Part shown: positions 1 through 46,074 of the stretch, in pieces | Layout of the letters: each line of letters opens with the position of its first letter | Position numbering within the stretch: the stretch's first letter is position 1 | Made by a program: the position numbers and the translations under genes | Source of the DNA: Elusimicrobiota bacterium | Lineage (GTDB): Bacteria; Elusimicrobiota; Elusimicrobia; UBA1565; UBA9628 | Direction of reading: 5' to 3' | DNA: 46,074 nt | NCBI GenBank assembly: GCA_016212825.1 | Contig: JACRDS010000139.1 | Span: 1-46,074 of the forward strand | The notes under the pieces: model-generated | What the model was told of the DNA's origin: nothing | Seen by the model: only the letters and a program-made list of their open reading frames with translations | The model's database searches: none

Positions 1-582
<582 letters not shown>

Positions 583-917
583 ATGGTTTGGACGTTTTCC
601 CCGCGCTAAGGGCGCCGGTACTTCCGTTTTTCTCCAAATGGAGTGAATTGACTTTATTAGCTCTTCCTTGTTTCCGCTGCTTCCACGCTCTCCCCGGGGG
701 GGGAAGGCGCTTCCACAGCGGAACACACCATTCTTACCTTAGCGCCCTCTCCCCACTCGCGGTCTTGCGACCGCTCATAAGGGACAGAGCGCCTATTCGC
801 TGTCAAACCCGATTTTTCAAAGAGCGAAATTTACCCTAGCCGGTCTTCCTCTGCTTCTGGAAGCCGCTAGCGGCAAATTGCTTTGCCGTCCGCTTGACTT
901 CACAAGCTGACCTCAAC
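583..917 (-). other. 16S rRNA leader (no gene)
   Basis: This stretch holds no credible protein gene on either strand; short reading frames here lack start signals and family features. It is the transcribed leader between the rRNA promoter and the 16S 5' end. Local hairpins are visible: 8-bp arms TTCCGCTG (672-679) and CAGCGGAA (716-723), and GCGGTC (759-764) with GACCGC (769-774). A boxA element lies at 814-826. A further TTGACA (minus strand, 801-806) could be the -35 of a second promoter, but no good -10 follows it. The 949-1051 stretch beyond the promoter is likewise non-coding. Confidence 0.7.
814..826 (-). promoter_or_regulatory. boxA rRNA antitermination element
   Basis: On the minus strand this reads CGCTCTTTGAAAA, very close to bacterial rRNA boxA elements (core GCTCTTTGAAAA, bound by NusB/NusE). 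It lies in the leader between the promoter and the 16S gene, where boxA is expected. Confidence 0.75.
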
Positions 918-948
918 ATTATAGCACACAACCACCACCGCGTGTCAA
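918..948 (-). promoter_or_regulatory. rRNA operon promoter
   Basis: The minus strand has perfect sigma-70 hexamers: TTGACA at 948-943 and TATAAT at 923-918, with a 19-bp spacer. An A-rich tract, AGAAAATAGT, sits directly upstream of the -35 and resembles an UP element. The promoter faces the 16S gene. The spacer is two bases longer than the usual 17. Confidence 0.85.
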
Positions 949-1051
949 CAACTATTTTCTCCGTCTGAGAATCGCGGGATCCGCGCTTGACATAAAGGGA
1001 GTGCCGCGCGAAGAGCCGCGGGGCCGGGGGCGGCCTGGGGCTCCCGGAGGA

Positions 1052-1081
1052 TGTGACTTTTTTACATATATATATTATAAT
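1052..1081 (+). promoter_or_regulatory. Promoter of the AAA+ ATPase gene, probably leaderless
   Basis: TGTGAC (1052-1057), an 18-bp spacer and TATAAT (1076-1081) sit immediately before the ATG at 1088. Six bases separate the -10 from the start codon, so transcription would begin on or next to the A of the ATG. Confidence 0.6.
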
Positions 1082-1087
1082 GGTCGC

Positions 1088-2314
1088 ATGGAGAGGCTGT
1101 TGGGAGCTCTGCTGGAGTCCGTCCATTTCCGTTCCGCGAGTCCGCGCATCGCCGTTCTCCTTGGCCCGCGCGGCGTGGGCAAGACCTTCCTGGCCATGGA
1201 GCAGCAGAAGCGGCGCGGCAGCCGGGGCGTTGCGGCTTTTTGGGATGACTGGGAGTTCCGGAAGAAATCTATTTCATCCCCCTACGCGTTCCTAGATCAG
1301 CAGCAGACGCTTCTTTTCAAAAAAGTACTTGCACTTATTGATGAATTCGCAAAAGCGCCTAGGTGCTGGGACAATATTACCGACCTTTACAACGCTCAAA
1401 GTGAAAAGGTGGATTTTATAGCCACTTCTAGCTATTTAGCCAATTTGTCTATACAAAATAAGCGTTTTATTAAGTCCAAGTGCAGCAGGTACAGGATTCA
1501 TCCGATATCGTTGTCTGAATTGCTTAAAGTCGGCTTCCTTCCGGCTAGGGATAAGTGCGATAATATCATCAATCATATTATATTTTCCCCTCCTGACCCT
1601 GGCCGCAGGGGTGCCAATCTTATTGATTTTCTTTTAAAATTTGGTGGTTTTCCTGAGCCTTTCCTTGGCCAGAGCGAAAAGAAACATGAGATATGGCTTA
1701 AAGCTAGGCGGGATATGCTTATCCGGGACGATTTGCGGGAAATGACCAGGATCCAGCAGCTCCCTGGGGTCGAATCATTGATGGAAATGATCATCCCGGG
1801 GGATCTCCTTTCCTTTAATACCCTGCGCCTGAACCTGGGGGTCAATGGGGCGACGGCCCGTTTGTGGCTGGGGCACCTGGAACGGCTCCACTATTGTTTT
1901 CGGGTGGAGCCTTATGCGGGGAAGTTGCCGCGGACTTTGCGGCATGCGGCGAAACTCTACCTTTACGATTGGTCGGCTGTGGCTGATGGGGCTTTGCGGT
2001 TCGAGAACCTGGTGGCGTGCGCTTTATTGAGATGGTGCCATTTCGCGCAGGACTGGGGTGGCGAGCTGCTGGATCTGAAGTTCGTGCGCGACAAGGAGAG
2101 GCGGTCTGTGCCTTTCCTTCTGACTCTGGGCGGCAGGCCGCGGCTGTTGGTGGGGACGACTTTGGGTGAGGCTGGGGATGTGGGGCATATGCGGTATTTC
2201 AGCGAGCGGCTGAAGGTGCCGGGGGTGTTGGTGGCGTTGGGGCGAAAGGGGGCGGGAGAGATTGGCGGGATGGGGGTGCTGCCGGCCGCGAGTTTTTTGG
2301 CGGCGATCCCGTAG
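1088..2314 (+). CDS. AAA+ ATPase, DUF4143-type ATP-binding protein
   Basis: The predicted 408-aa protein has a Walker A motif GPRGVGKT (26-33), a Walker B-like ALIDE (82-86) and a C-terminal region with the flow of the AAA_14/DUF4143 ATPases (GGFPEPF, then an RRDMLIRDDL segment and a winged-helix-like part). Members are widespread, often mobile or associated with toxin-type modules; the exact role is unknown. The ATG at 1088 was chosen over a GTG at 1001 because a promoter -10 lies at 1076-1081. The middle of the gene (about 1260-1800) uses many A/T-ending codons and looks much less GC-rich than every neighbour, which suggests horizontal acquisition. Confidence 0.8.
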   Translation: MERLLGALLESVHFRSASPRIAVLLGPRGVGKTFLAMEQQKRRGSRGVAAFWDDWEFRKKSISSPYAFLDQQQTLLFKKVLALIDEFAKAPRCWDNITDLYNAQSEKVDFIATSSYLANLSIQNKRFIKSKCSRYRIHPISLSELLKVGFLPARDKCDNIINHIIFSPPDPGRRGANLIDFLLKFGGFPEPFLGQSEKKHEIWLKARRDMLIRDDLREMTRIQQLPGVESLMEMIIPGDLLSFNTLRLNLGVNGATARLWLGHLERLHYCFRVEPYAGKLPRTLRHAAKLYLYDWSAVADGALRFENLVACALLRWCHFAQDWGGELLDLKFVRDKERRSVPFLLTLGGRPRLLVGTTLGEAGDVGHMRYFSERLKVPGVLVALGRKGAGEIGGMGVLPAASFLAAIP

Positions 2315-2351
2315 GGCAGGCGTCCTGCCGACACATCGACGCCGGCCAGCT

Positions 2352-2360
2352 TGATATACT
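2352..2360 (+). promoter_or_regulatory. Candidate extended -10 promoter
   Basis: TGATATACT is an extended -10 (TGn followed by TATACT), 12 bases before the ATG at 2373. No convincing -35 is visible, which is common for extended -10 promoters. Confidence 0.4.
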
Positions 2361-2372
2361 AGTCAGCGCATC

Positions 2373-2810
2373 ATGAAGCTCCCCCCCGCGCGCAGCCTCA
2401 TCGCCACCCTCGTGGCCGTCCTCCTCGGAGCCCCCCTGCTCCTGATGTACGCGCGCTGGGGCAGCATCTGGCTCTGGCCCGGCCTCGTCCTCCTCGCCAT
2501 CGCGGCCGCCTGGCGGCGCCTCTGGTACCCCCGCTCCGGCTACACCGTGCTCATCGGCTGCGGGGCCGGCGCGCTCGCCGGCATCCTCCTGGGCGCCCTC
2601 CTGACCATCCCCGCCGCCTCGGCCCTGAAAGGCGTGAAGATCCGCCCCAGCCTGCTCCGGACGGTCCTCATGTTCCACGGCAGCTGGATCGGGCTGCTCG
2701 TCGGGCTCTTCGTCGGCTACTACAGGCACCTCAAGAAGGTCATGGGCGGCCCGACGCCCGCCATCCCCCTGCCCTCGCCCGCGGTTCCGCCCCCCGGCCA
2801 GGTCCGATAA
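2373..2810 (+). CDS. Small integral membrane protein, unknown function
   Basis: This 145-aa protein is not recognised as a member of a named family. Hydrophobic segments at about 9-27, 31-46, 56-81 and 99-118 suggest four membrane spans, with basic residues (RR, RHLKK) at the segment ends. The C-terminus is a Pro-rich tail (about 128-145). It stands alone between the ATPase gene and a bidirectional terminator shared with the convergent Cys-rich protein gene. Confidence 0.7.
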   Translation: MKLPPARSLIATLVAVLLGAPLLLMYARWGSIWLWPGLVLLAIAAAWRRLWYPRSGYTVLIGCGAGALAGILLGALLTIPAASALKGVKIRPSLLRTVLMFHGSWIGLLVGLFVGYYRHLKKVMGGPTPAIPLPSPAVPPPGQVR

Positions 2811-2839
2811 AAAGCCCCGGGCTCACGCCCAGGGCTTTT
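2810..2839. terminator. Bidirectional rho-independent terminator
   Basis: Stem AAAAGCCC (2810-2817) pairs with GGGCTTTT (2832-2839), and the inner stem GGGC/GCCC closes on a TCAC loop. The U-tract exists on both strands. It lies between convergent genes ending at 2810 (plus) and 2854 (minus). Confidence 0.85.
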
Positions 2840-2853
2840 CAAGGGAACGGCGC

Positions 2854-3582
2854 TCAGTGCTTGGGGCCCGGCAGCACGCTCTTGCCCATCTCCCGCAGGC
2901 AGGCCGAGGAGAGTTTTTCCTTGTTCTTCTTCAGGCACGCCCCGATCATGTCGGCGCCCTGCCCCGCGCAGAACTTCTCGACGTATTCCCCGCACGCCCC
3001 CTTGGGCTTCGGGGTCTTCCGGTTCGGCCCCGTGTCCACGGAGGGCTTGTACATATCCGCCTTGCAGGCCGGGGAGACCTTGCCTTCGTTCTGCTTCAGG
3101 CATTCGCCGATCTTGGCCGGCGTACTCTCCTTGCAGAACTGTTCGACGAACTCCCCGCAAGCGCCCTTGGAATTCGGAGACGGCTTGCCCACAGCCGGCC
3201 CCTTGTACATCTCCGCCTTGCATGCGGCGGAGACCTTGTCTTCGTTCTGCTTCAGGCACTCGCCGATCTTGGCCGGAGTCTTCTCCTTGCAGAACTTGTT
3301 GACATATTCTCCGCAGGGCCCCTTGGCCTTCGGGAACTGCCGTCGGGGGATACCGGCCTCGGCCCTGGCCATATCCTCCCGGCAGGCGGCGGAGATCTTG
3401 TCGAAGTTCTGGTGCAGGCATTCGCCGACCTTGTCTCCCGCCTTGCCCTTGCAGAACTTCTCGGTGAACTCGACGCAAGGCCCGCCCGGCTGAACCCCCT
3501 GAGAAGCCTTCGACTTAGGAGCCGCCGCCCACACCGGCCCCGTCAGCAGAAGGGCCGCCGAACATATCGCCATCGCGCGCAT
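2854..3582 (-). CDS. Secreted protein with four Cys-rich GLG1-like repeats
   Basis: The 242-aa protein starts with a signal peptide (MRAMAICSAALLL, cleavage likely after an AxA near residue 21). Four repeats of about 40 residues follow, each with the pattern C-x5-FC-x10-CL-x2-N-x6-C. This spacing matches the Cys-rich GLG1/FGF-receptor repeat (PF00839-like), known from a Golgi protein and also found in bacterial secreted proteins. Each repeat probably forms two disulfides outside the cytoplasm. The start at 3582 is supported by a GGGAGG ribosome site that overlaps the end of the upstream EF-G gene; the gap is 11 bases, so the two are cotranscribed. Function unknown. Confidence 0.8.
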   Translation of the reverse strand: MRAMAICSAALLLTGPVWAAAPKSKASQGVQPGGPCVEFTEKFCKGKAGDKVGECLHQNFDKISAACREDMARAEAGIPRRQFPKAKGPCGEYVNKFCKEKTPAKIGECLKQNEDKVSAACKAEMYKGPAVGKPSPNSKGACGEFVEQFCKESTPAKIGECLKQNEGKVSPACKADMYKPSVDTGPNRKTPKPKGACGEYVEKFCAGQGADMIGACLKKNKEKLSSACLREMGKSVLPGPKH

Positions 3583-3593
3583 AACCGCCTCCC

Positions 3594-5648
3594 TCACGCC
3601 TCCTGCTCCTCCTTCTTGGCCACCTTCGCCTGCTCCACGATCCCCGCCACCAGGTGCGAAGGCACCGTCTCGTAGTGCGAGAACGTCATGGTGTAGGCGC
3701 CGCGGCCGCCCGTTATGGACTTCATCTCGTTGACGTACTTGTACATCTCGTCGAGCGGCACCTTGGCCTTGATGACCTGGCTGCCGTCCGCCGCCTCCAT
3801 GCCCATGACGCGGCCCCGCCGTTGGTTCAAAGAACCGGCGATGTCGCCCATGTACTGCTCCGGCACCACGAATTCCACGTCCATGATCGGCTCCAGGATC
3901 ACCGGCCTCGCCTTCTCCAGGCCCTCCTGGAAAGCGTAGCGCGCCGCGATCTGGAAGGCGATGTCCTTGGAGTCCACCGGATGCATCTTGCCGTCGTAGA
4001 CCGTCGCCCGCACGTCCACGATCGGGTAGCCCGCCTGGATGCCCGAGTTCAGCGCGGCCCGGATGCCCTTCTCGCAGCTCGCCATGAACGGCGCCGAGAT
4101 CGCCCCGCCCTTGATCGCGCTGGCGAACTCGAAGCCCGTGCCGCGCGGCAGGGGCTCCACGTGCAGCCCGACCTCGGCGAACTGCCCGGAGCCGCCCGTC
4201 TGCTTCTTGTGCCGGTACATCCCGCTGCCCTTGCCCACGATCGTCTCTTTGTAGGCCACCTTGGGCGTGCCCACGTCCGCGGCCACGCCGTAGCGCAGGC
4301 GCATGCGGTTGATCATCAGGTTGATGTGGATGTCGCCCATGCCCGCCACGATCATCTCCTGCGTCTGCTCGTCGCGGGTCAGCTGGAAGGTCGGGTCCTC
4401 GGCCGTCAGCTTGCGCAGGGCCGTGGAGATCTTGTCCTCGTCCGCGCGGGACTTGGGCTTGAGACTGAAGGAGATGGCCGGCTCCGGGAACTGGATCGGG
4501 TCCACCTTCAGCTGCGCTTTCTCGTCGGAGAGGCAGTCGTTGGTGCTGGTGTCCTTGAGCTTGGCCACGCAGGCGATGTCGCCGGCCGAGGCCTCGTCCA
4601 TCGGGGACTGGTTCTTGCCCACCAAAGAGAAGATCGGGCCGATCTTCTCCCTGGCGCCCTTGTTCACGTTGTAGAAGCCCGAGTTGCCCGCCACCTTGCC
4701 CGAGAACACCTTGAAGATCGTGATCTGGCCCATGTACGGGTCGGAGAGGGTCTTGAAGACCAGCGCCGCGAACGGCCCGTTGGAGTCGAGCTCCAGCGCC
4801 TTCTTCTCGCCGCCGGCGTCGGCGGCCTCGACCGCGGGCCGGTCCGCCGGGGACGGCAGATAGCCGGCGATGACCTCGAGGAGCTCCCTGACCCCCACCA
4901 TGGAGGTCGAGGCGCCGCAGAGCACCGGCGCGATCCTGCCTTCGGCCACGGCCTTGCGCAGGGCGCCCCTGATCTCGTCGGCGGAGAGCTCGCCCTTCTC
5001 CAGATACTTCTCGAGCAGCGCGTCGTCCGTCTCGGCCACGGACTCCGCCAGGGCCGACTTGGCCGCCTCGGCCTTGGCCTTGTCCTCGCCGGCGAGCGCG
5101 TCCATCCCCTGCCCCGTGAGCAGGTTGGCCACGCCCTTCAGGGACGACTGGCCGCCCTGCGGATAGGTCAGGGCCACGCAGTGCTTGCCGAAGCGCTTGC
5201 GCAGGGCCTCCAGGGTCCGGTCGAACTCCGTGTTGTCCTTGTCGAGCTTGTTGATGAAGAAGACCGGGGAGACGCCGCGCTCCTTGGCCATCTTGTAGCC
5301 CCGCTCCGTGCCCAGCTCGATGCCGCCCATGGCGTTGACCACCACCAGGCTCGCGTCCGCCGCGCGCAGGCCGCCGATCATCTCGCCCACAAAATCCGTG
5401 TAGCCGGGGGTATCGATCATGTTGACCTTCACCGCGCCGGCCTTGAGGTTCATCAACGACGAACTCAGGGAGCACTTGCGCTCCTTCTCGTCCTCGTTGT
5501 AGTCGGAGACCGTATTGCCCGCGTCCACGCTGCCCATGCGGGAGATCGCTCCCGAGGCGCAGAGCATGGCCTCGGCCAGCGAGGTCTTGCCGCAGCCGGA
5601 ATGGCCGGCCAGAATGATGTTCCTGATGTTCTTGGTTTCGATGGACAT
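3594..5648 (-). CDS. fusA: Translation elongation factor G paralog (EF-G-like GTPase)
   Basis: The 684-aa protein has the full EF-G layout. G1 is GHSGCGKT (15-22), G3 is DTPGY, G4 is NKLD, and domains II-V follow, with the domain IV segment containing YRHKKQTGGSGQFAEV and a C-terminal GxRGAYTMTFSHYE segment. Length equals the family norm. The divergent P-loop (GHSGCGKT rather than GHIDAGKT) and short G2 region resemble the EF-G2/FusA-like paralogs rather than the main elongation factor, so it may act in recycling or another step, not canonical translocation. The start has an AGGAG site six bases upstream. Confidence 0.9.
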   Translation of the reverse strand: MSIETKNIRNIILAGHSGCGKTSLAEAMLCASGAISRMGSVDAGNTVSDYNEDEKERKCSLSSSLMNLKAGAVKVNMIDTPGYTDFVGEMIGGLRAADASLVVVNAMGGIELGTERGYKMAKERGVSPVFFINKLDKDNTEFDRTLEALRKRFGKHCVALTYPQGGQSSLKGVANLLTGQGMDALAGEDKAKAEAAKSALAESVAETDDALLEKYLEKGELSADEIRGALRKAVAEGRIAPVLCGASTSMVGVRELLEVIAGYLPSPADRPAVEAADAGGEKKALELDSNGPFAALVFKTLSDPYMGQITIFKVFSGKVAGNSGFYNVNKGAREKIGPIFSLVGKNQSPMDEASAGDIACVAKLKDTSTNDCLSDEKAQLKVDPIQFPEPAISFSLKPKSRADEDKISTALRKLTAEDPTFQLTRDEQTQEMIVAGMGDIHINLMINRMRLRYGVAADVGTPKVAYKETIVGKGSGMYRHKKQTGGSGQFAEVGLHVEPLPRGTGFEFASAIKGGAISAPFMASCEKGIRAALNSGIQAGYPIVDVRATVYDGKMHPVDSKDIAFQIAARYAFQEGLEKARPVILEPIMDVEFVVPEQYMGDIAGSLNQRRGRVMGMEAADGSQVIKAKVPLDEMYKYVNEMKSITGGRGAYTMTFSHYETVPSHLVAGIVEQAKVAKKEEQEA

Positions 5649-5701
5649 GGCGTGCTCCTGAGATTATGGCCGATAACGACTAATCCAGACCGTGGAATTA
5701 C

Positions 5702-5729
5702 AATATAGCATTAAGACCACCGGATTGAA
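5702..5729 (-). promoter_or_regulatory. Candidate promoter of the EF-G operon
   Basis: On the minus strand TATATT (5707-5702) is preceded by TTCAAT at 5729-5724 with a 16-bp spacer. The -35 match is weak. It lies about 50 bases before the start codon. Confidence 0.35.
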
Positions 5730-5735
5730 GCACCG

Positions 5736-6686
5736 CTAGGGGACGAGCCGGATGTCCGGCTTGGGCTGCAGTTTCAAGGGCATGAGGTCATGTCCCGGGA
5801 AGATGACCAACTGCGGGACCTCCTTGGCCATCCGGCTCATCATGTTGAGCTTGCGCCAGTACTGCGGGGGGTCGGACATGGTCTGCGGCTGGGGCAAGGC
5901 CAGATCCTGGCAGTTGTCCAGCACCCAGGCCGCGTCCCCGGCCAGCAGGACCGGTCCGGAATCCAGGTTCACCCACAGCCCCAGGCTGCCCGGGCTGTGC
6001 CCCGAGAGGTCGATCAGATAGACCGAGCCGTCCTGGAACAGGTCCAGGCCATGGTCGAAGACCCCGTAGGCCGGAGCGCCGGCGAGGTCCGCCAGCCGGA
6101 GCCGGAGCTTGGCCTCCATGGCCGCCGGGTCGAACTCTCCCGGCAGCGGGCCGGTCCTGGTCTTCTGCGCCTGCGCGTCCCATTCCCGGCGGTCCGCGAC
6201 CACGGTGGCGTTCGGGTAGGCGTCGAGCCGCCCCGTATGGTCCCAGTGCAGGTGCGAGAGCATGACCCAGCGCACGTCCTCGAGCCTGACCCCGCCGCGC
6301 TCCAGCTGGGAGGCCAGGTCCCCCTTCGGCGAAGGAGAATAGGCCGCGTGGAACTCCCCCGGCCCCGCCCCCCCCTGCGGCGGCAGGCCCGCGTCGAACA
6401 GGATGAGGCCCTGCTCCGGATGCCTGATCAGGAACGCGGGCAGGCTGAGCTGGACGCGGGAGCGCGGGCTCTTGAGCTCCGAGAGCAGGTCTCCCGGAAC
6501 CGTCACCGAGCCCGTATCGTAGACCGCCAGGGAGAGCCCCGACGCCCGGCGCCGGGTCACCAGCTCCTGCAGGAAGAATCTGGGCAGGGGTCGGATGTCC
6601 TTGGGCTCCAGCCGGCGCGCGGCCGGCAGGGCGCAGCCCGCCAGCAGGGCCAAGCCGACGCAGAACGGCGCGCGGGACCTCGCCAT
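5736..6686 (-). CDS. Metallo-beta-lactamase-fold hydrolase, putative lipoprotein
   Basis: From the ATG at 6686 this is a 316-aa protein beginning MARSRAPFCVGLALLAGCAL, with a lipobox LAGC that predicts lipid anchoring at Cys17. The MBL-fold signature HLHWDH is present (HxHxDH), followed by a GHSPGSL metal-binding His and a later GDAAW (metal-bridging Asp), then FPGHD near the end. This is the lactonase/N-acyl homoserine lactonase-like branch of the fold (dinuclear zinc or iron hydrolases). An in-frame ATG further upstream would give a long N-terminal extension and hide the signal peptide, so the shorter start was preferred. It diverges from the Hxs operon; no functional link is evident. Confidence 0.85.
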   Translation of the reverse strand: MARSRAPFCVGLALLAGCALPAARRLEPKDIRPLPRFFLQELVTRRRASGLSLAVYDTGSVTVPGDLLSELKSPRSRVQLSLPAFLIRHPEQGLILFDAGLPPQGGAGPGEFHAAYSPSPKGDLASQLERGGVRLEDVRWVMLSHLHWDHTGRLDAYPNATVVADRREWDAQAQKTRTGPLPGEFDPAAMEAKLRLRLADLAGAPAYGVFDHGLDLFQDGSVYLIDLSGHSPGSLGLWVNLDSGPVLLAGDAAWVLDNCQDLALPQPQTMSDPPQYWRKLNMMSRMAKEVPQLVIFPGHDLMPLKLQPKPDIRLVP

Positions 6687-6717
6687 GGCCCCGATGGTAC
6701 CATAGAAGCCCGTCGTC

Positions 6718-6747
6718 TTGACAGGCTCCGGAATATTGGAGTATCCT
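6718..6747 (+). promoter_or_regulatory. Promoter of the long Hxs/rSAM/nitrogenase-like operon
   Basis: TTGACA (6718-6723), an 18-bp spacer and TATCCT (6742-6747) lie upstream of a strong Shine-Dalgarno AAGGAGG (6777-6783) and the GTG start at 6794. This is the only evident promoter for the 13 genes that follow. Confidence 0.65.
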
Positions 6748-6752
6748 AATAT
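6733..6752. promoter_or_regulatory. Interrupted dyad overlapping the operon promoter, candidate operator
   Basis: ATATTGGA (6733-6740) pairs with TCC-T-AATAT (6744-6752) around a GTA centre, with one bulged base. It covers the spacer and -10 of the predicted promoter, where a repressor would block transcription. Binding is inferred from position only. Confidence 0.35.
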
Positions 6753-6793
6753 GTCTATTCTCGTAGAGTAGTCCGAAAGGAGGAGGGAATCGC

Positions 6794-7384
6794 GTGGCCG
6801 ACAGCGCAACCAAGGGACTCAGCCTCGACATCGACACCGGCGTCTACAGCATGGACGCCGTCCAAGCGGCCGCCTACACCTTCACCGACCGGGCCTACGT
6901 GCGCATCACGCGCCGGGGCGCCAAGGGGGTCAGCGTTTCCCTCCAGCCCAAGGCCAAGGATGCCGACGCCCAGGCGCTGGCCGGGGAATTCCACAACGAG
7001 CTCCTCCATGAGACCCTCCGGCGCAAGGTCTCGGACTCCAACAAGAAGATCCGCGAGTTCATCGTGACCAAGGCCCTGGTCTCGGCCCAGGTCCCCAGCG
7101 CGCCCCCGCCGGCGGCGGCGCCGGCCGAGGAGTGCCCCGAATGCGCGGCCGAAGCCCGCGCCGCGCAGGAGAAGAAGGGCGCGGCTCCCCAGGCCCAGCC
7201 CGCGGCGGTGGACCCCGACCTGGAGAAGGAGATCGAGAAGCTCCTGACCGAGATCGAGAAATCCGGCCCCGGCGGCAGCGACCCGCTGGGAGTGGCCGTG
7301 CCCTGGGAGAAGAAGTTCGGTGCCAAAGGCGCCGCCAAAGGCAAAACCAAGGACGCGTCCCAGAAGAAGGGGAAGAAGGCGTGA
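6794..7384 (+). CDS. hxsD: HxsD-like protein of a His-Xaa-Ser system, with extra C-terminal domain
   Basis: Residues 1-98 match the pattern I know for HxsD (His-Xaa-Ser system): a YSMDAVQAAAYTFTDRAYV block (18-36), then a short beta segment, EFHNELLHETLRRKV and IREFIVTKAL. HxsD accompanies the rSAM maturases HxsB and HxsC and may act as precursor-recognition or partner protein. The protein is 196 aa, about twice the usual length. The extension has an Ala/Pro linker, a CPEC motif (a possible metal or redox site), a charged helix DLEKEIEKLLTEIEK and a Lys-rich tail. The GTG start has a strong AAGGAGG ten bases upstream. The stop overlaps the next start (GTGA). Confidence 0.75.
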   Translation: MADSATKGLSLDIDTGVYSMDAVQAAAYTFTDRAYVRITRRGAKGVSVSLQPKAKDADAQALAGEFHNELLHETLRRKVSDSNKKIREFIVTKALVSAQVPSAPPPAAAPAEECPECAAEARAAQEKKGAAPQAQPAAVDPDLEKEIEKLLTEIEKSGPGGSDPLGVAVPWEKKFGAKGAAKGKTKDASQKKGKKA

Positions 7385-8856
7385 CGAACAAGGCCGCCGC
7401 CGTCCTGGACCCCGCGCAGTTCGACCCCGTCCAGACCGGGTTCTTCCGGTTCCGCAAGCTGGGCAAGCGCTTCCTAGTCACCAACGATTTCGGCCGGTAC
7501 TGCTTCATGGACGACGAGGTCTTCCAGAAGTTCGTGGCCGGCAAGCTCGACAAGGAGTCCGACCTCTACGGCCGCTTGGCCCGCGACGGTTTCATCCGGG
7601 ATCACATGGACTTCGACGCCCAGGTGGCCGGCTGGCGGAGCCGCCACGCCTTCCTCTGGCAGGGCCCCAGCCTGCACGTGGTGGTGGTGACCCTGCGCTG
7701 CAACCACCGCTGCCTCTACTGCCAGACCACCGCCGAGTCCATGGCCGGCCGCGAGACGGATATGCGCCAGGAGACGGCCAAGAAGGTCGTGGACCGCATC
7801 TTCGAGAGCACCAGCCCGGCCATCACCATCGAGTTCCAGGGCGGCGAGCCTCTGGTGAACTGGCCGGTGGTCAAGTTCATCGTGGAGTACGCCCGCAAGA
7901 AGAACCGCAAGGCCAAGAAGCACCTCTGGATCAACCTGGTCTCCAACCTGACGCTGATGGACGACGCCAAGTTCAAGTTCCTCTTCGACAACCAGGTCAA
8001 CTTCTGCACGTCCCTCGACGGCCCGGCCGATCTCCACGACAAGAACCGCGTGTTCGCCGGGGGCAGCAGCCACGCCCAGACCGTCAAGTGGTTCAGGAAG
8101 ATCTACCAGAAGACCCTGCGCAAGATGTTCCGCATCGAGGCCCTGCTGACCGTGACGCGCTTCTCCCTGACCCGTCACAAGGACATCGTGGATGAATACG
8201 TCAAGCTCGGCTGCCGCGGCGTCTTCATGCGCAGCCTCAGCCCGCTGGGCCTGGCGCGCGAGGTCTGGGACAAGATCGGCTACACGGCGGACGAATTCCT
8301 GGACTTCTACCGCAAGGCCTTCGACTATGTCCTGGAGGTCAACAAGAAGAAGCCCTTCTTCGAGCAGAACGCGCGCATCTTCCTGACCAAGATCATGACC
8401 GACACGGACCCGAACTTCCTGGACATCCGCTCCCCCTGCGGGGCGGGCATCGGACAGGTGGCCTACAACTTCGACGGCGGCGTCTACGCCTGCGACGAGG
8501 GCCGCATGCTCTCGCGCATGGGCGACGAGACCTTCCGGCTCGGCCACGTCGCGAAGGATGGCTATCAGGCGACCGTCGGCCACCCCGTCATCAAGGCCAT
8601 CTCCGTGGCCTCCTGCCTGGACAACCAGGTCTCCTGCTCGCGCTGCGCCTACAAGCCCTACTGCGGGGTCTGCCCGGTGCACTGCTACGCCGAGCAGGGG
8701 GACATCATGGGGCGCATGCCGTCGAGCACCCTCTGCAAGATCCACATGGGCATCCTGGACCACCTTTTCGAGAAGCTGGACGATGAGAAGAACGAACGCG
8801 TCTTCCGCAAGTGGATCAAGCAGGCGTCGGATCGGACTTCGTACCAGAGGAAATAG
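7381..8856 (+). CDS. hxsB: HxsB-like radical SAM/SPASM maturase
   Basis: The 491-aa protein has an N-terminal region with FRFRKLGKRFLVTND (22-36), seen in HxsB maturases. The rSAM motif is CNHRCLYC (C107, C111, C114) and GGEP follows as QGGEPLV. The C-terminal SPASM region has Cys at 353, 371 and 412, then the CSRCAYKPYCGVC segment and a final LCK, enough for two auxiliary [4Fe-4S] clusters. HxsB enzymes are thought to modify a His-Xaa-Ser repeat peptide; the reaction is not known to me. It sits directly between the HxsD-like gene and the Ser-His repeat gene, overlapping the former by four bases (GTGA). Confidence 0.85.
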   Translation: MTNKAAAVLDPAQFDPVQTGFFRFRKLGKRFLVTNDFGRYCFMDDEVFQKFVAGKLDKESDLYGRLARDGFIRDHMDFDAQVAGWRSRHAFLWQGPSLHVVVVTLRCNHRCLYCQTTAESMAGRETDMRQETAKKVVDRIFESTSPAITIEFQGGEPLVNWPVVKFIVEYARKKNRKAKKHLWINLVSNLTLMDDAKFKFLFDNQVNFCTSLDGPADLHDKNRVFAGGSSHAQTVKWFRKIYQKTLRKMFRIEALLTVTRFSLTRHKDIVDEYVKLGCRGVFMRSLSPLGLAREVWDKIGYTADEFLDFYRKAFDYVLEVNKKKPFFEQNARIFLTKIMTDTDPNFLDIRSPCGAGIGQVAYNFDGGVYACDEGRMLSRMGDETFRLGHVAKDGYQATVGHPVIKAISVASCLDNQVSCSRCAYKPYCGVCPVHCYAEQGDIMGRMPSSTLCKIHMGILDHLFEKLDDEKNERVFRKWIKQASDRTSYQRK

Positions 8857-8870
8857 CGCGGGGGCTTAAC

Positions 8871-9374
8871 ATGGGCAAAGGCAAGGAGATCGTCCCGAAG
8901 ATCAAGAAGGATATATCCCGGTTCCTGACCAGCGAGGAAGGCAAGATCCTCAAGAAGGACGTGGTCAAGGCCGCCGCGGTGCTGGGCATCGTGGGCGCGG
9001 CCATGATGCGCGCCGAGGACCTGCTGGCCCAGGTGGAGCACACCAACGCCCTGCACAACTCCGGGGCCAGCCAGCCCTCGCACGTGAGCCACTCCTCGCA
9101 CGCCAGCCACTCCTCGCACGGCAGCCACGGCTCGCACGGCTCCCACGGCTCGCACGGCTCCCACGGCTCGCACGGCTCCCACGGCTCGCACGGCAGCCAC
9201 GGCTCCCACGGCTCGCACGGCTCCCACGGCTCCCACGGCTCCCACGGCTCCCACGGCAGCCACGCCTCGCACGGCAGCCACGGCTCGCATGGCTCCCACG
9301 GCTCGCACGGCTCCCACGGCTCGCACGGCAGCCATGGCTCGCACGGCAGCCATGGCTCCCATGGGCAATGGTGA
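8871..9374 (+). CDS. Ser-His repeat precursor peptide (HxsA-like)
   Basis: The 167-aa protein has a leader-like N-terminus (1-69) that is helical and charged, with Lys/Glu-rich [15 protein letters not shown] and a hydrophobic [13 protein letters not shown]. Residues 70-164 are then a pure Ser-His-Xaa repeat: His every third residue from 71 to 164, 32 Ser-His pairs, Xaa mostly Gly with Val, Ser or Ala at a few early positions and one Ala in the middle. It ends GQW. His-Xaa-Ser repeat proteins are the presumed substrates of HxsB/HxsC. The ATG at 8871 was chosen because an upstream in-frame ATG at 8811 lies inside the maturase gene. An alternative role is metal binding, as in His-rich nickel chaperones. 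Confidence 0.85.
9078..9362 (+). repeat. 9-bp codon repeat encoding 32 Ser-His units
   Basis: The unit is Gly-Ser-His. Gly is almost always GGC and His nearly always CAC, but Ser alternates among TCG, TCC and AGC without a regular order. The DNA repeat is therefore imperfect while the protein repeat is perfect. Confidence 0.9.
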
Positions 9375-11061
9375 GCTCCGAGAAGGAACCCGCAGAGCAG
9401 TCTTCCTGACTCGGCCGCACTCCGCGAGAGCCCTCTCCCGCGGCCCCCGCGCCCTGTCGCCGCCGGGAACCGGGAAGGTCCTGCTGTTCCGCAACGACCT
9501 CGACCCCGCCGGCCGGACCACGGCTGGCGCGTCCTGGCACCAGGCGACCCTCTACCTCGCCTCCGCCCTGCGGGCCGCGGGCGTCCCGGTGGTCCTCTCG
9601 CGCCTGAGCCTCTCTCGGCTCGATGAGACAGGGCCCCGCGGCTTAGCCGGCCTGGGGCGCCTGCTTCGGGACCAGCCGGACATCAGCTTCGTGGGCCTGA
9701 CCCTCTACGATTCGGTCTTCGAACCGGCCCGCCGGCTGCTGCGCTTCCTGGCGTCCCGGACCGACGCCTGGCTCGCGGTGGGCGGCACCATGCCCACGCT
9801 GGCCCCCCAGGAGGTCTTCGTCCATCTCCCCGCGGCCCACTTCGTGGTCCGGGGCGCCGGAGAGGAAGTCCTGCCCCGGCTCCTGGGGATCCTGGGCGCC
9901 GCCGGCGCCCGGGCGGGACTGCGCCCGGCCCAGCGCCGGGCCCTGGCCGGCCTGCAGGGCATCCTGTTCGCCGACCGGGACGGGATCATCACGGCCGGAG
10001 CGGACCGCGTCCTGCGCGTGACGGACCTCGACCGGTCCCGCCTCGACTTCTCCCTGCTGGAGAAGGGGGACGTGGCCGCGGGCCAGTTCTGGTCCCTGTC
10101 GCGAGGCTGCCGCGGCGGCTGCCGCTTCTGCAGCTCCTGGGACAAGGGCCGGTTCGCCGGCAAGAGCCCGCAGGACTTCGCCGCGCTCCTCTCCGCCTAC
10201 GGCCGCCGCCTGCGCGAGCTCTATGGCCGCTGGGCCAAGGTCCCGCCCGCGGCCTTCGGGATCGGATTCTACGACGACGACTTCCTCGCGGACCGGGACC
10301 GGGCCCTGGCCCTGCTGCGCCTGCTGGAGCGCTCCCCCTTCTTCGCGCGCTTCCTGCAGACCGGCGTGAACTCCTTCTTCCGGCGGGGCGCCCTGGACGA
10401 GGGGCTGCTCGCGGCCCTGCGCCCCGCGGTCTTCCTGCCCAAGGTGGGGGATGAGCGCGCCGCGGCCCGCATGGGGCCCTGGCTCTACATCGGCACGGAG
10501 AGCTTCTGCGGCGCGGAGCTCGCGCGCCTGGGCAAGGGCTACGGGGCGCAGCGGGTGGAGGCTGCCGCCCGGGAGCTCTCCCGCCGCGGGATCCGGCAGA
10601 GCCACCACTTCATCGTCGCCAACGCGCGCACCACGCTGGAGGACCTGCTGGAGAGCCTAGTCCGCATCGTGCGGCTTCGGCAGCTCTGCGGCGAGCCCTT
10701 CGCGGTCCTGGAGCCCGTCTCGCAGCTGCGCTCCTTCTACCCCACGGCCAGCTACCGCGGCCTGGCGCGCGACGGCCTGCTGTCCCGCCTGGAGCTGCGC
10801 GGCACGCTGCGCCTGGCGGGCTTCCCGCGCTTCGACTATCCCCTCGTGGAGAAGGACGTCCCCGCGGACCCGGAGGTGCGGCGGTTCTGCGCGCGCCTGG
10901 CCGGCCGCACCGGCATCGACTGGAAGGCGGAGCTGGAAGGCCTGCTCCTGGAGACGCTCATCCTCTCGGAGCGGCTGCGGCGCGCCGCGCCCGCCCGGGC
11001 CGCGCGCCTGCGCGCGGCCGCGGACCGCTTCCGCCGCTACCACGAGCTGGCGGAGGCCTGA
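9361..11061 (+). CDS. Cobalamin-binding-type radical SAM protein
   Basis: The predicted 566-aa protein has an N-terminal Rossmann-like region typical of B12-binding rSAM enzymes ([19 protein letters not shown], then [12 protein letters not shown]). The rSAM motif CRGGCRFC follows (C250, C254, C257). The region after it ([24 protein letters not shown]) fits class B/oxygen-independent coproporphyrinogen oxidase-like rSAM folds. B12-rSAM enzymes usually methylate or rearrange unactivated carbons. The ATG at 9361 overlaps the end of the repeat gene by 14 bases and the stop overlaps the next ATG (TGATG), so it is translationally coupled on both sides. A classical DXHXXG cobalamin motif is not visible, so B12 binding is an inference. 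Confidence 0.75.
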
Positions 11062-12059
11062 TGGCGCTGGGCAACCCCAAGGGCAACATCCAGCTCTTCG
11101 TGACGCGGCGCTGCCAGCTGCGCTGCGCCTACTGCCCCGTGCGCAAGGCCGACGCGGACATGAGCCCCAGGACCGCCCGGCTCGGCGTGGACTTCCTCAT
11201 GCGCCACCGCAGCCCCCGGCTGCGCCTGGACTTCGGGGGCGGGGAGCCCCTGCTCAACTTCCCCGTGGTCCGGGAGGCGGCGGACTACGCGGCCCGCCGC
11301 GCCCGCGCCTTGGGCAAGGACCTCTCCTTCTACATGGTGACCAACGCCGTGGCGCTCGACGACGAGGCGCTCGACTGGCTGGTCCGCCGCCGCGTGCTCC
11401 TGGAGCTGTCCTTGGACGGCCGGCGGCCGGACCACAACCGCCACAAGCCGGCGCTGGAGCCGGGGCTGGACCCCTACGCGGCCACCCGGCGCGGACTGGA
11501 GCGGGCCCTGGCCGCCGGGGCCGACTTCTTCGTCATCGCGGTGGCCAGCCCCGCCGACGTGCGGCGCCTGGCCGACAATTTCGAGCACCTCTACAGCCTG
11601 GGGGCGCGTTCCTTCGACCTCAGCTATGCCCTGGGCTCCTGCTGGGGCCGCGAGGACCAGGAGGCCTTCTTCGACCAGGCCGGGCGCATCATCCGGCGGC
11701 ACCGGCGGGCCCTGGCGCGCGGCGAGCTGCGCCTGGGCAACCTCTCCCAGCGCAACGAGCCGACCGTGCTCAGCTCCGAGCTGATGGTGGACACGGACGG
11801 CTCACTGCACCTGCTCAGCGAGTGGATGTTCGAGAGCTCCGGACCGTCCCGGCCCGCGCCCTACCAGTGGGGCAAGGTCCAGGACGGGACGGACATCAAC
11901 GCCGTCTATTGGAGCCGCTTCCACTGCTATTATACTTTGGTGAGGATGTACGAGGACCAGCCCGCGGTCCGCCGGGCCGTGCTCAACAACATCGACTTCG
12001 GCCGCCGCGTGGGCCGGTTCTTCGCCGCCCTGGGAGAGGAGGTCCATGGCCGCGCCTAG
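11061..12059 (+). CDS. Short radical SAM protein, paralog family A
   Basis: The 332-aa protein has the rSAM motif CQLRCAYC (C18, C22, C25), GGGEPLL and a ribose-binding-type region. It lacks the C-terminal Cys cluster of SPASM enzymes. Shared features define a paralog family with the genes at 12046, 15400, 20534 and 24139 (minus): an EP-x-LSxEL-x-VDTDG stretch, and a C-terminal LNN-[LI]-x-x-G. The reaction is unknown; without auxiliary clusters, methylation or epimerisation are unlikely guesses and none should be assumed. Overlaps the previous gene by one base and the next by 14. Confidence 0.85.
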   Translation: MALGNPKGNIQLFVTRRCQLRCAYCPVRKADADMSPRTARLGVDFLMRHRSPRLRLDFGGGEPLLNFPVVREAADYAARRARALGKDLSFYMVTNAVALDDEALDWLVRRRVLLELSLDGRRPDHNRHKPALEPGLDPYAATRRGLERALAAGADFFVIAVASPADVRRLADNFEHLYSLGARSFDLSYALGSCWGREDQEAFFDQAGRIIRRHRRALARGELRLGNLSQRNEPTVLSSELMVDTDGSLHLLSEWMFESSGPSRPAPYQWGKVQDGTDINAVYWSRFHCYYTLVRMYEDQPAVRRAVLNNIDFGRRVGRFFAALGEEVHGRA

Positions 12060-13236
12060 GACCCTGCTCCAGGACGCCGAAGCCGCCCTCGGCCAGGGCG
12101 GCTTCGGCGAGGCCCGCGGCCGGCTCGATGAGCTCGACCGGTCCGTGCTCCTGCGGCTCTCCCGCGACGACTCCCGCCTGGAGCAGCTGCGCCCCTATGT
12201 CTTCTACCGCCGCGCCCTGCTGGCCCGCCTGCGCGCGCGCGGCGTGCGCGTCGGGCCGGAGCTGCTGCGCGCCCTCTTCGCGGCGGGCAGCCCGCGGCTC
12301 ATCCTGCTCGTGACCCACGCCTGCCAACTGCGCTGCGCCTACTGCCGGGTGCGCCGCTACCCGGGTCGGATGAGCCCGCAGACCGCCGAGGCCGGCATCC
12401 GCTGGCTGCTGGGCGGACTGCGCCGGGAGGTGGAGCTGCAGTTCTTCGGCGGCGAGCCCCTGCTCGCCTTCGACGTGGTGCGCCGTGCCGCGTCCCTGGC
12501 CGCGCGCCTGGCCGCGCGCGCGGGCAAGACCGCGCGCTTCCTGCTCACCACCAACGGCCTCTCCTTGCCCGACGCGGCCCTGGACTTCTTCCGCGAGCAA
12601 GGCTTCCGCCTGGAGTTCAGCTGCGACGGAGACTACTCCACCCAGCTGCGCCAGCGCCGCGCGGCCGGCGGCCGCGACTACTACGCGCGCCTGGCGCGCA
12701 ACCTCGAGCGCCTCCGCGGCGCCGGGGTCGACTACCAGGTCATCGCGGTGCTGACCCCGGAGAACGTCGGCCGCGTCGAGGAGGAGTTCCGCTACCTGGC
12801 GGGTCTGGGGCACCGCCGCATCCAGCTCAACTACGCTCTGGGCCGCTTCTGGAACGCGCGGCAGGAGGCGGCGCTCTTCGCGGGCATGCGCCGGGTCTCC
12901 GAACTGGCCGGCGAGCTGGGAGTGGAGTTCATCAACAGCAGCAGCCAGCGTCGCGAGCCCGTGGTCCTCAACTCCGAGCTGACCGTGGACTGTGACGGGG
13001 AGGTCTTCCGGGAGACCGGGGTCTGCCTGGAGGAGGACTTCCGCGGCATGAAATCCCGATTCCTCGTGACCCGGCTCGGGGACGCCGGGCTCTTCGACGC
13101 GCACGCCTCGACCCAGTTCGACAACCTGGCCCTGCTCGTCGGCGCCTACGGCCGCGGCCGCCTGCGCCGCATCCTGCTCAACAACCTGGACCTGGGCCTG
13201 CGCTTCGACCGCCGGCCGCCCTGGGAGGACGCGTGA
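12046..13236 (+). CDS. Short radical SAM protein, paralog family A, with N-terminal extension
   Basis: The 396-aa protein carries about 75 extra N-terminal residues before the rSAM core; the motif CQLRCAYC is at C93, C97 and C100, followed by FFGGEPLL. The family A signatures are present as EPVVLNSELTVDCDG and LLNNLDLG. The extension begins MAAPRTLLQDAEAALGQGGF and looks helical; it has no family assignment. A strong site, GGGAGAGGAGG, precedes the ATG inside the end of the upstream gene. The last residues overlap the next gene as GTGA. Confidence 0.85.
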   Translation: MAAPRTLLQDAEAALGQGGFGEARGRLDELDRSVLLRLSRDDSRLEQLRPYVFYRRALLARLRARGVRVGPELLRALFAAGSPRLILLVTHACQLRCAYCRVRRYPGRMSPQTAEAGIRWLLGGLRREVELQFFGGEPLLAFDVVRRAASLAARLAARAGKTARFLLTTNGLSLPDAALDFFREQGFRLEFSCDGDYSTQLRQRRAAGGRDYYARLARNLERLRGAGVDYQVIAVLTPENVGRVEEEFRYLAGLGHRRIQLNYALGRFWNARQEAALFAGMRRVSELAGELGVEFINSSSQRREPVVLNSELTVDCDGEVFRETGVCLEEDFRGMKSRFLVTRLGDAGLFDAHASTQFDNLALLVGAYGRGRLRRILLNNLDLGLRFDRRPPWEDA

Positions 13237-15416
13237 GGGTCTGCCTCATCAACCCGCCCGACCCGGACCCGCCGCCCGCCTATTTCGGGCCGCCCTACGG
13301 GCTCTCCCTGCTCGGCGGCCTCCTGGAGCGCGCGGGCCACGAGGTGCGCGGGCGCGACCTCTCCCGCTGGACGCGCGAGGCGGCGCTGGCGGCCCTGCCG
13401 CGCCTGCTGGGGCGACGCGCCCCGCAGCTGGTGGGCATCTCCTGCCAGAGCTCCAGCCGCTGGTCCGCGCTGGCCCTGGCCGACGAAGCCAAGCGGCTGG
13501 CCCCGGAGGCGGCCGTGGTGGTGGGCGGCCCCTTCCCCACCGTGGCTCCGGAATTCGTGCTGGAGCGCTGCCGCGCCGACTTCGCCGCCATCGGGGACGG
13601 CGAGGAGACCCTGCTGGAGCTCGCCGAGGGCCGCGCCCCGGCCGCGGTGCGCGGGCTGGCCTATCGGCGGGACAAGGCCGTGCGGCGCAGCCCGGTCCGG
13701 GGTCCGTTCCTGGACCTGGACTCCCTGCCCTTCCCCGCCTTCCATCTCTTCGACGCGGAACGGGAGCTGGAGCGCCTTCGCCGGCCCTCGGCCGAGGCCA
13801 TGGCCGCCCCCCTCTCCGCGGCCGGCCGGCGCTGCGTGGCCGTGGACAGCGCCCTCATGGTCCTGGGCTCGCGGGGCTGCGTGTACCGCTGCGTCTTCTG
13901 CCCCATGAGCCATTCCCGGGCCCCGGTGCGCCGGCACTCCCCGCGCTATGTCGCGGATCTGGTCGGGCATCTCCACCGGGTCTACGGCCGGCGCCGCCTG
14001 GTCTTCGGCGACAACTACTTCACCTTGGACCGGGACTGGGCCCGGGAGGTCTGCGCCCGGCTCGCGGCCCGGCGCCCCCGGCCCGACTGGATCTGCATGA
14101 CCCGCCCCGACGCCGTGGACCCGGACCTGCTGCGGCGCCTGGCGCGGGCCGGCTGCCGCGAGATCTCCTACGGCCTGGAGTCCGGCTCGCCCGAGGTCCA
14201 GCGACGCACCGGCAAGAGGATGCGCCTGGAGCGCGTGGGCCCCGCCTTCGCCGCGACCAAGGCGGCCGGCATCGCCCCGGTCCTGATGCTCATGGTCGGC
14301 AACCCCGGTGAGAGCCGGGAGACCCTGCGCCAGACCGCGGCCTTCTGCCGGCCCTTGGAGCCGGACCGGGTCCAGGTGCACCCGGCCAGGGTCTATCCGG
14401 GGACCCGGCTCCACGACATCGCGGACCGCGAAGGGATCATCCCGGAGGACTTCTACGACCGCGACGATCCGCACGCCCCGCCCTACACGGGGGAGCACAG
14501 CCTCCCGGAGCTGGCGCGCCTCCAGGCCCTGCTCCAGCCGCGCACGGTCTACCTCGCGGCCGGAGCCGGCTGCGTCAACGGCTGCTGCGAACTGCACCGG
14601 CCGCAACGGCAGGTCGCGGCCCCGCGCCTGCAGCAGCTCCTGGCCCTGGCCTCCCTGCGCGCCGACCGCACGGTGCTGGGCGGAGGCGAGCCCTTCCTGC
14701 GCCAAGACCTGCATTCCTTGCTGGAGGCCGGCCGCCGGATCCAGATGCACGGGCTGCGCTTCTACACCACGGCCCGGCCCCTGGCCGGCCGGGACTGCCG
14801 GCCCCTGCTCCGCGGGGACCTGGCGCGAGGCATCGTGGTCCCCCTGTTCTCCCCCAAGCCCGCGGCGCACGACCGGCGCGCGGCCGTGCCCGGCGCCCTG
14901 CTGCAGACCCGCCTGGGCATGCTGCGCTGGCGCAAGGCCGACGGCCTGGTGCAGGCCTGGGCCCACCTCGACCGGGACAACGTCGAGGACCTGCCCGGCT
15001 GGCTGGACTGGCTCGCGGAGAGCGGCGCGACCGAGGCGGCCTTCCTGTACGGAGGCTCGCCGGCCGGCTGGGGCGGGCTGCCCTGGAAGGAACTGCCCAA
15101 GATGTCCCTGGCGGCGCAGGCCCTCCAGAAGGCCCTGCCCAGGGCCCGGCGCCTGGGGCTGTCCATCTCGGTCTTCGGCATCCCGGAATGCCTGGCCCGC
15201 GCCGAGGACCTCCCGAAGGAGGAGTCCTGCCGCCCCTTCGACGAGCTGCTGCCGGCCTCGGGCGAGCCCCTGGCGCTGGGCGCCCTGCGCCGCCGGGGGC
15301 TCAAGGCCCAGATGCCCGTCTGCCGCAAATGCCGGCGCCGGGAGCTCTGCGAGGGCGCCTGGAAAAGCTATCTTGAGATCCATGGAGACGAGGAGTTCCG
15401 TGCCATCGCCGCTTAG
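13233..15416 (+). CDS. B12-binding radical SAM fused to a cluster-less second rSAM-like domain
   Basis: The 727-aa protein begins like B12-dependent rSAM enzymes (MRVCLINPP, FGPPYGLSLLGGLLERAGHEV, VVVGGPFPTVAPE). The rSAM motif CVYRCVFC (C216, C220, C223) and a TGK-M-x9-AG-type helix in the 300s belong to the first half. From about 435 a second rSAM-like barrel begins, with GGGEPFLRQ and a C-terminal CRKCRRRELC, but its cluster motif reads C447-VNG-C451-C452, so the third ligand of CxxxCxxC is missing. This half resembles the rSAM parts of the genes at 21451 and 28278. It could be a substrate-binding scaffold for the first half. Confidence 0.8.
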   Translation: MRVCLINPPDPDPPPAYFGPPYGLSLLGGLLERAGHEVRGRDLSRWTREAALAALPRLLGRRAPQLVGISCQSSSRWSALALADEAKRLAPEAAVVVGGPFPTVAPEFVLERCRADFAAIGDGEETLLELAEGRAPAAVRGLAYRRDKAVRRSPVRGPFLDLDSLPFPAFHLFDAERELERLRRPSAEAMAAPLSAAGRRCVAVDSALMVLGSRGCVYRCVFCPMSHSRAPVRRHSPRYVADLVGHLHRVYGRRRLVFGDNYFTLDRDWAREVCARLAARRPRPDWICMTRPDAVDPDLLRRLARAGCREISYGLESGSPEVQRRTGKRMRLERVGPAFAATKAAGIAPVLMLMVGNPGESRETLRQTAAFCRPLEPDRVQVHPARVYPGTRLHDIADREGIIPEDFYDRDDPHAPPYTGEHSLPELARLQALLQPRTVYLAAGAGCVNGCCELHRPQRQVAAPRLQQLLALASLRADRTVLGGGEPFLRQDLHSLLEAGRRIQMHGLRFYTTARPLAGRDCRPLLRGDLARGIVVPLFSPKPAAHDRRAAVPGALLQTRLGMLRWRKADGLVQAWAHLDRDNVEDLPGWLDWLAESGATEAAFLYGGSPAGWGGLPWKELPKMSLAAQALQKALPRARRLGLSISVFGIPECLARAEDLPKEESCRPFDELLPASGEPLALGALRRRGLKAQMPVCRKCRRRELCEGAWKSYLEIHGDEEFRAIAA

Positions 15417-16365
15417 GCCGCTGAACCTGGACCTGCTGCTCACCAGGGCCTGTCCCTTGTCCTGCGGCTACTGCCGCATGGAGCACCGGTCCGGCCCGAC
15501 GCCCGCCCGGGTCTGGCGCCGGACCCTGCGCCTGCTGCTCCAGGAGGAAGGCCCGCTGGAGCTGCATCTCATGGGCGGCGAGCCGCTCGTGGAATACGGG
15601 CTCGTGCGCCAGGTCGCCGGCGAGGCCCTGGCCCAGGCCTTCCGGAAACGCCGGGAGCTGCGCCTGATCGTGACCACCAACGGCCTGCTCCTGACGCCGC
15701 AGCGCTCCCGGGAGTTGGCCCGGCTGGGAGCCTGGGTGATGCTGAGCCTCGACGGCGGCCGGGAGGTCCAGGAGCGGCAGCGGCCCCTGCCGGGGCGGGG
15801 CTCCTGGAGCGTGCTGCGGCGCAACCTCAAAGGCCTGGTCGAAGCCGGCACCCCCTTCTTCGTGAACCTGGTGGTCACGCCGGCCACGGCGGCGAGCCTC
15901 TCCCGGAGCACGGCCTTCCTGCTGCGCCAGGGGGTGCGCGCCTTCCAGGTCGCCTACGCCCTGGGGGTCCGCTGGGACGAAGCCAGCCTGCGGACCCTGG
16001 AGCGCCAGCTCGTCCTGGTCTGCCGGCAGGCGGACGCGGCCCGGCCGCGCGCCGAGCTCTTCAACCGCCGCAACGGAGCCGAGCCCGTGCTCCTGAGCCC
16101 CCAGCACGTGGTGGATACCGACGGCCGGCTCTACGTGGGCACCTCCATCGTGCTCGAAGGGCTCTGGCCCGGCCTGCACGCGGCCTTCCGCGCGGGGCAC
16201 GTCGCGAGTCTCGCGCGCCTTCCCGGCCGGGGCGTCGGGCCGGCCGAGCAGCTGCGCCGGCTGCGCCGGGCCCCGCTCCCCGCGCCGGAGCGCCGGGTCC
16301 TGCTCAACAACCTGGCGGTCGGCCAGCGGCTGCGCCGCTTCTGGCGGCGGCAGGAGGAGCCATGA
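15400..16365 (+). CDS. Short radical SAM protein, paralog family A
   Basis: From the GTG at 15400 the protein has 321 aa, with the rSAM motif CPLSCGYC (C18, C22, C25), MGGEPLVE, TTNGLLL, VDTDG and a C-terminal LLNNLAVG. The GTG was preferred over an ATG at 15382 because a GAGGAG site sits just upstream and because it places the first cluster Cys at residue 18, exactly as in the paralogs at 11061 and 20534. It overlaps the previous gene by 17 bases and the next by four (ATGA). Confidence 0.85.
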   Translation: MPSPLRPLNLDLLLTRACPLSCGYCRMEHRSGPTPARVWRRTLRLLLQEEGPLELHLMGGEPLVEYGLVRQVAGEALAQAFRKRRELRLIVTTNGLLLTPQRSRELARLGAWVMLSLDGGREVQERQRPLPGRGSWSVLRRNLKGLVEAGTPFFVNLVVTPATAASLSRSTAFLLRQGVRAFQVAYALGVRWDEASLRTLERQLVLVCRQADAARPRAELFNRRNGAEPVLLSPQHVVDTDGRLYVGTSIVLEGLWPGLHAAFRAGHVASLARLPGRGVGPAEQLRRLRRAPLPAPERRVLLNNLAVGQRLRRFWRRQEEP

Positions 16366-17498
16366 GCCCCCGGGGCGAAGCGGTGGACCGCCGCCGCCTC
16401 AAGGAGCGCCTGACCGAGCTGGGCGTGGACCCGCGCGACCCTCTGCGCGGAGGCGCCCTGGGCGAGGTCTACCTCATGCTCACCATGCGCTGCAACCTGC
16501 GCTGCCGCGCCTGCACCCTCTGGGGGGTGGGCGGCGCCTGCCAGGACCCCCGCTACCACGCGGCCATCTCCCGGCCCGCGCCGCGCGCGGCCTTCTCCAG
16601 GCTCCTCGACCAGCTGGTCCCCTACCGGCCCCGCTACGTGAACTTCTCCGGCGGCGAGCCGCTCCTGAGCTCCCTGTGCCTGCCCCTGGCCGCCAAAGCC
16701 AAGAACCTGGGCCTGCCCACCATCCTCACCACCAACGGCGTCTACATCGAGCGCTTCGCCGACCGGGTGGCGGAGTGCTTCGACCAGCTCAACATCTCGG
16801 TGGCCTGCCCCCCGGCCCTGCGCGAGAAGCTGCGCATGGGCCCGCCCGGACATTACGAGGCCATGGTGCGAGGCCTGCGCGGCCTGATGCGCCGCCGGCA
16901 TCGCCCGCTGCTGCGCCTGCTCTGCGAGGTCTTCGACTCCAACGCGGAGCATCTGGGCGAGCTCGTGGAGCACCTGAAGGGCAAGGGCATCGTGTTCGAC
17001 GAGATCCTCTTCCAGCACCTCATCTTCAACCCGCCCGAGGTCCTGGCCGCGCAGGAGCGGACCTTCCGGGAGGAGTTCGGCCTGCCCCTGGGCATGTGGC
17101 GGGGCTACGGCTACCGCCCGCGGGCCATGGATTTCGCGGCCTTCGACCGGGCCCTGCGCAAGCTGCGCCGACGCTATCCGGAGGCCCGCTTCAGCTTCGA
17201 GCTCAAGGGCGCGCAGGCCGCGCGCGACTACTACGAGGGCCGCCGGCGGAGGCTCGGCGCGGCTTTCTGCGACGGGCCCTGGACCCAGGTCCACGTCCTG
17301 CCCAACGGCGACGTCTGGACCTGCCCGGACTACATCCTGGGCAACATCGCCCGGGACCGCTTCGCCGGGATCTGGGACGGGAAGAAGGCCCGGGCCCTGC
17401 GCCGCCGGGTCATGACGCGCCTGTTCCCGGCCTGCCGCGGCTGCTTCCTGTTCTACGGCAAGGAGCAGCCCCTGGGCCTGGAGGAAGGAGGTCGGTGA
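16362..17498 (+). CDS. Radical SAM/SPASM-type protein
   Basis: The 378-aa protein has the rSAM motif CNLRCRAC (C44, C48, C51), SGGEPLL, TTNGVYI and a C-terminal SPASM-like tail with FCDGPWTQVHVLPNGDVWTC, GNIARDRF and a final CRGC. The tail resembles the auxiliary-cluster region of peptide-modifying and dehydrogenating rSAM enzymes. It differs clearly from the family A paralogs around it. Its TGA overlaps the ATG of the next gene (TGATG) and a GAGGAAGGAGG site lies at its 3' end. Confidence 0.85.
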   Translation: MSPRGEAVDRRRLKERLTELGVDPRDPLRGGALGEVYLMLTMRCNLRCRACTLWGVGGACQDPRYHAAISRPAPRAAFSRLLDQLVPYRPRYVNFSGGEPLLSSLCLPLAAKAKNLGLPTILTTNGVYIERFADRVAECFDQLNISVACPPALREKLRMGPPGHYEAMVRGLRGLMRRRHRPLLRLLCEVFDSNAEHLGELVEHLKGKGIVFDEILFQHLIFNPPEVLAAQERTFREEFGLPLGMWRGYGYRPRAMDFAAFDRALRKLRRRYPEARFSFELKGAQAARDYYEGRRRRLGAAFCDGPWTQVHVLPNGDVWTCPDYILGNIARDRFAGIWDGKKARALRRRVMTRLFPACRGCFLFYGKEQPLGLEEGGR

Positions 17499-19231
17499 TG
17501 TCCAAGTCGGAAGAGACTCTGCATCTGGTAGCGGGCCGGGCGGCCATGGCGGCCGTGTCCAAGCTCCTGGGCCTGAAGCTGACGGCCTTGTGCAGCCTGG
17601 GCGGCCAGAACGTGCGCCTGGGCCTGCGCCACGGCGGGCTGGACCTGGTCTTCTATATCCTGCCCCAGGACGCCCCGGAGGCCGAGCTTCGGACCCCAGG
17701 CCTGGCCCTGGGCTGCGATGGCGACGCCGGGCCCGCGCAGAAGCGCTTCCTCCAGGTCATGGCGGCCAAGCTCGGCAAGCGCACCTTCCAGGACGTCCTG
17801 CGCCTCATCGCCAGGGACCCGGAGACCTTCTCCGAGCCGGAGACGTTCGGGCCCTACGGGGTCACCCTGAGCGCGCCGCTGGCGGCCGGGCCCATCGGGC
17901 TGCAGGGCGGCGGCTGGCGCAACTTCTTCGCGGACCAGGATTTCGAGGTCTTGCTGGGCTACCCGGAATTGAGCATGAACAAGACCCTCTATGCCCGGTA
18001 CTCTGACCGCGAGTGCCTCTACTCCTGGGCCGGCAACGACCCGCGCAAATGGTCCTTCTTCGCCTATCCGATCCGGGCGCCGTCCGAGAGCTTCGGGGCG
18101 ACCGTGTTCCGCAAGGGGATCGTGATGGAGCTCGGCGAGCACGACATGATCCTGGGCTCCAACACGAAGGCCGACGCCATGGTCGAGTCGGTCGCCGGGG
18201 AGGCGGCGCGCTCCCGGGGCGATTTCGTGGTGTTCAACCAGTTCTGCACCACGACCGTGCTGGGCGAGGACTCCGCGGGGGTCACGGACCGGCTCGGCAA
18301 GGCCAGCGGCCGCACCGCCGTGTCCTGGAGCCACAGCGACCGGGACCGGCTGGATAATTTCGGGGGCTTCTTCAAGAACCTCTTCGACCGGCCCGGCTTC
18401 TTCGACGCGCCCGCCGACCCGGACGCGGTCAACCTGTTCCACTTCCCGCCGGACTTCCGCGAGGCGGAGCTCGTCCCCCTCCTGGGAGAGCTCGGGCTCA
18501 AGGCCAACCTGCGCCTCTTCCCGGACGTGGACTTCTCCACAGTGGAGAGACTCCCGCGCGGCTCCGCGCAGGTCTTCTGCGAGGCGAGCTCCTACCAGGC
18601 CAAGCTCAAGGAGCTGCTGGCCGGACGGCCGCGGCCCATCGTGGAGGCGCGGGCCCCGTTCGGGCTGAAGGGCACGCGGGAGTGCCTCCGGGCCATCGCG
18701 GCCGCGACCGGGCGCGCGCGCGAGCTCGACAAGGTCTGGAAGCAGAAGCTCGCGGCCCTCGAGCCGGACTGGGAGAAGATGAAGGCGGAGGCGGCAGGAC
18801 GCCGGCTGGCCTTCGTGGTGTCCGAGACGACGCTGCCCCGGCTCTGGCAGGTCCGCCACGGACAGGGAGCGCCGCTGATGCGCATGATCTTGGAGATGGG
18901 CTTCGGTGTGGATCTCCTCTATTATGCCCCCCACGCCGAGACCCCGGAGCTCCCCGAGGCCGCTCCCGGCGCGGCTTTCACGACCTTCCGGACGCCGCGC
19001 GAGCTGGAACTGGCCCTGCGCGGCGGCGCCTTCCACGCCGTCTACTCGGACATCTTCTTCGACTGGCGCATCAGCTCGGCCGGCAAGGCCCGGTTCTCGA
19101 GCAAGGACTTCGAGATGGGCCTGGCCGGAGCGCTGCGGTCGTTCGAGAGGCTGCTGGCCCTCTGCCGACTGCCGTTCTACGCCCGCTACGGCGGCCACCT
19201 GCCCAGGCCCGCCGGGAGGAGCCATGTCTGA
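17498..19231 (+). CDS. Nitrogenase component-1-like protein, alpha (NifD/BchN-like) type, copy 1
   Basis: The 577-aa protein aligns by eye to nitrogenase-type component 1. The segment ELGEHDMILGSNTKADAMVE, then FCTTTVLGEDSAGV, follows the order of NifD 'DIVFGG..KL..I' and 'CP.GLIGDDI.AV'. Cys173 (SDRECLY, in place of GPxGC) and Cys250 are candidate Fe-S ligands; the first NifD ligand has no Cys equivalent. The C-terminus has FSSKDFEMGLAGALRSFERLL, comparable to the nitrogenase 'G..G' helix. No FeMo-cofactor Cys/His pair was recognised. It is paired with the beta-type gene at 19224 (8-base overlap) and closely resembles the protein at 25536. Confidence 0.8.
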   Translation: MSKSEETLHLVAGRAAMAAVSKLLGLKLTALCSLGGQNVRLGLRHGGLDLVFYILPQDAPEAELRTPGLALGCDGDAGPAQKRFLQVMAAKLGKRTFQDVLRLIARDPETFSEPETFGPYGVTLSAPLAAGPIGLQGGGWRNFFADQDFEVLLGYPELSMNKTLYARYSDRECLYSWAGNDPRKWSFFAYPIRAPSESFGATVFRKGIVMELGEHDMILGSNTKADAMVESVAGEAARSRGDFVVFNQFCTTTVLGEDSAGVTDRLGKASGRTAVSWSHSDRDRLDNFGGFFKNLFDRPGFFDAPADPDAVNLFHFPPDFREAELVPLLGELGLKANLRLFPDVDFSTVERLPRGSAQVFCEASSYQAKLKELLAGRPRPIVEARAPFGLKGTRECLRAIAAATGRARELDKVWKQKLAALEPDWEKMKAEAAGRRLAFVVSETTLPRLWQVRHGQGAPLMRMILEMGFGVDLLYYAPHAETPELPEAAPGAAFTTFRTPRELELALRGGAFHAVYSDIFFDWRISSAGKARFSSKDFEMGLAGALRSFERLLALCRLPFYARYGGHLPRPAGRSHV

Positions 19232-20531
19232 GAGACCCGGCGTACGCCTCAACCCCCCGTACATGCACGGCGCGTTCCTCGCCCTCAACGCCGTGTCGGA
19301 CGCCTACTTCCTGGGCGACGGTCCGGACTGCATCCGGGCCAAGGCCGAGCAGATCCACGGCCGCCACGACCTGTGCTCCACGCTCATGTCCTGCGAGGGC
19401 AACCACCGCATCAACTACACGGGCCTGAGCGTCTTCAATATCGCGACGAACATCGAGGGCGAGATCGTCTCCGGCTTGCGCGGCATCGCCGCGCGGCCGG
19501 GCTGCGGGGCGGTCTTCATGGGCGCCATCCCCATGTGCGCCATCGCGGGCACGGACTACGAGCGGCTCCTGCGCGAGGCCCTCTCCGGCTCCGCCAAGCC
19601 CGCCTTCCTCATCCCCCCGCAGAGCGGGCTCGCCGGGGACTGGCTCGACGGCTACGCCGCGGTGCTGGAGGCCCTGGCCGCCGGCATGGACCTGCGCGGC
19701 GCCAAGCCCCGCCCCAAGGGCGTGGCCGTGGTGGGCTACCTGATGGGGCGCAACGAGGGCGACCACCGGGGCAACGTCAAGGAGCTCGAGCGCATGCTGC
19801 GCGCGCTGGGCCTCGACCCGGTCTCGGTCTGGCTGTCCGGCGGCCGCACCGAGGACCTGCGCGAGGTCCGCCGCGCGGAGGCCATCGTCTCCCTGCCGCA
19901 CGGCCGCAAGGCGGCGCGCATCCTGGCGGGACGCCTGCGCGTGCGGCTCGTCGAAGCGGAGCCCCCCTTCGGGCTCGCGGCCAGCCGGCGCTTCATGGAA
20001 CGGCTCGGCAAGGAGTTCAGGAAGGAGGCCTCGGCGCGCCGGTTCATCGCGCAGGAGCTCGACGAGGCCGCTCCGAAGCTGCAGTGGGTGCTGCCCCACG
20101 CCTTCATGGGCCGACGCTTCGCCTACGCCGGGGACCCGCACTACGCCGCGCCCTTCGCCGAGACGATCGAGGAGCTCGGGGGCAGGATTGCCGGCATGAT
20201 CCTGCTGGGAGCCCCGCGGCACCTGCCCGAGGACCTGCGCGCCTCCCTGTTGGCGCGGCCCCGCACGGCCTTCGAGCCCATGCAGCCCGAGGTGGAGCGG
20301 GACTGGTTCGGGCTCTCCCGGGACCGGGCGGACCTCTTCGTGACCACCACCATGGCCCTCGAGCTCATCCGGCCCGAGACCTCCTGGGTCGAGTTCGGCT
20401 ACCCGTCGGACTACACCCATTTCCTGAAGGACGAGCCCTTCCTGGGGTTCACAGGCGCGCTGGGCTTCCTGTCGCGGCTGGCCAACGAGATCACCCGGGG
20501 CCTGTACGTCTCCACGCCCGTGCGGGATTGA
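19224..20531 (+). CDS. Nitrogenase component-1-like protein, beta (NifK/BchB-like) type, copy 1
   Basis: The 435-aa protein resembles NifK/BchB. It has GDGPDC (Cys36, as GSQGC), IPMCAIAGTDYE (Cys105, as TTCMAEVIGDD), NEGDHRGNVKELERMLRALGL (the 'ei.rlL..iGi' region), a YAGDPHYAAPFAETIEELGG block and PFLGFTGALGFLSRLANEI (as the GY.GA.RL..li.n helix). The first NifK Cys (CQPLG) is missing. Together with the alpha protein this leaves two plus two Cys, enough for one bridging [4Fe-4S] cluster. A GGGAGGAG site precedes the ATG. Beta versus alpha identity is by eye. Confidence 0.8.
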   Translation: MSERPGVRLNPPYMHGAFLALNAVSDAYFLGDGPDCIRAKAEQIHGRHDLCSTLMSCEGNHRINYTGLSVFNIATNIEGEIVSGLRGIAARPGCGAVFMGAIPMCAIAGTDYERLLREALSGSAKPAFLIPPQSGLAGDWLDGYAAVLEALAAGMDLRGAKPRPKGVAVVGYLMGRNEGDHRGNVKELERMLRALGLDPVSVWLSGGRTEDLREVRRAEAIVSLPHGRKAARILAGRLRVRLVEAEPPFGLAASRRFMERLGKEFRKEASARRFIAQELDEAAPKLQWVLPHAFMGRRFAYAGDPHYAAPFAETIEELGGRIAGMILLGAPRHLPEDLRASLLARPRTAFEPMQPEVERDWFGLSRDRADLFVTTTMALELIRPETSWVEFGYPSDYTHFLKDEPFLGFTGALGFLSRLANEITRGLYVSTPVRD

Positions 20532-20533
20532 GC

Positions 20534-21433
20534 ATGGGCGCGCGCGACTACTCCGGCTCGCTCATGGTCATGCTGACCTACGCCTGCCAGATGCGCTGCG
20601 CCTACTGCGGGGTGCGCAACCGCCCGGTGCACATGGGCTGGGAGACCCTGCGCCGCGGCCTGGACCTGCTCTTCACCGCGCCGCGCCAGGACCTGCAGCT
20701 GCGCTATTTCGGAGGCGAGCCCCTGCTGCGCTTCGGCCTCATCCAGAAAGCCGTGGACCATGCCGGGCGCTCGGGCCGCAGCGTCCGGCACATGATCACC
20801 ACCAACGGCCTGCTCCTGGACGCCAAGAAGCTGTCCTGGCTCTCCGGCCGCGACGTGGAAATCATGTTCAGCCTCGACGGCCTGGCCCGGACGCACCGGC
20901 ACCGGCGCATCATCGCAAACCTGCGCGCCCTGCAGAAAAGTGGCCTGCCCTATTTCGTCAACTTCGTGGTGGAGCCCGGAGGCCACGAGCAGGCGAAGGC
21001 GGAGCTCGACTGGCTCGCCGGCCAGGGCGTGCGCCGGGTGCAGGTCGGCTACCAGGTCGGGACCCTCTGGAGCCCGGCCCAGCAGCGGGCTTATCTGGAC
21101 CTGCTCCGCAGGGTTCCCGCAGGACTCGACCTGCTCAACAGGCACAATCAAGCCGAGCCTGTGATGCTCAGCGACGAGGCGATCGTGGACACCGACGGCA
21201 AGGTCTATTTCGACGCGGCCCTGTTCGTGGAGCGCTTCTTCCCCCGCCTGCGGCGGACCATGCTCCTGGGCCGCCTGGACGAGGGTCTGGACCTCGCGCG
21301 CCTGGAGCGGACCCGGGCCGAGGTCCTGCGGCGCTTCAAGCGCGCTTACCCCCCTTCGACCGCCAAGGGCAGGCTCTTCCTCAACAACCTGGGTCTGGGC
21401 CTGGCCGCGGGCCGGCTCATGGAGCGCGCCTGA
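20534..21433 (+). CDS. Short radical SAM protein, paralog family A
   Basis: The 299-aa protein has CQMRCAYC (C18, C22, C25), FGGEPLLRF, TTNGLLLD, EPVMLSDEAIVDTDG and FLNNLGLG near the C-terminus. It has no SPASM Cys cluster. It follows the beta-type nitrogenase-like gene after two bases and precedes the gene at 21451 by 17 bases. Confidence 0.85.
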   Translation: MGARDYSGSLMVMLTYACQMRCAYCGVRNRPVHMGWETLRRGLDLLFTAPRQDLQLRYFGGEPLLRFGLIQKAVDHAGRSGRSVRHMITTNGLLLDAKKLSWLSGRDVEIMFSLDGLARTHRHRRIIANLRALQKSGLPYFVNFVVEPGGHEQAKAELDWLAGQGVRRVQVGYQVGTLWSPAQQRAYLDLLRRVPAGLDLLNRHNQAEPVMLSDEAIVDTDGKVYFDAALFVERFFPRLRRTMLLGRLDEGLDLARLERTRAEVLRRFKRAYPPSTAKGRLFLNNLGLGLAAGRLMERA

Positions 21434-21450
21434 AGCTCCGGGAGGCCGGC

Positions 21451-23121
21451 GTGGCCGTGGTCCTGCCCCGCGTGCTCGAGGTGGAGGCGGGCTGCCCGGA
21501 GTTCGAGCGCGGGCTCCGGCTCTTCCTCGCGCTGCCCAGCCGCCGGCTGCGCCTGGAGCTGGAAGGCTTCCAGCCGGGCTGGCTCAAGCCTCTGGAGATA
21601 GCCGCCGGGTGGGACAAGGACCTGGACATCGTCTTGAGAGATTGCCCGTCTTTGCCCCGCGCGGCCGCCCAAAAGCTGGCGCTGCTGGGCGCGCGCAGCC
21701 TCTTGTCCGTCCGGCATGCCGGCGCCTGGGCCCGGCTCGAAGGACTTGGCCTGCGGCCCGCAGTGGAACTGCCGTCCTCGAATCTGGTGACACCTCACTT
21801 AAGTAGGGAATTAAGTGAGGTGTCACCGAATATGCGGATGCGATTCGGCTTCCGGCCGGATGAGCGCCTGCTGCGCTCCTGCGCCGGGCTGGAGGTCATC
21901 AATTTCTGGGAAGAGGACGAGCCCCCTCTGCTGGCCTCGAACCTGCGGCTGACCGCGGCCGGCAAGGTCGGCTGGGCCACGGCCCTGCGCCTTGGCCATC
22001 TCTGGCCGCAGCTGGCCCATGCGGCGCCGCCCGTCCCTCTGGCCCGGCTCAAGAGTCTGCGCGGGCTCTTCATGGCGCCGGCGGCCAGGCAGGCCTGGGC
22101 CAGCCGGCTCCTGCGCGGCGCGGCGCGCAGCCGCTGGCTGGCCGCCGTCAGCGCGGGCCTGCACCGGCACGACTTCTTCGCCAAGCCCTGCCCCGGCTTC
22201 CGGGACGGCTCCGAGAACAAGAGCCTGCGCCGGGGGATCATCGGCGCCGGCCTGGCCGTGCAGGACCGGTTCCTGCGCAGCCGCCTGCCGGAGATCAAGT
22301 CCGTGTTCCTGTTCCTGCGCTCCGGCTGCGTCAATGACTGCGTCTTCTGCCGCCACAAGGATGACGAGCCGGGCCGGCCGCTCGGCGAGATCCGGCGCTT
22401 TCTGGCCGGCGGCGCCAGGACCCGGCGCAGCCGGATCGCGCTGGTGGGCAACGAGCCCCTCCGCCATCCCAGGATCGCGGGAATCCTGAGGCTGTGCCGG
22501 AAAGCGGGGTTCCGGGATGTCGAGGTGATGACCTCGGGCACGCTCCTGGCCGACCTCGCCCTGGCGCGGGCGCTCCAAGAGGCCGGGGCCACGGCCTTCG
22601 CCATCCCCCTCTACGGCACGACGCCCGACACGCATGACGCGGTCTCGGGCCGGGCCGGGAGCTTCGCCCGGACGGTGCAGGGCCTCGAGAACCTGCGCCG
22701 CCTCGGCCTGGCGGCCTTCATCCACACGAACCTGATGAAGGCCACCCTCCCGCACCTGGCCGGCCTGGAGAAGCTGGCCGCCGGAGAATGGGGGCTGCCC
22801 TTCGCGATACTGCCCCTGCGGCCCAAAGACCCCTCCAGCATGAACCGGCCTTACGCGGAGCTCGAGCCCTCCTACGCCGAGCTCCTGCGCGGAGGAGCGG
22901 GGCTGCGCTGCCTGGCCGGACTGCCCGTCTGCGTGCAGCGGCGCATCCGCGGCAGCGGCCCGGAAGGCCGGCTGGCGGATGGGATGCGGCTCTACCTGCT
23001 CCACCAGAGCTTCGTCAAGCCCGAGTCCTGCGCGGGCTGTCCCTGGTCCGCGTCCTGCCTGGGGACCTTCCGGGAGCACCTCAAGCTCCACCCGCGGGAC
23101 CTGTCTCTGCTCAGGTACTGA
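21451..23121 (+). CDS. Radical SAM protein, family B, with a long unassigned N-terminal half
   Basis: The 556-aa protein has an unassigned N-terminal part of about 280 residues, then the rSAM motif CVNDCVFC (C293, C297, C300), a modified GNEPLRHP in place of GGEP, and HDAVSGRAGSF. The C-terminus has CAGCPWSASC followed by FREHLKLH. This tail matches those of the genes at 13233 and 28278 (CxxC-x5-C, then an aromatic and a Leu-containing helix), so the three form family B. A 42-bp palindromic element (21786-21827) is inserted in frame in the N-terminal half. The GTG start has GGGAGG upstream. It ends the operon. Confidence 0.75.
   Translation: MAVVLPRVLEVEAGCPEFERGLRLFLALPSRRLRLELEGFQPGWLKPLEIAAGWDKDLDIVLRDCPSLPRAAAQKLALLGARSLLSVRHAGAWARLEGLGLRPAVELPSSNLVTPHLSRELSEVSPNMRMRFGFRPDERLLRSCAGLEVINFWEEDEPPLLASNLRLTAAGKVGWATALRLGHLWPQLAHAAPPVPLARLKSLRGLFMAPAARQAWASRLLRGAARSRWLAAVSAGLHRHDFFAKPCPGFRDGSENKSLRRGIIGAGLAVQDRFLRSRLPEIKSVFLFLRSGCVNDCVFCRHKDDEPGRPLGEIRRFLAGGARTRRSRIALVGNEPLRHPRIAGILRLCRKAGFRDVEVMTSGTLLADLALARALQEAGATAFAIPLYGTTPDTHDAVSGRAGSFARTVQGLENLRRLGLAAFIHTNLMKATLPHLAGLEKLAAGEWGLPFAILPLRPKDPSSMNRPYAELEPSYAELLRGGAGLRCLAGLPVCVQRRIRGSGPEGRLADGMRLYLLHQSFVKPESCAGCPWSASCLGTFREHLKLHPRDLSLLRY
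21786..21827. repeat. 42-bp palindromic element inside a coding region
   Basis: Perfect 17-bp inverted arms, left 21786-21802 (GGTGACACCTCACTTAA) and right 21811-21827, surround an 8-base loop. It is much more A/T-rich than the flanking gene, is 42 bases (14 codons) long, and keeps the reading frame without a stop, encoding VTPHLSRELSEVSP. It looks like a small mobile palindrome of the REP or RPE type. Confidence 0.75.
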
Positions 23122-23160
23122 GCCGCATCGCGCTCGCCAGCCGGCGGGGATCACCCCTCT

Positions 23161-23270
23161 TGGTCCTTTGCATAAACCCGGATTTTACAATCGAATTCTT
23201 CGACTAATATTTTGTCCTGCCTTTAGCAGTATTATTTCTAATGCACAATCCGGGTTAAAGCAACGGACCA
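23161..23270. repeat. 110-bp element with 24-bp imperfect terminal inverted repeats
   Basis: Left arm TGGTCC-T-TTGC-ATA-AACCCGGATT (23161-23184) is the inverted match of the right arm 23247-23270, with 20 of 24 positions identical. The 62 bases between are strikingly A/T-rich in a GC-rich setting. It lies between the end of the long operon (23121) and the stop codon (23255) of the convergent rSAM gene, so the right arm contributes the last codons of that gene. It could be a MITE-like element, a large bidirectional terminator hairpin, or both. No clear target-site duplication was seen. Confidence 0.55.
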
Positions 23271-24139
23271 GAAAAGAAAGGCCGGCTCGCCCCGGCGCCG
23301 GAGCGCTGCAAGCCGAGCACGAAGCGCGTGAGCTCCGCATCCGCGCGGCGCGTCCCTTCCAGAACCTCCGGGGAGAAGCACGACTCCAGCAGGCCGTCCA
23401 GCTCCCGTGCCGGCGGAAAGGGCTTGAGGTGGCGCGGCCGGCGGACGTCTCCCAGCGCCAGCCTCCCGGCCCGGAGGATGCCGTCGCGCACCAGGACCAG
23501 GTTCGACGCGTAGACCTTGCCGTCCGTGTCCACGCACCAGCCGTCGTTGTACAAGGGGACCCGCCCGGCCCGCCGCAGGTTGAGCACCTCGATGCCGCCG
23601 CGCGCCGCGCGCGCCAGTCCCGCGAAGGCGCGGCGCAGATGAGCCAGCTGCGCGGGCGTCCAAGCCTTGAAATAGACCGGCAGGAAATTGAAGCGCCGGA
23701 AGCCCATGCCCCGGGCCTGGCGCAGGCGCGCCAGGACCTCTTCCGCCGGCTGGCCCGGGGGCAGGATGAAGTTCAGGGCGGCTCCGGGCAGACGGCGCAC
23801 CCAGGGGCTGGGGCGGCCGAAGAAGACCTCCACCTCGGGATGGCCGGCGAGGAATCGGCACATGGCCTCGTCCATGAGCTTCCCCTGCGTGGACAGCTCG
23901 AAGGAGGCTTCCAGCCCCAGCGCGGCCGCGCCGCGCCCGGCCGCGCGCACCAGGCCCGGCTTGAGCAAGGGCTCGCCTCCGAAGAGCTTGATCCGGCCGC
24001 CCCGGCCCAGGCACGGCCCCAGGCCGCGCAGGGCCGCCCGAAGGGTCTGGCGGCTCATGTCGCGGGCTTTGAACTCCTGCGGGCAGAAGCCGCAGCGCGC
24101 CGGGCAGCGGCGGGTCAGGACCAGGGTCAGGGCCTTCAC
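23255..24139 (-). CDS. Short radical SAM protein, paralog family A (divergent member)
   Basis: The 294-aa protein has the rSAM motif CPARCGFC (C12, C16, C19), FGGEPLLKPG, and CVDTDGKVYASNLVL. It keeps the VDTDG mark of family A but lacks the final LNN motif; its C-terminus is RFVLGLQRSGAG and then the right arm of the inverted-repeat element. The GTG at 24139 was chosen because a TATAAT on this strand (24151-24146) lies exactly six bases before it. An in-frame GTG at 24145 would sit directly on the -10. The gene is transcribed against the operons on both sides of it. Confidence 0.75.
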   Translation of the reverse strand: MKALTLVLTRRCPARCGFCPQEFKARDMSRQTLRAALRGLGPCLGRGGRIKLFGGEPLLKPGLVRAAGRGAAALGLEASFELSTQGKLMDEAMCRFLAGHPEVEVFFGRPSPWVRRLPGAALNFILPPGQPAEEVLARLRQARGMGFRRFNFLPVYFKAWTPAQLAHLRRAFAGLARAARGGIEVLNLRRAGRVPLYNDGWCVDTDGKVYASNLVLVRDGILRAGRLALGDVRRPRHLKPFPPARELDGLLESCFSPEVLEGTRRADAELTRFVLGLQRSGAGASRPFFSGPLL

Positions 24140-24144
24140 CTCCA

Positions 24145-24202
24145 CATTATAGACAATCCGTCGGAGTCGTCCGGGTCCGGAAATTGCTACATTGATATAA
24201 TG
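24145..24202. promoter_or_regulatory. Divergent promoter region with mirror-image -10 boxes
   Basis: CATTATA-N2-CAAT (24145-24157) and ATTG-N-TATAATG (24191-24202) form an inverted repeat. On the minus strand TATAAT (24151-24146) is six bases before the GTG at 24139. On the plus strand TACATT (24188-24193) is six bases before the ATG at 24200, while TATAAT (24196-24201) overlaps that ATG. No good -35 is visible on either strand. The symmetry could also serve a shared regulator. Confidence 0.45.
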
Positions 24203-25543
24203 CGCGCGGCCGCGGCGGCGCAGGCGCCGAGCCCCCTCGGCATCCGCCTCAACACCCCGCTCCTGCAGGGGGCCTACCTGGCGTTCAACGCCATCCCGGA
24301 CGCCTATTTCCTGGGCGACGGGCCGAGCTGCATCTTCGCCAAGGCCGAGCACGTGCACGGCCGCCACGACCTCTTCTCCACCCTGCTCTCCTGCGCCAGC
24401 GACCACCGCATCCACTACACGGGCGTCAACGTGTTCACCATCGCCGGCAAGTTCGAGGACCAGATCGCGGCCGCCATGCGGCGCATCCACGCCCGGCCCG
24501 GCTGCGGCGTGCTCTTCGTGGGCTCCATGCCCATGTGCACCATCGCGGGCACGGATTACGAGCGGCTCCTGCGCGAGGCCCTGCCTCCGGGGGGCAAGCC
24601 CGCCTTCCTGCTGCCGCGGCGCTCCGCCGTGTCCGGTGACTGGCTCGACGGCTACGCCTCGGTCCTGGAGGCCATGGCCGAAGGGATGGACCTGGGCGGC
24701 AGCCGGCCGGAGCGCGGCCGCGTGGCCGTGGTGGGCTACCTCATGGACCGCAACGAGGGCGACCACCGGGGCAACGTCGCGGAGCTCGAGCGCATGCTGC
24801 GCGCCCTGGGCCTGGAGCCCGCCTCGGTCTGGCTCTCGGGCCGGCCGTACGAGACCCTGCGCGAGGCGCGGCGCGCCGAAGCCGTGCTGAGCCTTCCGCA
24901 CGGGCGCGGGGCGGCGCGCGTCCTGGCGCGGCGGCTGGGGGTGCGCGTGGTGGAGGCCGGGCTGCCCTTCGGGCTGGCGGGCACGCGCCGGTTCGTGGAG
25001 GCCCTGGGCCGGGGGTTCGACCGCGGCAAGCAGGCGGCCGCCTTCATCCGCCGCGAGCTCGACCTGGCCGCGCCGCGCCTCAAGGGCACGGTGCCGCAGG
25101 CCTTCTCGGGCCGGCGCATCGCCTTCGCCGGGGACCCGCACTACGGGGCCGCATTCGCGGAATTCATCGACGAGCTCGGGGGACGGACCGGTCCGCTGCT
25201 GCTGATGGGCGCGGCGCGGCACCTGCCCCGCGAGGGACAGGAGGCGCTGCTGCGGCGGCCGGGCGCGGCCTTCGAGCCCATGACCGTGGACGTGGAGGAC
25301 GGCCGCTGCGGGCTGGGCCTCAGGGGCGTGGACCTCATCGTGGGCAACACCATCGCCTTCGAGATCATGACGCTGCCGGCCAGCTGGCTCGAGTTCGGCT
25401 TCCGCTGCGAGTTCACCCACTGCCTCAAGGACGAGCCCTTCCTGGGCTTCCCCGGGGCCCTGGGCCTGGCCGGCGCGCTGGCCAACGAGCTGCGCCAGGG
25501 GGATTTCCGCAAGGCCGTGGCCGAGGAGGCGGACGATGCCTGA
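24200..25543 (+). CDS. Nitrogenase component-1-like protein, beta (NifK/BchB-like) type, copy 2
   Basis: The 447-aa protein is a close paralog of that at 19224. It keeps GDGPSC (Cys44) and MPMCTIAGTDYE (Cys113) as Fe-S ligand candidates, the NEGDHRGN block and PFLGFPGALGLAGALANEL. It starts next to a divergent promoter. Its stop region overlaps the start of the alpha-type gene at 25536 by eight bases. In this second set beta precedes alpha, the opposite of the first set. Confidence 0.8.
   Translation: MRAAAAAQAPSPLGIRLNTPLLQGAYLAFNAIPDAYFLGDGPSCIFAKAEHVHGRHDLFSTLLSCASDHRIHYTGVNVFTIAGKFEDQIAAAMRRIHARPGCGVLFVGSMPMCTIAGTDYERLLREALPPGGKPAFLLPRRSAVSGDWLDGYASVLEAMAEGMDLGGSRPERGRVAVVGYLMDRNEGDHRGNVAELERMLRALGLEPASVWLSGRPYETLREARRAEAVLSLPHGRGAARVLARRLGVRVVEAGLPFGLAGTRRFVEALGRGFDRGKQAAAFIRRELDLAAPRLKGTVPQAFSGRRIAFAGDPHYGAAFAEFIDELGGRTGPLLLMGAARHLPREGQEALLRRPGAAFEPMTVDVEDGRCGLGLRGVDLIVGNTIAFEIMTLPASWLEFGFRCEFTHCLKDEPFLGFPGALGLAGALANELRQGDFRKAVAEEADDA
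24741..24837 (+). repeat. 97-bp direct repeat, copy 1 (copy 2 at 27590-27686)
   Basis: This stretch of the beta-type gene is identical base for base to 27590-27686 in the truncated beta-type gene. It covers the MDRNEGDHRGN block and the helix after it. Confidence 0.85.
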
Positions 25544-27305
25544 GCGCGAGGGACGATCGGCGCCGGCGCCGGTCCGGCACCTCACCGCCGGGCCGGCCGC
25601 TCTCGCGCGCCTGGCGAAGCTCCTCGGGCTCTCGGCCGCGGGGGCCGGCTGGCGCCTGGAGGGGCTCTGCGCCTGGGACGGCGAGAGCGTCCGGGTGGCC
25701 CTGCGCCGGGGCGCGCGCCGCCTGGTCTGGCTCCTGCTCGACGCCGACGACCCGCAGGCCCAGGTCCGCGCGGGCCGTCTGGGATTCCGGGCCCTGGACG
25801 GGGGCAGCCCGGCGGAGCTGCGGCTCCTGGAAGCCTGGGGCCGGCGCCTCAAGGGCCGGGGCCTGCCGGAGATCATCCGGATGATCTCCGACGACCCGGA
25901 GTCGTTCTCCGAACGGCAGGTCCCGGACCAGGGCGGCGACCTGCTGAAGGTCCCCTACGTGGGCGCCCCGGTCGAGCTCGTGGACTCGGGCTGGCGCAAT
26001 TTCTTCTGCGACCAGGACTTCGACGTCCTGCTGGGCGTGCCTCAGCTGGTGTCCAAAGGCACGGTGGACGTGCAGTACGCGGACCTGGAATGCTACTATG
26101 CGCGCCCCACCCGCAACCTGCTCAAGTGGAACTTCCTGGACTGGCCGGAAGGCGAGGACTCCGCCCCCCTGCTCGAAAAGGGCAGCCATTTCACGACCGA
26201 GCTCGACGAGCACGACATGATCCTGGGCACCGGCGCCAAGGCGGACGCCCTGGTGGAGAAGGTCCGCGAGCTCTCCGCGCGCGGCAAGTTCGTGGTGTTC
26301 ACGCACCTGTGCACTCCCATCGTGCTGGGCGAGGACTTCAGCGGCCTGGCGCGCCGCTGCACCGAAGCCACCGGCAACACCGCCGTGGGCTGGAGCCAGA
26401 AGGACCGCGACAACCGGGACAATTTCGGCGACTACTTCCGCCAGGCCCTGGGCCGGCCAGGCTTCTTCGCCGGCCGCTCCGACCCCCGGGCCGTCAACCT
26501 CTTCCACTTCCCGCGCGACCTGCGCGTCGGTGAGTTCGCGCAGATTCTGCGCGAGGCAGGGCTGCGCGTCAACGTCAGCCTGTTCCCGGAGGTCGACCTG
26601 GCCTCCGTGGAGCGCATCCCCCGGGCGCGCTGGCAGGTGTTCTGCGCGCGCAGTTCCTACCACGACAGCCTGCGCGCCCTGCTGGAGAAGTCGCCCCTGC
26701 CGGTGCTGACCGTGCCGGCCCCCTACGGCCCGGCCGGGACCGCCGAGTGCCTGCTGCGCGTCGCGGCCGCGGCCGGGCGCCGCGAGGCTTTCGCGCAAGC
26801 CTGGAAGCGGCGGATGCGGGACTTCCTGCCGCGCTGGCGCGCCCTGCGCCGCCAGGCGCGGGGCCTGCGCCTGGCCTTCGTGGTCTCGGAATCCACCCTG
26901 CCGCGGCTGTGGCAGCTGCGCTACGGGCAGAGCGCGCCGCTGCTGCCCCTGGTCGAGGCCATGGGCTTCGGCATCGACCTGCTCTACTACGATTCCCATG
27001 GCGTGGCGCCGAACCTGCCCCGGCCCTGCCCCGCGGCCAAGGTCACCCTCTTCGGCAGCCCGGCAGAGCTCGAGGCGCGCCTGCGCGACGGGGGGTTCCA
27101 GGCCGTGTTCTCGGACTTGTTCTTCGACTGGCGCATCAGCCGGGCCGGCAAGGGGCGCTTCTCCAGCAAGGACTTCGAGATGGGCCTGGGCGGAGCCCTG
27201 CGCAGCCTCGAGCGCCTGCTGGCCGTCTGCCGTCTTCCTTTCTACCAGCGCTACGCGGAGAACCTGGCCAGCGTTCCCAGGAGGCTCGATGCCCCGAGGG
27301 ACTGA
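25536..27305 (+). CDS. Nitrogenase component-1-like protein, alpha (NifD/BchN-like) type, copy 2
   Basis: The 589-aa protein is a close paralog of that at 17498: ELDEHDMILGTGAKADALVE, LCTPIVLGEDFSGL, DLECYY, and the C-terminal FSSKDFEMGLGGALRSLERLL. Cys186 and Cys259 are the ligand candidates matching Cys173 and Cys250 of copy 1; Cys158 (RNFFCDQDF) is extra and is Ala in copy 1. With Cys44 and Cys113 of the partner at 24200 this again gives four Cys per pair. Confidence 0.8.
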   Translation: MPEREGRSAPAPVRHLTAGPAALARLAKLLGLSAAGAGWRLEGLCAWDGESVRVALRRGARRLVWLLLDADDPQAQVRAGRLGFRALDGGSPAELRLLEAWGRRLKGRGLPEIIRMISDDPESFSERQVPDQGGDLLKVPYVGAPVELVDSGWRNFFCDQDFDVLLGVPQLVSKGTVDVQYADLECYYARPTRNLLKWNFLDWPEGEDSAPLLEKGSHFTTELDEHDMILGTGAKADALVEKVRELSARGKFVVFTHLCTPIVLGEDFSGLARRCTEATGNTAVGWSQKDRDNRDNFGDYFRQALGRPGFFAGRSDPRAVNLFHFPRDLRVGEFAQILREAGLRVNVSLFPEVDLASVERIPRARWQVFCARSSYHDSLRALLEKSPLPVLTVPAPYGPAGTAECLLRVAAAAGRREAFAQAWKRRMRDFLPRWRALRRQARGLRLAFVVSESTLPRLWQLRYGQSAPLLPLVEAMGFGIDLLYYDSHGVAPNLPRPCPAAKVTLFGSPAELEARLRDGGFQAVFSDLFFDWRISRAGKGRFSSKDFEMGLGGALRSLERLLAVCRLPFYQRYAENLASVPRRLDAPRD

Positions 27306-28281
27306 CGCCTGGCGGGAAGGCTGGGCTCTGGCCTGCAACGCCCTGACTGACGCCGGCTGCCTGGGCGTCGGGATCGGCGCGGCCGCCGCGGTTGTCTCGC
27401 GCCACGACCTGTTCTCCACTTTGGCCGGGCGCCTGCGCCAGCCCGGCCCGGCGGGACTGCGGCCGCGCCGTCCCGCCCGCGCGGGGAGCGCCCGCGACGG
27501 CTATGCCGCGGCCCTCGAAGCCCTGGCCGCGGGTCTGGACCTGGGCGGCGCCCGGCCCGAGAAGGGCAAGGTGGCCGTCGTCGGCTGCTTCATGGACCGC
27601 AACGAGGGCGACCACCGGGGCAACGTCGCGGAGCTCGAGCGCATGCTGCGCGCCCTGGGCCTGGAGCCCGCCTCGGTCTGGCTCTCCGGCCGGCCGCACG
27701 AGACCCTGCGCGAGGCGCGGCGCGCCGGGGCCGTGCTGAGCCTGCCGCACGGGCGCGAGGCGGCGCGCGTCCTGGCCCGGCGCCTGGGGGTGAGCGTGGT
27801 GGAGGCCGGGCTGCCGTTCGGCCTCCAAGCCACGCGCCGGTTCGTGGAGACCTTGGGCCGCGAGTTCGGCCGCGGCAAGCAGGCGGACGCCTTCATCCGC
27901 CGCGAGCTCGACCTCGTCGCGCCGCGGCTGGAGTGGAGCGTGCCGCACGCCTTCCTCAACCGCCGCTTCGTCTTCGCCGGGGACCCGCACTACGGGGCCG
28001 CGTTCGCGGAGCTCATCGCGGAGCTCGGAGGCCGGACCGAGGTCCTGGACCTGCCGCCGCACGGCCTGGGCCCGGACGCCGCCGACCTGCTCGTGGCCGA
28101 CACCAGGGTCCTGGAGCGGACGCGGCCCAGGACCGCCTGGTTGGAGTTCGGGTTCCCCTGCGAGCTCACCCATTTCCTCAAGGACGAGCCGTTCCTCGGC
28201 TTCCCCGGGGCCCTGGGCTTCCTGTCGCGCGCGGCCAACGAGGTGTCCAAGGGCTTCTGCCGCCGCATGCTGAGGACATGA
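27289..28281 (+). CDS. Truncated beta-type nitrogenase-like paralog (copy 3), likely cluster-less
   Basis: The 330-aa protein is about 115 residues shorter than the copies at 19224 and 24200. The N-terminal region keeps CNALTDAG and SRHDLFSTLAG but has lost the GPxC Cys and the whole segment with the second ligand MCxIAGTDYE. From NEGDHRGN to the C-terminal PFLGFPGALGFLSRAANEV it is near-identical to copy 2, including 97 identical bases. It looks like a recent tandem duplicate with an internal deletion. It is still an open frame with overlapping neighbours (17 bases upstream, four downstream as ATGA), so it may be expressed as a structural or regulatory partner. Confidence 0.75.
   Translation: MPRGTDAWREGWALACNALTDAGCLGVGIGAAAAVVSRHDLFSTLAGRLRQPGPAGLRPRRPARAGSARDGYAAALEALAAGLDLGGARPEKGKVAVVGCFMDRNEGDHRGNVAELERMLRALGLEPASVWLSGRPHETLREARRAGAVLSLPHGREAARVLARRLGVSVVEAGLPFGLQATRRFVETLGREFGRGKQADAFIRRELDLVAPRLEWSVPHAFLNRRFVFAGDPHYGAAFAELIAELGGRTEVLDLPPHGLGPDAADLLVADTRVLERTRPRTAWLEFGFPCELTHFLKDEPFLGFPGALGFLSRAANEVSKGFCRRMLRT
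27590..27686 (+). repeat. 97-bp direct repeat, copy 2 (copy 1 at 24741-24837)
   Basis: Identical to the stretch in the full-length beta-type gene upstream. The spacing of about 2.8 kb and the intervening alpha-type gene indicate duplication of part of the beta gene across its partner. Confidence 0.85.
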
Positions 28282-31200
28282 GCCCGCCGCTCACCGACGC
28301 CTTCGGGACCCGGCTCGACCCGGCGGAGCTCACGGCCGAGCTCGCCCGCCGCCTGCCCGGCGGCTTCCGCCTCGTCGCGGACGACGACGGCGCGCTCCTG
28401 CAGGCGCCGGCCGCGGTCCTGCGCGGCCGGGATTTCGAGCCCGCCCTGTCCTGGCTCCGGGACCGCTTCGCCGGGCTCTCCGTGCGCTTCGCCGCGGCCC
28501 GGCTGCCGGACGGCTCCTCCCGCTGGAAGGACGCCCGCCGCATCCCCGTGCTGACCGTCTCCCTCTTCGAGGGGCCGGTCGCGAAGGCGGCCGGGGACCT
28601 GACCTGGACCCGGCCCGGGGAGAAGCCGGGCCAGCGGCCCGCGGTCTTCACGGCCAAGGCCTCGGATCCCCGCGCCCTGCGCTGGCTCGCAGGCCAGTTG
28701 CGCGAGGACCCCGAGCCGCCGGCCTCGGGCTTCCGCGTCCTCATCGACGGCCTGGAGTGGGGCGTGGTGCGCCGGCCGGTGGCGGCGGTGCGGATCCCGG
28801 GCGGCGGGGTGGTCGCGGACCCCGGCCGCTGCACGGGCTGCGGGCTGTGCACGCGGCTCTGCCCGGCCGGACGCCTGCGCGGCCGCGGCCAAGCCGCGGC
28901 CGATGCCCCAGCCTGCCTGCGCTGCTTCGAGTGCGTGGAGGCCTGCCCCGTAGACGCCCTGCGTCCGGTCTACGGACGCGGCAGCGCGATGACCGGGGCG
29001 GCAGCGCTCAAGCGGCCGGGGTGGCTCTCCCGGCTGCGCGGCTGTCCCGGCCCGGCCTTGCCCGCGCCTTTCCCCCCCTCCTATCTCCTGCCCCGGGCCA
29101 AGGCGGCGCGGCGGCCGCGCTACATCCTGGGCCTGGCGGCAATGACCCGGCAGGAGCACGCCGCGGTGCTGCTCGAGGACGGCCGGCTCGTCGGCGCCGT
29201 GGAGGAGGAGAAGCTGGCGCGCGTGCGGCACTACGGCTGGCCGCCGCCCGGCGAGGACCCGTTCGGCACGGCCCTGGAGGAATGCTTCCCGCGCCGGGCC
29301 GCGCGCGCCCTGCTCTCGCGCCGGGGCCTGACCCTCGACGACGTCGACCTCTTCGCGATGAACGGCCTGCCCGCGCGCTACGGCATGTCCTACCTGAGCG
29401 CCCCGGTCGACCAGCCTCTCTCCACCCTGCGCAGCGGCCGGGTCCTCTACGTGCCGCACCATCTCTGCCACGCGGCCTCGGCCTGGCGCGTCAGCGGGCA
29501 GGCGGAGTCCTGGGTGCTCACCATGGACGGCCGGGGCGAGCGGCAGACCGCGGCCGTGTTCCGGACCGGTCCCCAGGGCATCATCCAGGTCTACGAGCTG
29601 CTGAGCCTGGCCTGGCGCTCCATCGGCGGGACCTACGAGTCGCTCACGCGCCTGCTGGGCTTCGGCCCGCACGGCCAGGGCTCGCTCATGGCTCTGGCCG
29701 GCTACGGCAAGCCGTCCATCGACATGGGCCGCTGGCTCTCCTGGCGCGGTCCGGACGACTACTCGGTGGACGAGAGGATCGCGGAGGCTTTCGCGGACCG
29801 CCGCCGGCCCAGGGACCTGGCCGCCTCCCTGCAGGCGGCCCTGGAGCGCACGATCCTCGGGATGCTCCGGGATCTCGTGCCCGAGCGGCCCTCCGGCTTG
29901 TGCCTGGCCGGAGGCGTGGCCCTGAACTGCCGGCTCAACCAGCTCATCCGCGAGCGCCTGCGGCCCGGGAAGATGTTCGTCCAGCCCGGAGCCAATGACG
30001 CGGGCACGGCTTTGGGCGCGGCCCTGGAGGCCGCGGCCCGAGCCGGCGGCAAGGCGCAGCCTTTCATCCTGGAGGACGCGGCTTTGGGCCCGGACTTCAC
30101 GGAAGCCGAGATCGCCGAGGCTCTGGAAGCCTCCGGCCTCCGTCACGAGAGACTGCGCGACGCCCCGGCCAAGGCGGCCCGGCTGCTGGCCGACGGCGAG
30201 GTCGTCTGCTGGTTCCAGGGACGGCTGGAGTTCGGCCCCCGCGCTCTGGGGCGGCGCAGCATCCTGGCGGACCCGCGCTCGGCCAAGATGAAGGACAAGG
30301 TCAACCGCCTCAAGCAGCGCCAGCCCTGGCGGCCCTTCGGCCCCTCCGTCTTGGCCGGCCGCGAGACGGACTGGTTCTCGGACCCCTTCGACTCGCGCTT
30401 CATGCTCTTCACCGTGCCGGTGCGCCCCGAGATGCGCGGCCGCATCCCGGCGGTCATGCACGTGGACGGCACCACCCGGCCGCAGTCCGTGCACCGCCGG
30501 CGCGATCCGCTCTACCATCGGCTCATCTCCGAGTTCGAGCGCCTCACGGGCGTGCCCATGGTGCTCAACACCTCATTCAACCGCAAGGGCGAGCCCATCG
30601 TGTGCACCCCGCAGGACGCTCTGGAGAGCTTCCGGGCCCTGGGCGCGGACGCTTTGGTGATAGGGCCGTTCCTGGTCCGCAACAAGCCTCGTCCGACGGA
30701 ACGGATCAGTAAGAGGATGAAAGGAGGACGGAGATTGCTCCTGCGGCTCACCACGGAGTGCGACTGCGCCTGCGCCCACTGCACCATGCAGGACCTGGCC
30801 GGCAAGCCCGGCCGCAGCTTCGCCGAAGCCGCGGCCGCGCTCCTGGACGGACGCGCGGCCGGCTGCGACGAGCTGGTCTTGATGCGCGGAGAGCCTGCCC
30901 TCTGGCCGGGCCTGCCGGAGCTCGCGGCCGCGGCGCGGGGCCTGGGCTACCGCTTCATCCAGGTCCAGACCAGCGGCCGGGCCTTCTGCCGGCCGGGCCT
31001 GCGCGAGGGACTGCTGGCCGCGGTGGACGCGGCCGAGGTCACGGTGCTGGGTCCGGATCCGGAGACCCATGACGCGGCCAGCGGGGTCCCGGGCTCCTTC
31101 CGGGAGACCCTCATGGGCATCAAGGCGCTGCTCGGAGCAGGCAAGGAGGTCCTGGCCACGGTCCCGGTGCTGCGGCGCAACCTCTCCGGCCTGGACGCGA

Positions 31201-31613
31201 CCTGCGTCGTGCTCTCCCGGCTGGGCGTGCGGCGCGTACAGTTCAACTTCCCCAGACCGGTGCAGCTGAGCCGCACGGTGGCCACGGAACCTCTGGCGCG
31301 GCTGGCCGATGCTTCGGCCGCGGTCCGCCGCGCGGCGCGCGCGGCGGCCGGGCTGGGCCTGTCCGTGTCCACGGAGGGCCTGCCCCTCTGCCATCTCGAC
31401 GCGGGCCTGCGTCGCGGCGCGGAGAGCGCCGCGGACTGGGACCGCTTCCGGGTCGACGACCTGGGCCGCGTGCAGGACGGCTTCGGGTCGCAGATCCGGC
31501 AGGCGCGGCCGGAGCCGCCGGTGTGCCGGGGCTGCCGGGCGCGGCGCCGCTGCCCGCGGACCTGGGGCCTGTATCTGGAGATGTTCGGCTCGGCCGAGCT
31601 GCGGCCTTTCTAA
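28278..31613 (+). CDS. Ferredoxin-carbamoyltransferase-radical SAM fusion
   Basis: The 1111-aa protein has four parts. The N-terminal 175 residues are unassigned. A 2[4Fe-4S] ferredoxin domain has C185, C188, C191, C195 and C213, C216, C219, C223. A NodU/CmcH/TobZ-type O-carbamoyltransferase spans about 280-805 (HHLCHAASAW, GGVALNCRLN, GANDAGTALGAAL, EFGPRALGRRSILADPR, VLNTSFNRKGEPIV); this family makes carbamoyl adenylate from carbamoyl phosphate and ATP. A family B rSAM domain follows (C828, C832, C835 in CDCACAHC, MRGEPAL, C-terminal CRGCRARRRC at 1083-1092). An internal AAAGGAGG (30720-30727) with an in-frame TTG at 30735 could start the rSAM domain alone. The start overlaps the previous stop as ATGA. 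Confidence 0.8.
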   Translation: MSPPLTDAFGTRLDPAELTAELARRLPGGFRLVADDDGALLQAPAAVLRGRDFEPALSWLRDRFAGLSVRFAAARLPDGSSRWKDARRIPVLTVSLFEGPVAKAAGDLTWTRPGEKPGQRPAVFTAKASDPRALRWLAGQLREDPEPPASGFRVLIDGLEWGVVRRPVAAVRIPGGGVVADPGRCTGCGLCTRLCPAGRLRGRGQAAADAPACLRCFECVEACPVDALRPVYGRGSAMTGAAALKRPGWLSRLRGCPGPALPAPFPPSYLLPRAKAARRPRYILGLAAMTRQEHAAVLLEDGRLVGAVEEEKLARVRHYGWPPPGEDPFGTALEECFPRRAARALLSRRGLTLDDVDLFAMNGLPARYGMSYLSAPVDQPLSTLRSGRVLYVPHHLCHAASAWRVSGQAESWVLTMDGRGERQTAAVFRTGPQGIIQVYELLSLAWRSIGGTYESLTRLLGFGPHGQGSLMALAGYGKPSIDMGRWLSWRGPDDYSVDERIAEAFADRRRPRDLAASLQAALERTILGMLRDLVPERPSGLCLAGGVALNCRLNQLIRERLRPGKMFVQPGANDAGTALGAALEAAARAGGKAQPFILEDAALGPDFTEAEIAEALEASGLRHERLRDAPAKAARLLADGEVVCWFQGRLEFGPRALGRRSILADPRSAKMKDKVNRLKQRQPWRPFGPSVLAGRETDWFSDPFDSRFMLFTVPVRPEMRGRIPAVMHVDGTTRPQSVHRRRDPLYHRLISEFERLTGVPMVLNTSFNRKGEPIVCTPQDALESFRALGADALVIGPFLVRNKPRPTERISKRMKGGRRLLLRLTTECDCACAHCTMQDLAGKPGRSFAEAAAALLDGRAAGCDELVLMRGEPALWPGLPELAAAARGLGYRFIQVQTSGRAFCRPGLREGLLAAVDAAEVTVLGPDPETHDAASGVPGSFRETLMGIKALLGAGKEVLATVPVLRRNLSGLDATCVVLSRLGVRRVQFNFPRPVQLSRTVATEPLARLADASAAVRRAARAAAGLGLSVSTEGLPLCHLDAGLRRGAESAADWDRFRVDDLGRVQDGFGSQIRQARPEPPVCRGCRARRRCPRTWGLYLEMFGSAELRPF

Positions 31614-31616
31614 GAG

Positions 31617-33500
31617 CTACTCCAGGACGTCGCGCAGCTCGGCGAAGAGCCCGCTGGGGAGCTCCAGCATGGGCAGCGGGTAGCGGTCGAACTGGCTCAT
31701 CAGGCAGCGCGGGTCGTCGAACGGCCAGGCCACGGTCACCGAACCCTGCCGGGCCTTCCGGCTTCCGCGCAGCTCCATGACGCGGCCGTCCTCGGACACG
31801 GCCGCCTCAACTCCCCGCACCGCCGTGATGCGGCCCGCGCAGCGCTGGGCGAAGCCGGGCACCCCCGCCACGGCGGGCAGATAGAAGGTGTGCGGCGCGG
31901 CCCCGGCGGGCAGGCGCACGGGGAAACTCAGGGCCTCCGCCGCCGGGGAGAGCATCTCGCGCAGACGGACCGCCAGGGTCTCTCCGTCCCAACAGCGCTT
32001 GCGGAAGGCCCGGTTCGCCACGCCGAACCGCCGCGCCGGCATGGCCTTCCCTCCGACGACCTCGGAGAACTCGTCGAGCCTCACGTAGGCGGGCAGGCGG
32101 AAGAGGAAGAAGTCGCGCCCCCGTCCCGCCACCCGCGCCGGCCGCAGGGGAGACATGGCGGGCGGGACCGGCCGGCCCGCCCCCACCGCGACGAGCACGA
32201 CCCGCTCCGCCCGCGGCGGGACCTCGCCCAACGTCGGGATGTCGCGCAGGCAGGGGGCGAAGAGCCACATGCCGTAGAGCAGGTCGACGTAGGCCCGCTG
32301 TCCGCCGGAAAGATAGCGGTACGCCGCGTTGCAGTCGTAGCCCTGCTCCGATAGGGCGCGCGCCAAGGACTGCGCCTCGCCCAGCCGCAGGGCGTTGTTG
32401 TTGGCCGGGCGCGCCTCGCGGGCCGCGGTGACCAGGAGCAGCGCCGCGGCCAGAGCCGCGGCGACCGGGGGCCAGCACTCCAAGAACGCCTGCGCGGCCC
32501 GGGCTCCCATGACGCAGAGGAAAGGCAGCACGGGCACATAGTAGCGCCAGGGCGTCTCGTGGCCGAAGACCACGGGCAGCAGCCCCAGAAGATAGGAGCC
32601 CGCCGACCACTCCATGAAGGGATCGCAGGGCTGCCGGTCGCGCCGGCGCCTCGACAGCCAGGCCAGGGCGATGAAGGCGGCGGCCACCGCGGCGAAGCGC
32701 CGCAGGTCCTCTGGCTGGAAGATGTAGCGGGGAGACTTCAGGGCCGGGAAGGACGACACCATCTCGACGCTCAGGCGCAGGGAGCCGGCCGAGAAGGCCA
32801 GCCAGCCGGCCGCCGCCACCAGGGCCAGGCCGAGCAGCTCCAGCGCGGCGCGACCGCGGCGCCCGGGCCTGGCGCCCAGCAGAAGGAAGACGACCATGCC
32901 GGGGATGAAGAGCAGGGCCTCGGTGTGAGCCTGGCTGGCCAGCGAAAGGAGGAAGGCGGCGCCGGCGGCCAGCGCGGCGCGCGTCCGGCCGGAAGCGAGG
33001 AAGGCGGCGCCGGCGCACCAGACGAAGAGGTTGACGATCAGCCCCACGACTCCCGGGCTCCAGACCGGGTCGGCCAGGGAGCCGTCGAAGACCAGGAACA
33101 GGTACGCGGCCCAGGAGACGTAGGCCGCGGCCCGGCCGGCGAGCCGCTCCATGAGCCGCAGCAGCGGGACCGTGCTCAGGGCGTAGAGGAGCGCGACGAA
33201 GGCCGGGACCAGGCGCAGCGGCAGCCCGGACCCCATCCACCAGGAGAGGCAACGCTGCCAGATGAAGCCGTGGAAGAGCAGATAGGACGAGGACGGCCCG
33301 GTTCCCGAGCAGCCGGCGGACGCGGCGCAGTCGCGCGCCGCGATGAACTCGCGCAGCGTGTCGGAGAACACCGGCACGTCGTCGGGCGCGAGGCGCAGGG
33401 CCAGGAAGGCGGCGAAGCCGAGCGCGGCTGCGGGCAGGGCATAGTCCGCGATCCGAGAGCCGAAGGGGGGGCTCGGCCGCGGAGGCGTCGGAGGCCCCAT
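31617..33500 (-). CDS. Polytopic membrane protein, glycosyltransferase-like (GT-C/ArnT type)
   Basis: The 627-aa protein has an N-terminal half with about ten hydrophobic segments and a long extracytoplasmic C-terminal part. An early acidic APDDVPVFSDT loop (about 46-56) after the first membrane span and the FHGF-x-WQ region resemble lipid-linked sugar transferases of the GT-C fold (ArnT, PMT). These move a sugar from a polyprenyl phosphate donor. The exact substrate is unknown and the match is structural, not a recognised family. It is convergent with the fusion gene (four bases between the stop codons), so no terminator fits between them. Confidence 0.6.
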   Translation of the reverse strand: MGPPTPPRPSPPFGSRIADYALPAAALGFAAFLALRLAPDDVPVFSDTLREFIAARDCAASAGCSGTGPSSSYLLFHGFIWQRCLSWWMGSGLPLRLVPAFVALLYALSTVPLLRLMERLAGRAAAYVSWAAYLFLVFDGSLADPVWSPGVVGLIVNLFVWCAGAAFLASGRTRAALAAGAAFLLSLASQAHTEALLFIPGMVVFLLLGARPGRRGRAALELLGLALVAAAGWLAFSAGSLRLSVEMVSSFPALKSPRYIFQPEDLRRFAAVAAAFIALAWLSRRRRDRQPCDPFMEWSAGSYLLGLLPVVFGHETPWRYYVPVLPFLCVMGARAAQAFLECWPPVAAALAAALLLVTAAREARPANNNALRLGEAQSLARALSEQGYDCNAAYRYLSGGQRAYVDLLYGMWLFAPCLRDIPTLGEVPPRAERVVLVAVGAGRPVPPAMSPLRPARVAGRGRDFFLFRLPAYVRLDEFSEVVGGKAMPARRFGVANRAFRKRCWDGETLAVRLREMLSPAAEALSFPVRLPAGAAPHTFYLPAVAGVPGFAQRCAGRITAVRGVEAAVSEDGRVMELRGSRKARQGSVTVAWPFDDPRCLMSQFDRYPLPMLELPSGLFAELRDVLE

Positions 33501-33510
33501 GGCGTCCGGG

Positions 33511-33539
33511 ATTCTATTACATGCCGGCCGGACTGTCCA
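33511..33539 (-). promoter_or_regulatory. Promoter of the membrane glycosyltransferase-like gene
   Basis: On the minus strand TGGACA (33539-33534) and TAGAAT (33516-33511) are separated by 17 bp. The start codon at 33500 is only about four bases past the expected transcription start. Confidence 0.6.
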
Positions 33540-33553
33540 GTCTCCGGGACTCC

Positions 33554-33583
33554 TTGTCCGGTCCCCCGCCCTTATGGAATAAT
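33554..33583 (+). promoter_or_regulatory. Promoter of the rSAM/PP-loop gene pair, probably leaderless
   Basis: TTGTCC (33554-33559), an 18-bp spacer and AATAAT (33578-33583) precede the ATG at 33590 by six bases. The promoter faces away from the one at 33511-33539. Confidence 0.5.
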
Positions 33584-33589
33584 GGCTTG

Positions 33590-35653
33590 ATGCCCCGGAC
33601 TAAGCATCCCCGTCCGACGCTCACCCTCAAGCCCCCGCCGGAATGGCGCCGCGGCGCCGATTGCCACTGGGCCATCAACACCACGGTGCGCTGCCAGCAC
33701 CGCTGCGTCTACTGCTTCGAGGGAGACCGGCACGGCCTCAAGGACATCCCCATCGCCGAGACCAAGGCCCTGCTGGACCAGGCCGCGCGCGAGGTCCCGG
33801 CCGTCATCTTCATGGGCGCCGAACCCACCCTCAACCCCCAGCTCCCGGAGCTGGTCCGCTACGCCCAGAGCCGGGGCCTGGGCGCGCGGATCTCCACCAA
33901 CGCCGTGCGCCTGGCGGACTGGGACTACTTCCTGACCCTGGCGCGCGCGGGGCTCGACGGCATCGAGCTCTCCTTCCCCTATCCCGACGGGACGGTCTAC
34001 AGCCGCATCACCCGGGCCGCGCCCGCGGGCTTCGACCGACTGCTCCGGGCCCTGGACAACATCGCGCGCTGGAAGCGCGAGTTCGGGCGCGAGCGGAGCG
34101 CGATGATCAACGCCAACCTGGTGGTGAGCCGCTTCAACGTGGAACGCCTTGACGAGGTCTTGGGGCACCTCGCGCGGAGGCTAGAGCCCGGCAGCTATGT
34201 GGTGACCTGCAAGCGCCTGGATATGGCCCCGGTCCTGCACGAGGAGTCGTTCCGCAGGCATATGTACGTGTCCCTGGCCAGCCTGCGCCGGCATCTCCCG
34301 GCCCTGGCCGACCGCATCAAGGCCGGAGTGAGGATCGGTTTCCGCGACTTCCCGCTCTGCGCCATCCCCGGCCTGGAGATGCACGACTACGACCTGGGCT
34401 ACTGGCTCAACGGCGTGCGGGTCAAGCAGAACTTCTTCCGTCAGGACCAGATGGTGGACATGTATCCCGAGGAGGCCGCGCAGGGCTCCCACCCCTTCGA
34501 CTGGCTCTGCGAGGGCTGCTCCCTGGGCCCCCTCTGCCTGCGACGCGTCCTATTCCTGCAGGCCGACTCCCGGCCCGAGCACACCCCCCAGCCTCTCCGG
34601 GGAAGCCTGCCCAAGACCCTGTCCGCCTGGGTCCGCCGTCAGCGCCGGGGGCCGGAGGTGCTCGCCGCCCCGCGGCGGCGCACCGCCCTGGGCTGGGCCC
34701 TGGGCGAACTGCTCGCAGACGGCGCCTCCCCGTCCTGGACGCCGCTGGAGCGCGGCGTCATCCAGGTCTCGGATCGCGGCCGCAGAGCGCGCCTGCGTCT
34801 GCGCCGCGACGGCGGCCGCTGGCTCCTGGAGTCCGTGGGACGGCCTCTGCCGCCCTGGGCCACCCCGGCCCGGGACGCCCTGGCCGCGCGGCTGGAGCGC
34901 CTGCCGCCGCCGCCCGCCGGCTGCCTGCCCGAGCCGCCGGCCGCGTCGTCCTCCAGCACCGCGACCTGGGCCGCCGGACAGACGGACCCGTCCGAGGAGC
35001 CTTCGGCCGGCCCCCGCCGGCCGCGGCGCTGGGACGGCTTCGTCAGCGGCCTCTTCCTCGAGCGCTGGCGCGCCGCGGCCGGCCGTGAGCCCGGGCTCGC
35101 CAGGGGCCGGCTGGAGCCCGCGGGAGGCGGCGTCATCAGGGCCTGCGGGCCCGCCGTCGGGGACGAAGGCGAGTTCGCCGTCCTGCCGCGCGACGGAGCC
35201 CGGAGCCTGGGCGCCCTCTGCGGGCCCCTGCGCCTGCAGCCCACCTGGCTGGGCTCGGGAGCCGCCGGCCTGCTCTGGCTGCGCGCCGCCTACGCGGCCT
35301 GCGCCGCGCTGGAGGCCGGGCGCGCCTGGCCGGCCGTCGTGCCGCGCCGGGCCGGGACCTTCCTGGCCCGGGTCTGGGGTCTGTTCGGCAACGCCCTCAT
35401 GCCCCGCGCCGGCGCGTCCGGCGGACTGCTCGGCGGCTGGGTCTGCGACGAGGGCCTGCAGCTCGACCTGATCCGGGCCGCCGGGCGGCCCTACGGCATC
35501 CTGCTGGTCCCGGCCGACCGGGCGCAGAAGCCCTACGCCTGCGGCCGAGGCGTCGGCCTGCAGTACACCATGCCGCAGGGGTTCCGGGACGAGGGCCGGT
35601 GGCTGGCCATCGTGGACGCCTACGCGCGCGTCCTGGGTGGACCGCGCCGATGA
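33590..35653 (+). CDS. Radical SAM protein with long C-terminal domain
   Basis: The 687-aa protein has CQHRCVYC (C35, C39, C42), a modified MGAEPTLNP in place of GGEP, and ISTNAVRL. After the barrel comes CEGCSLGPLC (about 307-316), a possible auxiliary cluster site. A Pro/Ser-rich linker (about 440-480) leads to an unassigned C-terminal domain ending with YTMPQGFRDEGRW. The core has some flavour of the HxsC-type enzymes (xAEPTL), so it may be the second Hxs maturase, but this is weak. It is coupled to the PP-loop gene by an ATGA overlap. Confidence 0.75.
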   Translation: MPRTKHPRPTLTLKPPPEWRRGADCHWAINTTVRCQHRCVYCFEGDRHGLKDIPIAETKALLDQAAREVPAVIFMGAEPTLNPQLPELVRYAQSRGLGARISTNAVRLADWDYFLTLARAGLDGIELSFPYPDGTVYSRITRAAPAGFDRLLRALDNIARWKREFGRERSAMINANLVVSRFNVERLDEVLGHLARRLEPGSYVVTCKRLDMAPVLHEESFRRHMYVSLASLRRHLPALADRIKAGVRIGFRDFPLCAIPGLEMHDYDLGYWLNGVRVKQNFFRQDQMVDMYPEEAAQGSHPFDWLCEGCSLGPLCLRRVLFLQADSRPEHTPQPLRGSLPKTLSAWVRRQRRGPEVLAAPRRRTALGWALGELLADGASPSWTPLERGVIQVSDRGRRARLRLRRDGGRWLLESVGRPLPPWATPARDALAARLERLPPPPAGCLPEPPAASSSSTATWAAGQTDPSEEPSAGPRRPRRWDGFVSGLFLERWRAAAGREPGLARGRLEPAGGGVIRACGPAVGDEGEFAVLPRDGARSLGALCGPLRLQPTWLGSGAAGLLWLRAAYAACAALEAGRAWPAVVPRRAGTFLARVWGLFGNALMPRAGASGGLLGGWVCDEGLQLDLIRAAGRPYGILLVPADRAQKPYACGRGVGLQYTMPQGFRDEGRWLAIVDAYARVLGGPRR

Positions 35654-37371
35654 AGGTCGACGTCGAGAGGCGCGGCCGCTCGTTCCGCTACCGCCTGCGC
35701 CTGGATTCGGACGACCATGAAGAGAGCCGCCGCGACTTCAAGGACGCCCCGGCCCCGTTCCTCCTGGTCAACCACGAGTACCGCATGGACCTGCCCCGCT
35801 GTTTCCGGGACATCCATCCCGACGTCCACTCCCTGGCCGTCTGGTACACTCTGCGCCCGCTCGTGGCCTCGCGCCTGGAACTGCCCTTCGCCGCCTCTCC
35901 GGAGTTCGCCCGCTGGCTGAGCCGGAAGCATGGCGTGCGCCTGACCAACGTCGATGAGAGCCAGTCCCCGCGCCGGAGGCCCGAGACGGTCGCGCCCGCC
36001 CTGCTCTTCTCCGGCGGCATGGACTCCATGGCCGCCAGCCTCCTCATGCCCAGGGGCACCCACCACATCGTCCTGGACCGCATCCCCCACCAGCGCCCGG
36101 GGGACAACCCGGACATCCTCGTCGACCTGGCCGTCACCCGGGCCGCCTGCGCCGCGGTCGCGGCCGGGGGCGCCCCCGTGCACGCGACCGCCGACGACCA
36201 CGAGTTCCTCTTCTCCCCCTACCCGATGTGGCACTCGGACATGGGCCGTCTGCCCGCCCTCTACCTGGCCGACTCCCTGGGCCTGAGCACCCTCGACGCC
36301 GGGGAAGTCTTCGACGCCACCTACTTCGGCGGCTACCACGCCGGCGCCTCGCGCTGGCGCATGAGGCCGCCGGAGGACCCGGCCGGCCCCCGCGCCCCAG
36401 CGCGGCGGAGCCACAACGACCCCGATGGGTTCTGGAACAGCGTCGGCCTGCGCCGGGCCGACAGCATCTGCGGGCTCTCCGAGGTGGTCACCACCAAGGT
36501 GGTCGCGCGGAGCCGCTACCGCGGCAAATCCTTCTCCTGCTATTACCCGCCCCGGCCCCGCGGGGAAGCCTTCTGCATGCGCTGCGACAAGTGCTTCAAG
36601 AAGCTGCTCCTGCGCCACATCACCGACGGCCGGGAGGTCCCGGCGTCCCTCTTCGAGCACTTCCTGAGCCAGCCCCACCTGGCGGCCGTGTTCGCGCGCC
36701 CCTACTTCGACTGGCACCATGTCTGGTACTACGCCTTCCAGCAGATGCGCTGCCGGCACTGGTTCGCCCGCGAGCTGCAGAAGCAGGCCCGGCAGGGCCC
36801 CGACCTCTCGCTCCTGGAGAAATGGTATCCGAAGGCGCGGCTGGTGATGGAGCCCGCCTACACCGAGGAAGTCCAGAGGAACATCTCCCGCTACGCCGAG
36901 ACCATGAGCCCAGCGGAGATGGCGCGGCTCGAGCACCTCGACATCCCCCCCCTCCACGCCCCGCCGCTCAAGGACCGGCCCGCCGCCGCCCGGAACCGCG
37001 GCCCCGCGGGCGCCCGGCCGGAGCCTTTTTCCGCGCAGACCAAGGCCCTGTTCCGGCTGCTCCAGTCCAAGCTGCTGGGCGGGCGCCCCCCGCACTGGGG
37101 CGGATACCGGCTCGAAGAGGTCTTCCTGCGGCCGCCGGAAGCCAGCATCTGGTTCCGCCTGAGCCCCGCAGGCCGGCGGGCCGCGGCCGGAGAGCTGGTG
37201 CTCCTGCTGTCTGCGACCGCGCCGGACGGCCCCCGGCCGCTGGTTCGCCTGGGCAGCCTCGGGATCTTCTCCCCCTTGGAGAGCCGCGCGGATGCGTCCG
37301 TGCTGCGCCCCATGGCGCGCAGCCTGGTCGCGGTGTTCCGGGAAGCCCGCCAGGACATCACGCGGGCTTGA
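35650..37371 (+). CDS. PP-loop ATP pyrophosphatase-like enzyme (QueC/DUF6395-like)
   Basis: The 573-aa protein has a PP-loop SGGMDS (121-126), which binds ATP and makes an adenylated intermediate. A CMRCDKC motif (C309, C312, C315) resembles the zinc site of QueC-like enzymes. Such enzymes form amides, thioamides or nitriles from carboxylates or carbonyls. The match to the family known as DUF6395 is a recollection, not a search. The C-terminal 150 residues are unassigned. The start was fixed by the ATGA overlap with the rSAM gene; an upstream in-frame ATG would cut into the rSAM gene. Confidence 0.65.
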   Translation: MKVDVERRGRSFRYRLRLDSDDHEESRRDFKDAPAPFLLVNHEYRMDLPRCFRDIHPDVHSLAVWYTLRPLVASRLELPFAASPEFARWLSRKHGVRLTNVDESQSPRRRPETVAPALLFSGGMDSMAASLLMPRGTHHIVLDRIPHQRPGDNPDILVDLAVTRAACAAVAAGGAPVHATADDHEFLFSPYPMWHSDMGRLPALYLADSLGLSTLDAGEVFDATYFGGYHAGASRWRMRPPEDPAGPRAPARRSHNDPDGFWNSVGLRRADSICGLSEVVTTKVVARSRYRGKSFSCYYPPRPRGEAFCMRCDKCFKKLLLRHITDGREVPASLFEHFLSQPHLAAVFARPYFDWHHVWYYAFQQMRCRHWFARELQKQARQGPDLSLLEKWYPKARLVMEPAYTEEVQRNISRYAETMSPAEMARLEHLDIPPLHAPPLKDRPAAARNRGPAGARPEPFSAQTKALFRLLQSKLLGGRPPHWGGYRLEEVFLRPPEASIWFRLSPAGRRAAAGELVLLLSATAPDGPRPLVRLGSLGIFSPLESRADASVLRPMARSLVAVFREARQDITRA

Positions 37372-37377
37372 AGCCGG

Positions 37378-39222
37378 TCAGCCCAGGATCTGCGCCCGGC
37401 GCCCCATCCAGACCGGGTTGAGGTAGGGCTCGGGGCGGCGGATGCCCTTGGCCAGCTCCAGCCCGGCGAGCAGGACCGCGCGCATCCGGGCGGGGCTCAG
37501 GACGCCGCCCTCCGGCAGGCCGAGCCTCCGACGCAGGAAGCGGGTCATCCGCGGCGGGATCGCGGCGAAATCGGCCGCCATGCCGGCCTCGTCTCCCAGC
37601 GCCTGCCGGACCAGCGCCCGGTTGCAGTAGGCCCAGGCGTAGTTCCCGTCGAGGGCCACGGCGCGGTCGAGGTCGCGCCGCGCCTCGGCATGCCGGCCCA
37701 GCAGCCTGCGGGCCTCGCCCCGCCACACGTAGGCCTCCAGGTCCTGGGGGTCCCGCGCGACGGCGCGGTCCAGGTCGGCCAAGGCCGCGCGGACGTCTCC
37801 GAGCCTGAGACGGGCCGCGCCGCGCCAGCAGTCGACCCAGGTCCGCGCGCCGAGGCCGCTGGCCTGCCGGAACTTCTCCAGAGCCGCGCGGTAGCGCCCC
37901 AGCCAGAGCAGCGCCTCGCCGTGCCAGGTCAGGACCGACTGCCGCGCCACGAGGTCGGGCGTGCGCCCGGCCTGCGCGAACTCCCGCAGGCCCGCGGCCC
38001 TGTCGCCCTGAGCCAGAAGGGATTCCCCCAGACGGCACTGGAACCACCAGTACTCCGGGACCTCCCTCAGGACGGCCCGGCAGATCGCGTCGCTCTCGGC
38101 GAACCTCCCGGCCATCATCAGATGCGCGACGAAGGGGTGGTGCAGGCAGGCGTAGCGCCTCATGGGCAGGCGCCGGATGCTCTCATACTCGGCCCGCGCC
38201 TGGCGGTCGCGGGCCAGGCTGATGGCGAGGACCCCGCGGCAGTAGGCGCGCCAGTGAGGGTGCGTGCCGGCGCCGCGCAGGCGGCCGAGCTCCCGACGGC
38301 AGAAGCTTTCCTTCTCCCGGCCCAGGCGGGGAGACACCCCGTACCACCAGGGCCACAGGAAGGAGTTGGCGTACGCCATCTGCGCGGACCTGCCGAGCAT
38401 GGCCTCGCCCAGCCGGAAGGCCTCGTCGTGGGAGCCGGCGCAGAGCAGGGCCGAGAAGACCTCCGGCCACTCGGGGCGGACCTCCGGGGCGGCCGCGGCC
38501 GCGGCCGCGGCCCGCCGGAAGGCCGTCCGCGCCGCTCCGGGCCGGCCGGAGCGGTCCAAGGCCCGGGCCAGCTCCAGCTGCGCCGGGAGGGAGCCCGGCT
38601 CCGCCTGGGCCGCCCGACGCAGTTGCGTCTCGGAGGAGCCGCCGCGGCCCCGCGCGGCGAGGACCTGCCCCAGGAGCAGGCGCGCCTCGCCCGGGGGGCC
38701 GCCGAGCTCCAGGGCGCGCCACAGCAGCCTCTCGGCCCCGACGAGCCGGCCCGTCTTGATGAGCACCCGGGCCAGGCCGATGACAGGCAGGGCCGAGTCC
38801 GGCCGGGCCGCGACGGCCTTCCGGAACTCCTGGCCGGCCCTGACGCAGCGCCCCAGCTTCTCGCTGAGGCGCCCCAGGCCAAGATGGATCTCGAAGACCG
38901 GGCCGGCGCGCCGGCGCGCGGCCCGCAGCTGGGTCTGCGCCTCTTCGAGCCGCCCCCGCATCTCCAGGAACCGGGCATACTCCATCTCCGGCTCCCCGCG
39001 GGAGTCCGGCGCGCCCAGGACCTGGCGGAACGCCCGCTCCGCATCCGCGAAGCGCGCCAGCTTCTCCTCGATGCGGCCTTTCCAGATGTAGGCTTCCCAC
39101 CGACAGGCGCCGGCCCCGGCCAGCCGCCGGAGCTCGGCGGCCGCCTCCGGGAGGCGGCCGGCCCGCACCAGAGGCCGCAGGGCCTCGAAGAGGCCGCTGC
39201 CGGCCGCAGGCCGGGCGCTCAC
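37378..39222 (-). CDS. Tetratricopeptide repeat protein
   Basis: The 614-aa protein is made of TPR-like repeats, clearest at the C-terminus (for example ARTWVDCWRGAARLRLGDVR and LEAYVWRGEARRLLGRHAEA). The central part is less regular (about 260-400), with a WPWWYGVSP stretch. It has no signal peptide and is probably a cytosolic or peripheral scaffold. The GTG at 39222 overlaps the upstream stop as GTGA. A longer reading frame continues upstream but lies antisense-frame to the SGNH gene and was not used. It is last in a three-gene minus-strand operon. Confidence 0.8.
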   Translation of the reverse strand: MSARPAAGSGLFEALRPLVRAGRLPEAAAELRRLAGAGACRWEAYIWKGRIEEKLARFADAERAFRQVLGAPDSRGEPEMEYARFLEMRGRLEEAQTQLRAARRRAGPVFEIHLGLGRLSEKLGRCVRAGQEFRKAVAARPDSALPVIGLARVLIKTGRLVGAERLLWRALELGGPPGEARLLLGQVLAARGRGGSSETQLRRAAQAEPGSLPAQLELARALDRSGRPGAARTAFRRAAAAAAAAPEVRPEWPEVFSALLCAGSHDEAFRLGEAMLGRSAQMAYANSFLWPWWYGVSPRLGREKESFCRRELGRLRGAGTHPHWRAYCRGVLAISLARDRQARAEYESIRRLPMRRYACLHHPFVAHLMMAGRFAESDAICRAVLREVPEYWWFQCRLGESLLAQGDRAAGLREFAQAGRTPDLVARQSVLTWHGEALLWLGRYRAALEKFRQASGLGARTWVDCWRGAARLRLGDVRAALADLDRAVARDPQDLEAYVWRGEARRLLGRHAEARRDLDRAVALDGNYAWAYCNRALVRQALGDEAGMAADFAAIPPRMTRFLRRRLGLPEGGVLSPARMRAVLLAGLELAKGIRRPEPYLNPVWMGRRAQILG

Positions 39223-40487
39223 GGCGGAGCCCCGGACGACGGGCGCGGGCGACCGCGCTCCAGCAGGGTCAAGGCCTTGAGCGCTATGGCCTTGGCGAAG
39301 AGGGCGTTCCCCGCGGGAGTCGGATGCCCGTCGCCGCGGAACGACAGGGCCTCGTCTCCCTGCCAGGGGACCGGCGACCGGACGCTCGGCCGCAGGCGTT
39401 CCGGAAGACCGGGGACGTCCCCCCAAGTCGCGAAGGCGATCCGCGGATGGCGGCGGTACTCGTCGAAGAACGAGTTCGGGGTCATGGGCTCCCAGATAAG
39501 CAGCCTCCCCCCGCCCGCCTCGAGGAAGGCGACCAGCTTGCGGAACTCGGAGCGCAGGTCCGCCACCACCTCCGGGCCGGCGGCGCCCCGCAAGGCGCAG
39601 CGGTTCGCCAGACGCGCCCCCACATGGTGCAGGTGCCGCGACGTCCCGAGGTGGTCCATCAGGGATACCGCCGCCGCCGGGAGCCCGGCCTTGACCCGCT
39701 GGACCTCCCAAGGCTCCAGGTCGTAATAGCCGCCGAAGCTCATGATGTAGAGGTCGGGCTTGACCTCCCGGCCCGCGGCCATGAGCGCGTGGACATAATA
39801 CCAGAGGGCCGCCGGTGTATCGGCGATGTTGCGGACCTCCCACTTCCGCCCGCTGCGCGAGACGAGCTCGCGCTCGATGGCCTGGTCGAGCATTCCCTCC
39901 TCGTCCCGGATGCCCGCCCCCCAGACGAAGGAGTCCCCGACCAGGAGCGCGCGCCGGACGCCCTTCCCGGCCGCCGGACTCCATGGCCGGCCGCGGAAGC
40001 CCAGGGGATTGATCCGCACCGCATAGTCCGGCATGGCGGAGCCGGGAGGACCGGCGAACACGCGGGTCTGGCCGGGCCGGAACGCGGCATAGAACCCGAA
40101 CCTGTTCATGGCACGGCGTTCGGGCAGGGCGTCGACGGCGAAAAGCAGCGCACCGGCGGCGGTCACGGCCGGCAGGAAGCGAGACGGGCTTCCCCAGCGG
40201 CCTTTCGGGACCGACAGGAAGCGGCGCAGCGGGCCAAGGAGGGCGGCCAGCGACAGCGTCAGGGCCGGGGCCAGGTAGCTCCGCCAATCCGTCGCCAGGC
40301 AGCGCAGGGCGAACGAGACGGGCAGCTTGACGGACCCCAGATAGAGCCACATCCCGACGCCGGCGAGCATCCCGGCCGCGGCGCAGACGGCCAGAGCCCA
40401 GAACGCGAGCGCTCCCGCCGCCAGCGGCCACCCCCAGCGCGACCCCGCCAACTCCCGCAGCCGGACCTGGGCAGGTCGGCCCGTCAT
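39219..40487 (-). CDS. Membrane-anchored SGNH/GDSL hydrolase-like protein
   Basis: The 422-aa protein has three hydrophobic N-terminal segments (about 20-50, 70-88, 104-120) and a C-terminal hydrolase domain. Block I is GDSFVWG with the catalytic Ser at 186 (GDSF 184-187). Block V is GDGHPTPAG (385-393), with catalytic Asp and His. SGNH enzymes remove or add acyl groups on lipids, glycans or small molecules. An ATGA overlap couples it to the gene at 40484. Confidence 0.75.
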   Translation of the reverse strand: MTGRPAQVRLRELAGSRWGWPLAAGALAFWALAVCAAAGMLAGVGMWLYLGSVKLPVSFALRCLATDWRSYLAPALTLSLAALLGPLRRFLSVPKGRWGSPSRFLPAVTAAGALLFAVDALPERRAMNRFGFYAAFRPGQTRVFAGPPGSAMPDYAVRINPLGFRGRPWSPAAGKGVRRALLVGDSFVWGAGIRDEEGMLDQAIERELVSRSGRKWEVRNIADTPAALWYYVHALMAAGREVKPDLYIMSFGGYYDLEPWEVQRVKAGLPAAAVSLMDHLGTSRHLHHVGARLANRCALRGAAGPEVVADLRSEFRKLVAFLEAGGGRLLIWEPMTPNSFFDEYRRHPRIAFATWGDVPGLPERLRPSVRSPVPWQGDEALSFRGDGHPTPAGNALFAKAIALKALTLLERGRPRPSSGAPP

Positions 40488-41986
40488 CGCCTCATGGCCT
40501 CCACCAGATCCTCCAGAGTGCGCGGCCGCGGCCGGCGGAGCATCAGGAGGACCGCCCGCCGGAACGCGGGCAGCGGGTCCGGCGGGGAATCCAAGGGATG
40601 CCGCTCCAGGAGCTCGGCCGCCTTCCGGTCGAGCTCATCGCGGGGCTCCTGCCCCTGCCCCGCCGCCGACAGCCTCTGGGCGAGCGCCCAGAGCAGGCCG
40701 ACCTCCGGATGCTTGAAGCGCCAGGGGACCTCGTGCTGTCCGGCATCGATGATGCAGCCGGAGTTGTAGAAGGCGCCGCGGCGCTCCACCACCAGGCCGT
40801 CGCGCTTGGCCAGCTGCGTGATCGGACGGTCCTTGAAGAGCTGCAGCCGTTGGTCCAGCACGCCGCAGGAATTGATGAGCGGACAGCGCGCGATGTGCGC
40901 GCCGTTGAGGCGCAGGTCCCGCAAGGTGGTCCAAGGCGTGAAAAGGATCATGCTCAGGCGCCCGCGCTCGCAGCGGAACTGCTCCGGCCAGGCCGCGGCG
41001 GTCGCGGCGATGAAGGCCGCGGCCTCGTGCACCTGCCGGGCCGTGATCCCCTTGTTGAGGCGCAGATTCTCGGCCGCGGAGAAGTTCTCCACGCCCATCC
41101 CGTAGATGCGCACCGCCAGTCCGTTGGCGGCCAGCAGCGGCAGGCAGCGCCTCAGGCCCGCGCGCGTGGCGAGCAGCTCGTCGATGCGCGGCGAGAAGAT
41201 CAGCTCCGCGCGCCGCGCCTTGAGCCGGACCAGCTCGCGGATGAACTCCTCCAGCCGGCGCCAGAGGCCCTGGCAGCGCAGCTCGAAGCGGCGCTCGGCC
41301 CGGGCCGGGAGCTGCCCGCAGGCGGCGGCGACCTGACGCGCCGCGAAGGCCACCACGTCCTGCGCGGGCTTCCGGAGCGGGGCGGCGTTGCAGAAGGCGC
41401 ACCCCATCATACGATGGCTAAGGCGCAGCCCCCGGTAGAGAGGGTTGGCCGACACCGGGGTGCGGTACTCGCAGATCGTGCCGGCGATCACCCGGATGAG
41501 GGGAGCGTACGCCCAGGGGGCCCGGTTCAGGACCTGCCGGCGGAAATGCGGCCGCAGCCGATCGAGCAGGCGGGGGTCGTCCAGGAGCGGGCCGCGCGCC
41601 TCCGGGACCGCGCGCCGGAAGGCCGGGGCAAAATCCTCGAAGGTCCCGTCCACGGGCCAGTAGACCAGGCGCCGGCCCGGCACGAGCGCGGCCAGCGCGG
41701 CCCACTGCTCGGCGACGAGGTATTCGTTGATGAACACGATCCCGGGCCGGCGCCGCAGCAGGTGCGCGCGGAGCAAGGCCAGGTCCCCGGGCTCGAGCCG
41801 GTAGCGCAGGGTGGGGTCGTAGCGCACCCCGAGCGCGGCCCAAGAGGCCCGCCAGCCCAAGGCTCGGGCCAGCCCCATGAGCAGCGGATAGGCGGCGGCG
41901 CGGAACTGTCGTTCCGGCTCGTGCGGCATGAGTTCGACGAGCAGCAACAGCCGCCCGGTCGGCCGCTCGGATGTCGGGGCAGGCAT
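40484..41986 (-). CDS. rSAM-like protein lacking the first cluster cysteine
   Basis: The 500-aa protein has an N-terminal Rossmann-like part (about 10-115: LLLLVEL, RRPGIVFINEYLV, LVYWPVDGTFED). The region LSHRMMGCAFC follows (C196, C199), with Arg192 where the first Cys of CxxxCxxC should be. Cys172 (ICEYRTPV) is the nearest alternative. Downstream, the barrel-like pattern (IYGMGVENFSAAENLRLNKG) fits B12-rSAM-like proteins. It might be a non-catalytic paralog or use an unusual ligand. It is first in a three-gene operon and diverges from the NifH-like gene. Confidence 0.6.
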   Translation of the reverse strand: MPAPTSERPTGRLLLLVELMPHEPERQFRAAAYPLLMGLARALGWRASWAALGVRYDPTLRYRLEPGDLALLRAHLLRRRPGIVFINEYLVAEQWAALAALVPGRRLVYWPVDGTFEDFAPAFRRAVPEARGPLLDDPRLLDRLRPHFRRQVLNRAPWAYAPLIRVIAGTICEYRTPVSANPLYRGLRLSHRMMGCAFCNAAPLRKPAQDVVAFAARQVAAACGQLPARAERRFELRCQGLWRRLEEFIRELVRLKARRAELIFSPRIDELLATRAGLRRCLPLLAANGLAVRIYGMGVENFSAAENLRLNKGITARQVHEAAAFIAATAAAWPEQFRCERGRLSMILFTPWTTLRDLRLNGAHIARCPLINSCGVLDQRLQLFKDRPITQLAKRDGLVVERRGAFYNSGCIIDAGQHEVPWRFKHPEVGLLWALAQRLSAAGQGQEPRDELDRKAAELLERHPLDSPPDPLPAFRRAVLLMLRRPRPRTLEDLVEAMRR

Positions 41987-41997
41987 AAGACGCCGTC

Positions 41998-42003
41998 ATT
42001 ATA
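41998..42003 (-). promoter_or_regulatory. Candidate -10 of the minus-strand operon
   Basis: TATAAT on the minus strand (42003-41998), eleven bases before the ATG at 41986. The leader would be about five bases. No clear -35 was found, and a local dyad, TTATAACTTATAA (41999-42011), overlaps it. Confidence 0.45.
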
Positions 42004-42060
42004 ACTTATAAGGTTTTCGGATAAGAGACGGAGGCCGAGCCGGCACGCGGGACAAGATGC

Positions 42061-42066
42061 TATCAT
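42061..42066 (+). promoter_or_regulatory. Candidate -10 of the NifH-like operon
   Basis: TATCAT at 42061-42066. Transcription would start near 42073, so the ATG at 42071 would be missed and translation would begin at 42095 or 42104. No -35 is visible. Low confidence. Confidence 0.25.
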
Positions 42067-42103
42067 TAGGATGTCGTTCCGGCGGGCACCCCCCATGCGA
42101 AGA

Positions 42104-42964
42104 ATGGAACGGATCGCGCTGTTCGGGAAGGGCGGAGGAGGCAAGTCCACCATCGCCAGCAACATCAGCTACCTGTACGCCAAGAGCGGCCTGCGCGTGC
42201 TCCACGTGGGCTGCGATCCGAAGCGCGACTCGACGCTCCGCCTGCTTGGTCGCCGCGCCCGCACCAGCATCGCGGACGTCCCCTTCCCGGGAGACCCGCT
42301 CCAGGCCATCGAACGCTCCGCGGACGGCATCGACTGCGTGGAGACCGGCGGGCCGGTCCCCGGCATAGGCTGCGCGGGACGCGGCATCATCATGGCCATG
42401 GAGCAGTTCGAGCGCCTCCGCCTGCTCGAGCAGGACCGCTACGACGCGGTGGTCTTCGACGTCCTCGGGGACCTCGTCTGCGGCGGGTTCGCCGCCCCCC
42501 TGCGCAACGGCTTCGTGCGGAAGGTGGCGGTCGTGCTCTCCGACGAGCCCATGTCGCTCTTCGCGGCCAACAACCTCGCGCGCATGGTCCGCACGCACGC
42601 CGGCGGCGGCGTCGCCCTCGCGGGGCTCATCGGCAACTGCCGCTATGACGCCGATGCGGCGCGGAGCGTCCTGGAGGGCTTCGCGGCGCGCCTCGGCACG
42701 GAGCTGCTGGCCAGCTTCGGGGCCGAACCCCTGGTGCGCCGCGCAGAGCGCGCCTGCCAGACGGTCTCCCGGTTCGCGCCGAAGTCCGAGGTCTCCGGCC
42801 AGTTCGCCCGGCTGGCCACGACACTGCGGGACCTCGACGCATCCGTCCTGCCCCTGCCCACGCCGCTCGATGACGCGGCCCTGGACATGTTCCTGCGGGA
42901 CGGCGCCGACTCGCCCGCTGCGCCGCGGAGGAACCCAACACGCCCCAGACGCCCCGGGAAGTGA
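42104..42964 (+). CDS. NifH-like ATPase (nitrogenase Fe-protein family)
   Basis: The 286-aa protein has the P-loop GKGGGGKST (8-16), GCDPKRDST (37-44; NifH has GCDPKADST), GCAGRG (C90, R93) and FDVLGDLVCGGFAAPLR (C126). C90 and C126 match the two [4Fe-4S] ligands of NifH (Cys97 and Cys132 of A. vinelandii), and R93 matches Arg100. This family gives ATP-driven, low-potential one-electron transfer (NifH, BchL, BchX, CfbC). The GCAGRG version is the NifH-like one, unlike BchL. It is the only such gene in the window for three component-1-like sets. Start 42104 fits the family N-terminus; in-frame ATGs at 42071 and 42095 are alternatives. Coupled to the next gene as GTGA. Confidence 0.9.
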   Translation: MERIALFGKGGGGKSTIASNISYLYAKSGLRVLHVGCDPKRDSTLRLLGRRARTSIADVPFPGDPLQAIERSADGIDCVETGGPVPGIGCAGRGIIMAMEQFERLRLLEQDRYDAVVFDVLGDLVCGGFAAPLRNGFVRKVAVVLSDEPMSLFAANNLARMVRTHAGGGVALAGLIGNCRYDADAARSVLEGFAARLGTELLASFGAEPLVRRAERACQTVSRFAPKSEVSGQFARLATTLRDLDASVLPLPTPLDDAALDMFLRDGADSPAAPRRNPTRPRRPGK

Positions 42965-44772
42965 GTCCGGCGGCCGAGACCCCGGAAGACGGCCTGCCGC
43001 ACTGCCGCGGCTATGCCCCGGAAAAGGTCCGCGCACGCCTCGAGGGCCGGCTCAAGCTGGCCGGCAACCCCGACGGCGCCGGGGCCCGACTGACCAGGGT
43101 CGGGACCGAGAGCGAATCCGTGCTCTGGTTCGTGCTCCAGGGAGCCTCCGGGAAGGAGGCCTGGCTCGCCGTGTCCCCGGTCGGCGGAGAGCCCTGGGCC
43201 TTCAACGGCCGGACCCTGAAGATATCCCCCCGCTCCCAGGAAAGCGAGCTCTCGGCGCTGCACCGCGTCGGACTGGAAAGGCTGGGCGCCAAGCTCGACG
43301 GGACCTCCTTCGAGAGCCTGCGCCGGCTCATCAAGGGGCGCCCCGCGGCTGCCCCGGCGCCGGACGCGGCGCCCCCGCCGGACGCGCGGACGCAGCCTCC
43401 CCTTGGCCCGCACTGCGAGGACTGGGCGCATCCCGACCAGTGGCGCGAATTCTGCTGCTTCCCCGCCATCGAGTGGTGCCCGGGGGAGACCTTCCTGGGC
43501 TCCGTCATGTTCTCGGGCTCGGCCTGCACGCTCCGCTACGGGGACCTGGAGTGCCAGGAGGGCCTCCTCTACCTATCCCATGTCGCCCAGTCGCACTGGG
43601 CGTTCACGAAGGACCCGGGCGGTGATGCCCCCGCCGGCGGCATCCCGGAGTATCTGGCCCTGCTCGATGACCGGGACGTGATCCAAGGCGTCGGCGTGCG
43701 CAAGGTCGAGGACATCCTGGAGCGCATCCAGGACACCCCCTCCCAGAGCAGCCTCCAGTTCTACAACTGCTGCATACCCATGATGACGGGGGACGACGTG
43801 CGCGGCCCGCTGGCCCGGTTCCAGGAACGGACCGGGCGCAAGGTGGTGTTCACCGACATGTCCGCCGTGGGCTGTCACCAGGAGAGCCTCTCCCAGCACA
43901 TCCTCCGGGAGTTGTCCGCGGCGCCCCGGCCCTCTCCCAAGGCCGCGGAGGGCCGCCTCAATCTCGCCGGGTTCCGGCGCACGCGCGGCCGCGACGAGCT
44001 CGTAGGCCTGCTTGCCGACGTCGGCGTCGAGCTCAACGCCGCTATCCTGCCGGCGGTCGCCCCAGAGGACCTGGCCGGCTACCGCCGGGCGGCGGTTCAG
44101 GTCCTCATGCCCAACACCTACTACCGGGAGGTCTACGAGGTCCTGGGAGGCCTGGCCCTGCGCACCCTGGCGGGCCTCTCCCCCTACGGCGGTGCCGGCG
44201 CCGCGCGCTGGCTGCGCGCGGTCGGCGCCTGCTTCGACGGCGCCGTCGCCGCCCGGCTGGAGGCGGCCCTGGTCCGGCTCGACGCGACGATCCAGCCGGA
44301 GTGGGAGCGCCTGAGCCAGCGCGCCGCCGCGCACCGGGCCGGGTTCGTGCTGGGCCCCGGAGACGCGACCCGGCTGGCCGACCCGGCGTCCTCCGCCGGG
44401 GTCCAGATACCCGCCCTGCTGGCCGAAATGGGCTTCGGCATCGACCTGCTCGTCTTCCGGGAGAGGGGCCGGCCCGACGATGCCGGATGGCAGTCCCTGC
44501 TCTCCGGACTCCCCGGCGCGGACCGCCACCGCATCGTGCCGTTCGGCCGCCGCGAGGAGCTGTCCCGGAGCCTGCGCGCGGGCGGCCTGTCCATCGTCTA
44601 CTCGAATATCAGGAACGACCGCCGGCTCATCCGCCGCGGGCTGGCGGCCTTCTCGCTGCGGGACCTGGAGATGGGCCTGCCCGGCGCGCTGCGCAGCCTC
44701 AGGCGCCTGGTGGAGAGGTGCGAACTGCCCTACTTCCGCGAGAACGCCCGGCTCCTGGGAGGCGGGTCGTGA
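42961..44772 (+). CDS. Nitrogenase component-1-like protein, alpha (NifD/BchN-like) type, copy 3 (divergent)
   Basis: The 603-aa protein is distinct from copies 1 and 2. After an unassigned 150-residue N-terminus come REFCCFPAIEWCPGETF (C165, C166, C173), SGSACTLRYGDLEC (C189, C198), GVRKVEDILERI and YNCCIPMMTGDD (C270, C271), which match the order of NifD 'C..A', 'GPxGC' and 'CP.G.IGDD'. C173, C198 and C270 are the best candidate ligands, so this copy, unlike the others, keeps all three. The C-terminus FSLRDLEMGLPGALRSLRRLV matches the other alpha copies. GTG start; next to the NifH-like gene. Confidence 0.8.
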   Translation: MSPAAETPEDGLPHCRGYAPEKVRARLEGRLKLAGNPDGAGARLTRVGTESESVLWFVLQGASGKEAWLAVSPVGGEPWAFNGRTLKISPRSQESELSALHRVGLERLGAKLDGTSFESLRRLIKGRPAAAPAPDAAPPPDARTQPPLGPHCEDWAHPDQWREFCCFPAIEWCPGETFLGSVMFSGSACTLRYGDLECQEGLLYLSHVAQSHWAFTKDPGGDAPAGGIPEYLALLDDRDVIQGVGVRKVEDILERIQDTPSQSSLQFYNCCIPMMTGDDVRGPLARFQERTGRKVVFTDMSAVGCHQESLSQHILRELSAAPRPSPKAAEGRLNLAGFRRTRGRDELVGLLADVGVELNAAILPAVAPEDLAGYRRAAVQVLMPNTYYREVYEVLGGLALRTLAGLSPYGGAGAARWLRAVGACFDGAVAARLEAALVRLDATIQPEWERLSQRAAAHRAGFVLGPGDATRLADPASSAGVQIPALLAEMGFGIDLLVFRERGRPDDAGWQSLLSGLPGADRHRIVPFGRREELSRSLRAGGLSIVYSNIRNDRRLIRRGLAAFSLRDLEMGLPGALRSLRRLVERCELPYFRENARLLGGGS

Positions 44773-46070
44773 AGGCGCTGGACTGCCGGGCCGTGTTCAA
44801 CCAGCCCTACTCCGTCGGGGTCGAGCTCGCGGTCAACGCGGTGACCGACGCCTACCTGCTGCTCGACGCCCCGACATGCTCGCTGTATCGGGCCGGGTAC
44901 ATCCAGGGCAGCCATGACTCGACCTCGACGCTCTGGGACAGCGAGGGCGCCCACCGGGTCCAGATCTCGTCGACCATGACCGAGAAGATCGTCTCGGGGA
45001 ACCTGCCGGACCTCGCTCTGCGGCTGGGCCGGCTGGCGGCGGCCCCGGGCTGCGGCGCGGTCCTGGCTGCGGGCTTCCCCATGGCCAGGATCGCGGGTAC
45101 CCCCTACCAGACGATCTGGGACAGCCTAGCGCCGCGGCCGAAGGTCCCCTTCTTCCCGGTCCTGGGGGGGACGATCTCCGACGACTGGCTCGACGGCTAC
45201 GCCCACACTTTGCTGGCCCTGGCCAAAGGGCTTCCCCTGCCGAAGGCCGCCCGCCGGCGCACGGACGTCGCCATCGTGGGCTACATGCACGACCGCGGCG
45301 AGCACGACCATGTCGCGAACCTCGCCGAGCTGCGGCGTATGCTGGCGGCCATCGGACTCAACCTGGTCTCGGTCTGGCCGAACGGGGCCCCTTTGGCGGA
45401 CCTGCGCGCCGCGGCGGGTGCGGGCGCGATCCTCTCGTTCCCCTACGCGCGCGACGCCGCGGCCCGCCTGGCCGGGCGCCTGGGGGTGCCGCTGGTTGAA
45501 TGCGGCCTGCCGCTCGGCCTGGGGGCCTCGGCGGACTGGCTCGCGCAGGTGGGGACCGCGCTGGGCCGCGGGGCCCGGGCGGAGGCCTTCGCCAGGAAGG
45601 AGCGCGCCCGCCTCCTGCCCCGGCTTGAGTGGGCGGTAGAGGAGCTGTTCCTGCACTCCGAATTCATCTTCGGCGGCGACCCGGTGCTCCTTCGGCCCCT
45701 GGCGCGCCAGCTCTCGGAGCTCGGCGGGCGCCTGCGCGCGGCCTTCGTCATGGCGGGCGCCCATCACCGCCGGGAGTTCGGGGCCTGGGACGACCTGCCG
45801 TTCCCGGTATACGAGGCCCCGAGCGAGGACCGCCGCGCCGAGCTCCTGCGCGGCATGCACGCCGCTGACGGCCCTCCCGATTGCCAGATCGGCGTTCAGC
45901 CCTGGGAGCGCGACGATAAGTTCTGGAGGCGCGCGGTCGAGCTCGGCTTCCCCTCCTACCACAGCCACGCCTTCCACGACCGCCCATACCTCGGGTTCGA
46001 AGGCGCCCTGTGCCTGCTCAGCCGCATCGCAGAAGAGCTCCTCTGGTCGAGACGACTGCGGCGCGGCTAG
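44769..46070 (+). CDS. Nitrogenase component-1-like protein, beta (NifK/BchB-like) type, copy 3 (divergent)
   Basis: The 433-aa protein keeps DAPTC (Cys37) but has Ala106 in GFPMARIAG where copies 1 and 2 have the second ligand Cys. YMHDRGEHDHVANLAELRRML, FGGDPVLLRPLARQLSELGG and PYLGFEGALCLLSRIAEEL preserve the family layout. With three Cys in its alpha partner this gives a 3+1 ligand set. In DPOR the cluster has three BchN Cys and one BchB Asp; here Cys37 would take the Asp place. GTG start overlapping the previous stop. The window ends four bases after its stop. Confidence 0.8.
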   Translation: MKALDCRAVFNQPYSVGVELAVNAVTDAYLLLDAPTCSLYRAGYIQGSHDSTSTLWDSEGAHRVQISSTMTEKIVSGNLPDLALRLGRLAAAPGCGAVLAAGFPMARIAGTPYQTIWDSLAPRPKVPFFPVLGGTISDDWLDGYAHTLLALAKGLPLPKAARRRTDVAIVGYMHDRGEHDHVANLAELRRMLAAIGLNLVSVWPNGAPLADLRAAAGAGAILSFPYARDAAARLAGRLGVPLVECGLPLGLGASADWLAQVGTALGRGARAEAFARKERARLLPRLEWAVEELFLHSEFIFGGDPVLLRPLARQLSELGGRLRAAFVMAGAHHRREFGAWDDLPFPVYEAPSEDRRAELLRGMHAADGPPDCQIGVQPWERDDKFWRRAVELGFPSYHSHAFHDRPYLGFEGALCLLSRIAEELLWSRRLRRG

Positions 46071-46074
46071 CCGC

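What the first reader, a model, noticed from the sequence alone, without database searches (positions are those of the whole stretch)
6794..46070. Nitrogenase-like reductases, twelve radical SAM genes and an Hxs precursor cassette in one locus
The sequence shows one NifH-like gene, three alpha-type and three beta-type component-1-like genes (one truncated), twelve genes with an intact CxxxCxxC motif, two or three with B12-type N-termini, and a carbamoyltransferase and a PP-loop enzyme. From memory, nitrogenase paralogs near rSAM genes have been reported in Elusimicrobia and suspected to act on a tetrapyrrole. The Ser-His repeat precursor cassette at the head of the main operon has not, to my knowledge, been linked to that system. 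Inference: either the reductase acts in the maturation of a peptide product, or the peptide supplies metal or acts as a carrier.
Basis: partly seen in the sequence, partly recalled or inferred. Interest (0 to 1): 0.95.

Follow-up and report, generated by a model that had tools for sequence, protein, structure and literature searches.

The report
Nitrogenase-like reductases in peptide maturation
In uncultured Elusimicrobia, and more loosely in myxobacteria, genes for nitrogenase-like reductases occur together with the maturation genes of a Ser-His repeat peptide, so these reductases likely help to remodel a peptide chemically rather than fix nitrogen or, as has been proposed, reduce a tetrapyrrole.

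Summary
The contig carries HxsD, HxsB and an HxsA4 precursor with 32 Ser-His-Xaa units, all over their NCBIfam cut-offs; twelve genes with CxxxCxxC; one NifH-like, three NifD-like and four NifK-like genes (one short). HxsD-HxsB-HxsA4, eight more radical SAM genes and one D/K pair form a 13-gene unit with no gap above 17 bp.

In Elusimicrobiota, 45 of 46 genomes with the K-like gene have HxsB, against 46 of 294 without it; 19 of 45 have both within 20 kb. In 188 evenly drawn genomes of a myxobacterial phylum it is 27 of 28 against 39 of 160, but there the two are rarely on one contig. The converse fails: at least half of HxsB genomes have no such reductase. The reductase looks like an accessory of the Hxs pathway.

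The published idea, tetrapyrrole reduction, is weakened: 16 of 46 carriers, some 98-100% complete, lack both HemB and HemC. NifB is over its cut-off in 0 of 46; so is HxsC, hence Hxs-like, not canonical Hxs. I infer an ATP-driven reductase acting on the peptide or a group on it. The substrate is not shown.

The parts
6794..7384 (+). HxsD
   Evidence: TIGR03976 63.2 bits, cut-off 50
7381..8856 (+). HxsB, radical SAM maturase
   Evidence: TIGR03978 531.8 bits, cut-off 370; CNHRCLYC
8871..9374 (+). HxsA4 precursor: leader with hydrophobic segment, then 32 SHx units (27 SHG), end GQW
   Evidence: NF038313 138.1 bits, cut-off 55; counts; leader recurs in relatives
9352..11061 (+). B12-binding radical SAM enzyme (start uncertain)
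   Evidence: PF02310 34.3 bits; PF04055 25.7 bits, just below its cut-off of 29.5; CRGGCRFC
11061..12059 (+). short radical SAM gene R1, PapB-like N-terminal half
   Evidence: PF04055; NF047865 117.8 bits, below cut-off 340
12046..13236 (+). short radical SAM gene R2, PapB-like
   Evidence: PF04055; NF047865 111.9 bits, below cut-off
13233..15416 (+). B12-binding radical SAM enzyme with a C-terminal HxsC-like half
   Evidence: PF02310 and PF04055; TIGR03977 33.3 bits at 447-654, below cut-off
15382..16365 (+). short radical SAM gene R3, PapB-like
   Evidence: PF04055; NF047865 98 bits, below cut-off
16362..17498 (+). radical SAM/SPASM protein
   Evidence: PF04055 and PF13186
17498..19231 (+). 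NifD-like subunit D1
   Evidence: PF00148 46.9 bits; family profile best hits 9d9u_A and NifE
19224..20531 (+). NifK-like subunit K1
   Evidence: PF00148 131.2 bits; family profile best hit NifK 1mio_B; model pLDDT 91.7
20534..21433 (+). short radical SAM gene R4
   Evidence: PF04055 39.1 bits
21451..23121 (+). HxsC4-like radical SAM protein, last gene of the 13-gene unit
   Evidence: PF04055 57.9 bits; NF038332 57 bits, cut-off 500
23255..24145 (-). short radical SAM gene R5, PapB-like (start uncertain)
   Evidence: NF047865 37.5 bits, below cut-off; CPARCGFC
24200..25543 (+). NifK-like subunit K2
   Evidence: PF00148 116.9 bits
25536..27305 (+). NifD-like subunit D2
   Evidence: PF00148 66.4 bits
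27289..28281 (+). short NifK-like subunit KT, without the DGPxC motif
   Evidence: PF00148 95.4 bits; three relatives with a similarly shortened region
28278..31613 (+). fusion: N-terminal domain, ferredoxin, NodU-type carbamoyltransferase, HxsC4-like radical SAM
   Evidence: PF16861 227 bits, PF02543 110 bits, PF13237 33 bits; NF038332 59.2 bits at 809-993, below cut-off
33521..35653 (+). HxsC4-like radical SAM protein with long C-terminal part
   Evidence: PF04055 63.9 bits; NF038332 56.9 bits, below cut-off
35650..37371 (+). DUF6395 protein with SGGxDS (PP-loop-like) motif
   Evidence: PF19932 86.4 bits; motif read
37378..39222 (-). TPR protein; relatives lie near K-like genes in other loci
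   Evidence: TPR models; neighbours
42071..42964 (+). NifH-like reductase with P-loop GKGGGGKS and cysteines in GIGCAGRGI and GDLVCGGF
   Evidence: PF00142 224 bits; NifH chains of the PDB up to 189 bits
42961..44772 (+). NifD-like subunit D3
   Evidence: PF00148 50.5 bits
44769..46070 (+). NifK-like subunit K3, ends at the contig end
   Evidence: PF00148 112.2 bits

Best explanation
This is a peptide-maturation locus of an Hxs-like type in which nitrogenase-like reductases likely act as tailoring enzymes on the Ser-His-Gly repeat peptide, or on a group carried by it. Shown: the gene families, the shared 13-gene unit, and the nesting of the reductase inside the set of HxsB genomes in two phyla. 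Inferred: HxsB, with HxsD as recognition partner, and the HxsC-like, PapB-like and B12-dependent radical SAM enzymes modify the repeats of HxsA4 while the leader stays attached. Then the NifH-like protein spends ATP to pass single electrons to a D/K complex, which reduces an intermediate on the peptide. The D/K complex is predicted to hold an iron-sulfur cluster and no NifB-type cofactor; on that point it would work like dark-operative protochlorophyllide reductase, not like nitrogenase. Several D/K pairs per genome would serve different sites or products. The hydrophobic, Ala-rich segment in the leader suggests export afterwards.
For: Hxs models over cut-off. One 13-gene unit from HxsD to the HxsC4-like gene that includes D1-K1.

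Co-occurrence, Elusimicrobiota: K-like at over 90 bits in 46 of 340 genomes; HxsB in 45 of these and in 46 of the other 294 (Fisher 2e-29). Second phylum: 27 of 28 against 39 of 160 (1.6e-13; without the five seed genomes 22 of 23 against 39 of 160). HxsB over cut-off in 16 of 18 genomes not titled Elusimicrobia that were reached through K-like loci. Nine Elusimicrobiota genomes have only weak hits of 29-40 bits, presumably other nitrogenase-family genes: HxsB in 0 of 9.

Location, Elusimicrobiota: same contig in 22 of 45 genomes, within 20 kb in 19 against 2.8 expected. Runs on one strand: HxsD-HxsB-HxsA-rSAM-NifH-D-K in L030; two rSAM genes between HxsA and NifH in L127 (K in two frames there); in L140 and L144 rSAM genes, a NifH:D fusion and K follow after about 1 kb without a match. 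In L165 (contig of L104, titled Deltaproteobacteria) HxsB, an (SHG)n precursor and a radical SAM gene face K-K-D-NifH about 2 kb on.

Cofactor: NifB over cut-off in 0 of 46. The one invariant Cys of the K-like family is C36; D-like has C250 invariant, C173 and C556 nearly so. NifH nucleotide and cluster motifs intact.
Against: No experiment, and no direct evidence that a D/K complex touches the peptide. In 23 of 45 Elusimicrobiota genomes HxsB/HxsA and K-like lie on different contigs. In the second phylum physical linkage is rare: by the places listed, 1 of 27 genomes has both on one contig (G361, about 124 kb apart); in the 18 genomes it is three (G341, G345, G347), and an (SHx)n precursor was found in one of the four loci fetched from these. 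Matches to the window's radical SAM genes are seen in 9 of 22 loci not titled Elusimicrobia (some contigs are short). K-like genomes without HxsB: G225 (97% complete), G511 and G357; G354 has only two parts. HxsC is over its cut-off in 0 of 46. Related genomes are not independent: inside family f1 the association holds (20 of 21 against 9 of 23, p=8e-5), in f8 it is not significant (23 of 23 against 31 of 36, p=0.075). The window's own genome has HemB and HemC, so a tetrapyrrole substrate is not excluded for it. D/K could act on a free small molecule later joined to the peptide.
Confidence: 0.5

Rival explanations
1. The reductase makes a tetrapyrrole-derived cofactor (the published proposal for 'group VI' nitrogenase homologs), and the His-rich Hxs peptide binds or carries that cofactor.
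For: View in print: 'putative tetrapyrrole cofactor biosynthesis genes' (PMC9391474, passages) and 'potentially involved in tetrapyrrole modification' (PMC11257099, passages). The relatives DPOR, COR and CfbCD act on tetrapyrroles (established knowledge). One B12 radical SAM protein has a weak BchE match of 48.5 bits, cut-off 481. HemB is present in 29 of 46 carriers, including all 22 of families f1 and f3.
Against: 17 of 46 carriers lack HemB and 16 of these also lack HemC; the 17th, G136, has a 24-bit HemC fragment. Thirteen of the 17 are at least 90% complete, five 98-100%. Salvage would be needed. No model of a tetrapyrrole reductase passes its cut-off.
Confidence: 0.2
2. The peptide serves the reductase: a His-rich metal store or metallochaperone that supplies or inserts metal.
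For: 34 His in 167 residues of the precursor, and shared runs of genes.
Against: Nesting runs the wrong way: 46 of 91 HxsB genomes in Elusimicrobiota and 39 of 66 in the second phylum have no such reductase. It also leaves the radical SAM trains in Hxs loci of reductase-free genomes (L079-L084) unexplained. The peptide could still serve the reductase in some genomes and other enzymes elsewhere.
Confidence: 0.1
3. The NifH-D-K complexes are an ATP-driven, low-potential electron source for the many radical SAM enzymes, not tailoring enzymes.
For: In the fetched Elusimicrobiota loci they often stand among radical SAM genes; the fusion gene at 28278-31613 carries ferredoxin motifs.
Against: At least half of the HxsB genomes do without it, and fetched Hxs loci of such genomes carry similar radical SAM trains (L079-L084). 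In 13 of 22 loci not titled Elusimicrobia no match to the window's radical SAM genes lies nearby. A generic electron donor would not need up to sixteen K-like matches in one genome (G354).
Confidence: 0.1
4. Two unrelated sets of genes share genomes and mobile biosynthetic islands; the link is historical or ecological.
For: Loci are mosaic, orders vary, and many copies lie on separate contigs; in the second phylum same-contig pairs are rare.
Against: Near-perfect one-way nesting in two phyla, overlapping genes in one unit, and HxsB in 0 of 9 genomes with only weak K-like hits.
Confidence: 0.1

Closest known systems
'Group VI' nitrogenase paralogs of Elusimicrobia (Meheust et al. 2020, ISME J; paper not held, known through passages of citing papers and recall)
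   Same: NifH homologs of Elusimicrobiota that are not for nitrogen fixation (PMC11257099, passage). Their place beside many radical SAM genes, and their presence in myxobacteria, are recalled.
   Different: No Hxs peptide cassette is mentioned in the passages seen; the tetrapyrrole proposal does not fit carriers without HemB and HemC.
Hxs (His-Xaa-Ser) peptide system, NCBIfam HxsA/B/C/D
   Same: HxsD, HxsB and an HxsA4 precursor over cut-off.
   Different: No HxsC over cut-off; trains of other radical SAM genes and nitrogenase-like reductases instead.
Dark-operative protochlorophyllide reductase (BchL/N/B) and Ni-sirohydrochlorin a,c-diamide reductase (CfbC/D)
   Same: NifH-type ATPase plus component-1-like partners, no NifB-type cofactor (for the known enzymes established knowledge).
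   Different: All scores far below cut-offs (BchB 34.3 of 490; CfbC 231 of 402).
Methylthio-alkane and isethionate reductases (MAR, NFL/Isr)
   Same: Nitrogenase-like complexes with other substrates than N2; the best solved relative of the D-like family is 9d9u_A/9fmg_A, 106 bits (that these are MAR is recalled). The isethionate enzyme has its own radical SAM partner (PMC11423573, passages).
   Different: Those act on small sulfur compounds with a single radical SAM partner (isethionate enzyme; MAR: recalled); here there are several D/K pairs, twelve radical SAM genes and a precursor peptide.

Membership tests
Hxs system | HxsB over cut-off (TIGR03978) | tested here: met
   531.8 against 370 bits
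Hxs system | HxsD over cut-off (TIGR03976) | tested here: met
   63.2 against 50 bits
Hxs system | HxsA-type His-Xaa-Ser precursor beside them | tested here: met
   NF038313 138.1 against 55 bits, 14 bp downstream of HxsB
Hxs system | HxsC over cut-off (TIGR03977) | tested here: not met
   best in window 55.4 of 267.9 bits; over cut-off in 0 of 46 genomes, though 46 of 46 have weaker relatives. Hence 'Hxs-like', not filed as canonical Hxs.
Nitrogenase (NifHDK) | NifH, NifD and NifK equivalog cut-offs | tested here: not met
   NifH 229 of 394; NifK 21 of 427; NifD 16 of 654 bits
Nitrogenase (NifHDK) | NifB for the cofactor core | tested here: not met
   over cut-off in 0 of 46 genomes; 8 of 46 have weak hits of at most 28.7 bits, cut-off 343.65
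DPOR/COR | BchL/N/B or BchX/Y/Z cut-offs | tested here: not met
   BchL 154 of 345, BchX 141 of 331, BchB 34 of 490, BchN 29 of 420, BchZ 33 of 529, BchY 26 of 425 bits
CfbCD | CfbC and CfbD cut-offs | tested here: not met
   CfbC 231 of 402; CfbD (methan_mark_13) 13.5 of 268 bits
Group VI nitrogenase paralogs | NifH placement in the published tree | not tested
   Paper and its alignment not held. Record titles of loci with K-like genes include Elusimicrobia GWA2_66_18 and Myxococcales.

The most novel reading that the evidence does not exclude
A whole branch of the nitrogenase superfamily ('group VI' and its myxobacterial kin) is a set of RiPP tailoring reductases: ATP-driven, NifB-independent enzymes whose substrate is a ribosomal peptide with Ser-His-Gly repeats already modified by radical SAM enzymes.
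Probability: 0.4. Interest if true: 0.95.

Novelty: new variant of a known kind. Interest (0 to 1): 0.86.

Why it matters
The function of this nitrogenase branch is not established; the proposal in print is a tetrapyrrole. Here it gains a concrete partner, a precursor peptide encoded beside it. That turns the open question into a co-expression and mass spectrometry experiment. If true, nitrogenase-type chemistry would reach ribosomal peptides; the literature searches made here listed no paper that says so. It also gives the Hxs peptides a chemical clue.

Tried and rejected
Tetrapyrrole reduction as the common function: weakened by HemB and HemC, not excluded. A nitrogenase-type cofactor: NifB not found over cut-off. 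Fusions of K-like genes with other domains, suspected from reading frames above 1000 codons: in the four such loci fetched (L161-L164) the extra length gave no match to window proteins beyond nitrogenase parts and looks spurious (only window proteins were compared). The 'truncated' K-like gene as a pseudogene: unlikely, since three relatives share a shortened region. The carbamoyltransferase fusion as an assembly error: unlikely, since the carbamoyltransferase part recurs at 62-65% identity in open frames of up to about 3.5 kb. Literature: the searches listed no paper on both Hxs and nitrogenase-like genes (one search listed 25 of 27 papers, one search listed 15 of 166); I saw passages of five papers and read none whole. 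Meheust 2020 could not be read, so a mention there is not excluded. Genome size as a confounder was not modelled. Handles G102-G160 were taken as family f8; a few of them were not listed with their family.


Full report
What is there. The window is a complete contig (C95) of a 3.56-Mb, 86%-complete genome. It begins inside a 16S rRNA gene and ends at a K-like gene. In one search, whose query was led by K1, every hit of 60% identity or more whose title gives a group is Elusimicrobia. From 6794 to 23121 thirteen genes run on one strand with overlaps or gaps of at most 17 bp: HxsD, HxsB, HxsA4, a B12 radical SAM gene, R1, R2, a second B12 radical SAM gene, R3, a radical SAM/SPASM gene, D1, K1, R4 and an HxsC4-like gene (the start of the first B12 gene is uncertain). 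Two further blocks have overlapping genes: K2-D2-KT-fusion (24200-31613) and NifH-D3-K3 (42071-46070).

Precursor. HxsA4 is 167 aa: a charged leader, a hydrophobic Ala-rich segment, then 32 SHx units (27 SHG) and GQW at the end. Relatives listed keep the leader pattern and end in QW, SY, SW, AW or tails with RGGWC. A second copy lies on contig C158 of the same genome, with no other match to window genes in the 20 kb fetched.

The reductase. The NifH-like protein keeps the P-loop and two cysteines in the NifH contexts. The component-1 genes are far below the equivalog cut-offs. With profiles of 30 and 28 sequences, the shorter partner hits NifK best (1mio_B, 78 bits) and the longer one 9d9u_A/9fmg_A and NifE (106 and 100 bits). 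The K-like family has one invariant Cys, C36, in a DGPxC-type motif. D-like has C250 invariant, aligned with the Cys of 'CPTAIIGDD' in 9d9u_A, and C173 and C556 nearly so. That such cysteines correspond to P-cluster ligands of nitrogenase is recalled. NifB is over its cut-off in 0 of 46 carriers. So a NifB-type cofactor is unlikely. In 28 matches, in 27 of the 65 loci (some loci overlap), NifH and D are in one frame; in the window they are separate.

Co-occurrence. In 340 genomes of the phylum, HxsA4 is found in 93 (79 over cut-off), HxsB in 91 and K-like in 56. Of the 56, 46 score over 90 bits. Nine score 29-40 bits and one (G232) is a 38-residue piece; these ten count as K-negative. HxsB is in 45 of 46 K-positive and 46 of 294 K-negative genomes. 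Of the nine weak ones none has HxsB; one of them, G297, has a weak HxsA4 match (E=8.8e-6). In a second phylum (that of G340, titled Myxococcales; 188 genomes drawn evenly), K-like is in 28 and HxsB in 66, shared by 27. The exceptions are G225 and G511, and among the 18 genomes G357 and, in part, G354, which has two HxsB pieces below the cut-off on two contigs. The converse does not hold: 46 of 91 and 39 of 66 HxsB genomes have no K-like gene. This one-way nesting is what an accessory reductase predicts and what a peptide that merely serves the reductase does not.

Location. In Elusimicrobiota 22 of 45 genomes have both on one contig; 19 within 20 kb (2.8 expected), 12 within 10 kb (1.5 expected) (gaps read; expectation for random placement from the match counts, which are lower bounds for HxsB; fragmentation ignored). 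Runs on one strand: L030, L127 (K in two frames there), L140 and L144 (with about 1 kb of no match after HxsA), and D-K before HxsD in L027. In the second group linkage is looser. Same-contig pairs occur in G341, G345 (two contigs) and G347 of the 18 genomes, but in the even sample only in G361, about 124 kb apart (1 of 27; places). In L159 K and HxsB converge almost directly, and in L165 HxsB, an (SHG)n precursor and a radical SAM gene face K-K-D-NifH. In the other three of these four loci no such repeat was found. Fetched Hxs loci of genomes without the reductase carry similar trains of radical SAM genes (L079-L084).

The published proposal. Two papers that cite Meheust 2020 call these genes tetrapyrrole cofactor or tetrapyrrole modification genes (PMC9391474 and PMC11257099, passages). 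HemB is found in 29 of 46 carriers and HemC in 30. Sixteen lack both. G136 lacks HemB and has a 24-bit piece of HemC. Among the 17 without HemB, 13 are at least 90% complete, with G119, G120 and G121 at 100%, G153 at 99% and G157 at 98%. All 22 carriers of families f1 and f3, the window's own genome included, have both. So de novo tetrapyrrole synthesis is not needed to keep the reductase, though salvage is not excluded.

Mechanism. I commit to reductive tailoring of the Hxs peptide or of a group on it, at 0.5. The order of steps, the bond reduced and export are inferred. That HxsD acts in leader recognition is also inferred; nothing here tests it.

Limits. No assay, no structure of a complex. 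The genomes are related, so P values overstate; within family f8 the test is not significant. Meheust 2020 could not be read.

Noticed in passing
L076:9959-10381 (G000:C158): A second HxsA4 precursor gene, 99% identical over the match to the window copy, with no other match to window genes in the 20 kb fetched.
   Followed up: partly
27289-28281: The short K-like gene is a recurring subtype: three relatives (L098, L031, L096) share a shortened region and lack the DGPxC motif (L096 has a Cys two positions on), so it may be a structural subunit beside K2-D2.
   Followed up: partly
28278-31613: Ferredoxin, NodU-type carbamoyltransferase and radical SAM domain fused in one frame; the carbamoyltransferase part recurs at 62-65% identity in other carriers (L038, L069, L072), in L038 about 1.6 kb from HxsD.
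   Followed up: partly
37378-39222: TPR protein whose relatives often follow a K-like gene, directly (L101, L107, L134) or after one radical SAM gene (L114, L160).
   Followed up: no
Family f8 genomes such as G119, G120, G121, G153, G157: Near-complete genomes without HemB and HemC, hence apparently without de novo tetrapyrrole synthesis, although G138, G150 and G152 of the same family (genus g45) have both.
   Followed up: partly
L130 genome (G354): Sixteen K-like matches in one genome titled Deltaproteobacteria; some are pieces.
   Followed up: no
L028 (G230:C57): HxsB lies in two overlapping frames (83% and 85% identity to the window protein), so it looks frameshifted or misassembled there; the cassette begins about 1.2 kb from a K-like gene.
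   Followed up: no
P0074: A NifH relative (52% identity) named from Nannocystaceae bacterium ST9 on a 6.98-Mb contig, a possible cultured host.
   Followed up: no
G000:C13 and G000:C50 (L074, L075): Three more strong NifH matches in the same genome, with K-like genes and radical SAM genes around them.
   Followed up: partly
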